Positions 1 to 64,000 of a DNA stretch of 64,000 nucleotides are shown here, piece after piece; position 1 is the first letter of the stretch; the number at the start of each line of letters is the position of its first letter. Location of the stretch: positions 5,244,858 to 5,308,857 of the forward strand of contig OZ004598.1 in the NCBI GenBank assembly GCA_963924555.1, in the 5' to 3' direction. The DNA comes from Crambe crambe. Its lineage: Eukaryota; Porifera; Demospongiae; Poecilosclerida; Crambeidae. A program made the translations under genes and the position numbers. Below the pieces are notes generated by a model. The model searched no databases, was not told where the DNA came from, and saw nothing but the letters and a program-made list of their open reading frames with translations.

Positions 1-419
1 CGTGGGGAGTATCTGCTTATTAGGAAGAATTACTCATAGGCAAGGCAGAGTACTACATGTTTAAGTCTACTGCTGCTCATGGCATGGCAAGGAAGATGAC
101 AATGGGTTATGTGTACTATAATTATCGTTAATGGAGAATATGTATTGAGAATATGTATTGCCAGATAGCACAGTGTAAATTGCCCATTTCATAATACTAC
201 ATTTAGGGTCCAAATTGACTGTGGTATGTTCCAGAAATTGATTGTTTTCCAACAGAAGCATTTTGCTTATCCTCTATATGGTCAATTCATACCACCACAA
301 TAGAAACATCAACCAGTCCTTTACAAATTGCCTAGGGAGAAGCTTAATACATCCTGAACATGTATTTTATGTATGTAGAATGAGAGTAATTTAGATGAGC
401 ACTATCTCTCTTATTGTAG

Positions 420-794
420 GAGAGCTGGACGCTGTTCACTGGGTTATATCGGAGCTGGTGTTACAATCCCGTTGCCACGGTAGCCCTCTGTTTGCTGACA
501 CAGAACTACGACCATGCCTCCAACCTTGTACAAAAGTTCAGCAATATTGAAATCACTGCCGGTCTTTTAAGGGAGATAGATAAACTAGTCCAGCTGATAG
601 AGAGTCCCATTTTCTCTTTCCTACGATTGCAGCTGCTAGTTCCCCAGGAGCACCCGTCCTTAGTCCGGACCCTTTATGGGCTTCTGATGCTTCTTCCTCA
701 GAGCACTGCTTTTAACACACTCAAGCAACGATTGGGATGCGTCTCGGTCATCATGGAGGTAGAACAAGAAGGAAAATCACGAAGAAGAAAGTAA
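420..794 (+). CDS. VAC14: VAC14 homologue, last exon (C-terminal part only)
   Basis: This is the 3' end of a gene that begins outside the window. The exon opens after an AG acceptor at 418-419 and stays in one frame to the TAA at 792-794. It reads [16 protein letters not shown], then [13 protein letters not shown], then [12 protein letters not shown] and [20 protein letters not shown]. These are the hallmark blocks of the VAC14 C-terminal domain. VAC14 is the HEAT-repeat scaffold that holds the PIKfyve kinase and the FIG4 phosphatase together to make PI(3,5)P2 on endolysosomes; the C-terminal region seen here belongs to the part that self-associates and binds the partners. The tail after the conserved block is short and basic ([10 protein letters not shown]) and looks shorter than in vertebrates. 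Upstream exons are not in the window: the ORF at 67-261 on the minus strand shows no homology. Confidence 0.93.
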
Positions 795-1482
795 GGGAAT
801 AAAAGTGTATTGTGTGAGTGGATAAAGTACAACATGATATCTGAAGACCTCAAAGCATGCAAGGCATGGGGGTTGAATGCCCATACAAGCCAATCTTTTT
901 ATGGTTTATACAAAGATAATTCCACTGACCATTAGCTGTGCACACATGCTGGCAATATTGTGCACACATGCTAGCATTATGGGATTAGGTTGGTGGTTGG
1001 CGTCTAGTTATCTTTGTCTGGATTAATCAATAACCTTTCAGACACCATGGCAAAATCTGGTTATCTTCACAGTTGCTAGGATATGGGGGGCTGTGCTGTG
1101 CTCCATTTTAATAGATTCCTAGGAAGCAGGATAAGGGAGTCAGGAACTCTTAGAATGAAATCACAGGAAATCAGACATACTTTCTGTACTAGTTATGTGC
1201 ACCTACACATGCTAACAAAGCTTAATCAACCATTTAACTCACACTGTCAAGATTTTGACTTTTGAAAACCAATCATCCATCAATTGAGTGAAGGAAAAAG
1301 AAAAAGGTATCAAAATTAAACTTGCCAAAAAAATTAATAACATTGGACCTGATTATGTTGCATTAAAAATAGTTACTACGGTACTTAATATCACAGGAAA
1401 AATATAATAAATATTAATGTGGTGATGAGCTCTGAGATTCAGAGGAGAATTTGCTTGACACTTTAAAAAGGAGGTATAATTC
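795..1482. other. Convergent intergenic region, no gene seen
   Basis: This is the 3' UTR side of VAC14 (+) and of the small coiled-coil gene (-). It is AT-rich with an imperfect duplication around 937-975 (gtgcacacatgctgg / gtgcacacatgctag). The plus-strand ORF at 1083-1265 has no recognisable content and no splice partner. Confidence 0.6.
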
Positions 1483-1979
1483 TCAGTGAGAGTTACTCAG
1501 AGATTTAGTTTGTGAGGTTGTGCTACTGCTGCTTGCAGTGTCTTCTAGACACGTGGCACTACCTGCTGTACTATTAACTGCATCATTGTCTTTATGCAAC
1601 TTGCGAGGTGGCTGACCGTTGGCCTGGGTAGCTTTTAGGAGGGGAGCCATGGCTTGTGCTAGTCTCTGAGCTTCTTCTTCTAACTGATGGATCCTCTCCA
1701 GTCTATCTTCCAAGTGTTTCTGTGAAAAGGTTTTTTTTTTTTTTAAATATATATTTCCAGATTGTACGAGTTGAGTAAGCTTACCTTTCTTCTTTCCTCT
1801 GCTAATTTTTGCTTCTCAGCTAGGCTAGCTTCGGAGAGTTCTCGTTTTCTTCTGTTTCTTAGATTCTTTGGCATCCTTCTCGGATTCTTTGCAGGTTCAT
1901 CGAAGTCAACTGTGAAGCTTACTGCCTCATTTTTTGATATGTCCTTTGTTTGTGAGCATTGACCTTCTGCTTCGTCCAT
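1483..1979 (-). CDS. Small coiled-coil protein, two exons, family uncertain
   Basis: Exon 1 starts at the ATG whose first base is 1979 (MDEAEGQCSQTKD) and ends in RRK before a GT donor near 1785. Exon 2 resumes after a CAG acceptor near 1717 as KHLEDRLERIHQLEEEAQRL and ends at 1483. The predicted protein is about 140 residues. It has an acidic N-terminus with an SFTVDFDEPAK motif, then a strongly charged Lys/Arg/Glu helix (RNRRKRELSEASLAEKQKL) that continues across the splice into a likely coiled coil, and a Ser/Thr-rich tail. The helix resembles the stathmin-type charged helix, and short FTVDF motifs also occur in CEP170-like centrosomal proteins, but neither match is firm. No function is assigned. 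A T-rich tract lies in the intron. Confidence 0.55.
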
Positions 1980-2197
1980 GATGCCTTTCGATGGCGTTAG
2001 CAATGAATCTGGGCATTGGAAATTTCGAATTCTGAATAAAGAGCACCAATAATGCTATTTCCATAGTTACGTAATAACTATTAATAGCCACCGGCCGGAT
2101 AGCGTTAGCTTGAGCGAGCTGATCTGAGTTAGCTGCAGCTAGCTACTAGTAAAAAGCTATGCCGAGGGAACATACAAGATTTTAAGAAATAGGGGAG

Positions 2198-2207
2198 AAA
2201 AAAAAAA
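2198..2207 (-). terminator. Pol III oligo-T terminator of tRNA-Thr
   Basis: There are ten consecutive A on the plus strand, i.e. T10 on the transcribed strand, immediately 3' of the tRNA acceptor stem. Oligo-T of four or more stops RNA polymerase III. Confidence 0.9.
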
Positions 2208-2280
2208 GGCCCTGACCGGATTCGAACCGGTGATCTCCTGTTTACTAGACAGGCGCTTTAACCAACTAAGCCACAGAGCC
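2208..2280 (-). tRNA. tRNA-Thr (anticodon AGU)
   Basis: Read on the minus strand, 73 nt fold as a full cloverleaf. The 7-bp acceptor stem is GGCTCTG/CAGGGCC (one T-G pair), the D arm is GCTT...AAGC, and the anticodon arm is CCTGT-CTAGTAA-ACAGG with anticodon A-G-T at positions 34-36. The variable loop is short (AGATC) and the T arm is ACCGG-TTCGAAT-CCGGT. There is no intron. A run of ten T residues on the minus strand directly downstream (2198-2207 read as A on plus) is a canonical Pol III terminator. A34 is expected to be modified to inosine, as in other eukaryotic AGU-Thr tRNAs. Confidence 0.97.
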
Positions 2281-2755
2281 AACTGCCTCTTTTAGCAAAT
2301 TGTATAAGTACTTGTAGTACAAAAAATAATATCTCACTATTGCAGGCCACAACGATCTGCGCCATCCAATGTAAGTTTTGACGAACTTCTCGAGTATTTC
2401 GTCACCGTACAACAAAAGTTCACTTCGGCACGGAGATGGGAAAGAGATAATCGTCACGACTTCAGGTACAAGTCCACTGGTCAAAAGAGATAGACTTTTG
2501 TATTATTTTATATGCTAGCTCGCTAGCAACTAATTGTCAACGTCTTGACTATAGCTATCCTTCTATTCTGTTCACTATTAACTTAACAGGTGTTTTTATT
2601 TTCTGTGTGAGTCTAAAACTTATTTATACATCAAAATCACTTTTTATTGCTACCTGTTTCCTGTCTAAGCGTATAAGGTACCAACTGAACATCCAAAAAA
2701 GGAAATGCTAGATGACTTCAGCATAAATACTGACACTCCAAAGACAAAATATTGA
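2281..2755. other. Region between the enoyl-CoA isomerase gene and the tRNA
   Basis: No conserved coding exon was found. The minus-strand ORF at 2266-2484 runs into the tRNA and is an artefact. The region should hold the tRNA upstream sequence and the 3' UTR of the isomerase gene. Confidence 0.5.
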
Positions 2756-3649
2756 TTATAAAGGAGAATAAAACTGAACTGGGTCCATCAAGGAGCGGTA
2801 TGTGTCACGATACAAATCATACTTGATAGACGCCAGAACCTTTCTGTTGAGTCCCTCCTTTCCTGCCAAACGACAACCTGCTTCTATTGCCTTCTCCCTC
2901 AGCTCTTCCATGGGGCACACCTCGTTAATGATCTTGGCAGCCAGTCCTTCTTCAGCAGTGTAACGCTTGCCAAGGACTGCTACCTGGTGTTGTTCAGCTT
3001 GAGGAATACGAGCTCTGAAAGAGGAAGAAGAAAAGAGAGGGAAAAGAATTAACATGAAAGATAATTATATTATGCTCCAGTACTTTATAATGTTTAAGTT
3101 GCCAACTGGAAAGTTTCTGTTAATCTTCACTTCTGGAAGACAGAACCATCCTTTCTCACTCCGCATGATGATATAGTCGTGACACAGAGCTACAAAAGCC
3201 CCTGCAGCATATGTGTGACCTATAAAATTAATATGTAGAACCACTATTGTTACTTTTAATAGTCGCTAGTAATTAAAGGAACTTACCATTGAGTGCAGCA
3301 ACAGTAACCAAAGGGAAGGTGAGCAAACGTGCCAACAGTTGCTGAGCTTCATGGGAGAACTTCATGAGCTCACCAAAACCAGACATTCCAGCTATCCATT
3401 CTAAGTCTAAACCCAATGAATAATATTTTCCTGTACCTATGGTAACCAGGCAAGTGGCATCTTCGTATCTGCAAGAGCATTTCTGATTCACTGGATCAAC
3501 AGCATATTTATATTGTCCTACTTCTCAGCAGCATCAAGTGCTTTACACATGGCCCTGTTGAAATTGGAGTTGATCCTGTTCTCTCCTATATCCATGGTGA
3601 TCACTACACAGGTCCCTACTTTCTCAACTTGAAAATCTTTCTCCTCCAT
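2756..3649 (-). CDS. Enoyl-CoA delta-isomerase / hydratase (crotonase fold), 4 exons
   Basis: Exons are approximately 3522-3649, 3287-3468, 3085-3219 and 2756-3014, all with GT/AG borders and matching phases. The joined protein starts MEEKDFQVEKVGTCVVITM and is about 230 residues, normal for a single-domain crotonase. Visible blocks are GTGKYYSLGLDLEWI (first oxyanion-hole region), VAALNGHTYAAGAFVALCHD (second oxyanion-hole loop), then EKGWFCLPEVK and YTAEEGLAAKIINEV. The closest relatives in memory are the short, targeting-sequence-free enoyl-CoA isomerases of the ECI type, involved in beta-oxidation of unsaturated fatty acids. The C-terminus ends FYSPL, close to an SxL peroxisomal signal. 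Peroxisomal location is possible, but the terminal tripeptide is SPL rather than SKL. Hydratase and isomerase cannot be told apart from this sequence. Confidence 0.85.
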
Positions 3650-3815
3650 TCTAGTTAGCTTGCGACCTCGCGCTGGAATGACCTTTCTAGGCCACACCCA
3701 TCAGGGGGCCGTAGCTAGCTATCTAGCTAGATGCTATAGTTTGGCAGGTAAAGGATCGGCTTTTCAAAAAAATTTTCTTACATGTAAAAAATTATATTTA
3801 AAAAAACACTCATAA

Positions 3816-6800
3816 TTATTCTGCAGAAATCTCCATCTTTTCTTCATGCTTGACTTCCTCCACCATCCACTCCTCTGATAGACTTTTCTGTGCATATGCT
3901 TTGACGACGGCCATGTTCTGGTAATCTATCACTGTATCAGTCTGGTTCTGGTTCTGAAGGGTGGCTGAGAGATCAGGAGACCAGCGCTGTAGCCCTGCAC
4001 ACAATTCCCCAGCATTAGGCCTCTCAGAGGGTTCCATGACCCAGCAATCCACCATCACGTCGTAAATCTCCTTGGGGCATCCCTCAGGCGAGTTCATAAT
4101 GTTCCCATCTCTCACATGCTGGACTACTTCTTCATTTGACAAGGAGAAATAAGGCTGGATGCCATAGGAGAAAATCTCCCACAGAACCACCCCAAAGGAC
4201 CAGACATCGCTCTGTGTGGTGAATTTGGCATAAAGGATGGCCTCTGGAGGCATCCATCGGATAGGTAATATCTCGGAATCACCCATTTTGAAGTAGTCAG
4301 TCAGGTACACATCCTGAGAGAGACCAAAGTCCGAGATCTTGACATGGAGGTTTCTGCTCACTAGGCAATTTCGCGTGGCAAGGTCACGATGAACGAAATG
4401 ATTTTGCGCCATGTAGTCAAGTCCGGCAGCAATGTCCACTGCAATACAGACCAACTGCTGAGTGGAGAGCACAACTTTATTACTGGAGATGGATTTGTTC
4501 AGAGATGGTGTACTTCCAGACCATTTATGTGGGGAATTTTGACGGAGAAAGTGATTCAAGTCACCGAGTTCCATGTACTCGAAAATCATGCAAAAAGGTT
4601 CCTGCCTGATGCACACTCCCAAAAGTCTGAGGATGTTGGGATGATCGAATGTATTCATGAGAGAAGCTTCCCTGAAGAACTCCTTTTTGACCTGACTGGA
4701 AGCACCTTCCTTCATGACCTTGATGGCTACTTGAGATTTTTCCCTGCTGGGCTCAATAGCAGCTGCTTCTGCTTGCACGACCACTCCGAAATGTCCCTGT
4801 CCCAAGTCCCTGATGTAGAAGATCCGCTCTCGAGGAAATTCCGGCAATTTGAGTCCGTCATACTCCATAGATTGTTGTTGCTTCAGTGGATTCCTTGCAT
4901 AGAGAGGATTGTTAGTGATATCCAGCTTGGACATGTGAATAGAAGTCAGTTTGACGGAGTCTTCCTTGCCATTCACTTCATCAAATTGAGGCTTCTTCCG
5001 GGATTTATTACAAGACTTGTAACAACAGACGATCAAGAGGAAGAGGAAAATGAGTAAGAGGATAAAAGAACCCACTCCTATAATTATGTAGGCATAAGTG
5101 GGTATATTCGGTGCGTTACTATTACAAGCTGGAATGTCACAATATTCCCAACGAGTATTTATGTCTGTTGTGTAGCACCATGGTGATAAGCCCCTCCCAT
5201 CAGGGTTGCGGCACTTATTGTGGCCCTCTAGTTCGGGTCTGTCAAGGGGAGTGATCGAGTGCGGGTGTGGGGACTGACTGACCCAAGACTGACAGGTCTT
5301 TCCTGACGCAGTAACAGCAACATCACCACGGTAACTGACACCAAGGTCAGACTTGTTATAACACTCAGTGGTATCTAAAGATTATGCAAAATATTCCAAT
5401 CACCAATCAATTCCCTTAGTAATTATTATAATACACTCACATGATCCTACTGTCATATTGAGTAATTGGTCGTAACATTCAGGGGCATCCCCTCCATTAG
5501 GGACTGGGAACTGGTTGCATTCTAAGTTGATCTTATCGTTCAAGATGCTACTGAATGAAAGGAGGTTGCGTATCTGGTCTCCACACACTTTGTGCACCCG
5601 ATTACAAAAACTCCCACAAACCTAACAAGGAGTGAATTTCAAATGCAATTACTCGATGGAACCATCTCAAAATCATAATAATGCCAGTCTCACCGGGATG
5701 GATCTGGGGGTAGTATGCGACAGATCACACGAGGGAAACTTTGAAACGCAGATGTATTCCACAAGGATAGCAGTACAAGCTTGTGAGTATTCTTGTTGGG
5801 CAATTGCATTCAATAATTCTCTTGTGCTGTTCGCAAGCGTATCTTCATTGGTCATACTGGAGTCCAAGTAGATCCAGTCTTTGCCAATAGTGCCAGAAGT
5901 TCGGCAGACGTCAGTAAAGTGTGACACACATGAGGGTCTAGACGCTGAAGGAAAGAGGTGGGGAACAAAACTATGGATCCACCAGTTTGCTAGTTGGGGG
6001 GTGTAAAAGAGTCTAGCCATGATAAGAAAAACCTCATTATAGATGTGATTGATATTAATTAATTTGAAAGCATTGACCATCTTATGGATGGCTAAGCTAA
6101 CCCTGGCCCTGGCCTGTTGATTATAGCTGTCTGACTTGATTGTGACTAGTTCCTATATTACACAATGCATGAGTGTTAGTCAACTATGGATGCCTTGCAT
6201 ACAATCTCTCTTATCAGAAAGTAGAATCAGAGGGTGTAGCCGCCCACTGCCTAGCCACCCACGGTGAGTGGTTATCACATGAAGTTCCACATTTCATCCC
6301 ACACATACATTTTGTTCAGGAGGGAAAAGAATGCAAGAACAGGCCATTCAAAAGATGTGGCAGTAGACATACATATAAAACTATTTCATTTTAACACAGG
6401 TCAATATCATTTTTTTCAGGAGAAAAGTGGAGTCAAGGATGCAAGTACAGGGTGCAATTTCTGGTTGTGGCAGTACTATATAAGCAATGGGAATCAGAAT
6501 GACACTTCTTTAGGTCAAAGGAACACAGTCTAACTGTCAAACTGTAATATCGAACTCACCACACTTGGTTATGTTACAATACTCCCATCTCGTGTTCCTG
6601 TCGGTGGTAAAACACCACGGACGTTGTCCCCGCTCACCAGGGTTCCGACAATAATTGTGGCCCCCTGCAAGTTCTGTGTAGCTCTCATAGGCCATTAGGT
6701 GCTGGTGTGGGTAACTAGTGGACCAAGACTGGCAAGTTCTTCCAGAGATAGTCCTGTTGACTGTGCCTTGATAGCCCCTCCCACGTCCACTGTAACAGTC

Positions 6801-8143
6801 AGGACCTGAAGAAAAGGAGTACAGGATAGTTAATACTGTAAAATGATGACAGTGGGGGAAATGCTTACCTGTGAGAAGTGGAGCTGGAATGTAATCTGTG
6901 AAGAAAGAGAGAAAACTATATAGGTCACTATGCCATCCAATCAATTCTGTGGTCTTGTTAGAGCAATTCCACAGTATTTATTTTCTTACAACTTTATCTT
7001 TGATCTCACTAACACCTTTTTTTTTTTTTTTTCATGAACTGACCTTTATTGAGAGTGCTAATGCACATTGGAGAGTCGCCAGCCTCAGTATTCCTCAGTG
7101 GTTCACAATTGGGCTCATCCAAATAATCAAAATCCAAAATGTTGATTAGTTTGACCATGGCACGCCAAGGTTCTCTGCAGAGGAAATCTCGCACAATCTC
7201 GCAGTCTCTCCGACATATTGGCTGGTAGGTTGCATTATGGTAAGCAGGATCACATGTGGGAAAGCTGTAACGGCAGAGCAGAGGAAGAGCTGCCTGGAAG
7301 CAATGTTCTTGGGCCATGAACCCCTCTAGTGCTCCTACAATGTTATTGACTGCACCAATAGCTTCTGTCTGCGCCGAACGGCTCAGATTAGTCAGGACTT
7401 CAGGAAATGGTGCAAGAACTGCTGAGCACACACCTCCAGCGTAGAATCCTTCGCAGATGTTGTTGCCATAGGTCCTACAAATGAGAATATTGTATTGATT
7501 TCTTTGTGATAAAAATGAGCTGATTTAGTAAATCTCACTCTTCATGGTTTTGTGGAGGAATAAAGTGGTTGTGTTGATATTGTAGTTTGGTATATTTATG
7601 GAATAGATAAATACTTGGAAACAGACCACTATGACTATTTATAGTCCACAAGAGTGATAGGTGAAGTGCTTGGTTAGTAGTGTCTGCCTAGCTATATGGG
7701 ATTCATAGCTCCTAGCTTGCATGCTAATGTAGATTTCCAACATACGGGACACTTGGTTCAAAAACTGGAGAAAGGTGTGGAGATGGAGTGGGGGAAAGGT
7801 ATCCACTGAAAGTAGATGATATCATGAAGGTTTCATCCACAATGGTAGTGGTTGGAGAGACTTCAGCACTTGAGGAATAGAGTCTGCTGGATGCTGCTGT
7901 GACAGCTCCATAAAAAGTAGGGGAGAGTTCAGCAGTGGGTGGGGAAATGGTGCTTGATGGAAACACAGTGTAGCTTAAACCAAGAGTAGATGTTGCACTT
8001 TGACACTCCACTGCAGTAGGAAAAATTAATAAAAATTTTAATGATAGCTGATGCTACTTTATACAAACTCTACCTGTTGAAATATGCAATAATATTGCGC
8101 TTGCTGCCACCATGGCTGCTGTTGTACTGTGATAGAACAGCAT
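3816..8143 (-). CDS. ROR/MuSK-like receptor tyrosine kinase with duplicated Frizzled-kringle ectodomain
   Basis: The start is the ATG at 8143, beginning a signal peptide (MLFYHSTTAAMVAASAILL). A Ser/Thr/Pro-rich spacer follows (about 7740-8013), then Frizzled-type CRD 1 (about 7009-7475: YGNNICEGF, CFQAALPLLCRYSFPTCD, CRRDCEIVRDFLC), a short linker exon near 6870-6890 and kringle 1 (about 6555-6806: RTCQSW, HNYCRNPG, PWCFTTD). CRD 2 is split over about 5690-5932 and 5450-5620, and kringle 2 lies at about 5100-5372. A membrane segment (YIIIGVGSFILLLIFLFLL) is followed by the kinase exon 3816-5130. The kinase has GQGHFG, VAIK, HRDLATRN, DFG and IRWMPPEAI, so it should be active. The activation loop reads DVYLTDYF, one Tyr fewer than the usual YxxxYY. 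ROR kinases are Wnt5-class receptors; MuSK is the closest kinase-domain relative. The doubled Fz-kringle module is unlike bilaterian ROR (one each). Confidence 0.9.
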
Positions 8144-8270
8144 CTTGACTTAGTAGGCTGCCAAAAATTATCCTAGATTGTGTGCTCGAACAAAGATGCG
8201 CGCGCACGTGGGGTATTCCCCCTGGGTTATAACTGATCTGGGAGGCCTGGGAGGCTAGGTTTATAACACG
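8144..8270. promoter_or_regulatory. Head-to-head promoter, ROR-like kinase / 66-aa ORF
   Basis: There are 127 bp between the two start codons. It contains CGCGCACGTGGGG, with the E-box CACGTG at 8205-8210, and an alternating GC/CG stretch. Regulatory role is inferred from position and motif only. Confidence 0.5.
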
Positions 8271-8471
8271 ATGCCTGATGAATATTTTGCACTCAAATTC
8301 TGGGCGTGTTTTGTGCTAGGATTGGTGATCCTAATTAGTCTCTTCCGAGGATTTTCATCAGATAATCTACCCAGAGGGAGTGGAACACCTGATATTAGGA
8401 GCAGGAGAAACAAAAGACAAAAATCTAGTCACCACCCAACCAGTATTAGGTTACAAAACGAAAAAAACTAA
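8271..8471 (+). CDS. Possible 66-residue single-pass membrane microprotein
   Basis: This is a single uninterrupted ORF that begins 127 bp upstream of the divergent kinase gene and ends 86 bp before the convergent TTC5 stop. Residues about 7-27 form one hydrophobic segment (LKFWACFVLGLVILISLF). It is followed by a polar, basic tail rich in Ser, Arg, Lys and Asn (DIRSRRNKRQKSSHH), giving a predicted cytosolic C-terminus by the positive-inside rule. I do not recognise the family. Support is the ATG placement at a divergent promoter and the orderly TM-plus-tail layout; the short length leaves chance as an alternative. Confidence 0.4.
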   Translation: MPDEYFALKFWACFVLGLVILISLFRGFSSDNLPRGSGTPDIRSRRNKRQKSSHHPTSIRLQNEKN

Positions 8472-8557
8472 ATATTATTATTTACTGCATCATATTTCAA
8501 GAGTACATTGATGATGGGTTTAAATTGCAAAATTAGATAATTTTTTTTTTCTTCTAG

Positions 8558-11148
8558 CTAGCTAAAAGCGGTCACAGAAACAGCCGAGAGAGCCAGCTTA
8601 TCTGCTGAAAGTTTCTTCCCATTTACGAGGAGACATGATGGGTTGCTTACTTGTATATTTTTCAACTCTATGACGCTGCCCTGGAAGAAAACAAGTTAGT
8701 TATAACAGGTGCTGTTATTCCATGACAGTTTCTGTTAGAGTAACAGTTTTCTGATAATAAGTCCACATATTGAAACTCACATCATGTTCAACTGTACTGA
8801 TCCGAAGCACTGGGTTGGGTATGGTGAGAATCTTCCCTGCTTCCAGGTTAGTACTGGCAGCCAAATTGTATATTGTCACGCCCACACAATTGTTGGTTTT
8901 ATCCAACAGGATACAGGCACTATTATATTACATGTAAAACCCAAAGATAGACCAAATATTTCATTGGTGGTTGAATAAGCATTCATACTCACTAAGGAAC
9001 TCTCTCCTTTGAGGGAACAATAGCTGCCACTCCCACCACTAGAATGACTCCATCATTGATGCCTTCTTTCAAGTTGGCTATGAGAACCATTTCCTTCTTC
9101 CCCACAACCTCTGTTTCACTCAACTTGGCAAGGAACTGCTCTGGATTGGAGAGTGATTGCATCATTCCAGACAAGACCTTTGCCTTCATTTTTCCCTAAT
9201 CACAACATACAACATACACACAGAAAGAAAATAGAGTCATACCCAGAGGGCCTGGGTATAAGGCTAGCCTAATATCAATGAGCTATTTTTAGGCATGGGG
9301 CTAATATGCTCTTTTTTTGGCCTATTATTCTATTCTGCAGTGCTCCATTATTCTTTTTATAGTAGCCTATTATTCTCAATAAAATGTCATGAAAGAGTAC
9401 TTTTTGAAGCATTAAAGATGTATAAGTTTCTTACTGATCTCTAAAAGGATGTTTTAAAATTAAAAAAATCTCACTCAGAATGCACACACCAGTATCAATT
9501 TTGTGCCAAGTCAAGATGCCAGCACTTGACAATCAGGCAAGAGCTAGGAAGGAGCAAGTTATAGTATAGCCATAATAATGACTGTAGCCTATTATTCTGG
9601 TTTTTTTAGCCTATTATGCTGCTATTCCATATTATTCCCATTTTTATGCTAGCATATATTAGCCCCCTGCTTTAAATAGCATACTATACACCTTGCTGGA
9701 GATGAGGTGAGACATGTTCTTCAAGAAATTCCAAGTGGAACTTAGTCTCTCCTTTGGGGCAGCCCAAGCAGGATCCAAAGTGACTGCAAATTGCAGCTCC
9801 TTCAGCATAGATTGGTAATCTTCCTCATACTGACAGAGCTAAATTATAGAGAAAGAGAGTTTTTGTTTTTTTTGTTTTTGCTTTTTTGAAGGATCACTGT
9901 TTGACTCACTGTGGCTCTGTTATAGTGAAGATCCGGATTATTAGCCGTGACTGGGTCTTTCTCCTAAAATAAACATTCGGTGAGGTAAAGTGAGAACTTT
10001 ATTGGTGCCCACTTACCGCATGTGTGTAGGCAGAAATACACTGCTTCAGAACTTTAGGATCTTGTCCAGTCATGAAGAAAAGTGAGAGATAGGCATTTCC
10101 AAGAATCACTACAAGTGCATACAAATAAAAGAGATAAAATGCAGACATTTAATCTTCTCACTCCAAGATGTTCCATCCTTGACATCTAATGCAACTGCTT
10201 CTTTTGCTCGCTCAACACTTTCTTTTGTTTTTGTTTCTTTTTCAGAAGGACCTGCACACATGAATAATACCTGTGGTAGCAATAGCCCTGATGGAACACC
10301 ATAATTATAGTGTCAGTACTCTCTCCAATCTGTCTCAGCACCATGGAGAGATTTCGAAGTGACTCTTTATTCCGTGACTACAGGATAAATAAAAATGTGC
10401 CTGGTAGATTATAAACTATTCTCTTATTATTGTGCACTTTGCACTTTGATACTATAGCCCTGTTTACATGGCACTTTTTATCCAGATTAGAATCCAGATT
10501 AGTGCATGTGTAAATGCCTTATCATCCAGGAATTCAATCCAGAATTATTCAATGCAGATTCAATTCTAATTCACTTTGACTGTTTAGATGTGAAGTGGAT
10601 TTATATCTGGATTCTGATAAGTGGCACAATGGCTAAGAGTGGTGTTCATTGACTTACATGTCCCAGAGATCCAAGGAAGCAGTCATGAGCTTGCATGATT
10701 TTACCCGCCTTCCAATAAGTCTCCCCCAGGGCATTCCATGTGTCCACTAAAGACGGATCATGTTTGACGGCACGTGATAAACAGTCTTCTGCTTCTTGAG
10801 AGTGTTCTGAGAGAATATTAAATGCTCTTCCCCTCAGACTCCAATAATGAACTTTTGGGATTTCCTCTGCACATCATTAAAATTTTTTGACTCAAAATCA
10901 TTCTACTAGCATTAACACATACTTTGGAGAGAATCCAAAATATCAATGGTCTCTTTCATTTTGACCTCAACATCATCCCACTTTCTGGCAGCGTTTTCCA
11001 ACCCATGTTGTTCAAAGTAATGGAGATTGAAGTCATAGAGGTCCCTCACCACAGACTGCAGAGAGCAATATGCATGTTGCTGTCAATGCACGAAGGACTT
11101 CTTATCAACCTGTGCTTTCTCTAATGAGTCCAGCTGCTCTCCTTCCAT
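8558..11148 (-). CDS. TTC5: TTC5 (tetratricopeptide repeat protein 5 / STRAP)
   Basis: The start is the ATG at 11148 (MEGEQLDSLEKAQ), then about ten exons. Recognisable blocks in order: VRDLYDFNLHYFEQHGLENA, HYWSLRGRAFNIL, a TPR block with DPSLVDTWNALGETYWKAGK near 10700-10790, and TPR helices through 9700-10380. The C-terminal OB-fold part is KEMVLIANLKEGINDGVILV, then NMWTYYQKTVTL, then CVGVTIYNLAAS, and the last exon has GSVIELKNIQVSNPSCLLVN. The stop is at 8558. TTC5 was described as a p300/p53 cofactor. It is also the ribosome-associated factor that recognises the N-terminal MREC/MREI of nascent tubulins and triggers tubulin mRNA decay. The longest intron (about 9210-9690) contains reiterated TAGCCTATTATTCT-type repeats. 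The gene is head-to-head with the CNBD1-like gene. Confidence 0.9.
9240..9690. repeat. Degenerate AT-rich repeats inside a TTC5 intron
   Basis: Variants of 'agcctattattct' recur at about 9325, 9363, 9587 and 9610, and 'ggggctaatatgct' at 9297 has an inverted partner 'agcatatattagcccc' at 9650. This suggests an old inverted-repeat insertion with ends near 9295 and 9665. Confidence 0.5.
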
Positions 11149-11251
11149 CACTCCGTGCCGCGTCAATTTCCGGAAGATTACTAGATTTTAATATGGAAGT
11201 GGGCGTAGGGTGGGAGTGGCTGCTAAGCAACAATGCTAATAGCTAGCTACC
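11149..11251. promoter_or_regulatory. Head-to-head promoter, TTC5 / CNBD1-like
   Basis: There are 103 bp between start codons. It contains CCGGAAG (11170-11176), the ETS/GABP-type core common at housekeeping divergent promoters. There is no CACGTG here. Confidence 0.5.
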
Positions 11252-13276
11252 ATGGCTGATCGAAGAAAAACAGCTCATACCAGAGGAAGTAAGTCTCTCA
11301 TTTAGCGATTTTTGACCTGCTAGAACTCATGAACAGGTACGTGGAGTGAAAGTGGCGCCATCACCACCAGCAGTAGCAGATTGGAAATAAACTATGACAG
11401 ACTGAGACAACTTTGTGCCCGCTTCACGCCAAACAACAGGTCCGTTAGGATTCGAGTTGTAATTTTATATTTATAGCTAGCTATTTTTACTGCAGGATTG
11501 ACCATCAAGACTTCATGAGAGAGTATCCAATGATCTTTTATAGCATTAAGAAGAGTAATACTACATCCATGACTCGTACTCGACCACATACCTGCTTTGG
11601 TAACTAATTATTAATAGCAGTGGGATTTATTTATCACTGTGCCACATCATGCAGAGTTTAGAGAAGGAGCTGATCCATCAGGTAGACCCCTTCACAATGT
11701 AGGCACTTTCTTGATGGCCATTCGTGGAAGTAGAAATGAGAAAGAAAAGAAGATAATTCAGCTAGGAGCACGTCTTCGAACCATGACAGAGATTATACAA
11801 AAACTGTGAGGATCAGTATAATAAGTTCTTCAGCAATGTTTAGACTCCTTCTCCCTTCCCACACAGCCCAATTCAGCGAACCAGAGAAGATACAAAACAC
11901 CTTGCACAACATTTGGCCCATTTTTCTCACCTCTTTCCACTTGGCAACGTTATCACCAGTACTGAAAAAACTGATATTTTCACTGAACTTGCCAAACGGG
12001 CAGTTCTGGAATCAGTTCCTTCACATGGGTTTTCATGTGAGTGGTAATAATATTAACCAAAATAATAATAATGAATCCACTGCATAACAGTACCTGAAAG
12101 AGGAGGGTTATATTTACTCCTACAAGGATGCGTGGAAAAAATTACAAAGAATCCAACGACAAAAGATATATCATCCACTTTTGTAAGACTTTTTAATATA
12201 GTTTTGCAAATGACAGGAGGAAAGTTACATCCTCTTGTGCTTAGCTCTGGCCTGGTGATAGCTTTGGGGGGATTGAAAATGAAAACCAAGTGAGTCAACC
12301 CTTAAAGAGCACATATCCGATGTTCACTACTGCAGAGGCTTGTATATTGCTGCGAATCTATACATTTGATTATCACAGAGTAGTTCATGTGAGCCCCTAT
12401 TAATTTTCGCTAGATAATGTGTCAAATCACAGAAATTTCCTTCAGAATGTCAGGAGGGCCACCAATGAAGAGAAAAAACACCTGATAAATTCATGTTCAC
12501 TGCTCTATGCAGTAAGCCCAGCTATTCTCCAGAAAATAATTGAACCTTTACGCTGGGAAATGGTCCCGGCTAATACAAGTGAGCTGGCAAAATTACTTTC
12601 CTTTCAGTATTGATTATATTTACTCTCAGTTATCATTAGAGAAGGCGAGGCTATTGGGAAAGTCTTTTTCATACAAGAAGGGAATTGTACTGCTACAGTT
12701 AATGTTCCAGGAACCCCCAGAGAGCTGCATGTAATTATATTATCCAATTAAGTGAGAAGTCACCTAATTTTCTCCCTCCTTAGATAATAGTTGGAGCTTT
12801 AGGACCTGGCGACTGTATTGGTGAAGTTCTTATCCATAGTGGCAGGGAAAGACAACCCTTTACTATCACCACTACTGCACCAACTAAATTGGGTTGGGTA
12901 TCTTCAAGTACAATCAAATGTAAGCAGATATTATGGGTAGCAGGCTTTGAGTTGACAATCATTATTGATAGCAAGCGAAGTTCAGAAGCACATTCTATCA
13001 GATAGAAAATTATCCATTCCACTGCTTACAGCAGTAAGTTTTTGTCATAAAGATGATGTAACATCAATTGTCTCATGTATGACAGGAACAGATCAAAGAA
13101 AAATACGCTCAACGAGTAATGAATCAACAATGGACAAAAATTAAAGTAAGAAATAAGCCATAGAGTAAAATTTAAAATTATGATTATTATTGACACAGAA
13201 ACATGTGGTAAATGAAGTTGTACTTGAAAGAGGAATCCACTTTGGGACAAAAAAGTGGCAACATTCAAGAACATAA
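11252..13276 (+). CDS. Cyclic-nucleotide-binding-domain protein, CNBD1-like
   Basis: The start is at 11252 (MADRRKTAHTRG). About eleven short exons are joined at clear GT/AG sites. The N-terminal part has LEINYDRLRQLCARF, a motif I associate with CNBD1. Two regions look like cyclic-nucleotide-binding beta-rolls. One is at about 11870-12290 (AHFSHLFPLGNVIT, VPERGGLYLLLQGCVEKI). The other is at about 12480-12900 (LRWEMVPANT, IIREGEAIGKVFFIQEG, IIVGALGPGDCIGEVLIHSG). GPGDCIGEVLI sits where the phosphate-binding cassette FGExAL should be, but the Arg that contacts the cyclic phosphate is not in its usual place, so ligand binding is uncertain. The last exon ends HFGTKKWQHSRT then TAA at 13274-13276, only 5 bp from the opposing OXA1L stop. 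Confidence 0.72.
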
Positions 13277-13281
13277 CCCCA

Positions 13282-14415
13282 TCATTCTTTATGTAGTTTT
13301 CTAGGCACTATAGGAATTTTTAATGATAGTTTAAAAGAAGGGACTTTGAAAAGCAGAATTTGTGCAGCTGAGAAGAGAGAATTGGCAACAAAGTAAAACT
13401 GAACCGCCTGTGAAATAGGTAACATAGTCTACCTTATAATAGCAAAATTTCAGAACTTACTGCAGTCAACTTTGTTGTTACTGGAAGAATACATATGGCA
13501 CCAATATATAGAACTTTGCGTACATTCCGTGAGAATTCATTCTCAACAGTTTCAGCTTCTCCTCCCATCTGCATGCAAAACATTTTTTTTTTTTTTTTTT
13601 GACCACCAAGTTCAATTACAGTCACATACCATCAAGTTAACCACAAAAGAAGCAGATCCGATGATAGGAAGACAAAAGAGAGGATCAGGACATGTGAGAT
13701 CTGGGAACCATAGCATTCCACCAACTTTCATAGACTCCACTGGAAGGAGGGACATACCCTTCAATCCATACAACATAGAAATTGCAGGGGGTGCTTGGGC
13801 AAAGCCAAGCAACATGAAGGAGAGAGGGTGGACCTTTTGACGTTGGTACAACTGCATCAACTCTATTCCAGCTTCCATTTGACCGTGTTGGTCACCTACT
13901 GATTTGCACTGCTTCATCTTGGCATTCAATTTATTTACATCGTCTTGAATCAAAGCCAATTTAGCTGCTATGATTTTTGCCTTCACAATCAGTGGGAACA
14001 GAATAAGTCTAATAAAGACAGTGCATGCCACAATACACCCCCACCAAGGCAAGTGGAAATGATTGTACAAGGACTCTAAGGCTAATTGAATCATGCCTGA
14101 AGGTGTGTACCCACCAAGTCCTAAGCTTGTGATATCCACTGCCTGCTGAGCTACATCTATAGTGCTTTGGCCAGCCACATGGACACTGTCAGTTCCAGTG
14201 AAAGTCGGAGTGGGTTGAAAGAATTCCTCTGATTTTGAGTCTTTTGTCAACTTTACAGCACTAACAGTTAATAGTCTATTGAAAGACACAGTCTTAACAT
14301 GGAAACTTTGAAGTGGACTAAACTTCCAACTGTGGAGAAGCCTCTTTGATACTATCAGACTGTAGTGTTTATGAGACAGAAAGCTGTACGCTCTGGCAGC
14401 ATAGTTAGCTGCCAT
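13282..14415 (-). CDS. OXA1L: OXA1L, mitochondrial inner membrane insertase
   Basis: The first exon (about 13630-14415) begins MAANYAARAYSFLSHKHYSL, an Arg/Ser-rich mitochondrial presequence. It continues into LGLGGYTPSGMIQLALESLY, LPWWGCIVACTVFIRLILFP and QLYQRQKVHPLSFMLLGFAQ, which are YidC/Oxa1/Alb3 core blocks. Exon 2 (about 13442-13565) gives FSRNVRKVLYIGAICILPVT. Exon 3 (13282-13400) gives AVQFYFVANSLFSAAQ and ends LHKE. Oxa1 inserts mitochondrially made proteins such as COX and ATP-synthase subunits into the inner membrane from the matrix side. The C-terminal ribosome-binding tail is very short compared with yeast or human Oxa1. A 16-T tract precedes exon 2. CACGTG lies 69 bp upstream of the start. 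Confidence 0.93.
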
Positions 14416-14483
14416 ACAAACTCTTGATCAACACTTTTACACTCCTGTCTGCAGAGAAAATACTAGGACTATGCTAAACATGC

Positions 14484-14489
14484 CACGTG
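14484..14489. promoter_or_regulatory. E-box CACGTG upstream of OXA1L
   Basis: This is a palindromic E-box in tgCCACGTGcac, 69 bp 5' of the OXA1L start codon. It is one of a series at gene starts in this window. Confidence 0.45.
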
Positions 14490-14634
14490 CACAAGTTTTT
14501 GTAGATACAAAATTTCAGAACAAAATTCGCTTAATTAGAACATATATAATAATCAATGATAAAATGAGTGTAGCTGTGCATAACGTATCATTAGGAAGCA
14601 GCGATGTTTTTACAAGTACAAAAGGTGTCTTGGT

Positions 14635-16903
14635 TTAATATCCAGAGCCATAACCTCCTTGGATATAGCCCCTTCCTCCTCCGTCACCTCTCCCCCCATA
14701 CCCCCCAACTCCACTACCAAATTGGCCTCCACCCATACCCCTCCCATTCTCAAAGCCACCACGCCCCCCTTGAGAAGAGGGAGATTGTTGAATGGAGGAG
14801 GAAGGGACAACAGCATTTGAGCCAAGGAGGCTGAGAATCTTGGCTTGAAGGTCTGCTTGCTGTCGCTGAATATCTTCTTTGGGAGGAAGCTGAGGAGGTT
14901 GCTGTGGTTCTGTGTGAGGTCAAATTGATGGATCACGTGAAGACAAAAATACACTACAAAAATGTCCAGTCAAAAGAAATTGACGAAAGGATGTTAGGAA
15001 GCCAAAAATGGTCAATAAAAAAGTAGACTTCAATTATTGCTCTCAAGCGTACGTTTTTTGGGGGGCAAAAAAGCTAAAATAAGCCTACCATTTGATTGCT
15101 TCTGTTTTTCAAGAGCACTGATGACTTGCTGCAGTTGACTGGGAGTGAGCTGCTCCCCACTGGCTGCCTGACTGAGCAGATTAGAAACTTCACTCTTCTG
15201 GGCCACGGGACGCCTTGGAGGGATACGACCCTCTCGCACATTCATGGTGTAACGATCAAAATCTCTATCCACTAATCCCAGAGCATCTTCAAGGGGCATA
15301 TTTTTGTGTTCTAAAGAATCAATAATGAAAAAGATCACCAGCTCCTTTAAAGGGGCAGTCTACAGTTAGAAGGCAAGCAGCTTGTCTATAAAAATTTATG
15401 TTGCTTTGTATGCTGATCTTCATGAAAACTCCTTCTTTGTCTTGCGTACTACATGTTAACTACTAAAAAAAGGTGAGAACCTGAATTATTTCTGATCCAG
15501 CTATAACAGTGTAAAGAGAATGGTTATAGGAGCTCACAAGTGTCTGTGAGAATCTCACCCTGAGGGTTCCGGCCATGCAAGATAGTAAGAGTGACAGAGC
15601 GATGGTGCTCATGCTGTGAGGTGACAATGATGGCGTAAAGGAGTCCTCTGCTGGCAGCTGCATCTAGGGCATCAGCTAGGGACACAGTGGGACTCAGGTG
15701 TACTGTGTCTACTACTAAACCAAGGCTCTCAACACGTCCACCAATCATGTCGGCATAGTCTCTGTGAAGGGAGATACTCAACAAGAGTAAAAATATGAAA
15801 AAACAAACAAACAAAAAAACAAAGCAAAACAATCTCACTGACTTTTGCTGCCTGTTGACCACAATGATTTCCATATCTGTCATCCTCTTCTCCATTTTTG
15901 GAGGCGGTCCCCTTTCCCTTCGCTCAGGAGGTGGTGGAGTGAATGGACGAGGCCCACTTGGAGGTGGTCGCTCATATGGTAGTTCCCTTGACGGGGGGAT
16001 TGGCCCCATACGCTCATGCATTGGCCCCATACGATCGTGCATTGGTCCCATGCGATCATGAATTGGTGGTGGCCCAGGGGGACCATATGGGTCTCTTATG
16101 CGTCCTGGAGGAACGGGGGGGCCAGGTGGAGGATAACGTTCACGCATCATTTCATAAGGGTCATCCCTTGGTCGCATGTAAGGATCTCGCATAGGAGGGA
16201 GAGGAGGGGGGAGATCATAAGGGTCTAAGTAAGGATCCCTAAAAGGCGGTGGGACAGGAAATCCTCGTACACGTTCCATATGTCGGAGACGAGCACGATA
16301 TTCCATTTCCCGAGAGATGTAGGGAGGAGAGCGAGAGCGTCCCCTCCTATGATAGCGGTCGCGGTCACGGTCACGATCCCTATCTCTATCCCTATCTCGA
16401 TCCCTATCTCTATCCCTATCTCTGTGACGATCATCATGACGACTGGAATGATGGGAGTGATGATCATTACTGGATTTGATGCTGCGATGAGATTTTTCAC
16501 TACCAGTTACACCAGTTACACTTTCTTCTTCTTTTGGCCTATCTTTCCTCCTCTCAGTAGCCAAGTTCACATCTAGCCGTAAACTCCATTTAATGCACAC
16601 CACAGATACAACAAATAGCTTACCTAAGGTGGCTCCTTGTAGTAAATGTCCATGCATGGATTCTACTGCCTTTTTCGCACTTTCTTCGTTGTCATACTGG
16701 ACAAAGCCGTAACTTTTGTGCAAAGATACGCCTAGAACCTCTCCAAATTCTCTAAAGAGGTTTTCTACGTCCAACCTGTTCAGCTTCTCTGAGGGCATAT
16801 TTCCTATGAAAACTCTTGAATTCAACATTTTGGGATCGTTACTGCTCGTATTTCTGCCCTCTCTATCATAAATAGTTTGCATCGTCTCACTAGGAACAGC
16901 CAT
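14635..16903 (-). CDS. NCOA5: NCOA5 (nuclear receptor coactivator 5) with N-terminal RRM
   Basis: It begins MAVPSETMQTIYDREGRN. An RRM follows directly (SRVFIGNMPSEKLNRLDVEN, GEVLGVSLHKSYGFVQY, then VNLAT across an intron). Next come an Arg/Asp repeat (RDRDRDRD, 16340-16430), a long Pro/Arg/Met-rich region with tandem HDRMGPM units and then MEIIVVNRQQK. The NCOA5 core domain is DYADMIGGRVESLGLVVDTV, AIIVTSQHEHHRSVTLTILH and NMPLEDALGLVDRDFDRY. Then come QLTPSQLQQVISALEKQ, the LQAKILSLLG helix near 14845 and a Gly/Tyr-rich tail. NCOA5 is a nuclear coregulator linked to oestrogen receptor and nuclear RNA metabolism. From memory, vertebrate NCOA5 lacks the canonical RRM seen here, which is of the hnRNP C type. 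Confidence 0.9.
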
Positions 16904-17124
16904 TCACTGTTAAAAAAGAAGAGCGTGAAAGCGCTGAATCAAGTGTCCACGACATTAGCCCCACGAGTTCGAGTGCAAGTGACGGGCCAGCTGGAAATTC
17001 TAATTAAGTGAAATAAAAATTTCTTTCTAAAAAATGTTCATAGTCCTTCAGATCACCATACACATGCACTGATGTTGACGGCAGAAGGCATGAAGGGGTA
17101 GTATAGGCTATTAGCTGCTTGCTA

Positions 17125-17731
17125 TTATTTCTGCTGTTGCTGTACAGAAGATCGTGCCACATAAGCCTTAATTTCAGCAGGAAAAACTGGTTCCAACTGC
17201 TGAATGAGTTGAGACCGGAAATTCTACAGTAAATAATCATAACAATGAAATAGCATAAGGGTTAACATGTACTCTGTAGCAACCTTGTATGCCTGAACCT
17301 TCCTCTGAACAGTCTTGTAATCTTCTAAACTTTGTTCTAATTGATGACGGGTGAATAGTTCAGGATTATGACCCTCATCAATATACCTATAGTTTTTCAT
17401 CAAAAGGGAGTTGACTAGAATCATTATAATAGGGGTGTCCTTACTCAAGAGCTGCTAGTGGAATGTGGATGTCAGCATATTCATCTTTTTGACGACTCAA
17501 GTGGTGCATATGTTCCACCAATCCATTCCTAGGAAAGGGAACAAAAAACAAACAAACAATAGGTTAGAACATGGAATCAAAGTAATCTTACAATTTTTCA
17601 TTGAAATTATTTTGTCCATTTTGCTGAAAGTCTCCTGTGATGACTCCAACAGTCCTCAAATTCTCAATGAATCCTTCCAGTTGGTGCTGAAGCTTCTCCA
17701 ACTTTGCTCCTTGATGAATCCCTGAAGCCAT
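17125..17731 (-). CDS. MED10: MED10, Mediator middle-module subunit
   Basis: Three exons give a protein of about 140 residues. It starts MASGIHQGAKLEKLQHQLEG, continues FIENLRTVGVITGDFQQN, NEKLNGLVEHMHHLS, then IPLAALEYIDEGHNPELFTR, LEQSLEDYKTVQRKVQAYK, LIQQLEPVFPAEIKAYVA and a Gln tail. The EYIDxGxNPxLYT signature and helical layout match MED10/Nut2, a conserved subunit of the Mediator middle module that bridges activators and RNA polymerase II. Length matches the family (about 135). The start at 17731 is shared head-to-head with the hnRNP C-like gene, 146 bp apart. Confidence 0.95.
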
Positions 17732-17877
17732 TATTTTTTAGAATTATTGTGCATCGCACGCGCGTGTATAAACTCACCTATTTCACGTGATCGCCATGTG
17801 ATCAATAATTATTGTGCATCGCGTGTACGTGTACGTGTCCCAACTTTTCTTCTCACCTATTTTAGTTATCTTTGGCC
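17732..17877. promoter_or_regulatory. Head-to-head promoter, MED10 / hnRNP C-like
   Basis: The E-box CACGTG is at 17784-17789. The segment AATTATTGTGCATCGC occurs twice (about 17741 and 17803), each followed some 20-40 bp later by a CTCACCTATTT block. The promoter is therefore itself a short direct duplication. Confidence 0.5.
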
Positions 17878-19216
17878 ATGACTGATCCTGACTTAGATAC
17901 CAGAAGCACTTCTCCTCCCGGGCGAGAATCTCGGGAGGATTGGAGAGGCGGTGGTATTCAACCCCCTGGACTTGGAGGAGACATTGAAAATGACAGAAAT
18001 GGGCGGGTTCCTTCTGATGACAAGAAAATACGTTCCAGAAGTAGGAGTCCTATTATGATGAAGAGAGGTCGAAAATCTTTTAGCCCAAACAGAGAGATGC
18101 GTTATGCTCGTGATGGGACCAACACTACAAGCCGTGAACCTCATTTGGAGAGGGCACGGCTTTTTGTAGGCAACATAGAACCTAACCGTACTCATAGGAG
18201 AGATCTTACCAAGCTATTTTCTCAGTATGGGGAGGTGCTTGGTGTCTCGGTTCATAAGGGCTATGCTTTTGTGCAGATGGATCGGGAGAAGTCTGCCAAT
18301 AGGGCTATCAATGGCGAAGATAACCAGAATTATATGGGATCTAGAATTCGTAAGTTCTCTCTTGCTTATAATTCTGTCAGATTATCTTCTTTTCTCTTTG
18401 GCAGATGTGGAGTTCTCTCAGGCGGCTATCAAAGCTGGAGCTAAATGTAATTTTAGTACACCCTTATAATAAGTGGTTGATGATTACTAGCTAGTCTTGT
18501 AACCTTTTAACCTTTCTTTCTTTTCTTTTTTCTCCTTTGAAGTTCAACGTCTTCCATCTTCTCCTTCCCGTGACTATGACCGTCCTCCACCTATGCATTC
18601 TGATCCCATTCGTGAAGAGCAGGAAAGAGCCAGAGAAGAAAGGCTTGCAAGAATTCTTCAGATGGAGCGAGAAATTGCTATGCTTCGTAGCCGGGAGGGA
18701 GATCCTTTGGAATCAAGGAGGCCCCCTCATACACCTGAATACTCACATAATCGACGGGATAGCTACCACCGTTCTTCTCCTCCTCCATCTCTCAATGGCT
18801 CAGGCTATCAGTCTTCTTATTCAAGGGATCGTGATATGCCTTCTTATCGAAGTGGTGATGATGGTGATCGTGGAGGGACTGGGCGTAGTTATTACGGCCG
18901 TCAGGCTTCCCCTGGAGATCTTCCCTCACGAGATTTCCCTCCTCGGGATCTTCCTTCACGAGACTTCTCATCTCGGAACCTTTCATCACGAGGGTCATCT
19001 AGCGAGGCAGGCTTGTACCGGGATTCTTATCCTTCACAGATGAGCAGCGGAGGAGGAAGTGGTGGTGGGTACAACAGGGGTTCTGCTTCTGTTGGTTATG
19101 GAAGTTCTGGAGGAGGGGGTCCTAATTCTTCTTTGCCTCCTGGGTGGCCCTCTGGGGGTCACGAGAAGTCGAACCTTAATCGACCTCCTTTTATAAATGC
19201 AGGTCCTTGGAGCTAA
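17878..19216 (+). CDS. RRM protein of the hnRNP C / RALY type with Arg/Ser and Gly-rich tail
   Basis: The ATG at 17878 is preferred to the in-frame TTG at 17872. There are three exons: 17878-18349, about 18405-18449 and about 18541-19216. Domain order is an acidic, Arg/Gly N-terminus with RSRSRSP, then an RRM (ERARLFVGNIEPNRTHRRDL with RNP2 LFVGNI; GEVLGVSVHKGYAFVQ as RNP1), finishing VEFSQAAIKAGAK in exon 2. Then come a charged helix (REEQERAREERLARILQMER) and a low-complexity tail with SRD repeats (LPSRDFPPRDLPSRDFSSR) and GGGSGGGY. hnRNP C/RALY bind uridine tracts in pre-mRNA. The RRM is strikingly close to the one in neighbouring NCOA5. An alternative name within the RALY/RALYL clade cannot be excluded. 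Confidence 0.85.
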
Positions 19217-19532
19217 GAGATCTTTGAGCTTGGAACTAGAACCTTATGCTAACTGACTTGCAGACTTCTTATAATACTTAACCCTCTAATACACATTCTT
19301 TTAGGCCGTATTTATCCCATCTGGTTTCCTCTGAAGGCCAATATTATCATTGTGAATACTTTAACAGACATTTGTTTCTAATTAAGGTTCTCTGCTAGCT
19401 GGGTCTCCACATCTCATAACTTGGCTTCCTCTTAAGGATCAATTTTCCTTGCTAGGTGAAAAAGAATTGTCAAAATGATAGCTATATGTAATGTGAAACG
19501 ATATATAGAATCCTAGGTTTTGAGGGTTGCAA

Positions 19533-20215
19533 TCAGGAGCATACTCTTAATAGTTTTTGACTTACTTCATCACAAGACATATTGTAGTCCATCAGTATTT
19601 TTCTACATCTTGATGTGATTCTGCATGTAACAACAAAACATAAGGTATTAAAGAATGGAAAACAACTCTTACATGTTGGGAGCATTGCACCGATCCACAA
19701 TACCAAATAAATATAAGAGGAACAGTATAGAGCAGCTCAGTGTTAAATTCTTGTTAGCTTTCATCATTTCTACATAGCCATTCTGGAAGACAAAGCAACA
19801 GATAAACACTCTGTGATGGAATCTTTCAATGCTAAAACAAGTTACTGCATCATTTTTCAGGCCATTTCTTGGCTGATGTATAGCCAGCATTGAGTAGAAC
19901 CCCCTATTATTAGTGTCTCACGTACATACATGTTATCATCAAACCACCAAATGCACAGAGACAATAGGACCCACAATGTCATGAAGATCAGCAAAACTGG
20001 ATACATAAATACAACATGCAAATTTAATCTACAGCATTCATGTATGTGTAAATATTAAATCACACCTTTCCATTTCTTTGTCTTTGAGTTTGTGTATCTC
20101 ACACACTCAATGAGTCGTTGCTCAAATGCTTTCAAGTCTGAAAGTAACACAGATGATTACTGCTGTGCTATAACTTACATATGGCAGTAGCACCTTCTGT
20201 CTGCTCCCTATTCAT
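19533..20215 (-). CDS. CNEP1R1: CNEP1R1 (nuclear envelope phosphatase regulatory subunit, NEP1-R1)
   Basis: It starts MNREQTEGATAI at 20215. Further exons give LKAFEQRLIECVRYTNSKT, the first membrane helix (VLLIFMTLWVLLSLCIWWF), a middle exon RFHHRVFICCFVFQNGYVEM, the second helix region LTLSCSILFLLYLFGIVDR, and the signature ITSRCRKILMDYNMSCDE. The family member binds and activates the phosphatase CTDNEP1, which dephosphorylates lipin at the nuclear envelope and so controls phosphatidate and diacylglycerol balance. I read through a donor-like GTAAGT after SCDE to a stop at 19533. If that donor is used, the last few residues differ and the end lies lower. DGAT1, later in the window, acts downstream of lipin. 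Confidence 0.85.
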
Positions 20216-20387
20216 AGCTATAACGATCCTGAGAATGCCACGCCCTCTAGCTAGTAATCATCACGTGATATTTATTGTCACGCACGTGACGTATAAGAAC
20301 ACAACTAAGACTGTTTTGGGGCTAAATAACTAGTAAACTACCGAAACTACACGGAGAGCTAAAGTAGAAAGGACAACTGTTACAGTA
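20216..20387. promoter_or_regulatory. Head-to-head promoter, CNEP1R1 / ATP5F1E, two E-boxes
   Basis: CACGTG is present twice, at 20262-20267 (within TCACGTGA) and at 20283-20288 (within GCACGTGAC), about midway between the two starts. Confidence 0.55.
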
Positions 20388-20773
20388 ATGCCTAATTATT
20401 GGAGGAATGCAGGTCTCAGGTACGTAACAAAGTGAACTGTAATGTTCTGGTGGGCTTTAAATGGAATATTTGTTTCTCCAAAAGCTACCTGCAATATTCG
20501 GCCATTTGTGCGAGATTTTTAAGAAGAGCACTGAAACCTGAACTGCAGGCCAAATCAATAGTAAAGAATGAAGAGACAGGGATTAGAGTGCACAAGTGGC
20601 AGAATGGACAACCAGGCCCTGCAGGTAGGTAACGGTAGTGTGTGTGTGCAAAGAGTAGGATCTAGACGAGGTGCCAAAATGGTAACATTAATATTTCACC
20701 TATTGTGTACAGTAGATTATTATTATTTACAACACTTGTTCTCTACTTTTCAGAGTATGCAAAGCAGCAATAA
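20388..20773 (+). CDS. ATP5F1E: ATP5F1E, mitochondrial F1-ATP synthase epsilon subunit
   Basis: Exon 1 encodes MPNYWRNAGL and splits at S (AG/GTACGT). Exon 2 resumes after AAAG as YLQYSAICARFLRRALKPEL, then VKNEETGIRVHKWQNGQPGP. The pattern xxYWRxAGLSYxxYSxICAxxxRxxLK is diagnostic for this very small F1 central-stalk subunit. A donor GTAGGT after PGPA and an acceptor TTTTCAG at 20748-20753 would append EYAKQQ and stop at 20771-20773, which is the version annotated. Without splicing the ORF stops a few codons later in GR at about 20632. It has no cleavable presequence, as is normal for this subunit. Confidence 0.93.
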
Positions 20774-21432
20774 CAAGGCAAAGGCACATGCATCAACTGT
20801 CTGTACTCAACCAATATCAAACTATTAAACTGGCAAACCATACTTTTCTTGTGTTATATATGTGCATAGGTATATACTAGAAAAAGAATATTTTAGGTTC
20901 CTTTTCAATAAGTTCAATTACATGATGTTCTATGGCTTGATGTAAACTAGATTCTGCGACATTAATGCTGACGAAACACTGGCAATTTGTTTTCTTGGCT
21001 GCTGGGGGCATATTGTGCAAATTGTTACGTTTACAGATTACATCAATTGTACCCACCTAATTTTTTTGCTAAGTTGCTGGAAGTATTGCTGGTAGCATCA
21101 CCTAGCAACTGAGTTGAAATGGGTTGAGAATCCTGCAAGTGTACAAATATGATGATCACATCAATTGGTTGACTATCTCACAAATCTTGTCTGCATGGCA
21201 ACTGCTAAGGTCTTTAAGCTAGGCTTTGTGCCTATCCATAGTAAGAAGCTCTGCTGTAGTTTGATGACATGGAAATGAAACGTCTGTCCTAAGATATCTG
21301 CAGTAAAATCTTTCACACACACATGCTGTTCCTCCATTAACGACCCTTTATATATCTAGACGATTATTTAGCTCTCCATTTATACGAAACAAAATTGGAA
21401 AATTGACTCTGAAGATGGGGACAAGGTTTGAA
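20774..21432. other. Intergenic region before CIAPIN1
   Basis: About 660 bp holding the 3' UTR of ATP5F1E and the CIAPIN1 promoter. I saw no conserved exon, RNA gene or clear repeat here, and no CACGTG near the CIAPIN1 start. Confidence 0.5.
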
Positions 21433-22980
21433 ATGGAAATTCCGAGTGTTTTGGTGAGTGATAAGAAACTACTGCTGATCTGGCACAGTGGCAGTACGAC
21501 AGAGACCATACAGCAAGTAGTGGAGAGTTTGAGACGGAGAACAGGTCCAGGTGGAGTTGTCCAGTTGGAACATGCTGAGAGATTACTTTTGGGTGAGGAC
21601 AAACAAAAAAATAAACCATGACTTTTGTGTTCTGTGACTTTTGTGTTCTATAGCTAACCACACAGCATCATCCATTGATGTGATCTTGTCAGGGGTCATC
21701 CCTCCTGCCCTTCTCTCACATAGCACTGAATTGTTGGAAGAGTTTGCCAGAGTTCTGAAGCCATCCGGTCTTCTCTACCTTGTAGAACCCGTCACTACAG
21801 GAGGTGGGTCATGTCCAAGCATTAACAACTGAGGAGTTTAATTCCTACACCTCCTAAACTCCTTTGACCGCCTTTTTCCTTGTCTCATCCTTACTTATCC
21901 TTTATGTATAGGTCACATTAATGGCCTACGACGGCTGAAAAAGTTACCCACTTCACTGAGACTATCTGGTTTCATTAATATCACCGAAGTATGTTATGCC
22001 ACTTCTCTATTATTTACTCGATCATGTTCATTTATAGGTTTCAGTCCTGGGGTCAGGTACTCACCTGGGGGTGGAATTTAAGGAAAGATTGGCCACTTCA
22101 ATCAGTACTACAATTAGTGATGGTGATTTTGATACTGTGGCCATTGGAAAGGTGCCTTTTGTTTGAGCCAAAGATTTAGTAATTTAATTTGCTATTTCTC
22201 TTGTTAGGTCGAAGCTAAGAAGCCAGCATATGAGGTCGGAGCAAGCACACAACTCTCTTTTTCGTCAAATCTACAAAGTAAGTCTTTACAAAAAAAGTCA
22301 TCACAGACTTAATAGTCACCTGACCCCTTCAGAGGTCAAACTGATCACGATTTTATCTTCCTACCCAGCCAAACCAGTCAGCGAAGAGACTGCCCAAATC
22401 TGGTCATTATCAGCAGATGATATCCTTGACAACGATGTTGTAAGTCATGATATTCCCTCAAATTCTTTGATAAATGAAACATTCTTTAGGAACTTTTGGA
22501 TTCAGATACGTTACTGGCAGATGAAGACCTGCTAAAACCAGACCCTTCTTCTCTTAGAAGTAAGCTTTACTATCACCTGCTAAGTGATCTTGTCAGTGTT
22601 TGCTCCATATAAAGGTGACTGTAGTACTTCAAAAGATGGAAAAAAGAAAGCATGTAAAAACTGGTGAGTTCATATATTTATATAAAGTGGTGATCTCATA
22701 CTCCACTCTCAGCACTTGTGGTCTTGCTGAAGAATTGGCTGGAGGTCAGAGTACAGGTGTAAAGCCTGTTACCTCTTCATGTGGAAATGTGAGTTAGCAC
22801 TTGACCACCTGGTGGTATTGGTGGTGAATACAGTCATGTGACTTGTGAATTGTGTGCTTACAGTGTTACTTAGGTGATGCCTTTCGTTGTGCCAGTTGTC
22901 CCTATTTGGGCATGCCTGCATTCAAGCCAGGAGAACAAGTAAAACTTTCAGACAGACAACTCAGAGCCGATCAATTCTAA
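21433..22980 (+). CDS. CIAPIN1: CIAPIN1 / anamorsin (Dre2), cytosolic Fe-S assembly
   Basis: The start [20 protein letters not shown] is chosen because it aligns with the family N-terminus; in-frame upstream ATGs at 21403 and 21415 are alternatives. Exons in order give the methyltransferase-like domain ([55 protein letters not shown]), the linker with [12 protein letters not shown] and [13 protein letters not shown], and the Fe-S domain. The latter has [20 protein letters not shown] (2Fe-2S site) and [20 protein letters not shown] (CxxC..CxxC, second cluster), ending [11 protein letters not shown]. Anamorsin takes electrons from NDOR1 to build cytosolic Fe-S clusters. All cluster cysteines are present. 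The stop lies 39 bp from the opposing METTL9 stop. Confidence 0.96.
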
Positions 22981-23019
22981 GTACTCTCAGTCCCCCAGCT
23001 ATTTATTCTGCAAATTGAA

Positions 23020-24186
23020 TTAAGTTATCCTTTTGAGCACAAAAATAACATCATCTAGTGTATAGTAATTTTTGTTCAAATCTCCCTCACTTATGTACGG
23101 AACTCGGCTGACAGCTACTGGCAAATAGCCAAGGGGTTGCAACACTTTCTTCCACAGGGTTGAAACATTCTCTTCCCAGGATGAGTTGGAAAGAGGAAGT
23201 TGTTCAGTAGGGTGGGTTTGGATTGAGTATGTTTCCACTAAAGGCTGATATGGGAGGACAAGGGCTATAATGAGGATCCCACCAGGATGAAGGTTGTCGG
23301 TAATCTGTTTGAGCATGCTCAGAGGGCGGTCACAACGATCTAGCACATTCAAACAGGAGATTACATTGTACATCTGTCCTTTCTGGTGCCATTTATCCAC
23401 ATCTTCAACACTGTGGCAACAAGAAAAACATTTGAAGCTATTGAATAGTGGAACTAGCAACTTGTTATAATACAGGTATTCCTGGCAGTTAAAAAGGGAA
23501 TTGAGTATGGAACAAAAGGGAGTTCAGAGGTCATCATTGGCTGTACTCTGAACATGAAAGGAATTCAAACTTACCAAAAACCTTTCTGTCTCAGCACTCG
23601 CTGCATCACTGTAGAAGTCTCTGTCACATGTACCACTGGAACATCTAGATAAATTTTCAACTTTTCAGTCACATGACCATCACCTGACCCAATGTCAAGG
23701 ACATCGACAAGAGAGTGAGTGCTCATTGATGGTGGCACAGACGAAAGTAGTTTCTTAAGTTGATCTTGAGAGAAAACAAACATCTTCCCCTTTTCAAGTA
23801 AGCTGAAAGAAACATGTTTTTTTTTTTTTTTGTTTAATTGTGTGGTCACTGGGAAAATTACATACCCATTGATGGCCGTTTGGGAGAGAAATAGTCCCAG
23901 AAAGACATTGACCAGGATGTAGATGAATTGAAGACATATGTTGCCTGCTTTTTGTATGCTTTTGGTTATGAAGACTTGTGTCTCTGTATCTGGTTGCAGT
24001 TGAACGAAACGAACAGATAACTCAGGGGGGAGCACTGAAAGATCACACCTGTATAACTGAAATCATCATAGTTTACTGACTTGGTTATGATCATCAACCA
24101 ACCTCCTCTAAAGCTCTTTCTTCTGCACCTTCTTGTTCATACTGGTGCAGAGCATTTTGTAAGAGATACTTTGTACCTGATCTCAT
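23020..24186 (-). CDS. METTL9: METTL9 (DREV), protein-histidine N1-methyltransferase
   Basis: It starts MRSGTKYLLQNALHQYEQEG at 24186. Following exons give LSVLPPELSVRFVQLQPD, a hydrophobic stretch FIYILVNVFLGLFLSQTAING, the SAM site DVLDIGSGDGHVTEKL, then ISCLNVLDRCDRPLSML, LHPGGILIIALVLPYQP and WKKVLQPLGYLPVAVSRV. It ends with the diagnostic YYTLDDVIFVLKRIT. METTL9 makes 1-methylhistidine at HxH motifs of many proteins. The length (about 300) is typical. A T12 tract occurs in an intron at about 23817. The gene is divergent from TMEM64 and convergent with CIAPIN1. Confidence 0.95.
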
Positions 24187-24540
24187 TACGATATAATAAT
24201 GGTTAATAAGTTGCAGCTGGGCCCGGGCGTGGCGCGTCGGATCGGCATATAATTATTATGCAATGACCTTTTGCTGAGTCTGCATTTAAATTTCAATTAA
24301 GCTATGATTATTAATTCCTGTGGTCGTATTTTCGTTTGATGTCCTTTAAGCTTTATCAGCTATAATTATAGCCAACGCCCATTTTGAAGTAATAAAGATG
24401 GAAAGATAGCCCGAGGAAGTTTCATTCCAGTCTCGTCTAAAGTCAAGTCAACTCACAAAGAATATACTGGCTAGCATCTGGTGGCTAGCTACTTGACCAG
24501 GCAGTCCCGCCCGTTTTGGATTTCGGGGTTAGCTACCATC
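24187..24540. promoter_or_regulatory. Head-to-head promoter region, METTL9 / TMEM64
   Basis: There are 354 bp between the two ATG codons. It holds a GC-rich patch (GGGCCCGGGCGTGGCGCG, about 24220-24237) and no CACGTG. Confidence 0.4.
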
Positions 24541-25952
24541 ATGGAGCCTGCTGAAAGCACTAGCAGTACCGAACGTCTGCTAGTTCCTACTCACATGCAA
24601 CCAGTATCTAGCGTTGTAAACTTGGAAACTCTGTCTGACTCTTGTTCAGAAAGCGAGGTAGAGACGAAATCGCGGTCTTCTGGCATTGAAGTTGATTTTG
24701 ATATGCCCATCACAACTACACCAGAAGCTGGCCAATATAGAGACTATGAAGTTGCCCTCAACTTAGAAGGAGCAGGTGATGATTTTGAAACCAGTCAGGA
24801 TTATTCTTCTCTATGTTCAGTCAATTTAAAGGATTATGTTACTGAACTGAACCTATTAACATCTGCAGCTGTCATAGGAGGGAGTATGCCAGGCGGGAAA
24901 GTTGCTATCAATGAACACCAACCCCGTAAGAGATTGGAGTCTTCCATCACAGAAATTGCATGTAATTCAACATACCAGAAACTTAAAAGACTATCTGGTC
25001 CAACTATATTATGCCTGATACTTGCCCTCATAATTTTAATCTGGGGACGGGGTCATGTGTTGCAACTCCTTCAGTGGCTGGAAAATTTGCCTCTACATCA
25101 AAGTCTTCTCGTTTTTATCTGTCTGTTCACTCTAATCTCTTTTCCCTTTGGATTTGGCTACATTATCTTGAACATGATGGCTGGATACCTTTATGGTGTG
25201 CTACATGGACAGCTCATAGTTATGATTTCTGTTGCCGTGGGGATCAGTGTTTCCTTCCTGGCATGCAGAAAGTGTTTCAAGGACTATGCCAAAAGTATCA
25301 TCACTTCCAATGCCTTGCAAGCTGTTTTAAGAGTCATGGAGGGACCCTATGGGTTCAAAGTGATTTTTCTTACCAGATTCACACCTATTCCATTTGGATT
25401 ACAAAACGTCGTATTCGCTGTAAGTTTTTTTTTCAGCTGGTATTAACATGCATTCTGTATAATAGCCTTGATAATGGTTAGTGGTTTTGAGTGCCTCATT
25501 CATTGCTTTTGGTTCATCACCTTCCCAAATCCAATCACCTACACGAAAATTAAATATCTTTTATAAGTGTATTCCATCTTAAATGACGCCTCTCCCAAAC
25601 CCACACCCAACAATAATGCCAACACTCACTGTTAAGAAACCACTGGACGACTAATTATGAACATTCTCTGGTTTGTTTCCAATAGATGACAGGTGTAAGT
25701 TACCTGCATTTTCTTGCTGCCTCTGTGCTTGGTCTACTACCTACCCAAATGCTGAATGCATACATGGGAAGTACTGTCAGAAATATGCAGGAGGTATTGG
25801 CAGACCGTGTGGATGGCTACATCATTCTGGGTATTCAGATAATATTCAGCATTTTTCTGACTCTCTACCTCCTCAATAAGGCCCGCAGAGAACTGGCCAA
25901 ACTCACTCGCTCAATGGATATTGAGTCTAATGCGAGTTCAGTCAATAGATAG
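24541..25952 (+). CDS. TMEM64: TMEM64, VTT/DedA-family membrane protein
   Basis: The ATG at 24541 (MEPAESTSSTERLLVPTHMQ) is preferred to upstream non-ATG starts in frame. A 130-residue acidic cytosolic N-terminus precedes the membrane domain. Visible blocks are GPTILCLILALIILIWGRG, LISFPFGFGYIILNMMAGY, YGVLHGQLIVMISVAVGISV, then FLTRFTPIPFGLQNVVFA. After an intron come MTGVSYLHFLAASVLGLLPT, QMLNAYMGSTVRNMQEVL and IIFSIFLTLYLLNKARREL. RFTPIPFGLQN and GLLPTQxLNxYxGxT are the VTT-domain signature of TMEM64. VTT proteins are ER/Golgi lipid-scrambling or trafficking proteins; TMEM64 is also linked to calcium handling and Wnt signalling. Confidence 0.93.
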
Positions 25953-26080
25953 CAAAATTAATTTTGAATACAGGTATATGTATGTGTGTGTATGTGTCCT
26001 AAACTCTTGAAGAATCAATTCAATCTCTTATTCTCCCAATAAGTATTTACTATAAAGGTTTTTTTTGCCAAATTTTACAA

Positions 26081-26700
26081 TCATGGCTTGATGAAGCCAT
26101 CTTTGTCCATGCGTTTCCTATCTACTGACTTGGACCTTTCGCTTATCCTGTCCAATTCGTTCCCGTTATCACTTCTCCGACGTTTGCCAAGAAGTTTCCT
26201 TGAAGTGATTGCTTCATATCTGGAATGATACGTAGAGATGATGATCATAAAGGGCTTCCTATCAATTATTATAATGTCACCTATCATTGTGCTGCCTAAT
26301 TAAATCCATTGGGAGAGTGTTAACTAAATATTCACTGGGAACTGTTTGTGACTATTGTACTATGGGATAACTCATTAGGGTGGTGGGTGGTGATAATGAC
26401 TCAGAACTTGCAAGTACTGAAGAATTCAGGATGAATTTTGTCTCACCTTTTGGCTACTTCAAGGGCAGATATGGTACCTTCGTCCTCATCACTGTCGCTA
26501 TTGGGTGGTCCTTTCGAGGATTGGTGAGATAGTCTCTGTAGGAAAACAATAACTGCATAGCTGTCGACCATCCAGGACTTCCCTCCAGCCATTATGTCTA
26601 GGATTTTTTTTGCTCATTTACAGAGTTCATTTGTAGTGGTACGGCCATAGCTACCATCTAGGGGCAATGCCCTCCAGTAACCAGTACTGTTATTCAAACT

Positions 26701-26733
<33 letters not shown>

Positions 26734-26793
26734 AGATATACCAACTGAATCACTAGAGAGAGAGAGAGGGAGAGAGAGATGTGGTATTTCCAG

Positions 26794-26828
<35 letters not shown>

Positions 26829-27618
26829 CAAACAACAAAAACATAAAAAAAAACTCTGAAAGGTGGTACGGTCATGGCCATACCATCTGTATGGTAACTC
26901 TGAAAGGTGGTACGGTCATGGCCATACCATCTGTATGGTAACTCTGAAAGGTGGTACGGTCATGGCCATACCATCTGTATGGTTGAGTTATTATGAAGTT
27001 ACAGTATATACACACACTAAATAACTGGAAGGCAGCAGCTGCTTACTTCATGTGACTAGTCTATAGCAATCATAATAGCTATGATTATAATATTAATTCC
27101 AAATCCGTAAATTGTCCAGGATTTTACTTCCAGGTTGGCAGGTATGTATAATATTATGTAGGAGCTACTATACTCCCCAATAAGTTGGCCTGCTACTCTA
27201 AAAACAATAGTATCTCTATGGAAACAAACCTCTATTTCTTTATTGAATTTATTATAAGAGAATCTTCCAAATTTGTTCAGATTCTCACATTCTGCAAAGC
27301 TACAGTTTACCACTTGAACCCTCTGAGATCTAAACAGATGTATGAAGAACGGTCAACAAGACCTCTTTGCCTTTCCAATAATAAGAGCATGATCATATGG
27401 CATACCCCTCTGGTGCAGATGGCAATGGAATATTGGGAGAAGTCCATTTTTCTATTAGAGCCCCTGACCCATCAGATTCATCTTTATCAAAAGGCTGAGA
27501 TACCCTCCTCATAAACTGCAAGAAATCACAATTGATATTCTAATCACCAAGGCCTAATGTTACAGACCTTCATTTGGGCTAAATTTTTAGAAAGAGTTTT
27601 CTTAGAAGGGTTAGCCAT
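26081..27618 (-). CDS. MPHOSPH6: MPHOSPH6 (exosome-associated phosphoprotein)
   Basis: It starts MANPSKKTLSKNLAQMK at 27618, and the next exon continues FMRRVSQPFDKDESDG. Later small exons include a piece with FGRFSYNKFNKEIE (about 27240-27290; the family block is FGRxSFxxFNxEIE). Downstream come SKGPPNSDSDEDEGTISALE with VAKR, then after an intron YEAITSRKLLGKRRRSDNG, ending DKDGFIKP at 26081. MPHOSPH6 is a small nucleolar cofactor of the exosome/MTR4 for 5.8S rRNA 3' maturation. The middle exons were only partly resolved by eye, so the internal structure is provisional. Introns contain the CA/GA microsatellites and a 44-bp tandem repeat. Confidence 0.85.
26703..26823. repeat. (CA)n, (GA)n, (CA)n microsatellites in MPHOSPH6 intron
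   Basis: Three dinucleotide tracts lie close together: CA at about 26703-26732, GA at about 26755-26780 and CA at about 26798-26824. Confidence 0.95.
26852..26983. repeat. Three exact copies of a 44-bp tandem repeat
   Basis: Units begin at 26852, 26896 and 26940, each starting aactctgaaaggtggtacgg and ending accatctgtatggt. The unit has an internal inverted repeat (ggta...tacc around tcatggcca). A diverged relative (gtggtacggccatagctacc) sits at about 26635, which may be the source sequence. Confidence 0.95.
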
Positions 27619-27958
27619 GATGAAAAATACCACGTGGCTTAATTATTACGTAATAATAATAGAAACGCTAAAAATAAACCCGCGACGGTAGTGCGCATGC
27701 GTGCGCATCCTTTTTAGAAGTATTTGCGCATATGACGTAATATAAACGCTAAAAATAGTGACCGACAAACCAATCAAGTTACCGGTAGCAAATGCTGCAT
27801 AGTAACGCCATAGTAACGCCATAGTTTCCTTAGCAACAGATCGTTCAAAAGTTTGACAGGTTTCGCCCAGTTTCCAGTGCGTGGCATTTTGAGTAAAACC
27901 AAGTCTCCTTGTGTTGATTTTTTACCAGTTCACTTGCTCAACATAACTATTTATCAGA
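27619..27958. promoter_or_regulatory. Head-to-head promoter, MPHOSPH6 / beta-tubulin
   Basis: There are 340 bp between starts. The E-box CACGTG is at 27631-27636, 13 bp from the MPHOSPH6 ATG. An NRF1-like TGCGCATGCGTGCGCAT tract lies at 27692-27708. The phrase aaacgctaaaaata occurs at about 27663 and 27746, and tagtaacgccatagt is duplicated near 27800. Confidence 0.5.
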
Positions 27959-29612
<1,654 letters not shown>

Positions 29613-29825
29613 AAGCTCCCTATCTACCCTAACACAGATTCTTGACTTTTATTTTAACCCCCTTGCTTGACACTTATTATATTGTACTTGTTGTGGTAGC
29701 AACAGGTTAGGCCTTTCATAATAAAGAAAAGTTATTTTTAACAGCTATTGTTGCTATAAGCGAGCGTCCCAATGAGAATGGAGCTGTGTAGTTATAGAAA
29801 ACCAATACATAAAAAGTGAAAGAAG

Positions 29826-31198
29826 CTACTTAACACCCCACACTTCCTCAAAAGCACAACAGAGTTTTGTACAAGTCAAAGCTGCAGAAAGTGGATAGCC
29901 ACTAATGGACACCTCCTTCTCAACATAATCCACTTCAATCTGGAGTAAATAAAAATAAAAGCTAAAAAGCTAAGTGATACCCCAAGAATAATGTAACTGC
30001 ACACCTTTCCATGAGCCATTGCTCCCACCACAAACACAGTAGGCTCATCTTTGATCAGTCTTCTTACATCCACCATTTCGTCTGAATGATACGAAGTCCC
30101 TATCTTGGCACACCCTGTAGGCAAATGATCAGTCACTGGATTCTTAATAACCTGCATAATAAATTCATTGAAACTGTTAATCTGGTGATATTATAATTAT
30201 GCTGATAACCTTGTTGATCTGGAAAAACACACACTATCATACCAGCTTGTCTTTTCATTTGTTATTAATCGATCAGAACACAGAGACACATTTCTCAAAA
30301 CAACCCTAACTCACTTTCATTAGCTTCATGGGACCGTCATCAGCATGTATGCTCAATTTGTGCAACAACTGTACTACAAATAACATAACAAAAAATATTT
30401 TAATTACAATGAGCATTACAATCTTATAATAGCATACACAATAATACACCACCCACATCCAGGGTATTTATTATTGTAATTGTACCACCATTCAGATAGT
30501 AAAATGTGATTCTGAAAGGGATCCATCAACAAGACAGTAGCCTATTCCAGCTTCATTCATGCAAATAATTAATTACTAGTTACACTACCCACTGTTTTTG
30601 TTTGGGGGTCACTATAGAGACAACATGCCTAATTATTATAGGAGCACCATGTCAAGGGTATTTGTTTCTTACCAATAAGTCCACAAAACCGTTTAAAGGT
30701 TCTTGGTATGCGCAGATGAGGATTGACTTCTATCAGAACATTCTTAGCAGTGTGAATGTAGATCTGTAGCATGCCTGCTCTGTTGAGGGGACTGTCCAGT
30801 AACATCATCAGGCACTGGTGTGTAATGTCAGGACGGGATGAGGACACTTCACGACCATGTTTAGTCAGTTCTCTTCTGTGGTCCTCTCCATTCATGAGCT
30901 CAAATCGTTTACCGATCTGAAATAAAGTATCAATTTCAACCTCGTTATAACACAACTGGTCATAATGTTTTTTTATTTTACTACTAATAACTTTCACCAT
31001 AATATGACTGCCCTCCAAGTGTTCATAACGTTAGGACCTCACCTTTATGGTTTCCAAGGATGCATTCTCTAAGACCACTATCAGTCTCTTTTGACTGTCC
31101 TTTTCCGCTAAAGTGCGGGGAATCTTTTTCGGTTTTGAGGTATCTATTTCACTTTCGTACTCATTTCTGATCTTTCTTTTTCTCTTTCCTTCAGACAT
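29826..31198 (-). CDS. EMG1: EMG1 / NEP1, 18S rRNA pseudouridine N1-methyltransferase
   Basis: It starts [19 protein letters not shown] at 31198, with a basic N-terminus then [15 protein letters not shown]. Later exons give [60 protein letters not shown] and [10 protein letters not shown]. Then come [32 protein letters not shown] and the last exon [20 protein letters not shown], ending EEVWGVK at 29826. It is a SPOUT-class enzyme that modifies the hypermodified m1acp3-psi of 18S rRNA and assembles small ribosomal subunits. All core blocks are intact. It is head-to-head with ORC6 with only 57 bp between starts. Confidence 0.96.
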
Positions 31199-31255
31199 CT
31201 TGACACGTGGGTGCGCATAATATGGAATAAATGGGCATTATTTAGAGTAAGAGTA
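31199..31255. promoter_or_regulatory. 57-bp shared promoter, EMG1 / ORC6
   Basis: CACGTG is at 31204-31209, five bases upstream of the EMG1 ATG. Both genes must start transcription within or beside this segment, so 5' UTRs are very short or overlap the other gene. If ORC6 used the upstream in-frame ATG at 31211, the gap would shrink to 12 bp. Confidence 0.5.
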
Positions 31256-32192
31256 ATGGAGCAGTTGAAGGAATATTTGAAGCGTTTGCGTGTCTCTGCT
31301 GAGGTGAGCAGGCTGGCAATGGAGTATTTCAGACTCAGTGAACTGAAGTGTCCTAGAGGATCCTTGTCTTCAGCGAGTCAGGCCATTATATGCATAGAAT
31401 TGGCATCAAATCAAAAGAGAGAGCCCCTGGAAAAGGTAAATAATTAACTTACAATCAGGCTAACATAGTACTACTGTACAGAAAGAGATTCAAAAGTGGT
31501 CAGGACTGCAGCCGAAGGCCTATCTCAGGTCCTACCAGATGGTGGAGAAACTGCTTGGTTTATCCTCCTCCCTGACAGTGCAGGAGTTGGCTGTGAGACT
31601 CAGTCTTTTGGAAGCTGTGGGCCTAGCAGAGGAGATTTTGGGAAGATACAGAAAAATGGTCAATGAGAAATATTCTTCGTCACAAAGGGAGGGACTGGAC
31701 TTGCACAAACCCTTGTACACAGCTTGTGCTCTGTACTGCAGCTGCAAGTATGGTCTATTACTTTTATCTATTTTGATGTGGTGATATATATTTTTTTGTT
31801 ATCAACCAGATTACTGAAGATTCGTTGTAATAGGAGTCAATTCCTGAGCAATGGGATGACCACTCTAGCATTATTTCAGAATGTTTTGGACGAGATGAAC
31901 AAACTCTCTCCTGAGAACCCAGGTAGATTATCTTTTCAATGAGGAGGTGGAAAGATAAATTCTCTTCTTTTTAGAGGAATTTTCAAGACGTGGGAAGAAA
32001 AGGAGAGCTGAAGAAGAACTTGAAGAGGAAGACAGCGTGGAGTTACGGAAGGAACCAAGTCATCGAAGGATAATCCAGAGAGAAAGGCTCCACGATAGGA
32101 TTCTCAGCAGCCCAATGACTAAGGAGTATCTGGAGTGGAAGGAAAAAACCATCAGAGAAGCTAGAGAAGAATTAAAGCGTCAAAAAGTCTAG
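31256..32192 (+). CDS. ORC6: ORC6, origin recognition complex subunit 6
   Basis: It starts MEQLKEYLKRLRVSAEVSRL. The fold of ORC6 is two TFIIB-like helical domains, and both are seen: MEYFRLSELKCPRGSLSSAS through IICIELASNQ, then WSGLQPKAYLRSYQMVEKLL, LTVQELAVRLSLLEAVGLAE and KPLYTACALYCSCK, followed by LLKIRCNRSQFLSNGMTTLA. The C-terminal part is charged and ends KEYLEWKEKTIREAREELKR, equivalent to the conserved C-terminal helix with YxEWK that binds ORC3. It helps load MCM at replication origins. Introns are very short (about 45-90 bp). Confidence 0.93.
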
Positions 32193-32205
32193 CCAATAAA
32201 TTTAC

Positions 32206-32222
32206 TAGTCTCGCGGGCCAGA
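32206..32222. repeat. Solo terminus of the TAGTCTCG element family
   Basis: TAGTCTCGCGGGCCAGA matches the end of the hairpin element at 45090-45149, but I found no opposing terminus nearby. This suggests a broken copy in the 3' UTR of ORC6. Confidence 0.5.
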
Positions 32223-32444
32223 TTCGAGATGTTTTGACTGGACATTGGTGATATCCTGCAAAGCATGCTTTGTATGGCCGATTCTAAATCTATTCATTAA
32301 AATTAATCATTAAAAATTTAAAGCTAGTCTAGCTCATTCTAAATTTTACTGTACGTAATAACTATTACATAATACGTACATTTATGATCTTTACCGGTAT
32401 ACCATCTACAATCGTATTGACGATCCTGTGCCAAATCAATATCA

Positions 32445-34712
32445 ATGGAGGAGAGAAAGAGGGCAGTGCCTATACAGAGCTCACATTACGCCGTCAAGAA
32501 AAAAGTAATTGTATTATGCTTGAATAATTTATTAAGTAGTGATTATAATTCTGTAGATGAAATTGGAAACAAGCAGGAAGAAAAAACCAGGATTTGATGA
32601 TGAAATCTTCAATGAAACGACCTACTACATCAAGGATGGTTTGTTTGAAGAACAATAGAAACCTATTATACCCCAGTATCGAATTGGACCAGTAGATCCC
32701 TTGATACAGGGAGGGATTCCACCTTTTCTTCTGGGTCTGACTGCATAATAATTGTATAAAATATACAGGGCTACGATACGTGAATCCATATTACTTCACC
32801 TTCACCACATATGCCAAGGGGAGGTGGGTGGGATCAACCGTGTACGATGTATTTTGCAGAGAGTTTCAATCAGAGAGTCCAGAGTACTATGTAAGTTAAT
32901 GCACTTTTCATTTGTGCACTACTCTTGATTTATTGTGGTCCACAGGAGAGTGCTATTAAAGCTGGAAAAGTGACAGGTGAGTCTAATTCAGGACCTGTGG
33001 GAAAACTCATTATTCCATTGGTCCTGCTTAGTGAATGGCAGAACTGCTACTAGAGACACAGTCATAGAGGACAATGCTTTGATTTGCCATCGTGTCCATC
33101 GCCACGAGCCTCCAGTGACTGCCAAACCTCTCACCATCATCCACCAAGACAAGGACTTGGTGATCTTGGACAAACCATCCTCCATACCAGTATGTACACT
33201 CTCACTTATCGATTAATGGAATGGAATGTTCTGTAGATTCATCCATGTGGGCGGTATAGGCACAACACCATTGTGTTCTTATTGGGGAGAGAATACAACT
33301 TGAGAAATCTTCACAGTATGATCCTCTCTCTCCCTTCCCCCTTTTAAGAGTTAATCTCTCTCTCCCTCTCTACCTCCAGCTGTGCACAGACTGGATCGAC
33401 TCACTTCAGGACTACTAATCCTGGCAAAGTCCATCCATCGAGCTCAAGAGCTGGCAGAGGAGATCCGGGAGAGAACCGTTACTAAAGTATATGTCTGCAG
33501 GGTACAGGGAGAGTTCCCGAGGTAATTGGGGATGATCCTTATTAGAAATGCTCGCTGGTTGCTGGCAAGTTCCCACTCAAGGGGTTCCCACTCAAGGGGT
33601 TCCCACTCAAGGGGTTCCCACTCAAGGGGTGCTCACTGGTGGATTTTTGTTTCTATTCCATGTGTAGTTCTCCTGTTGAGTGCACTCAACCGATTCTTGT
33701 CTTCTCACACAAGTTGGGTTTGTCCAGAGTTGATACTGAGGGCAAGCCTTGCAGCACTTGCTTCACTCGGCTCTCTTACAATGGAGAAACTAGTGTTGTT
33801 CAATGTGAGCTGTATAGTTACCTCTCTCTTATTATATATTATTACTGTCCACTTTTAAAATCACCATCTGTATGACTGTGCTGTGGGTGGTCAATTATTT
33901 AGGTGAACCCAAAACAGGACGAATGCATCAGATACGAGTCCACCTCCAATGGCTTGGTAAGAAACACCATCTAAATAATTAGCTATAATTCCTGTTCTTT
34001 CAGGATATCCTATAGTGAATGACCCTCTTTACAATCATCCATCATGGAGATGTGGTGAAGGTTATAATCATCCATCACAGAGATGTGGCAAAGGTGCTAA
34101 TAAGAGTCCTTGCATTGGCACTGGTGCTGGTGACAGTAGCAAGGCCGATGGTGGTACTAGCAAGGCCGATAACAGTGTTGACAAGAGAAGTGATAAAGAT
34201 GGTGACAAAAGTGAAAGAGGGAAGAAGTTTGAAAAGGAGCTAGATGAGCAGCCTTATTTGGAGAGAGTTGTCAGTGGAATTATCCAGAGCAGACTTGGAT
34301 TGACTTCTAAGGTGGTATCTTGTAGAAAAGGGAGCGAGGAGGGAGTTACAGAAAATGGAGGAGGAGAAGTGAAAGTAGAAGATAGTGATGGAAGTGGCAA
34401 AGACAAACAAATCAGAAAGGACACTAGTGACAGGACTACTGATGAGAAGCTGTGGAGAATAGATTCATCATCATCCGCTACTTCTGAGAAACGTTCTGAT
34501 GATATTGATTGCACGGAATGCAACCTCTCCAGACCTATCCCTTCTCCTAAAGATCTAGTCATGTACCTACACGCCCTCTCCTACAAGGTAATTAGTCTTT
34601 CTTAGGCCACTAATATCATTAGAGCCTTATTTCTTTATATGCATAGGGCAAGGGGTGGTCCTTCTCTACATCCATGCCTGACTGGGCTCACCCTGAGTGG
34701 AACTCTAGCTAG
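32445..34712 (+). CDS. RPUSD2: RPUSD2-like RNA pseudouridine synthase
   Basis: It starts MEERKRAVPIQSSHYAVKKK. Then come NETTYYIKDGLRYVNPYYFT, VYDVFCREFQSESPEYY, the S4-like ESAIKAGKV..VNGRTAT, and the synthase core KPLTIIHQDKDLVILDKPSS, then IHPCGRYRHNTIVFLL. The catalytic motif is VHRLDRLTSGLLILAKS (D of HRLDRLTSG is the nucleophile), followed by CRVQGEFP, GLSRVDTEGKPCSTCFTRLS, EPKTGRMHQIRVHLQWLGYP and IVNDPLYNHPSW. About 150 residues of Lys/Asp/Glu/Ser-rich insert follow, then LVMYLHALSYKGKGWSFST and a WAHPEW ending. It is a RluA-family enzyme. The stop codon at 34710-34712 lies inside the target duplication of a transposon. Confidence 0.92.
33570..33629. repeat. Four copies of a 15-bp repeat in an RPUSD2 intron
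   Basis: Unit ttcccactcaagggg runs four times without change. Confidence 0.95.
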
Positions 34713-34717
34713 TCAGG

Positions 34718-35107
34718 TAGCCTCGTTCCCAGGCCCCTCCCACGAAGAAGGAGAGGGCCTGGTACAGACTGTTTGCGCATGCTCTATTTTCCCAGAAAAT
34801 CTGGGAATCCGTATATCTTTGTAAAGCACTCAGCATATCTAAGCAGTAAACTTCTAATGTCGCGAACGTCAAACGGATAAGCTTAACCTTTGACCTTTCT
34901 TTGCCACTTGATTTGACATGTGGTTTCCCAGCTATCACGCGGCAAGCCGTATTTGTGGTCCGTAATATTTCTCCGTTTTGAATCCACGTAGATTAAACAA
35001 TGTGCGGAGAAATTTACTGAAATATTTACGGAAAAGTTAGCGCATGCGCAAACAGTCTGTACCAGGCCCTCTCCCTTCTTCGTGGGAGGGGCCTGGGAAC
35101 GAGGCTA
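34718..35107. mobile_element. 390-bp TIR element of the TAGYCTC family, 9-bp target duplication
   Basis: Terminal inverted repeats of about 66 bp begin TAGCCTCGTTCCCAGGCCCC and end with the reverse complement at 35107. The two arms differ at only a couple of positions. CTAGTCAGG flanks both sides (34709-34717 and 35108-35116), an exact 9-bp duplication. It carries no coding capacity. Long TIRs plus a 9-bp duplication fit a non-autonomous Mutator-like (MULE) element; the superfamily is inferred. Confidence 0.9.
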
Positions 35108-35184
35108 CTAGTCAGGTAGCCTTTTATTTTCATGAAATAATCCACACAGTAATTTTTTTTTTTTAAATAAGCAATTCAATTTAC

Positions 35185-35880
35185 TTACTGACTTCTTTTT
35201 CTTTTTCTGCGTGATTTGACTATCTGTGAAGAGCTGATCTTATGACTACTACCCTTTTCCCACTGTTCCAGTTGGCTTGTTGCCTGCTGTCCCAAACGAA
35301 ACAGCACTCTTTCTGTCTCATCAAGCTTGAGAGTCAGAAAATAAGTATCAGCTTGAAAGGCGTTCTGAGAATTGTCCATGATGTGTCGAAACCGATTAAG
35401 AAATGTTTCTAGTAGACTCTTTGAGAGATCTCTCCTTTTGAGGTGCTCAAAACACAGTAACTTCATTCCCAGTTTGTAATAGTATGGTCCCAGCTTATAG
35501 AGATCCACTACCTTGGCCTCTGCACTCAGTATATCCCTTTCTCCCTCCTTGTAAGATTTTGGTAATTCAACACTCACTATCTGTCTTTTTCGAGAGCCCA
35601 GGACCTTGGCAAGCCAGAAAGGTAGTTCTAATTTTAAGTCTGCCTCGAGGTGCTCGCTGTTGGAGCTGGGGTTGAGGAAGCCAAGCCTGTATACGGGTTG
35701 CTCGAACTTGACTGGCACTCTCTGTTGAGAGGCAAGGATGTCATCTATGCTAAAGTAGTTGTCTGTGGATGGGAAGGGGAGCGTTGAAGTAGAAGTGAAG
35801 AAGGAGGTAGCGGACGGTGTGGCCAGGGGAGAGAAGCTTTGGCCATCAGAGAAGTCTTGAGAACTGGCCGAGTAACTCAT
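35185..35880 (-). CDS. GINS3: GINS3 (PSF3), replicative helicase subunit
   Basis: It is a single-exon gene of 231 residues, unusual among its intron-rich neighbours. After a Ser/Thr-rich N-terminus it reads YFSIDDILASQQRVPVKFEQ, then LELPFWLAKVLGSRKR, VSVELPKSYKEGERDILSAE, VVDLYKLGPYYYKLGM and FLNRFRHIMDNSQNAF. The tail is basic (SRRKRKRSQ). These are the A-domain hallmarks of PSF3, part of the CMG helicase (CDC45-MCM-GINS). The N-terminus is about 20 residues longer than in vertebrates. Confidence 0.96.
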   Translation of the reverse strand: MSYSASSQDFSDGQSFSPLATPSATSFFTSTSTLPFPSTDNYFSIDDILASQQRVPVKFEQPVYRLGFLNPSSNSEHLEADLKLELPFWLAKVLGSRKRQIVSVELPKSYKEGERDILSAEAKVVDLYKLGPYYYKLGMKLLCFEHLKRRDLSKSLLETFLNRFRHIMDNSQNAFQADTYFLTLKLDETERVLFRLGQQATSQLEQWEKGSSHKISSSQIVKSRRKRKRSQ

Positions 35881-35999
35881 TTTGGAATTGAAGTACCCGC
35901 CTCCGGCGAGCTAGCCACCACGTGCGCATGCGCACGTGGACATGAATGTGACGTCATCGAGCATAAAAATATTTAATGTGACGTCAAAAAATAATGATT
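35881..35999. promoter_or_regulatory. GINS3 promoter with palindromic E-boxes flanking an NRF1-type core
   Basis: At 35919-35938, CACGTG-CGCATGCG-CACGTG forms a 20-bp perfect palindrome: two E-boxes around a GCGCATGCGC NRF1-like core, 39-60 bp upstream of the ATG. TGACGTCA-like sites follow (gtgacgtcat, gtgacgtcaa) near 35948 and 35979. Confidence 0.6.
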
Positions 36000-37587
36000 C
36001 TATGCTATAGGTGAGAAGCCAGTGGCTGGTCCCTGTTCATCAGGACTGTGATTATGATAGTAAGATGAAAGTTGGTAATAGTTCAGGCAAATTACGACCA
36101 CCAAAATTAGCAAGAGCAGAAATATCAGAAGAAAGAAGTTGATGTATGCAACCATCTTATTCCAATTAGCCATTTGATTCTACAAACACAAAACTTGATT
36201 ACTCCATGCTGCATAGCTAATTCAATAGACAAACTTACCAAGTTGTTTATTAGTATTTCCATTGCCGAATTCTTTGCTTCCAATGGGTGTGGCTTTGGCT
36301 GACTACCCTTCCTTTTCAGGTTCTGCAAGAGATGGTCTTCAGGCTCTTCATCAGTGGCATAATGTTCCAGCTCACCTACAGAAAATAAGACACACCCATC
36401 TACTCAGAATCCATAAGGAGTCATATATAGCAGAATAAAGGACACACCCACCAGGGACATCTGAGAGGTTGTCCTATAAGTGTATTAACACTATGAGAAT
36501 GTGACATTTGGGACCTTAAAGGTCGTCCCTGCAATAGTGGAACCTCTGAAAAAAAGACACATGTGGGACAACCATTTTGTACTTTGTAGAAAGGTTGTCC
36601 TTCCTTTAGATCTAAGACACTATGGGGACATGACATTTGGGGACTATGAAGGTGGAGAGTTTAATCCTTGTCTTTATCGGAGGTTCTACTATAAACACAC
36701 AGCAGCTGCTCTGTTTTGTAAGCTTGTCCTATGTCTACGATTCCGTGGGTAGTTTGGCATTTATAAACACAGCACAGTTAGACAGGATAATATTGCATGC
36801 AAGACGTGTTTAAAAAATGAATCGGAAACAATTCATAGCAAGTAAGAGTATGGATCATACTTGACTCCTATAAGTGGTACCTTCATGATTGACATACCCT
36901 TCCCCAACAAATCAAAAGGATAAACTCATTGGAATGCTAGGAATGTTCAGAGGTTCTCCACATTTCAGTTAGCTACCCAATACATAACCCTCACACCTGT
37001 TAACCCAACCTGCACACCTGTTGTTTTGTCTCTCTTTTGCCTCCTCCTTAACGAATCTCCGCCCTCAACTCCATCCATCTCTTCCTCTTCAACTAACGAA
37101 TCCGGATAACTCCCTCTGTGCGCCATCTGCTTCTTACCCTTTACCACATTGCTCCCTTCACTCATCTTCCTGTTGAACATCGGTGACGCACTACCTTCAT
37201 ACGAAGAAGAAGAGGCAAACTGCATGTCAGTGTTGGAATCAAGTTCTGCAAATTCTCGTCTTTTTATAGCAAGCATTTCGTCCTCCATTGATCCATAGCT
37301 ACCTTTTGAAGAATCTCGACTTCCTTTCTTTTTGAAGAATCCTCGACGGATGTTTGCCAATCCATCAACAGAGTTTTCTTCACCGTCAGAAAAATCTTCC
37401 AAGTCAGACCCTGCCACAGAAGAGTCGTTAGATTGGATATACTCATAGCTTGGAGCTTCGGAAATAACATTTCTGCTTGCTTTCGAGCTATATCTCAAAC
37501 TTGGGGAGTCACTACTTCTGGATGATGAAGGGCGAGACATGGGTGGGGTGAAGGATACCACATCCAAAAGTGGAGATTTTAGTCCTT

Positions 37588-37667
<80 letters not shown>

Positions 37668-39185
37668 CATGACGATTACAGTAAAGTTCAATTCATACCT
37701 GAAATTCTTGGAGCATTCTTGAAGAGTTCCGCTTTCTCTCTCGCTGTTTGGGCATTCTTTTCAGCCTCCATGACATACTTCTGAGCTGCCTTGGCCTTCT
37801 TCATGGCTGTATTGGCTCTACTCTTTGCCAAAAGAGCCTTGTTTCTTGCTGACTCAGCAGCCTGGATGGCCTGAGTGTGAGCAGTCTGTACCTTAGTTTC
37901 CAACTGATGAGTCTTTAGTTGTAGTTTTTTTCTCTTCAGCACTACGATCAACTGTCCATTCTGCCACTGGCCTTCTCTCTTGATCTTATTATCATATACC
38001 ATGACCCCATAGCCTGTCTGCTTGTTATTGGACCACTGCCCATAGTATGTGTAAGAGCCAATACACTTGATCACACCATAACCATGTCTTTTATCGTCCT
38101 TCCATTCACCTTCATAAATTTGAATGTTCTCACCCTTTCCTGACACCTGGCTTTCCGGCTCGGTCATCCTTGATCGGTCCATGGTGGTGGCATTAGAGGA
38201 CAAGCTTGATAACATGTTGTAGCTTGGAGAACTGGTAATGGATGTTCTTTTGAAGGGTGTGATGAAGCTGGAGAGAGGCTTTTGATGCTTGATAGTGGTT
38301 TGGTCTTGACTTAGAGAAGAATCCTTGTCCCGGATTTCATATGCAGCAGAAGTCCGAGTACCACATCCATACCGCATACCATTCTTGTACTGCCCTCTGT
38401 AGCAACCTGAAAAGAAAAGAAAACATGCTAAAAGCATAACCTGATGCAGCCGTAACATTAGCAATAATCAGTGTTGCTACTACTTAGTTCAAAGAAATCA
38501 TAAATTTTCAGTATGCACTCAATAGAGAAATCCATTGAAGCACAAGCACTAGTATAAGAAGTCCAATCCTTAAAATTGGCTGCAATTTTTATTAGAGGCG
38601 AAGAGGTTGACCAATCATGCTGCTCTGCCAATACACTAGGGACCTACCCCCCTCCCCTTGCCTTCAGGAAGGAAACAGGAGAGAGGTATGTAAACAGCTT
38701 TTCCTGGAAGCAGGGGCTCTCATAATTGCATGCTTAATTATGCTGTTCATTGACAAACCACGTACCTGCCTCAGGCAAATTATCCTCTTTTGCTTACCTC
38801 CATCTAAATAGACCTCCTCTCCCTCTCCATCTTGCTTTCCATTTCTCCATGAGCCTCTGAAAACGCTGTTGGGTAACTTCATAACCCCATAAGGCCCCCT
38901 AGCACCACGAACGTACTCCCCACAATACTCCGTGCCATCTTCACGGATTTCTTTGCCATGACCATGTCTTTTATTGTCTTTCCACGTTCCCATGTACCTC
39001 ATACCACTGTGGGGCCACGTATAGACTCCGCTAACCTGTCCCCCTTCGGCCCATAGGCCTTCGAACCGTCCTCTTCCGCCAGGTCCTGTACCACAGCCGT
39101 GCCCGTGAGACGAATCCTTCTCCCATTCGCCGCAGTAGACACCTCCGTCTTCATACTCGTAAATTATACCCCTGCAGCTGGACAT
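36000..39185 (-). CDS. Junctophilin-like MORN-repeat, tail-anchored protein
   Basis: The start at 39185 is MSSCRGIIYEYEDGGVYCGE. MORN units follow: WEKDSSHGHGCGTGPGGRG, FEGLWAEGGQVSGVYTWPHS, YMGTWKDNKRHGHGKE, YCGEYVRGARGPYGVMK, FRGSWRNGKQDGEGEEVY, then CYRGQYKNGMRYGCGTRTSA. A Ser/Thr joining region follows and two to three more MORN units (YEGEWKDDKRHGYGVIK, YYGQWSNNKQTGYGVMVYD). Next is a long Ala/Lys alpha-helix (AAESARNKALLAKSRANTAM), a disordered acidic region (36965-37567), and a C-terminal membrane anchor (FFLLIFLLLLILVVVICLNY) with a short tail. This is the full junctophilin order: 6 + 2 MORN, helix, divergent region, TM. Junctophilins tether ER/SR to the plasma membrane. The match in MORN spacing (GVYTWP, YGVRE-like) is better than to generic MORN proteins. 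Confidence 0.88.
36490..36700. repeat. Interspersed repeat with 'ggaacctctga' termini in a junctophilin intron
   Basis: The sequence runs tagtggaacctctgaaaaaa...gtgggacaacc...ggttgtcc...cggaggttctacta, an imperfect inverted-repeat element. A relative, with ggaggtt/gttgtcc words and tccactgta end, lies at about 62690-62820. Confidence 0.55.
37591..37663. repeat. (GA)n microsatellite in a junctophilin intron
   Basis: About 72 bp of pure GA, close to a splice site. Confidence 0.97.
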
Positions 39186-39335
39186 GCTATCTATGATACT
39201 GCGAAGGCCAACGGTGTCTAAATGTCATGGCTTGCAGATAATATTTGACCTTTGTCACGCGTACACACGTACAATGTATGGGGGCGTTGTCTACAACGTT
39301 GTAAAATTAATTGTAATTGTGGTACACAAAGTATG

Positions 39336-41116
39336 CTATTGCTGTTTTGATCTGAGCTGAGAACGATGAGCAGTAACAGCCTGGAAACCGATCTTGATGC
39401 TCTGCACCGAACATCTAGAACCACAGGTTTCACACTGGAGAAAAAAGAGACGCGTCTCCTTCTGAAGGATAGTGTCAGGTGATCGACAGGTATGGCATGT
39501 GACATATTCCTCTGAGGATTGACAAAAACACAATGATGCAAGCATTAGTGTGAAGTTAGAAGAATCAACTCACTGATATATCTTCTCAAGACTGTCTCTA
39601 TCTGTTTTTGTTGGAACTTTCCTTTGATGATAAGTTGATTGTTGCCATCTACTGATCCACTGCATTACAATGTTATGGAACATAGAGTACTGGGAGGAGA
39701 AGATGGGATCTAAGCTATATGTCAATTGATTTTTTTCACCTTGTTCCAAGTTCAGACATCAAAAAAGCAAGTAGATGCTTTGGTTGCCGATGGAGTCTGA
39801 AAATCAAATAATCACATCAATTATTTACAAAGAAGACATAGAAGGACTTACAATTTGCATATGTCAGTGAAATTGACAAAGGAGGTCTTCTTGGCTCCTA
39901 CCCTCACTACCTGAGGGGGCTTCATCACCAGCTTCTTCTTCTGACCTCCCACCATAGTAGGGTTCTTTTCACGCATGATGTTGAACACCCTTTCCAAAAG
40001 CTATGATGGATAAAAGAATTTCAATGTCTTCTTTTCAGTTTTCTATTACGTATTAGTAATTCCTTTGATACCTAATTAGCTTGAACACTCTCCGGTTACA
40101 GGTTGGGCTACTGGTAATTAATAATTAACAAGGGACATCTTAGATTAATATGCACATACCCAGTCATGGTTCAAAGGTCAATTGATGACACACATGCATG
40201 TCACTCATTGCATGGCAACAAGGTCATGGTAAGAAAGGGTGAGAGAGAGAGAGGTCAATTGCTACATAGAGAGCAACAAGGAGACTACAGCAAGCCTAGC
40301 CAGGTTGGGGGCGCCGAACACTGACTGCAGAGACAGCAAGCAACAGGGAAGGCCAAGAAGAGCACAGCATAAGCTTAGCTAGAAGAAACCAACCCAATAC
40401 CATGTGATTGTTGAAGATTACTACTGCAGGTACATACGTACATGCAGACCAGTTAGAGCTAATGATAATGTGGACCCTTTACCAGATTGCTTGGTTCATT
40501 ATAGACCCTTTACCAAATGGCATGACCTCACGTACCTCCTCATAACTGTAATCCCTATCAGTTCCTGCCCAGGGACTGGTATCCACCTGCTCCTCCTCTT
40601 CATTTCCCACCCCTTCTTCCTTCTCATCCTCAACATATATCAGGGCTGTCTTAAAGTCATCAAAATGGATATTCTGCAATATTATGAGACATTATAGACT
40701 TATTCATACTTTATGAACCTTCAAAACTTCATACTGGTCTTCTCTTCTTTTTCTTAATAGGGAAGTCAAAATTGTCTAATATTTCATAGGCTGCTGCATC
40801 TGGCGCAGGTTCTTTTGTGAGGGTTGAGCCAGAGGCATCCAATGGGACTGATGGTTCTTGTACTTCAGTGGGTGGTGCTGGTGTAGATGGGACAGGTTCT
40901 GGTGCCTGAGGCTATGAGGAAGTAGTTTATCAATATACAATACAAGGTATAGCTATGACTGGCTATTTACTTCAAGTTCAAGCAGTTTCTTCTTCTTCCT
41001 TTTCTTTTTTTTCAGTTCCAACTCCAGCTATGAAGATGAGAATCGAATATTGACAGAATACATACACGTATTCATATCCTTACCATCAGTTCAGCCTCTT
41101 GAGGTTCAGTAGCCAT
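39336..41116 (-). CDS. EIF2S2: EIF2S2, translation initiation factor eIF2 beta
   Basis: It starts [11 protein letters not shown] at 41116. The N-terminus has a lysine block ([15 protein letters not shown]) and a second one after [12 protein letters not shown], equivalent to the K-boxes that bind eIF5 and eIF2B. Later exons: [91 protein letters not shown]. The final C4 zinc finger is [34 protein letters not shown], ending SQLRSKQQ. All elements of the eIF2 ternary-complex beta subunit are present. Only two K-boxes were seen by eye (vertebrates have three). Confidence 0.96.
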
Positions 41117-41238
41117 TCTGTGCAGGAAAGTCGACCCAAAAGTACAGTGCAAAGTACACGCGGCTTGCCAACTTCGGCCACGTGATTGCCATAATTAGGG
41201 GTTTTCCCTCAGTGCACTAATTTTCCGGTGGTGCATGC
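41117..41238. promoter_or_regulatory. Head-to-head promoter, EIF2S2 / DGAT1
   Basis: There are 122 bp between starts; E-box CACGTG is at 41179-41184 (ggcCACGTGatt). Confidence 0.5.
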
Positions 41239-43747
41239 ATGCAGCAAATCAATACAGCCATGGCTAAACCTAGGAGGAGAGCTACGTTAGGTACTTTTAA
41301 TAGTGAGGAGGAAAAGGCACCAAGGAGAACAAGCATGACCACAAGGAGAAGAGCTAACTCAAGTGGGAAAGAAGAAACTCAATTGCCACAATCATCAACA
41401 GTTACTAGTGACTCTGGTGCTACAGTTTTAGGAAGCACTTTGGCTAGCAGTAGACCAGACTACAGTAGACCAGACCACCCGTGAGAAAGCATTGTAGCTA
41501 TGGAAATTCATTTATTTATGGGAAAGTCTTTTTTGCAGGGTTCATGAGCAGTGTGAGTCACTTCTTTCATCAGGGAGTGGTTTCCAGAATTATCGTGGAC
41601 TTCTCAATGACTGCATTATTTTGCTTGTGAGTGAATAATGGGTTTAGCCTAGCATCTAGAATATCTACTGTTTAAATTAGTTATTGCATCAGTGCATCAG
41701 CAACCCTATTGTTACTATGGATACTAAAACTCTATACATTGGCACTGTCAACGCTTTCTTCTTTTCCAGGTGTTATCCAATTCACGCAATATCATCCACA
41801 ATCTCATAAAGTAAGGGCTAAAACTTTGTGGCTGAGTTAAGTGACCTTTCTCTGATCATGACCTTTGTAGATATGGGATTTTGGTCAATCCCATGCAGTT
41901 TGGCTCTCGTGCCATTAGCACAAACTGGACCCTTTGGCTCCTTTTCCTGAGTAAGTAATGACTCCTTCAGTTTGTTTGTTTGTTTGTTTATTTGCATAAC
42001 TAATTAGTTTTGACCTTTTGAATTGTAGTAAGTTACTCGGCACCACTGGTGGTTTTGCAGGTGGAAAAATTGGCTTCTAAGGTGAGCACATTTTGGGCTT
42101 CTTGTTATTGCAATTTTCACTCAGAACTCATTAACAGGGTCGTCTCCCCAATAGTGTCATTATCCTCTTCTATAGCATCTTTTCAACACTGCTGTTATTG
42201 GTCCCAGCACTGTACACATGTCTGATGCACATAGGACCTGGTAATAGTGCTAATTGGCAGTTTTTTTAATCAATAGTGGCATTCATTAGTCCAACTCTCC
42301 CACAAATTTTGATGTAATTTTTTTCCCTTAGCTGGTTCGTTCTTTGCCTTGGCCTGGTACACTATTTTGTGGATGAAAATGATCTCGTATGCTCAAGTGA
42401 ACTGGTGGTGCAGGAAAACAAGAAGTTAGTCTGGATTAGCACTTAGAGAAGCTACTCATTGTGTCTTTGTGTACACAGCTCAAAACAACAACTCTTCCCT
42501 GGTCCAGTATCCTCAAAATCTCAATCTAAAGGGTGAGTGAGTGACTTTTTCACAGTCCATGGTAATGTCACCTAGTGTAATAGTGTATGTCGGTATTCAA
42601 GATGGCACTACCTGTTAAGTGACCTTTGGTACTGACCTTGATACTACCATTGACTTTTGGTACTGACCTTTTAGACATGGTGTATTTCATACTTGCACCA
42701 ACTCTCTGTTATGAGCTGAACTTTCCAAGAAACGAGAAGATACGCAAGATTTTTTTGCTACGGCGTTTCCTTGAAGCTGTGAGCTCATTTAGGGTGTCTT
42801 TCTCGTTTGTTATCGGTTTATTTTTCCCTTCAGGTGTTCATCCTTAATGTTCAGCTAGCTATCTTCCAGCAGTGGATCATACCCACTGCTCTCAACTCAC
42901 TAGAACCTTTCAAGGATATGGACTGGGCACGCATGATAGAAAGGGTACTCCTTCTGGCTGTAAGTGAATGAAAGCATATTTCTATGATCCTCTTATCTCT
43001 TATCATCTCATTCTTTATCCGCTCCCCATCTCCTACTCCCTCTCTCCCTCCCCTCTCTTCCTACATAGCTTCCCAACCATCTCTTCTGGTTGCTAGGATT
43101 CTACTTTATGTTCCATGCCATTATGAATTTCATTGGAGAGCTCCTTAGATTTGGAGACAGAAAATTCTATGAAGACTGGTGGAACGCTCAAACCATTGGT
43201 GGCTTCTGGAAGACTTGGAACATGCCTGTCCATCGCTGGGCCTCTAGGTCAGTAACAAAATATTGAGAAATGATTCTACTTGTGACGCAATGCTATGCAG
43301 GCATATCTATAACCCATTGACTGATCTTGGGTGCAACAAATTAATTGGGCAATTGGCAGTGTTTGCACTCTCAGCATTCTTTCATGAGGTAAGTATTTGA
43401 TTGAACTTAGAATAAAATTAACTTTTCTCCATTGTGTTAGTATTTGGTGAGCCTTCCTCTTCAAATGATCCGGCCATGGGCCTTTGTTGGCATGATATCA
43501 CAAGTGAGTGTATAATGCGGTTTTAGATCTTGGATACCCTTTACCGAATACATGCCCCTCCATACAGTTCCCCCTAGGGATCTTGACAGCTCTTCCCTTT
43601 GCCAAGGGGCAAATAGGGAACGTGATAGTGTGGTGCAGTATAGTACTGGGTCAGCCAGTGGCCATTCTTATGTACCTCCATGACTATTACTGGCTCAACT
43701 GGTCCAGCAACACCTCACCCAATGCAACCACCATTTCCCTGGATTGA
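41239..43747 (+). CDS. DGAT1: DGAT1, diacylglycerol O-acyltransferase (MBOAT)
   Basis: The ATG at 41239 ([20 protein letters not shown]) or the in-frame ATG at 41260 starts a disordered Arg/Ser N-terminus. Then come [49 protein letters not shown] block [13 protein letters not shown] and the conserved [20 protein letters not shown]. Further on are [35 protein letters not shown] (the FYxDWWN acyl-CoA motif), [40 protein letters not shown] (catalytic His) and [20 protein letters not shown]. It makes triacylglycerol from DAG and acyl-CoA in the ER membrane. About 12 exons have introns mostly under 150 bp. ER lipid genes CNEP1R1 and DGAT1 share the window. Confidence 0.95.
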
Positions 43748-43918
43748 CCATTTTGGAAAATATCCCGTTTTTGGTCCTCCTTTTCTTCGCACATTCTCCT
43801 GCATTAGTGTATATTACATCTTGACCATTTTTCTTTAACCACTTGATAAAATGACTCTTGCAGTGAGTAGACTTATATCAAGAATGCTGCCATTTTATTT
43901 TGGAATATTATAAGTTGT

Positions 43919-44064
43919 ATTAAAATTGCTATGGATTGTGTCACAATACTATCATTAAAATTGCTATGGATTGTGTCACAATACTATCATTAAAATTGCT
44001 ATGGATTGTGTCACAATACTAACAGGTCATCATTAAAATTGCTGATTATGTCACAATACTACAG
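43919..44064. repeat. 35-bp tandem repeat, three full copies plus a degenerate fourth
   Basis: Unit attaaaattgctatggattg...tcacaatactatc starts at 43919, 43954 and 43989. A partial copy at about 44034-44064 contains the POP4 stop codon (tactACAGGTC). The array lies between the convergent DGAT1 and POP4 stops. Confidence 0.95.
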
Positions 44065-45010
44065 GTCAAGAGTTGATTTCTCTTTGAACTTTTTTGCTGA
44101 GCGTTCACTTGCTTTGAATTTCATGTGATTGCCATAGAGATAGAATCGGTGAGTATGAACATCAAAAGTGAAGATAGAGTTTGCCTTGGGAATAGCTGTG
44201 AAAAGGAAAAAGAAAGTTATGACTTAAGGAAGCTGACCTGTCCTATTGTCTCACTTCTGATTTTGTTATCCTTGGCTATCAATCTTAATGTGTTTTGTGT
44301 CTCTTGAAGGAGGATGCCTTCTGTCCCAACATACGAGGGACACTTGGAGCGCCACACTTTCATCATGCTTCCATGATAGTCCGCCTTCATCACTTTCTGG
44401 TTGAGCTGGGCCAAATTAACTTCCCTATTTTAAGAAAACTTCTTATTAGCATAGATAATCAGTGTTCCTATAGGGAGAGACTCCTTTAATTGTGGGGGTG
44501 AGGGGACAGAAGCTTTAAGAGTTATTCCCATTGTGAACATACTTTTTAGATTTTATTTGGAGTAAGTCGTCCATGTAGGAGAGCCACATAGAGTGTAGCA
44601 GAAGGAAATCTTCATACTTCTGTCCTTCTGAGGGTATTTGGTGTAATTTCAGTGCTTTCTTCTCTCTATTTGACAATTTCCGATTCCGTGGAGCACTGTG
44701 GGTGGAACCTTGTTTAGAGTGTTTCCTTGGAGACTCCAGGAACATAGTCTGCCGCTGCATCTTGCTAAGCATGTCATCCTGAAACTTGTATCCTTTCAAA
44801 CGGAGATTTAGGAAACCTTCAATAGCTTGTTTAGCAGAGGTTTGTTGAGAAGGAAGTTCCTAAATAACGAGCACCAGGCTGGACTTATTTTCAGTACCAT
44901 TAAATTAATAGTCTACCACGTACCTCTACACTCAAGATCTTACTGTTTGCTTTCACTACTGCGGAGGGTACAGTTTTATACAGTTCAGATTGTGAGCTCA
45001 AAGATGCCAT
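44059..45010 (-). CDS. POP4: POP4 (RPP29), RNase P/MRP protein subunit
   Basis: It starts MASLSSQSELYKTVPSAVVK at 45010. Exon 2 gives AKQAIEGFLNLRLKGYKFQD, KLSNREKKALKLHQIPSEGQ and YEDFLLLHSMWLSYMDDLLQ. Exon 3 gives KVMKADYHGSMMKVWRSKCP and SYVGTEGILLQETQNTLRLI. The last exon gives IPKANSIFTF and FYLYGNHMKFKASERSAKKF, ending STLDL. The Sm-like beta-barrel (KADxHG, KCPSYVGxxGIxxQET) and the C-terminal ERSAKKFK.KxTxDL are diagnostic. It acts in nucleolar RNase P (tRNA 5' maturation) and MRP (rRNA processing). Confidence 0.96.
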
Positions 45011-45185
45011 GCTGCCCACGTGGGGTCAAAGTTCAAAGCATGTCTACATCTCACCCCGTACCCGGTACCCGGACCCGGTGGCACGTGGCTAGTCTCGCGG
45101 GCCCGACCCTTTACCAACCGGTTGGTAAAGGGTCTGGCCCGCGAGACTACCCAGTGACCGTGGGCGGAGGTAGGCTGGATTTATA
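45011..45185. promoter_or_regulatory. Head-to-head promoter, POP4 / PYROXD1, with inserted hairpin
   Basis: There are 175 bp between starts with E-boxes at 45017-45022 and 45082-45087. Roughly a third of the region is the 60-bp hairpin element at 45090-45149. Confidence 0.55.
45090..45149. mobile_element. 60-bp hairpin element, TAGTCTCG termini
   Basis: TAGTCTCGCGGGCCCGACCC followed by TTTACCAACCGGTTGGTAAA and the reverse complement of the first part make an almost perfect inverted repeat with no real loop. Termini match the TAGYCTC family, but the flanks (gcacgtggc / cccagtgac) agree at only 5 of 9 positions, so a target duplication is not shown here. Confidence 0.75.
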
Positions 45186-47403
45186 ATGAATTATCAGTAT
45201 TTAATAGTTGGTGGAGGTATTGCTGGAGTATCCTGTGCTGAAGAGGTAAGGAAAGTTGAATGATTTATTTTTTTTCCATTAAAGATTTTTTTCAGCTTTC
45301 ACAATTAAGTCCCACTGCCACAATAACCTTAATCAGCGGTTCACATCTCATCAAAGCTGTCACTAATTTCACCAAAGTGAGCTATTATTGACCACACCCA
45401 TCATTTAATCACATGACCTATAGCGTTCAAATGTCTTGGAAGAGTTCAAGGTGGAAGAGAAACCTCTGTCATACATCACCCAACTCTGTCCCAATGTAAC
45501 AGTTCAACAGGCTAAACTTCTCTCCATAAATGCGACCCACAAGACAGTCAGATTATCAGATGGGGTTGTCCTAAAGTACGACAAACTCTGTCTGTGCACT
45601 GGAGCCATGCCTGCTGTAAGAGAATTGGATAGGTAATAGATCCTTCTTATGGTTTCTTGTGTATAGGTGATAGCTAGAAACCACCCGTTGGTGCTTGGGA
45701 TAAGGGACATGGAGAGTGCTTGCAAGTTCCAAGAGAAGTTGCAGCAAGCAAGGCGTATTGTAGTCGTGGGAAATGGAGGAATTGCAACAGAGATAGTGTT
45801 AGTAAGCTTCTTGAGTAATAAAATATTATAGCTATGCATTTGATGTTTGGTATTAATTTATAGGTATGAACTCAAAGGATGTGAAGTGGTTTGGGCCATT
45901 AAAGATGATTCCATTGGCCGCACTTTCTTTGATGAAGGAGCTGCCACTTTTTTTCTTCCTCATTTAGCCTCCAAGGGAGCGTCTTGTGAAGAGGTACAGA
46001 CGGAGGAGGAGGGGGGAGTGTTGGAGATCTCTCCCCTGAAGAGAACTAAGTATGCATTAGATAAGAAGCAGAAGGATGTTGACAAGAACAAGGAGACGAT
46101 GGGAGGAGCTTTAGGTCCAGATTGGCACTCTGACCTCAAAATGACTGGGAAAGCATTTGATGAGGTGACTAGCTAAACTCCTCAATTCTACTGTTACAGC
46201 TCTTCATTTCTGTAGAAGTATCGCCATGTACATGTGGAGTACAAGTGCGAAGTAAAGGAATTAATAACTAATGAAGAAGTTAAAATACGGGGAATTTCTC
46301 CAACCCAATTCCCCTTGAAACAGAGATCACAGGAAGCTGGACCAGGAGAGAAAAGTGAAGGAGATATCGGAGAGCCTCGGAAAGATGTACGCGTGGATGA
46401 AAAAGGGTGGCCTTTGTATGTGGTCCTCACTAATGGAGTTGTATTTGGGTGTGATTTGGTGGTCTCGGCAACCGGTGTGACTCCTAGCATAGGAGATTTA
46501 GAAGTGGAAGGGGGGAAGTTGGACTTGGCGGAGGATGGAGGTGTGAGGGTGGACAAGGAGATGAGGACGAGTGTGCCCGATGTGTATGCAGCAGGTGACG
46601 TGTGCTCTGTGGAGTGGGGTCACCACTCCCCACTGTGGTTCCAGGTGATATGTGGTTTATTGTATGGATCTATCATTATGTATTGTATGAATATAGATGC
46701 GACTGTGGACACAAGCACGACAAATGGGATCTTATGCCGGAAAATGCATTTCTGCACATTCAAGTAGCTAGCTAAAACTCTCCCATGCAGTGGGGGGTTA
46801 GCTGTAGCTTTCATTTTATGTATGCAGGTGGAGAGTCTATGATGCTGGATTTTTGCTTTGAGGTGTTCACACATGTTACTTCTTTCTTTGGCTACAAGGT
46901 GGTGTTACTTGGTCTGTACAATGGCCAAACCCTGGGAAACGATTACGAGGTCCTTTTGAGGTATACTAAAGGTAAGGTGAGATGATAGGCATTGTAAATG
47001 GGTTATATATCCTATTCAGAAGGAAGCATATGATTTATGGTATCCTGCATGAATCAGAGGCTCTTTGCATGCACACATTTTCAGGTGTGGAGTATGTGAA
47101 AGTAGTTCTGAAAGAAGGTCGGATGATGGGAACAGTCTTAATAGGAGAGACTGATTTGGAGGTAATATAATGCTAGCTAGCTAAGTGTTATGGAAGCATG
47201 CATGAATCATTGGTTTCAAGCTATGCTGGCTTGTGAATTATAGCTTATTAGTATAGCTACATATAACCTTTGACTTTATAATTGCACGCATGATCTGACT
47301 ATAGGAGACTTTTGAGAATCTTATTCTGGACCGAAATGATCTTTCTCAGTATGGGGACTCTTTGCTTGATCCTGATGTTGACATAGAAGATTACTTTGAC
47401 TAA
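45186..47403 (+). CDS. PYROXD1: PYROXD1, pyridine nucleotide-disulphide oxidoreductase
   Basis: It starts [20 protein letters not shown] with the FAD-binding GxGxxG (GGGIAG). Then [33 protein letters not shown], the NAD-binding site [19 protein letters not shown] and [20 protein letters not shown]. After an inserted charged loop come [53 protein letters not shown] and the C-terminal [40 protein letters not shown], ending [15 protein letters not shown]1 is a nuclear/cytosolic flavoprotein that lacks the redox CxxC of classical family members and protects the tRNA ligase complex RTCB; no CxxC is seen here either. Confidence 0.95.
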
Positions 47404-47494
47404 CCAAACAGAATTATTACTCCTGACTGCACTACACTGTTCATTCACACTATTGTAGCTACTGTTTCTGCATGTAACTATTCCCAGCTGGTCA

Positions 47495-48253
47495 TCACAG
47501 TTCTATTCCAGCTTTTTTTGAGAGAATGCACATTATTCCTGGATATGTTTTGGCAATCTTTCCTTCTCCATAGTATTCCTTCATGGCTTCAATGTTAAAG
47601 TGAGTGTCATCGAAGACACCATGAGCAGGCTTTACGTGTATCTTGTAGTGTTCTACAAGACTATATACATCTTTAAACTCTTCTTTAAAATCCTTTTTCA
47701 TCAAATAGATGGTTTCAAAATCATGAGATGAGGCAATGCGTAAGTACTCATCTAATTGTGTGCCAAAGAATCCATCACCTCTACACTTATAAAATTCGGC
47801 ACTGAACATTTCAGCTGGACCAAGTTTTTTCCTGATATCGAACTTAATGGAACACACAAAACCAAACTTACCACTGGGCTTTAAGCTCTTGGCAACTTGT
47901 TGGAAGATCAGGTCTTTGTCTTCACACCAATGGAGGACATAATTTGCAAATATGATATCATAGTCTGTCCCAGGGATGTTTTGTGCTCTTCCCTCATGAT
48001 ACTCTAAGTTGCTAGCAGGATACTTCTCCCTGGCTAGTTTCAGACGTTCCACATCGGGGTCAATTGCTACAACTTTTCCTTCAGGCCCAACCATTTCTGC
48101 CAAGACCTTGGAGAAATACCCAGTCCCACAGCCAAGGTCAAGAACTTTACAGCCTTTCTCTGGGGCTAAAAGTTGTAGCAATTCATGTCCATGTTCCCTC
48201 TGGACACTGGCAGTATCATCATAGACTTCAGCTTGGTTGAACTTGGAGGACAT
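47495..48253 (-). CDS. Class I SAM-dependent methyltransferase, array copy 1 (type A)
   Basis: It is a single-exon gene of 252 residues from ATG 48253 (MSSKFNQAEVYDDTASVQR). The Rossmann methyltransferase motifs are all present: VLDLGCGTGYFSKVLAEMVG (motif I), VVAIDPDVERLKLAREKYPA (acidic end of beta-2), then YDIIFANYVLHWCEDKD and VAKSLKPSGKFGFVC. The substrate half follows (GPAEMFSAEFYKCRGDGFFG, YSLVEHYKI, TYPGIMCILSKK). It resembles methyltransf_11/25-type small-molecule enzymes (trans-aconitate, JH-acid or arsenite methyltransferase-like); the substrate cannot be predicted. No intron is visible, unlike nearly all genes to the left. It is convergent with PYROXD1 (91 bp between stops). The open antisense frame (starting MLAGYFSLASFRR) is a shadow. 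Confidence 0.88.
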   Translation of the reverse strand: MSSKFNQAEVYDDTASVQREHGHELLQLLAPEKGCKVLDLGCGTGYFSKVLAEMVGPEGKVVAIDPDVERLKLAREKYPASNLEYHEGRAQNIPGTDYDIIFANYVLHWCEDKDLIFQQVAKSLKPSGKFGFVCSIKFDIRKKLGPAEMFSAEFYKCRGDGFFGTQLDEYLRIASSHDFETIYLMKKDFKEEFKDVYSLVEHYKIHVKPAHGVFDDTHFNIEAMKEYYGEGKIAKTYPGIMCILSKKAGIEL

Positions 48254-48454
48254 CCCCTTCAATACTCAAGCATAAAACTTACTTCTATGCACTCTCAGTG
48301 GTTTGAAATGACAAGTCATGACTGTGGACTGAAGAATACTCTCTTGTAGGGTTTCCTCAATATAACTATTTAGCTACCAAGGACATCTTTTCACATTACA
48401 GCAAAATTAATGATTTCATTTTTGTGGTGTAAAGTTTTGGACTCTGTGTATTAA

Positions 48455-49153
48455 GGTGGCGGGTAGGTATTTGCTCATGAATAATTCATGAGTTAATGAG
48501 GCGAGTAGTTGCACCGACTATGAGATGCTACAGTTGAAAAATACAGTTTAATACTGACTAACACTTCCTACTCTACAACTGAGGGCAGATCAGACACTCG
48601 AGATCACTACCGTTGCAGAGAAACTCAACCACTAAGCAGCCATACCTCGATCGATTTTTTGACGTCAATTTTCTCAAACTGCAGCCATGTGCTGACCGTA
48701 TTTTGTACTTTTTCTTATTATATGAACCAGTGGGCAGGGCCAGACTGAGAGATTTTGAAAAGAAGCCACTGTATGCGAGAGCTATGGCCCATCGATCGTT
48801 CGATCGACGGCTAAAAGCGATCAAAATTCAGGAGTGTTGGCTTTTCTGGCTAAAATCTCTCCGTGCCGCCCTACATCTTGGTTTATACAACTGGAATAAG
48901 CACAAAAGACAGTCATCACAAGCCTGTAGTTCGAGAAAATTGACGTCAAAAAATCGATCGAGGTATGGCTGCTTAGCGGTTGAGTTTCTCTGCAACGGTA
49001 GTGTTCTCGAGTGTCTGGTTTGCCCTCAGATGTAGAGTAGGAAGTGCTAGTCAGTATGAAACTGTAGTTTTCAACTATACCATCTCATAGTCGGTGCAAC
49101 TACTCGCCTCATTAACTCATGAATTATTCATGAGCAAACGCATACCCGCCGCC
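48455..49153. mobile_element. 699-bp foldback element with TTAA target duplication
   Basis: Arms of about 230 bp: the left begins GGTGGCGGGTAGGTATTTGC and the right ends GCAAACGCATACCCGCCGCC. Both contain CTCATGAATAATTCATGAG and CATACCTCGATCGATTTTTT in opposite orientation. TTAA flanks each side (48451-48454, 49154-49157). The paralogous spacer at 57412 reads ctgtgtaTTAAacacagac without the element, an empty site that fixes the borders. It has no convincing ORF. The TTAA duplication suggests a piggyBac-like source. Confidence 0.93.
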
Positions 49154-49215
49154 TTAAACACAGACAAAACAACCACTTTATGTTGCATCACTTACTAGCT
49201 ACCCATCACTTGAGT

Positions 49216-49959
49216 TCAGTTTTGTTGCAGCTTTTTTGAGAGAATGCAGATCATTCCTGGATATGTCTTGGCAACCTTTCCTTCACCATAGTACTCCTTC
49301 ATGGCTTCAATGTTAAAGTGAGTGTCATCAAAGACACCATGAGCAGGCCGTGTGTATATCTTGTAGTGTTCTACAAGACTATATACATCTTTGAACTCTT
49401 TTTTATATTCTTTTTCTGTTGAATAAATGATTTCAAAATGAGATGAGGCAATGCGTAAGTACTCATCTATTTGTGCGCCAAAGAATCCATCATCTCTACA
49501 CTTGTAAAATTCAGCACTGAACATTTCCGCTGGACCAAGTTTTTTCCTGATATCGAACTTAGTAGAACACACAAAACCAAACTTGCCACCTGGCTTTAAG
49601 CTCTTGGCAACTTGTTGGAAGACCAGATCTTTATCTTCACACAAGTGGAGGATGTAATTTGCAAATACAATATCGTAGTCTGTCCCTGGAATATCTTGTG
49701 CTCTTCCCTCATGATACTCCAAGTTGCTAGCAGGATACTTCTCCCTGGCTAGTTTCAGACGTTCCACATCGGGGTCAATTGCTACAACCTTTCCTTCAGG
49801 CCCAACCATTTCTGCCAAGACCTTGGAGAAGTACTCAGTCCCACAGCCAAGGTCAAGAACTTTACAGCCTTTCTTTGGGGCTAAGAGTTGTAGCAATTTA
49901 TGTCCATGTTCCCTCTGGACACTGGCAGTATCATCATAGGCTTCAGCTTGCCAAGACAT
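49216..49959 (-). CDS. Methyltransferase array copy 2 (type A')
   Basis: ATG 49959 (MSWQAEAYDDTASVQREHGH) is chosen over a GTG 15 bp upstream; the A' N-terminus differs from type A (MSSKFNQAEVYDD). It is 247 residues, intact and intronless, and ends SKKLQQN. Motif I is VLDLGCGTEYFSKVL: the glycine after the second GCGT is replaced by Glu, which may weaken SAM binding. It also has LHLCEDKD where type A has LHWCEDKD. It shares about 90% of its sequence with copy 6 and, where present, copy 3. Confidence 0.85.
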   Translation of the reverse strand: MSWQAEAYDDTASVQREHGHKLLQLLAPKKGCKVLDLGCGTEYFSKVLAEMVGPEGKVVAIDPDVERLKLAREKYPASNLEYHEGRAQDIPGTDYDIVFANYILHLCEDKDLVFQQVAKSLKPGGKFGFVCSTKFDIRKKLGPAEMFSAEFYKCRDDGFFGAQIDEYLRIASSHFEIIYSTEKEYKKEFKDVYSLVEHYKIYTRPAHGVFDDTHFNIEAMKEYYGEGKVAKTYPGMICILSKKLQQN

Positions 49960-50216
49960 CAATAGCAGCTGCACTTAGTAACTATGTAAACTCACTACCT
50001 AAATTAATTGGAAACCCAACCACTTCACAGTACAGTTTTTATTCAAGTACACCATTCTTGGAGCATGTGAAAAGCAAAGTGAAGTCCAGCTAGAGAACAA
50101 ATTAAGTGCTAGAGCATAACTAATAGTTACGTCATTTTTTTTTGAGAATGCATGCAATGGAGGCTTTATATGTCAACACTTTCTTTCAGAGTTTCGATAA
50201 GAAGTAGGAGAACTTT

Positions 50217-50577
50217 TTGGGAGTTAGGGAGCCACATAATTATGACAAAACTCAATGCCTTTATGGGGCCTCACTATATTCTACAGAACGGAACGGAACG
50301 GTTCCGGGACCCTATTTAACAGAACGGAACTTTCACTGCGCATGCGTATTGTGGGACACGAATCATTTTTGGAATTCGATTATATTACACAGACAAACAA
50401 ACAAGTCCAAGTCATGGCGCTCAGTCTAGAGAGGGGGGAGAGTTGGGCATGCGTATATGCATACATTAGTCACTGACTCTGTGTTCTTTAGCTAACCTAT
50501 TCTGAACTCTTACTTTTAATTCTGTACTCTATATGCCCATTGGGCCTTTACAATGAACTTTGACTTTGACTTTGACC
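50217..50577. other. Spacer with GC-rich CGGAACGG patch
   Basis: It contains ggaacggaacggttccggga and tttcactgcgcatgcgta (50287-50346). An inverted relative lies at 55485-55545. No gene was seen. Confidence 0.5.
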
Positions 50578-50702
50578 TTACGGATGTTTCAATTGGACAT
50601 TAACATCTATTAACCTAAGAGGTCACTTTCCAGGTAAAGCCATTATGGACTGAGCAGCAGCTAAACAAGGGTCACAAATAAAACATCTCCTCTTTGCTGA
50701 AG
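50578..50702. repeat. 125-bp direct repeat, copy 1
   Basis: It runs from ttacggatgtttcaattgga to catctcctctttgctgaag. It is repeated in the same orientation at 54341-54466 with a one-base insertion (ttttcc for tttcc). The pair brackets copies 3 and 4 of the methyltransferase. Confidence 0.92.
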
Positions 50703-50724
50703 GGTACCTGGTAGTGTACAATAT

Positions 50725-50860
50725 AGCTGGTAAGTGATACAACATAAAGTGTTGTTTTGTCTGTGTTTAATACACAGAGTATATCATAAAATATTTCCAT
50801 ATATACTCTGTGTATTAAACACAGACAAAACAACACTTTATGTTGTATCACTTACCAGCT
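50725..50860. repeat. Perfect hairpin with 60-bp arms
   Basis: The left arm 50725-50784 (agctggtaagtgatacaaca...agtatat) and right arm 50801-50860 are exact reverse complements with a 16-nt loop. The right arm is the methyltransferase spacer sequence (tgtgtattaaacacagacaa), so the hairpin arose by inverted duplication of that spacer. Confidence 0.95.
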
Positions 50861-51014
50861 ACCCATCACTTACTAGCTACCCATCACTTGTACACTACTA
50901 GCTACCCATCACTTACTAGCTACCCATCACTTACTAGCTACCCATCACTTGTACACTACTAGCTACCCATCACTTACTAGCTACCCATCACTTGTACACT
51001 ACTAGCTACCCATC
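50861..51014. repeat. Minisatellite 'tagctacccatcactt'
   Basis: About eight copies of tagctacccatcactt, some followed by gtacactac. A shorter version of the same array precedes copies 2 (49196) and 6 (57456). Confidence 0.93.
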
Positions 51015-51022
51015 ACTTGAGT

Positions 51023-51560
51023 TCAGTTTTGTTGATATTCTTTTTCTGTTGAATAAATGATTTCAAAATGAGATGAGGCAATGCGTAAGTACTCATCTAT
51101 TTGTGTGCCAAAGAATCTATCGCCTCTACACTTGTAAAATTCAGCACTGAACATTTCCGCTGGACCAAGTTTTTTCCTGATATCGAACTTAGTAGAACAC
51201 ACAAAACCAAACTTGCCACCTGGCTTTAAGCTCTTGGCAACTTGTTGGAAGACCAGATCTTTATCTTCACACAAGTGGAGGATGTAATTTGCAAATACAA
51301 TATCGTAGTCTGTCCCTGGAATATCTTGTGCTCTTCCCTCATGATACTCCAAGTTGCTAGCAGGATACTTCTCCCTGGCTAGTTTCAGACGCTCCACATC
51401 GGGGTCAATTGCTACAACTTTTCCTTCAGGCCCAACCATTTCTGCCAAGACCTTGGAGAAGTACCCAGTCCCACAGCCAAGGTCAAGAACTTTACCGCCT
51501 TTCTTTGGGGCTAAGAGTTGTAGCAATTCATGTCCATGTTCCCTCTGGACACTGGCAGCT
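51023..51560 (-). pseudogene. Methyltransferase array copy 3 (type A'), doubly deleted
   Basis: It aligns with copies 2 and 6 but has two deletions. At the 5' end 40 bp are missing between two CTGC tetranucleotides, removing the start codon and the sequence up to SVQREHGH; no in-frame ATG replaces it. At the 3' end about 180 bp are missing after STEKEY, which joins directly to QQN and the stop. The remaining frame is open from SVQREHGH to QQN (motif I VLDLGCGTGYFSKVL intact), so the damage is recent or the piece is still constrained. A functional enzyme is unlikely. Confidence 0.85.
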
Positions 51561-51742
51561 GCACTTAGTAACTATGTAAACTCACTACCTAAATTAATTG
51601 GAAACCCAACCACTTCACAGTACAGTTTTTATTCAGAACAATATATCAATCAATCAATCAAGCAATGTAAAGCCCAAAGGGCATATGCAAAGGAAAAATT
51701 ATAATTATAATCTCGCACATGCACATTGAACTGTATAAAATA

Positions 51743-52480
51743 CTAATAGTGCAAAATACATTGAAGTTCATGAGTTAGCTTCACTATCTTTCCCTCATCA
51801 TAGTAGCTTTTCATGGCATCAGTGTGAAAGTGAGACTCATCAAAGGAATTGCGACTATGCATTCTCAAGAAGTCAACAAATTCAAATACATTGTTAAATT
51901 CATCCCTGGATTCATTCTTTGTTGAATAAATTATCTTATAATTGTGTGATAAGGCAATGCTTAAATATTCATCCATTGACATAGGAAAGAATAGCTCAGT
52001 GGAGACAGCCTGCATGAATTCAGCACTGTAATGTTCAGTGGGTCCAAAAAAATCTTTATCCAACTCTAAGCAGACCGAAAAGGCAAATTTACCTCCAGGC
52101 TTTAAGCTCTTGGACACTTGCTGAAACACCAAGTCTTTATCTTCACACCAGTGGAGGATATAATTTGCAAATACAATATCGTAGTCTGTCCCAGGGATGT
52201 TTTGTGCTCTTCCCTCATGATACTCCAAGTTGCTAGCAGGATACTTCTCCCTGGCTAGTTTCAGACGCTCCACATCGGGGTCAATTGCTACAACCTTTCC
52301 TTCAGGCCCAACCAGTTCTGCCAAGACCTTGGAGAAGTACCCAGTCCCACAGCCAAGGTCAAGAACTTTGCAGCCTTTCTCTGGGGCTAGGTGTTGTAGC
52401 AACTTGTGTCCCTCTCTTCTTTGTTGGATAGAAGTTTTATCATAGGCTTCAGCTTGATTAAAACTGTTAGTAGACGACAT
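51743..52480 (-). CDS. Methyltransferase array copy 4 (type B)
   Basis: It is a 245-residue intronless gene from ATG 52480 (MSSTNSFNQAEAYDKTSIQQ). The N-terminal half (LGCGTGYFSKVLAELVG, AIDPDVERLKLAREKYPASN, FANYILHWCEDKDL) is almost the same as type A. From about residue 125 onward it is different: FSVCLELDKDFFGPTEHYSA, ELFFPMSMDEYLSIALSHNY, FEFVDFLRMHSRNSFDESHF, ending LQCILHY. Copy 7 is its close sister, and the upstream 30 bp (attgtctttgatcgataagc) are shared with it before the sequences diverge. Confidence 0.88.
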   Translation of the reverse strand: MSSTNSFNQAEAYDKTSIQQRREGHKLLQHLAPEKGCKVLDLGCGTGYFSKVLAELVGPEGKVVAIDPDVERLKLAREKYPASNLEYHEGRAQNIPGTDYDIVFANYILHWCEDKDLVFQQVSKSLKPGGKFAFSVCLELDKDFFGPTEHYSAEFMQAVSTELFFPMSMDEYLSIALSHNYKIIYSTKNESRDEFNNVFEFVDFLRMHSRNSFDESHFHTDAMKSYYDEGKIVKLTHELQCILHY

Positions 52481-52585
52481 TGTCTTTGATCGATAAGCCC
52501 TTGCTTGTCTACAGTCGTTTAATACGCCAGCGGTAATTTATGCGCACTTTTATTTGCACGGTTCTACGTCATAATTTTATTAAAA

Positions 52586-52854
52586 ATGGCTATTCGACCG
52601 CGTGGAAGGTGTCCGTGTTTGGCTGTTGGTGTGATGCTTATTGCTACGATTATTTGGATAGTTTGTAGTTCCTTTGAAGGAAGCTTTCTATCTTTTATCA
52701 CCAGTTTCAGATGCCAGGACTAAGCCTTTCCTAAGTACCACTACTAGTTTTTGTGGATGTGCTACAATTAGAAACAAAGATGATCGAACAGAAGAGGATG
52801 CTATGCAGCATTGGCTGGACAGAACAACTCTAAATTGGATATTACAACGGAGGT
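52586..52854 (+). CDS. Possible first two exons of a type II membrane protein
   Basis: Exon 1 (52586-52664) would encode MAIRPRGRCPCLAVGVMLIA with TIIWIV, a short basic N-terminus and one membrane helix. A 46-bp intron (GTAGTT...TTTCAG) joins in phase to exon 2 (52711-52854): ARTKPFLSTTTSFCGCAT then RNKDDRTEEDAMQHWLDRTT and LNWILQRR, ending at GTGAGT. It starts 106 bp from the ATG of methyltransferase copy 4 on the other strand, so it fits the divergent-pair pattern. I do not recognise the family. It may be a gene remnant, since later exons are unclear. Confidence 0.35.
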
Positions 52855-53029
52855 GTGAGTAAAGACTGTAACTACCAAATTTCATAACCTAGGAGAAAAC
52901 AGAAAATTTGTTTGCACGTGTCCACCATTAGCTAGCTCTGTTTCACACTAATTGAACTCATTTGCATCCAACTCCAGATTGCCTTGATTGTCCTCTTCTC
53001 CAAATATCATGTCCATGATTTCTTCTGAG

Positions 53030-53184
53030 TGGTTACAAGTGCATCACAGGCTGCTCCACCAGACGCTGCAGCTGCCTCAGGAAACAGACCCAGTGTGGCG
53101 AAGAGTGCCAGTGCCAGAATTGTGACAATCTCTATCCCCCCTCTGATGACAACACCAGCAAGAGGCTAGTGAACCCTTACAATG
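53030..53184 (+). CDS. Cysteine-rich CXC (tesmin/TSO1-like) exon, partial gene
   Basis: Between an AG acceptor at 53028-53029 and a GT donor at 53185 the frame reads GYKCITGCSTRRCSCLRKQT and QCGEECQCQNCDNLYPPSDD, then NTSKRLVNPYN. The pattern CxxGCxTRRCxCxxxxxxCGxxCxCxNCxN is that of CRC/CXC zinc-binding repeats. These are found in tesmin/LIN54 and, in many invertebrate genomes, in transposon-borne proteins. Only one repeat is seen and no complete gene was assembled around it. A TE-derived fragment is more likely than a LIN54 gene. Confidence 0.5.
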
Positions 53185-54340
53185 GTAAGCTTTACTTCCC
53201 ACCCATGATTAACTAGTGGTTCCAGAATCATAGAATTTGGTTGGCTTGTTGCCACATGTCAACATGTTCTTTGCCAATGTCATCTGAGGGTGTAGCCAGG
53301 TGTTTTGTTGTATATCCTCCAACCATTCAGAATGTTGTTTGTTTGTTTGATTTTGGCTTTCTAAATTTTAGAAAATGGGCTGTCGGTGATACATTAGCAA
53401 AGCCAGTGGCATATTTCTTGTCATATGCAGTTCCAATTAAATGTATAAATACCAACTGTATATTGGTGTTAGGGTGTTATACACCATAATTATGATAGTT
53501 TGACTTGCACATGGGGGTTGGTGAAGGTACATCTATTGCTCTGTATAGCTCTAGCTATGCTTTGTGGATTCATTTTTGTGGCTACAAATGAAGTGTCTTC
53601 ACACCCTGGTACTTAGCATTTCTAACCCAATGAGCCCTTCGGGTATGTGTTGGCATATTCATAACTTTATTGATATCCACCCTACAGGGCCTGCAGCGCA
53701 GATGGCTGCATCAAGAGGCAACTCTGGAGAGACAGGGCATACTCCCAAGCTGGCTCACATACCTATTGTCTTGTGTGGCTGTGATAGCTATTACATATTT
53801 GCCTTGTATCTCTACTCATAATGACTCTTTTAATAATTCATTATCAACAACTGATTACCTTGTGGTCAGGTATATACGTATGGATGTTCATACAAAAAAG
53901 GTAGAGACGCATGTCTAGTCTACCGCCTTGATTGATAACAGCTGAAATTGTAGCGTGTGTAGCGCGCTTTCTACCGTTGGGAACAAAATGTATTTTGCGT
54001 GAGTGTAACTTCAGTTCATGGTCTCAAAGATAGTGCAGAATTTAAGTCGTGGCCACTTACAGAAAATCCAGTTGCACCTCTACCGTCAAGGCACTTGTTT
54101 CCAAGTGATCGTGACTTCGTGTATCTGGAAGTAACAACTTTTTCACATAGTTAGATAGGTCTATGTGTGATCTGTTTGTGTGAAGTGTTTTACTTACTAC
54201 ACGTATAAAGTGTAAGAGTTATAGCAGAAATTATAAGTTAACTAAACAGGAAAATATTCCAAATGAAGAACTTCCGGTGCAAATAAAATTGTATGGGGCC
54301 CTATGACTTCCGGTTCCGCTGGCGTAACGACTAGACGTTG
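53185..54340. other. Spacer of the methyltransferase array, no assignable gene
   Basis: Scattered short ORFs have no recognisable domain. A weak exon candidate (GLQRRWLHQEATLERQ, about 53687-53785) follows an AG, but I cannot connect it to anything. Confidence 0.4.
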
Positions 54341-54466
54341 TTACGGATGTTTCAATTGGACATTAACATCTATTAACCTAAGAGGTCACTTTTCCAGGTA
54401 AAGCCATTATGGACTGAGCAGCAGCTAAACAAGGGTCACAAATAAAACATCTCCTCTTTGCTGAAG
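54341..54466. repeat. 125-bp direct repeat, copy 2
   Basis: Same orientation as 50578-50702 and nearly identical; it is preceded here by an unrelated cttccggttccgctggcg patch. Confidence 0.92.
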
Positions 54467-55299
54467 CTCACAACAAATCTGAAAGTTTTTCAAGACATAA
54501 TTATGATAAAAAGACAAAATGTACAAAGAATTGTAGTGATAAAAGGTAGATATGCATGTCTCTCTTTAGTTTGAGTTGGTGCTACTTTTCCCCTGAGGAC
54601 TACATAAAGAATCACAAAATATTTCCATCTTTAGTGGTAAAATTTCATCTTTAAGAAAAATCTGCAATGGAGAGAAAACAACCTAAACGTCACAAGTAGT
54701 AGTTAACCAGTGTTTGACTCACCATTGCTTGATACAGTTGGCCTGATATACCCGTCCTGTTATCTGTCATCAATACCTGTGGCCATTATAAATAATTTGA
54801 AGGGAAGGTTAGTGGGCACTTCACAGCCCTTCTACATATGAACTAGATCTCACATGTTTGGCTGGGGACTGTCAAACCACTCTCAAGCCCATTTATATGA
54901 GTGACCATCGGAAGGAGAAGGGGTCAGACAGAGATATGGATGGCTCAAGTTGTTATTATTGCAAATAATTATATAGGACTGCCAGTGCTTGCTACTAAAT
55001 AGTAGTGGCCACCTATGGGCCTTCTAACTCTTGTTAAAGAGAGGAATAAAGTAGAATCCTAGAAATTAATCCTTCTATAAATATAAAGTACATAAGGATT
55101 TTAATTGATTTTTGCTGACCTCGTAACGCATCCAGAAAAATGAGCACCAACTAGCTTCCTAGAAATCTTGTTACAGCTCCCAAAGGGAGTATCCTTTTCA
55201 AGCTTTACTGGTCCGATTTCCTTGGAAAAATCAAGAACAGGCCTGTCAACATTAAACATGGAGGTTTGCTTAATATTATGTGACATCACTTGGGTTGTT
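54467..55299. other. Intergenic spacer, nothing assigned
   Basis: AT-rich sequence without coding signals or clear repeats. Confidence 0.4.
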
Positions 55300-55453
55300 A
55301 CAGTGGATTGCAGGTTGCTTGACACTAGTACTTCAGCCAGCAAGGTCACATGGACCAATCAGATTCATGCTGACATCATTGCCTGCAAATCTGATTGATC
55401 CATGTGACCTCGGTGGCTGACGTACTGGTGTCAAGCAACCTGCAATCCACTGT
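55300..55453. repeat. 154-bp foldback with 65-70 bp arms
   Basis: The arm ACAGTGGATTGCAGGTTGCT... at 55300-55366 is mirrored by ...AGCAACCTGCAATCCACTGT ending at 55453, with some mismatches. The two mirror ORFs on opposite strands (both LVSSNLQSTV) are a by-product. Confidence 0.88.
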
Positions 55454-55583
55454 AGCTAGCTTAGCTAGGCCCGTTGCCATGCGCGCATGCGCAGTGAAAG
55501 TTCCGTACCGTGAAATAGGGTCCCGGAACCGTTCGGTTCCGGACCGATTTTTCTTCACATGCAATTATTTTGGGGTGCAGTGC

Positions 55584-56316
55584 TAGTCTCTGTCCCAGCC
55601 CCCTAGCTCACAGCACTGGATGTATTGCATCACCAGCACGCGAGGAAGGGGTCTGGTGGTCGGGCTGCAGCGGTCACGGAACTGCGCCGGAATTCAGGCG
55701 CACCCAATGATTAGATTTCCATTTTACCACACATTAACTTTCGCGCGAAAAGGGGTGTGGTAGGTGAAATTTGAATAGAGGCCAGATGATAAGCAAGCTG
55801 CTGTGGATGAAGCAATAAAGTATGCCTGTTCAACTCTGAATGTAATGGGAATGCTCTCAACACCATATGTTGAACCAATCTTGCCCCTCAATTTGATGTC
55901 CAGTGTCTGCAGTTCATTTTGAATCTCTTGAACTCGCTTAACTCTTTATAGCATGGATGTTTGCAGATCCAGGGTCCACCATTAGCTATTGGAGAGATCA
56001 TTGCAGGGTTTATCCTTCCCTGGGAGATATACTTCTCTAGAACAGGTAGCACTTCCTTGTTAGCACTACTGTGGAGAACCCTGCGCTCTCTGTGATCAGT
56101 GAGCTCTTTCCCACAGACCCTGCAAGAAAGCTGCCTCATTGCTGCTGCATGCAATAACTTTTTCCCCGCGGCAAAATGAACACGCATGCGCATAATTATT
56201 ATTCCAAACATTCCTCAGTTCCGTGACCGCTGCAGCCCGACCACCAGACCCCTTCCTCGCGTGCTGGTGATGCAATACATCCAGTGCTGTGAGCTAGGGG
56301 GCTGGGACAGAGACTA
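55584..56316. mobile_element. 733-bp TIR element of the TAGYCTC family with an ORF
   Basis: TIRs of about 100 bp begin TAGTCTCTGTCCCAGCCCCC and end with the complement ...GGGACAGAGACTA at 56316. GTGCAGTGC flanks both sides exactly (55575-55583 and 56317-56325), a 9-bp duplication. It is the largest family member here and the only one with coding capacity. The superfamily is inferred to be Mutator-like from the 9-bp duplication and long TIRs. Confidence 0.93.
55888..56211 (-). CDS. ZAD-like zinc-binding ORF inside the 733-bp element
   Basis: 107 residues: MFGIIIMRMRVHFAAGKKLL, then MRQLSCRVCGKELTDHRERR, VLHSSANKEVLPVLEKYISQ, INPAMISPIANGGPWICKHP and CYKELSEFKRFKMN. The CxxC ... C(x3)C with ELxxFxxF after the last Cys resembles the ZAD (zf-AD) fold, a dimerising zinc module. 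The start may be the Met before RQLSCR. Whether it is a captured host exon or part of the parent transposon is open; no transposase motif is present. Confidence 0.55.
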   Translation of the reverse strand: MFGIIIMRMRVHFAAGKKLLHAAAMRQLSCRVCGKELTDHRERRVLHSSANKEVLPVLEKYISQGRINPAMISPIANGGPWICKHPCYKELSEFKRFKMNCRHWTSN

Positions 56317-56482
56317 GTGCAGTGCAGAGTTGTAGCTATGGGGCCGGGGAGAAACTGAAAAACGAGACTAGCAAGGTGCCATTTGCAATTTGTTGTACAT
56401 GGTTTTTACAGTATAAGTTTTAAATCTGTATAGCTAACCCACATGATTCAAAATGGAAGACATTCTCTTCCTTCAAAATTGA

Positions 56483-57214
56483 TCAAGTTTTTTTGAGAAT
56501 GCATTGTATTACTGGAAACTGTTCTGTGAAGTTTTCACCATAGTGTTTCTTGAGGGAATCAATGTTAAAATGTGTATCATCAAAAGTACCATGTGTATGA
56601 ATCTTCCAGAACTCTACAAACTCAAATATATCTTCATACATCACTCTGGAGTAATCTTCTGCCAAGTAAACTGTCTCTAAACTTTGTGATGAGGCAAGGC
56701 TCAAGTATTTATCCATTGACACAGTAAAAACACGATCGTGTAAACCTTTTATGAATTCAGCACTGAACATTTCAGCTGGTCCCAGTTTTTCCTGTACATC
56801 AAACGTTGTGGCACTCACAAAAGCAAACCTGCCACCTGGCTTTAAGCTCTTGGCAACTTGTTGGAAGACCAGATCTTTATCTTCACACCAGTGGAGGATG
56901 TAATTTGCAAATATGATATCATAGTCTGTCCCAGGGATGTTTTGTGCTCTTCCCTCATGATACTCTAAGTTGCTAGCAGGATACTTCTCCCTGGCTAGTT
57001 TCAGACGCTCCACATCAGGATCAATTGCTACAACTTTTCCTTCAGGCCCAACCATTTCTGCCAAGACCTTGGAGAAGTACCCAGTCCCACAGCCAAGGTC
57101 AAGAACTTTACAGCCTTTCTCTGGGGCTAAAAGTTGTAGCAATTCATGTCCATGTTCCCTCTGGACACTGGCAGTATCATCATAGGCTTCAGCTTGGTCG
57201 AACTTAGAGGACAT
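56483..57214 (-). CDS. Methyltransferase array copy 5 (type A N-terminus, distinct C-terminus)
   Basis: It is a 243-residue intronless gene from ATG 57214 (MSSKFDQAEAYDDTASVQRE). The first half is almost identical to copy 1, and so is the 5' flank (caatactcaagcataaaact-type). The second half is its own: FAFVSATTFDVQEKLGPAEM, HDRVFTVSMDKYLSLASSQS, YEDIFEFVEFWKIHTHGTFD, ending IQCILKKT. It therefore looks like a hybrid between type A and an older lineage. Confidence 0.88.
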   Translation of the reverse strand: MSSKFDQAEAYDDTASVQREHGHELLQLLAPEKGCKVLDLGCGTGYFSKVLAEMVGPEGKVVAIDPDVERLKLAREKYPASNLEYHEGRAQNIPGTDYDIIFANYILHWCEDKDLVFQQVAKSLKPGGRFAFVSATTFDVQEKLGPAEMFSAEFIKGLHDRVFTVSMDKYLSLASSQSLETVYLAEDYSRVMYEDIFEFVEFWKIHTHGTFDDTHFNIDSLKKHYGENFTEQFPVIQCILKKT

Positions 57215-57399
57215 CTCCTTCAATACTCAAGCACAAAACTTACTTCTATGCACTCTCAGTGGTTTGAAATGACAAGTCTGACTGTGGACTGAAGCCTCAT
57301 AAGAATACTCTCTTGTAGGGTTTCCTCAATATAACTATTTAGCTACCAAGGACATCTTTTCACATCACAGCAAAATTAATGATTTCATTTTTGTGGTAT

Positions 57400-57503
57400 A
57401 AAGATGGACGCTGTGTATTAAACACAGACAAAACAACACTTTATGTTGCATCACTTACTAGCTACCCATCACTTGTACACTACTAGCTACCCATCACTTG
57501 AGT
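57400..57503. other. Methyltransferase spacer holding the empty TTAA site
   Basis: gctgtgtattaaacacagac at 57409-57428 matches the two flanks of the 699-bp element exactly across the TTAA, followed by the same tttatgttgcatcacttact. Confidence 0.9.
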
Positions 57504-58246
57504 TCAGTTTTGTTGCAGCTTTTTTGAGAGAATGCACATCATTCCTGGATATGTCTTGGCAACCTTTCCTTCACCATAGTACTCCTTCATGGCTTCAATG
57601 TTAAAGTGAGTGTCATCGAAGACACCATGAGCAGGCTGTGTGTATATCTTGTAGTGTTCTACAAGACTATATACATCTTTGAACTCTTTTTATATTCTTT
57701 TTCTGTTGAATAAATGATTTCAAAATGAGATGAGGCAATGCATAAGTACTCATCTATTTGTGTGCCAAAGAATCCATCACCTCTACACTTGTAAAATTCA
57801 GCACTGAACATTTCCGCTGGACCAAGTTTTTTCCTGATATCGAACTTAGTAGAACACACAAAACCAAACTTGCCACCTGGCTTTAAGCTCTTGGCAACTT
57901 GTTGGAAGACCAGATCTTTATCTTCACACAAGTGGAGGATGTAATTTGCAAATACAATATCGTAGTCTGTCCCTGGAATATCTTGTGCTCTTCCCTCATG
58001 ATACTCCAAGTTGCTAGCAGGATACTTCTCCCTGGCTAGTTTCAGACGTTCCACATCGGGGTCAATTGCTACAACTTTTCCTTCAGGCCCAACCATTTCT
58101 GCCAAGACCTTGGAGAAATACCCAATCCCACAGCCAAGGTCAAGAACTTTACAGCCTTTCTTTGGGGCTAAGAGTTGTAGCAATTCATGTCCATGTTCCC
58201 TCTGGACACTGGCAGTATCATCATAGGCTTCAGCTTGCCAAGACAT
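57504..58246 (-). pseudogene. Methyltransferase array copy 6 (type A'), frameshifted
   Basis: It begins MSWQAEAYDDTASVQREHGH at ATG 58246 and matches copy 2 up to STEKEYKK. There, a T6 tract in copy 2 (ctcttttttat) is T5 here, shifting the frame to SSKMYIVL and stop at 57659. The remaining C-terminal sequence continues downstream in another frame to 57504. Motif I is LGCGIGYFSKVL. A sequencing error in the homopolymer would give the same picture. Confidence 0.8.
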
Positions 58247-58469
58247 CAATAGCAGCTGCACTTAGTAACTATGTAAACTCACTACCTAAATTAATTGGAA
58301 ACCCAACCACTTCACAGTACAGTTTTTATTCAGAATAATATATTTTCTAGCTAGAAATTCATTCTTGGAGCATGTGAAAAGCAATTCAATTCAACATCAT
58401 CAACATCTTTAACACTCTGGAGTACATATGGAGCTTAATTTGTGTCAAAATTCAGTTATGAGATATTAA

Positions 58470-60290
58470 CTGTTATCAGTTCGGGTGTATACAATCGGTG
58501 GACTGGACTACTGGACTACTGGACTGTGGCACATGCGAAATTATAGAAGTGTAGCTGTGTACATTAGTAATTTGTCTACACTAGACGTGCGTAATCATCC
58601 TGCATACCTCTGAATGACACTTGTTGTCTTGCACAAAAAATGGTAAGGCCATAGAATCTACTACATAGATGATGGTATATGTTTGCTGCTTGTAAGAACT
58701 AGCATAAAATAAATAAATTTGCTACCAGTTGGAAATTTATAGTCAAGCTCTACCCTCCCCTCCATTCCACCCACTTCCCTCCCTCCAGTCCAGTGATCCA
58801 GTCAGACACCCAGATACAGGTGGTGTCACTGGTGCATGGTAGCTTTGAACCTGTGTGTACTTCCTAGGATAGTTTTTTTCGGGGAGGGAGGGAAGTGGAA
58901 TGGAGGGGAGGGTAGAATTCGACTAAATTTGGATAGCTTTTACAAGCGGCAAACATACCTTCATCTTGTAGCTATAGATCGTATGGCCTTACCATTTTTT
59001 GCGCAAGACAACAAGAATCATTTAGTCTGCACATGCTCAGATGTAGGAGTGCAATTATAAACTACTGCAATTAGGCATGTGAACTGATGAGGGAAGATGT
59101 AATATTAGTAATTGCAGTAATTACTGGTAGCTACACTAGTAATTTGTTTACCACTAGAAGTGCATATCATCCTGCATACCTCTGAATGATACTTGTAGTC
59201 TTACACAAAAAATGGTAAGGCCATAGCTACAATCTATAGCTACAATTCAAGATGAAGGTATGTTTGCCACTTGTAAAAGCTACATATTCAAATTTAGTCA
59301 AACTCTACCCTCCATTCCATTCCACTTCCCTCCCTCCCCGTACAAAACTATCCTAGGAAGTACATACAGGTTCAAAGCTACCATGCACCAGTGATACCAC
59401 CTGTATCTGGGTGTCTGACTGGACCACTGGACTGGAGGGGAGGGTAGAGCTTGACTATAAATTTCCAACTAGTAGCAAATGTATTTCTTAACATGTATAC
59501 AAGCAGCAAACATATACTTTCATCTAGTAGATTCTATGGCCTTACCATTTTTTGTGCAAGACAATAAGTGTCATTCAGAGGTATGCAGGATATGCACTTC
59601 TAGTGGTAAACAAACGCAGCTACACTTCTATAATTTTGCATGTGCCAGGTGATAGGGCAGTCCAGTAGTCCAGTCCAGTAGTCCAGTCCAGTAGTCCAGT
59701 CCACCAATTGTATAGGGTAGGTGTGGGTATTATGAGTCAGCTAAGTATTGTTGCTCTTTTCTTGGAAATGGACTATCTTAGAATGCTGAAAATTGCTCCA
59801 GATATAAAATAGGTTATGTAGAACTAATGTGTGGAGAAAGTAATAAAAATATTGCATCTTGTAGATAGGAGGCATGATCTTACATGACACACTCGGGAAG
59901 GTATTATGAGTCATAGGTATGAATTATGAGTCGCTGGCTTGATTTTTGCCTCTAAGAATTGATAATGTAGCTAAGATTTGTACAAAACAAAAATAATAAC
60001 CTTAGATTACTTTAAAATTCATTTTTTACTCCATCTTGTAGCATCATTGCTTCCCTGTGCTTTTTTTATTCAGATTGGTCACGATTATACCCATTTTTAA
60101 ACTTCTTATTTAAGATTATGTTTATACATGAATAAGGCATTTTTCAGGATGATTTTATTCGATCAAAAGACCAAAAAAAATTTAAGTTTTCATATCTAAA
60201 GTATCAACTCTTGTAGATTATTATCAAGTGGTGAACCCATAATAGGGACTGACTCATAATACCCACACCTACCCTACACCCTATCAGTTC
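58470..60290. repeat. Large palindromic foldback element, interrupted by a younger insertion
   Basis: The left arm starts near ttatcagttcgggtgtatac (about 58473) and runs through ggactggactactggacta, tagaagtgtagctgtgta, ccttaccatt-complement aatggtaaggccatagaa and accctcccctccattcca. The right arm has the same words reversed to about 59712 and resumes as caccctatcagttcag after 60276. The centre is near 59080-59110. Within each arm there is a further inverted repeat (aatggtaaggccat and ctaccctcc words occur four times), so the structure is nested. No ORF of note. Confidence 0.85.
59715..60274. mobile_element. 560-bp element with TA target duplication
   Basis: 26-bp TIRs GGGTAGGTGTGGGTATTATG with AGTCAG follow at both ends (inverted), flanked by TA (59713-59714, 60275-60276). 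The opposite arm of the host palindrome (about 58483-58496) preserves the uninterrupted site gtgTAtacaatcg. It is AT-rich inside with no ORF. TA duplication fits Tc1/mariner-type MITEs. Confidence 0.92.
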
Positions 60291-60305
60291 AGTTTTTTGT
60301 TCAGT

Positions 60306-60431
60306 TATCAATTCAGTCCATGGAATTCAGTTATCAGTTCAGGGAATTCAGTTACCAGTTCAGTCCATGGAATTCAGTTACTAGTTCAGTCCATGGAATT
60401 CAGTTACCAGTTCAGTCCATGGAATTCAGTT
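60306..60431. repeat. 26-bp minisatellite 'cagttaccagttcagtccatggaatt'
   Basis: Four to five imperfect copies differ at the accagt/atcagt/actagt position; one copy lacks the ccat. The region to 60940 holds no gene I can support. Confidence 0.9.
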
Positions 60432-60944
60432 AGGCAATTACAATGATAGATGCATAAAATGGAAGCTATAATGCAATCTCTTCCAGATGCTAGTGGGGCT
60501 AGTACAAGCTCTGAGTCTGCTGAAAGTGCATCAGCTTCAACTGAGGTATGTTAATGTAGTTATCTCCTGCATGTTAAGCTTGTTAATATATATTTTTTCC
60601 AGATGATCCTAGCTAGCTATTGGGCAGTGGTAAAGTGAAGCAAAAGGAGAGAGAGGATGTGGGGTACTTTCTTCCATTCAAGAACATCCATAAAAAGTAT
60701 TACAATTGAAGCCACTGGAACAGAAGCTTCCCCCTTTTTTATTGACTCATAAAAATGGTGTTTAATTTCTCATTGAAGAAATAAAGAGACGATGAATAAA
60801 TACAACAACTCTCTTATGAAGAGCGTGATACATTCCACGAGCATTGCACAGCTACAGTGACAAAATCTTCCCACATACATAATTAAAATATTGGTGACGT
60901 CATAATTATAATCTCGCACATGCGCATTGCGCAACTGTATAATA

Positions 60945-61682
60945 CTAATAGTGCAAAATACATTGAAGTTCATGAGTTAGCTTCACTATCTTTCCCTCAT
61001 CATAGTAGCTTTTCATGGCATCAGTGTGAAAGTGAGACTCATCAAAGGAATTGTGACTATGTATTCTCAAGAAGTCAACAAATTCAAATACATTGTTAAA
61101 TTCATCCCTGGATTCATTCTTTGTTGAATAAATTATCTTAAAATTGTGTGATAAGGCAATGCTTAAATATTCATCCATTGACATAGGAAAGAATAGCTCA
61201 GTGAAGGCAGCCTGCATGAATTCAGCACTGTAATGTTCAGTGGGTCCAAAAAAATCTTTATCCAACTCTAAGCAGACCGAAAAGGCAAATCTACCTCCAG
61301 GCTTTAAGCTCTTGGACACTTGCTGAAACACCAAGTTTTTATCTTCACACCAGTGGAGGACATAATTTGCAAATACAATATCGTAGTCTGTCCCAGGGAT
61401 GTTTTGTGCTCTTCCCTCATGATACTCCAAGTTGCTAGCAGGATACTTCTCCCTGGCTAGTTTCAGACGTTCCACATCGGGGTCAATTGCTACAACCTTT
61501 CCTTCAGGCCCAACCAGTTCTGCCAAGACCTTGGAGAAGTACCCAGTCCCACAGCCAAGGTCAAGAACTTTGCAGCCTTTCTCTGGGGCTAGGTGTTGTA
61601 GCAACTTGTGTCCCTCTCTTCTTTGTTGGATAGAAGTTTTATCATAGGCTTCAGCTTGATTAAAACTGTTAGTAGACGACAT
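60945..61682 (-). CDS. Methyltransferase array copy 7 (type B)
   Basis: 245 residues from ATG 61682 (MSSTNSFNQAEAYDKTSIQQ), the start conserved with copy 4. An in-frame ATG at 61781 would add 33 basic residues (MHVQYLTPLRMCKIKFKRAK...), but copy 4 has no counterpart, so the shorter form is preferred. It differs from copy 4 by few residues (for example ALSHNFKI versus ALSHNYKI, LRIHSHNSF versus LRMHSRNSF). Downstream the two copies share caatgtattttgcactatta, so at least about 40 bp of 3' flank belong to the duplication unit. It is divergent from EIF6 (187 bp). Confidence 0.88.
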   Translation of the reverse strand: MSSTNSFNQAEAYDKTSIQQRREGHKLLQHLAPEKGCKVLDLGCGTGYFSKVLAELVGPEGKVVAIDPDVERLKLAREKYPASNLEYHEGRAQNIPGTDYDIVFANYVLHWCEDKNLVFQQVSKSLKPGGRFAFSVCLELDKDFFGPTEHYSAEFMQAAFTELFFPMSMDEYLSIALSHNFKIIYSTKNESRDEFNNVFEFVDFLRIHSHNSFDESHFHTDAMKSYYDEGKIVKLTHELQCILHY

Positions 61683-61869
61683 TGTCTTTGATCGATAAGC
61701 CCTTGCTTGTCTAGATTGTGGTTTTGCTCGCTTGAATTTTATCTTGCACATGCGCAAAGGAGTCAAATATTGCACATGCATGTTACATTGTAGTGGTGCA
61801 ATTGTTCAATAGCTATATGAGCTGAGCTGAGCTGCCCCGGGCCGTATCGCTTAACCATTACCGAAGAAG

Positions 61870-63105
61870 ATGGCAGTTCGTGTTCAATTTGAAGGCAACA
61901 ATGAAGTCGGCGTCTTTTCAAAGTTGACCAATGCCTACTGCCTAGTTGCCATAGGAGGTTCTGCTAACTTCTACAGGTGAGGTATCATTAGTGCATAATA
62001 ATACTGGACCTGAATTCTTTGTTAGTGCGCTCTATTTAGAATGCATGATCTATCTTGTAACTTGTGCAGTGTGTTTGAAGGGGAATTGTCAGACGCCATA
62101 CCAGTGGTTCATGCATCCATAGGAGGCTGCAGAATTATTGGTCGCATGTGTGTTGGCAACAGGCATGGATTATTGGTCCCCAACACAACTACTGACCAGG
62201 AACTGCAACATCTTCGAAACTCCCTTCCCGATTCTGTTAAAATCCAACGAGTTGAGGAAAAACTGTCAGCTCTAGGAAATGTCATATCTTGTAATGATTA
62301 TGTAGCACTTGCTCATCCAGACCTTGACAAAGTCGGTTCATTTTTAAGCTGACAGTTTTTTTTAGTGACCCTTTACCTATTTAGGAGACTGAAGAAATCT
62401 TGACAGATACACTGAGTATTGAAGTGTTCAAACAAACAATAGCTTCCAATGTCTTGGTGGGCACATACTGTTGCTTTAGTAATAGAGGTGGACTAGTACA
62501 CCCAAAAACCAAGATAGAAGACCAAGATGAACTTTCATCACTTCTCCAAGTTCCTCTGGTGGTGAGTTGTTCTGGAATCTCTGAACAATGGACATAGCCT
62601 CGTTCCCAGGCTTTCCTCTCTCACGTACCGGAGAGGAAGGCCTGGGAACGAGGCTACAATGGACACACTTGGAATCCATCCTTTGTCCTTTTTACATAGA
62701 GATGTTGTCCTTTTTTTGGAGGTTGTTTTGTATAGAGTTTTAAAAAAAGTTGTCCTTTGTTGGAGGTTTGCCCTCTTTCAAGGTGCCCTTCTATCTATCA
62801 GAGGGTTCCACTGTATTTTAATACTTGGTTATCATTATGTTGTTGTCTACAGGCAGGGACAGTGAACAGAGGGAGTGATGTGATAGGTGCAGGGATGGTG
62901 GTGAATGATTGGGCAGCATTTTGTGGTCTTGATACGACCAGTACTGAACTTTCTGTGATCGAGAGTGTATTTAAGCTGACTGACCAGCAGCAATCGGCCA
63001 TTGCTTCTGAACTTCGAGCCCCTCTGGTAGACAGGTGGGTGTGGTCTCTAAATGTTCAGTATTTGTGTATTGACTATCTTTTCTTTCCCTTTCAGTTTGG
63101 CCTAA
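61870..63105 (+). CDS. EIF6: EIF6, anti-association factor of the 60S subunit
   Basis: It starts [20 protein letters not shown] at 61870. Exons give [116 protein letters not shown] and [20 protein letters not shown]. They end [10 protein letters not shown] then LA and TAA (63103-63105) after a final intron. It is a pentein-fold protein that keeps 60S apart from 40S in the nucleolus and cytoplasm. It is very highly conserved, with all five repeats present. One intron carries a 62-bp transposon hairpin. Confidence 0.98.
62595..62656. mobile_element. 62-bp hairpin of the TAGYCTC family, 9-bp target duplication
   Basis: TAGCCTCGTTCCCAGGC at the left is mirrored by GCCTGGGAACGAGGCTA at the right. 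The first 17 bases equal the terminus of the 390-bp element at 34718. CAATGGACA flanks both sides exactly (62586-62594 and 62657-62665). It sits in an EIF6 intron. Confidence 0.95.
62690..62820. repeat. Repeat fragment related to the 36.5-kb element
   Basis: Words ttgtccttt...ggaggtt occur three times, ending agggttccactgta. It resembles the complement of the 36490-36700 repeat (tagtggaacctctga, ggacaacc). Within an EIF6 intron. Confidence 0.5.
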
Positions 63106-63247
63106 TTATTCACTTGATCATCAATAATACATTAATGAATATATAGTCATGATTTACAATTTTAAAAATTTTGCGTACAATAAAAGATCAGTGATTGGAG
63201 TGAATGAAGAGCTTAGCTAGTGACTTAGTAATCACCACAGGAAAGAG

Positions 63248-63332
63248 TAGTCTCGTGTAGCCAGACCCAATTCTTTTTCTTGGGGGCAGGTGAAAGAAAA
63301 AGGAAAGAATTGGGTCTGGCTACATGAGACTA
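63248..63332. mobile_element. 85-bp hairpin of the TAGYCTC family
   Basis: TAGTCTCGTGTAGCCAGACC with CAATTC is mirrored by gaattgggtctggctacatgagacta. Flanks aggaaagag and aggaaggag agree at 8 of 9, a slightly decayed 9-bp duplication. Confidence 0.88.
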
Positions 63333-63465
63333 AGGAAGGAGAACATGAGTATGGCAATCCATTCATGACAAAAATATCAAATATTGCGTGCAAATTAAGT
63401 ATCCAGTGCAAACTGTGTAAGTCTTGACTTCAAATTTAAAGTATCAAGTCCAAATCAAAGTTCAA

Positions 63466-63675
63466 GTTCAAATTCACCAGTCTCAAGAGCCCAAATTCAC
63501 CAGTCTCAAGTCCAAATTCACCAGTCTCAAGTCCAAATTCACCAGTCTCAAGTCCAAATTCACCAGTCTCAAGTCCAAATTCACCAGTCTCAAGAGTCCA
63601 AATTCACCAGTCTCAAGTCCAAATTCACCAGTGTCAAGTCCAAATTCACCAGTCTCAAGTCCAAATTCACCAGTA
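63466..63675. repeat. 21-bp minisatellite 'aagtccaaattcaccagtctc'
   Basis: About ten copies, a few with 1-3 bp insertions (agag, gtgtc). The plus-strand ORF through it (FTSLKSK repeats) is a by-product of a 21-bp unit lacking stops. Confidence 0.95.
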
Positions 63676-64000
63676 TATCAAGTCCAAATTCAAAAAGGTC
63701 AAAAGTTCAATACACAGTATCAAGTATCAAGTTCAAAAGTAAAATCTCAGTGCAATCATGGCATCTATAAAGGGTCAAAGTCAAGCACGAACAAACTCGG
63801 TATCTTGTTGTTATTGTTGTTGTTGTTGTTGTTGTTATGCATAAAACTAATGGACACACTGCGCATGCGCCCCCAAGACTAAAGAGGAAGATGATGATTT
63901 TGTAGCCCCTCCACAGCGTCGTACGACAGGGGAGGTACCTTCAGAAAAATGAAGCTGCATAAGCAAGCACTATAATACTCGTACTCGACAACTAGGTTTT
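63676..64000. other. Window end, mostly simple sequence
   Basis: It has a (TTG)n tract at about 63806-63837. A short frame at about 63872-63951 (KTKEEDDDFVAPPQRRTTGE, then VPSEK and stop) could be a terminal exon, but no acceptor-linked partner is visible. Confidence 0.4.

Follow-up and report, generated by a model that had tools for sequence, protein, structure and literature searches.

Among DNA transposons, the target duplications of Kolobok elements are TTAA, and those of hAT (Hermes) and P-element transposases are 8 bp long. MITEs are short, gene-less and TIR-bounded, occur in many copies and derive from a longer coding element. AcademH (Kojima 2020), reported from animals and fungi, is mentioned in the available portions of PMC10045372 and PMC10799480, the latter naming it among the helicase-bearing groups. 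As excerpted, PMC10045372 gives target duplications of 9 or 10 bp for AcademH and of 3 or 4 bp for AcademX, a difference tied to the presence of a helicase versus a nuclease. The mean length of Academ elements in a bivalve library is 5565 bp (PMC10294476, in the part available).

In the window, the whole 64-kb stretch of Crambe crambe DNA analysed here, the check covered five TIR elements with TAGYCTC termini and a solo end of this type (Table 1). These elements are probably copies, themselves non-autonomous, of a cut-and-paste DNA transposon that has two genes and is of the AcademH kind. The sequence-only reading had described a single group with these termini and 9-bp duplications extending down to hairpins, and this description is borne out: of the four insertions that it reported as flanked, three carry exact duplications and one a duplication matching at 8 of 9 positions, and when lengths of 6 to 12 were tried at each, 9 was the sole length that fitted. 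The termini that it assigned to the 60-bp hairpin and the solo end are indeed shared, by eye in the case of the solo end, for which no partner end was found. A target duplication was also looked for around the 60-bp hairpin and none was seen (5/9), but a hairpin elsewhere in the genome that is a single edit away from it (L132) has an exact 9-bp duplication. The window contains 10 occurrences of TAGYCTCG, versus 1.32 expected from shuffles; the matches at 12646 and 56363 are without a pair and look chance-like by eye.

Table 1. Features of the TAGYCTC-ended elements in the window.
Feature	Position	Strand	Remarks
Solo end TAGTCTCGCGGGCCAG	32206..32221	+	start like that of the 60-bp hairpin (by eye)
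Left and right target duplication CTAGTCAGG	34709..34717 / 35108..35116		9/9, flanks 390-bp element
390-bp non-autonomous element, family A	34718..35107	+	ends TAGCCTCGTTCCCAGGCC
60-bp near-perfect palindrome (W60)	45090..45149	+	ends TAGTCTCGCGGGCC; termini as other copies
Left and right target duplication GTGCAGTGC	55575..55583 / 56317..56325		9/9, flanks 733-bp element
733-bp internal-deletion derivative, family B	55584..56316	+	TIRs 101 bp
Helicase gene start, remnant (PDDKQAAVDEAIKYAC)	55782..55829	+	as in L069 ORF 236-739; read by eye
Putative transposase gene first exon, remnant, zinc-finger-like (CRVCGKELTDHRERR...)	55888..56211	-	exon reading inferred
Left and right target duplication CAATGGACA	62586..62594 / 62657..62665		9/9, flanks 62-bp hairpin
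62-bp hairpin	62595..62656	+	centre 12 bp shorter than in the 74-bp form (L122, L126)
Target duplication, AGGAAAGAG left, AGGAAGGAG right	63239..63247 / 63333..63341		8/9, flanks 85-bp hairpin
85-bp hairpin	63248..63332	+	ends TAGTCTCGTGTAGCCAGACCC; 8/9 duplication

The inverted repeat arms of the two larger elements are given less one flank base. The 390-bp element has a perfect TIR of 34 bp with a weaker stretch inside it, and its two terminal segments, 185 and 205 bp long, match a long coding relative, L073, at 89 and 94%, respectively. The 733-bp copy starts with TAGTCTCTG, whose eighth base differs from TAGYCTCG; its zinc-finger-like remnant matches zf-AD at E 0.04, under Pfam's cut-off.

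Other repeats lie nearby in the window. Hairpins at 50724-50861 (TAGCTGG) and 55299-55454 (TACAGTG) have other ends and stand outside the TAGYCTC family. A long inverted repeat with 306-bp arms (88%) and TTAAGG ends, at 48451-49157, has a copy of a methyltransferase-like frame on either side; four closely alike versions of this frame, named by eye from a motif, occupy the minus strand of 47495-61805. Overlapping inverted repeats at 58488-60279 are nested, apparently as several elements inserted into one another. The genes of the window, read by eye, include a receptor kinase and tubulin.

The genome searched comprises 143 Mb in 119 contigs. TAGYCTCG alone is weakly enriched in it (4002 and 4024 versus 3420 and 3548), and at least 121 pieces match the 733-bp element (40 of 66 candidates scored) and at least 111 the 390-bp element (40 of 89 scored). 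Thirty loci of each family were cut out, and those with both ends, allowing at most 4 mismatches in 20, were kept: 20 of family B and 16 of family A, the window copies (L009, L039) included and two extra pairings of L041 with a distant end excluded. In family B, 18 of the two-ended loci have an exact 9-bp duplication, with L011 and L012 among them representing one site; one has an exact 8-bp duplication and one has none. In family A the corresponding figures are 11 exact at 9 bp (one of them, L048, ambiguous within a GT repeat), 2 exact at 10 bp and 3 with none. Tabulated across the genome in this way, as the sequence-only reading had proposed, duplications of 9 bp and sometimes 10 bp recur at these elements. 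The duplicated sequences are varied, with a weak base preference. Among 65 duplications, made symmetric, T is weakly avoided at the first base.

Longer relatives reveal the coding form. Of ten longer spans that carry these ends, seven have exact 9-bp duplications (L069, L070, L071, L074, L075, L076 and L078, of which L074 and L075 are the copies L028 and L025 of the family counts); no target duplication was seen at L073, and no terminal pair at L072 or L077. Two of the spans, L069 (5156 bp) and L073 (4957 bp), encode on the plus strand a helicase with the Pfam domains DEAD, Helicase_C and RecQ_Zn_bind, and on the minus strand pieces of DUF6589. The minus-strand first exon of L073 resembles a zinc-finger-associated domain with 26 bits (E 1.1e-5) against Pfam's cut-off of 28. 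The Pfam scan covered 14 of the 21 ORFs of at least 80 aa in the two elements, and the XPG family is absent from the matches of these 14. The 733-bp copy consists of L069 52-309 (95.0%) joined to 4706-5207 (96.4%), the two parts overlapping by 3 bp where they meet. It is an L069-type element that has lost about 4.4 kb, and by eye it retains the beginning of the helicase gene along with exon 1 of the transposase gene. As the two ends of L069, it is what a MITE is taken to be, a non-coding, TIR-bounded derivative of a coding element. Within the family-B copy L070, at 326-3924, a different element is nested, with TAA on both sides and 34-bp TIRs starting GGCCACTAC; its large frames have no Pfam match above the cut-off.

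DUF6589 matches number at least 110 in the genome (102 of 150 candidates scored), several of them being exons of one copy, and some weaker matches, within much longer frames, may belong to another group. The same search found no match in 14 control genomes. Three matches of equal score share a 437-aa open frame (C3:7080171, C17:2224650 and C20:3735769), and one might guess at a recent spread. The C17 copy, read as L118, repeats the gene order of L069 and L073; TAGYCTC ends were sought in 5.6 kb and none was found, nor were ends of its own, and its first exon has no Pfam match.

Pfam labels DUF6589 a domain of unknown function. A DUF6589 homologue is predicted to have a fold resembling that of DDE transposases, its core being comparable to hAT (Hermes) and P-element transposases. 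What supports this claim is the second look by VIA at candidates supplied by Foldseek itself; Foldseek alone gives nothing under E 0.001 for DUF6589, the E values of the P-element rows being 0.9 and 1.4, and a sequence comparison of the DUF6589 profile with solved structures yields no match at E values as high as 1. A triad of D, D and E is conserved in 46/46, 48/49 and 13/14 of the rows having a residue at those positions, and these residues would be the catalytic ones. Together, the predicted fold and the triad suggest that the DUF6589 transposase may be an RNase H-fold DDE enzyme. The likeness to hAT (Hermes) and P elements lies in this core and triad; the duplications differ, being 9-10 bp here rather than 8.

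Taken with its helicase, found in L069 and L073, and its duplications of 9 or 10 bp, the family is probably to be filed as AcademH, a helicase-encoding DNA transposon group to which it is likened by description, as given in the parts of the sources available. The autonomous form, about 5 kb long, would comprise a TIR, a RecQ-type helicase gene on one strand, a gene on the opposite strand with a zinc-finger-like first exon and the DUF6589 transposase, and a second TIR. The transposase would recognise the TAGYCTC ends and, by its presumed catalysis, excise the element, which would be joined to target sites cut 9 bp apart; repair of these cuts would yield the 9-bp (sometimes 10-bp) duplications. 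Short copies would be mobilised in trans by the autonomous element, the helicase may serve in end unwinding or repair, and the hairpins would be elements cut down to their terminal palindromes.

Other assignments have been weighed. It is unlikely that DUF6589 transposases form a separate, unnamed superfamily that acquired a RecQ helicase independently of Academ. The term DUF6589 has no match in the literature searched, Pfam lists the domain as unknown, and the comparison with Academ is by description only, all of which would suit such a superfamily; against it, a helicase together with 9-10-bp duplications fits AcademH (PMC10045372, as excerpted), and a size of about 5 kb fits the bivalve Academ mean of 5565 bp (PMC10294476, likewise). 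A Mutator-like (MULE) origin, in which a MULE transposase made the duplications, is very improbable. Duplications of about 9 bp are present, yet they are not specific to MULEs, the range given for IS256/MuDR in the available part of PMC10045372 being 4-10 bp; the genome does hold 54 matches to the MULE transposase (PF10551), but none of them, by eye, falls within the spans that these ends delimit, and no MULE domain appears in the 14 ORFs scanned from the long same-ended elements, which carry DUF6589 and a helicase. The sequence-only reading had expected an autonomous partner with a MULE transposase; the partner found belongs to another superfamily, the outcome that it had itself named as counting against it, and the MULE identity is rejected. 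KolobokH also bears a helicase (PMC10799480, as far as available), but is scarcely tenable and was rejected, since the duplications here are varied 9-10-bp sequences of weak base preference and not TTAA.

The AcademH-like transposon has left an abundance of hairpins. A genome-wide search for paired ends, which the sequence-only reading had called for, finds TAGYCTCGN{30,60}CGAGRCTA 287 times, same-site copies included, versus 0 for the reversed control. A chance origin is rejected. From 50 listed places 39 were fetched, the remaining 11 lying at 7.57-7.82 Mb of contig 3, adjoining three same-site copies that were read. Duplications of 9 or 10 bp, mismatched at no more than one position, flank 24 of the 39 (exact in 14 at 9 bp and 3 at 10; L103, counted among the 24, lies within an AC repeat), and crossed pairings of flanks among the 39, same-site copies unmerged, match in 6 of 1482 cases at 9 bp. 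A further 34, chosen from the better matches to the window hairpins and thus not a random sample, have a 9-bp duplication in 12 of 13, 4 of 10 and 7 of 11 cases. When same-site copies are merged, 67 hairpin loci result, the window's three included; the duplication is kept at 43 (30 exact at 9 bp, 3 exact at 10 bp), whereas crossed pairings give 1 match in 4422 for 9 bp and none for 10 bp. Since 43 of the 67 sampled loci keep the duplication, the hairpins, which with a duplication reach down to 46 bp, are real insertions. The family departs from MITEs, which it otherwise resembles, in that many of its copies are palindromes of 46-98 bp consisting of little beyond the paired ends, with a centre that differs in almost every copy. 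No related paper on very short or palindromic MITEs came up in a literature search.

The size at which the hairpins moved is a separate matter. The sequence-only reading held that the tiny hairpins still transpose and that about 17 bp is recognised; the duplications show the insertion, but an element may have moved at a length other than its present one, because the palindrome centre has often changed, at some sites after insertion. Among 14 copies like the 62-bp hairpin, variation is 0.05 in the outer 24 bp versus 0.29 in the centre, and gaps per column are 0.17 versus 3.5. L123 and L127 share a duplicated site (their flanks agree at 39 of 40 bases) but have lengths of 60 versus 70 bp, and L099 to L101 are one site with lengths of 57, 57 and 61 bp; because same-site duplicates differ in length, some hairpins shrank after inserting. 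Many of the differences between hairpins are deletions in the middle of the palindrome, of which at least some arose post-insertion. On the other hand, near-same hairpins stand at unrelated sites, W60 and L132 being one edit apart and L122 and L126, both 74 bp, four edits apart, so that movement at about 60-74 bp is favoured, and hairpins of this size probably moved as such.

Movement at exactly the present sizes, down to 46 bp, with some 17 bp per end sufficing for the transposase, can be entertained as a tentative possibility. It draws on the two near-same pairs, on exact 9-bp duplications at 46, 49 and 50 bp (L112, L116 and L083) and on 10-bp duplications with one mismatch at 47 bp (L085 and L098); it is opposed by the central variation, by the same-site differences in length and by the want of any identical pair at unrelated sites in the sample. 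On a fair reading, the hairpins moved when about 60-74 bp long or longer, and at some sites the centre was lost afterwards. Because two transposase-bound ends could hardly be paired on so short and stiff a duplex, palindromes of 46-75 bp might instead move as such via an extruded hairpin or a single strand. This is a long shot, but if true it would supply a task for the RecQ-type helicase that the element encodes.

For the most part the result is ordinary, a well-supported case of a known kind of transposon; what is unusual is the abundance of tiny palindromic copies or relics. DUF6589, whose function Pfam leaves blank, is linked to a predicted fold of the DDE transposase type and to a partner helicase, in elements whose duplications were measured at 9-10 bp, and annotators gain a handle on at least 110 DUF6589 stretches in this genome and on relatives in other animals. 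The hairpin series, its insertions marked by duplications, is a natural record of the loss of palindrome centres in an animal genome, and with it the minimum size for transposition can be put to the test.
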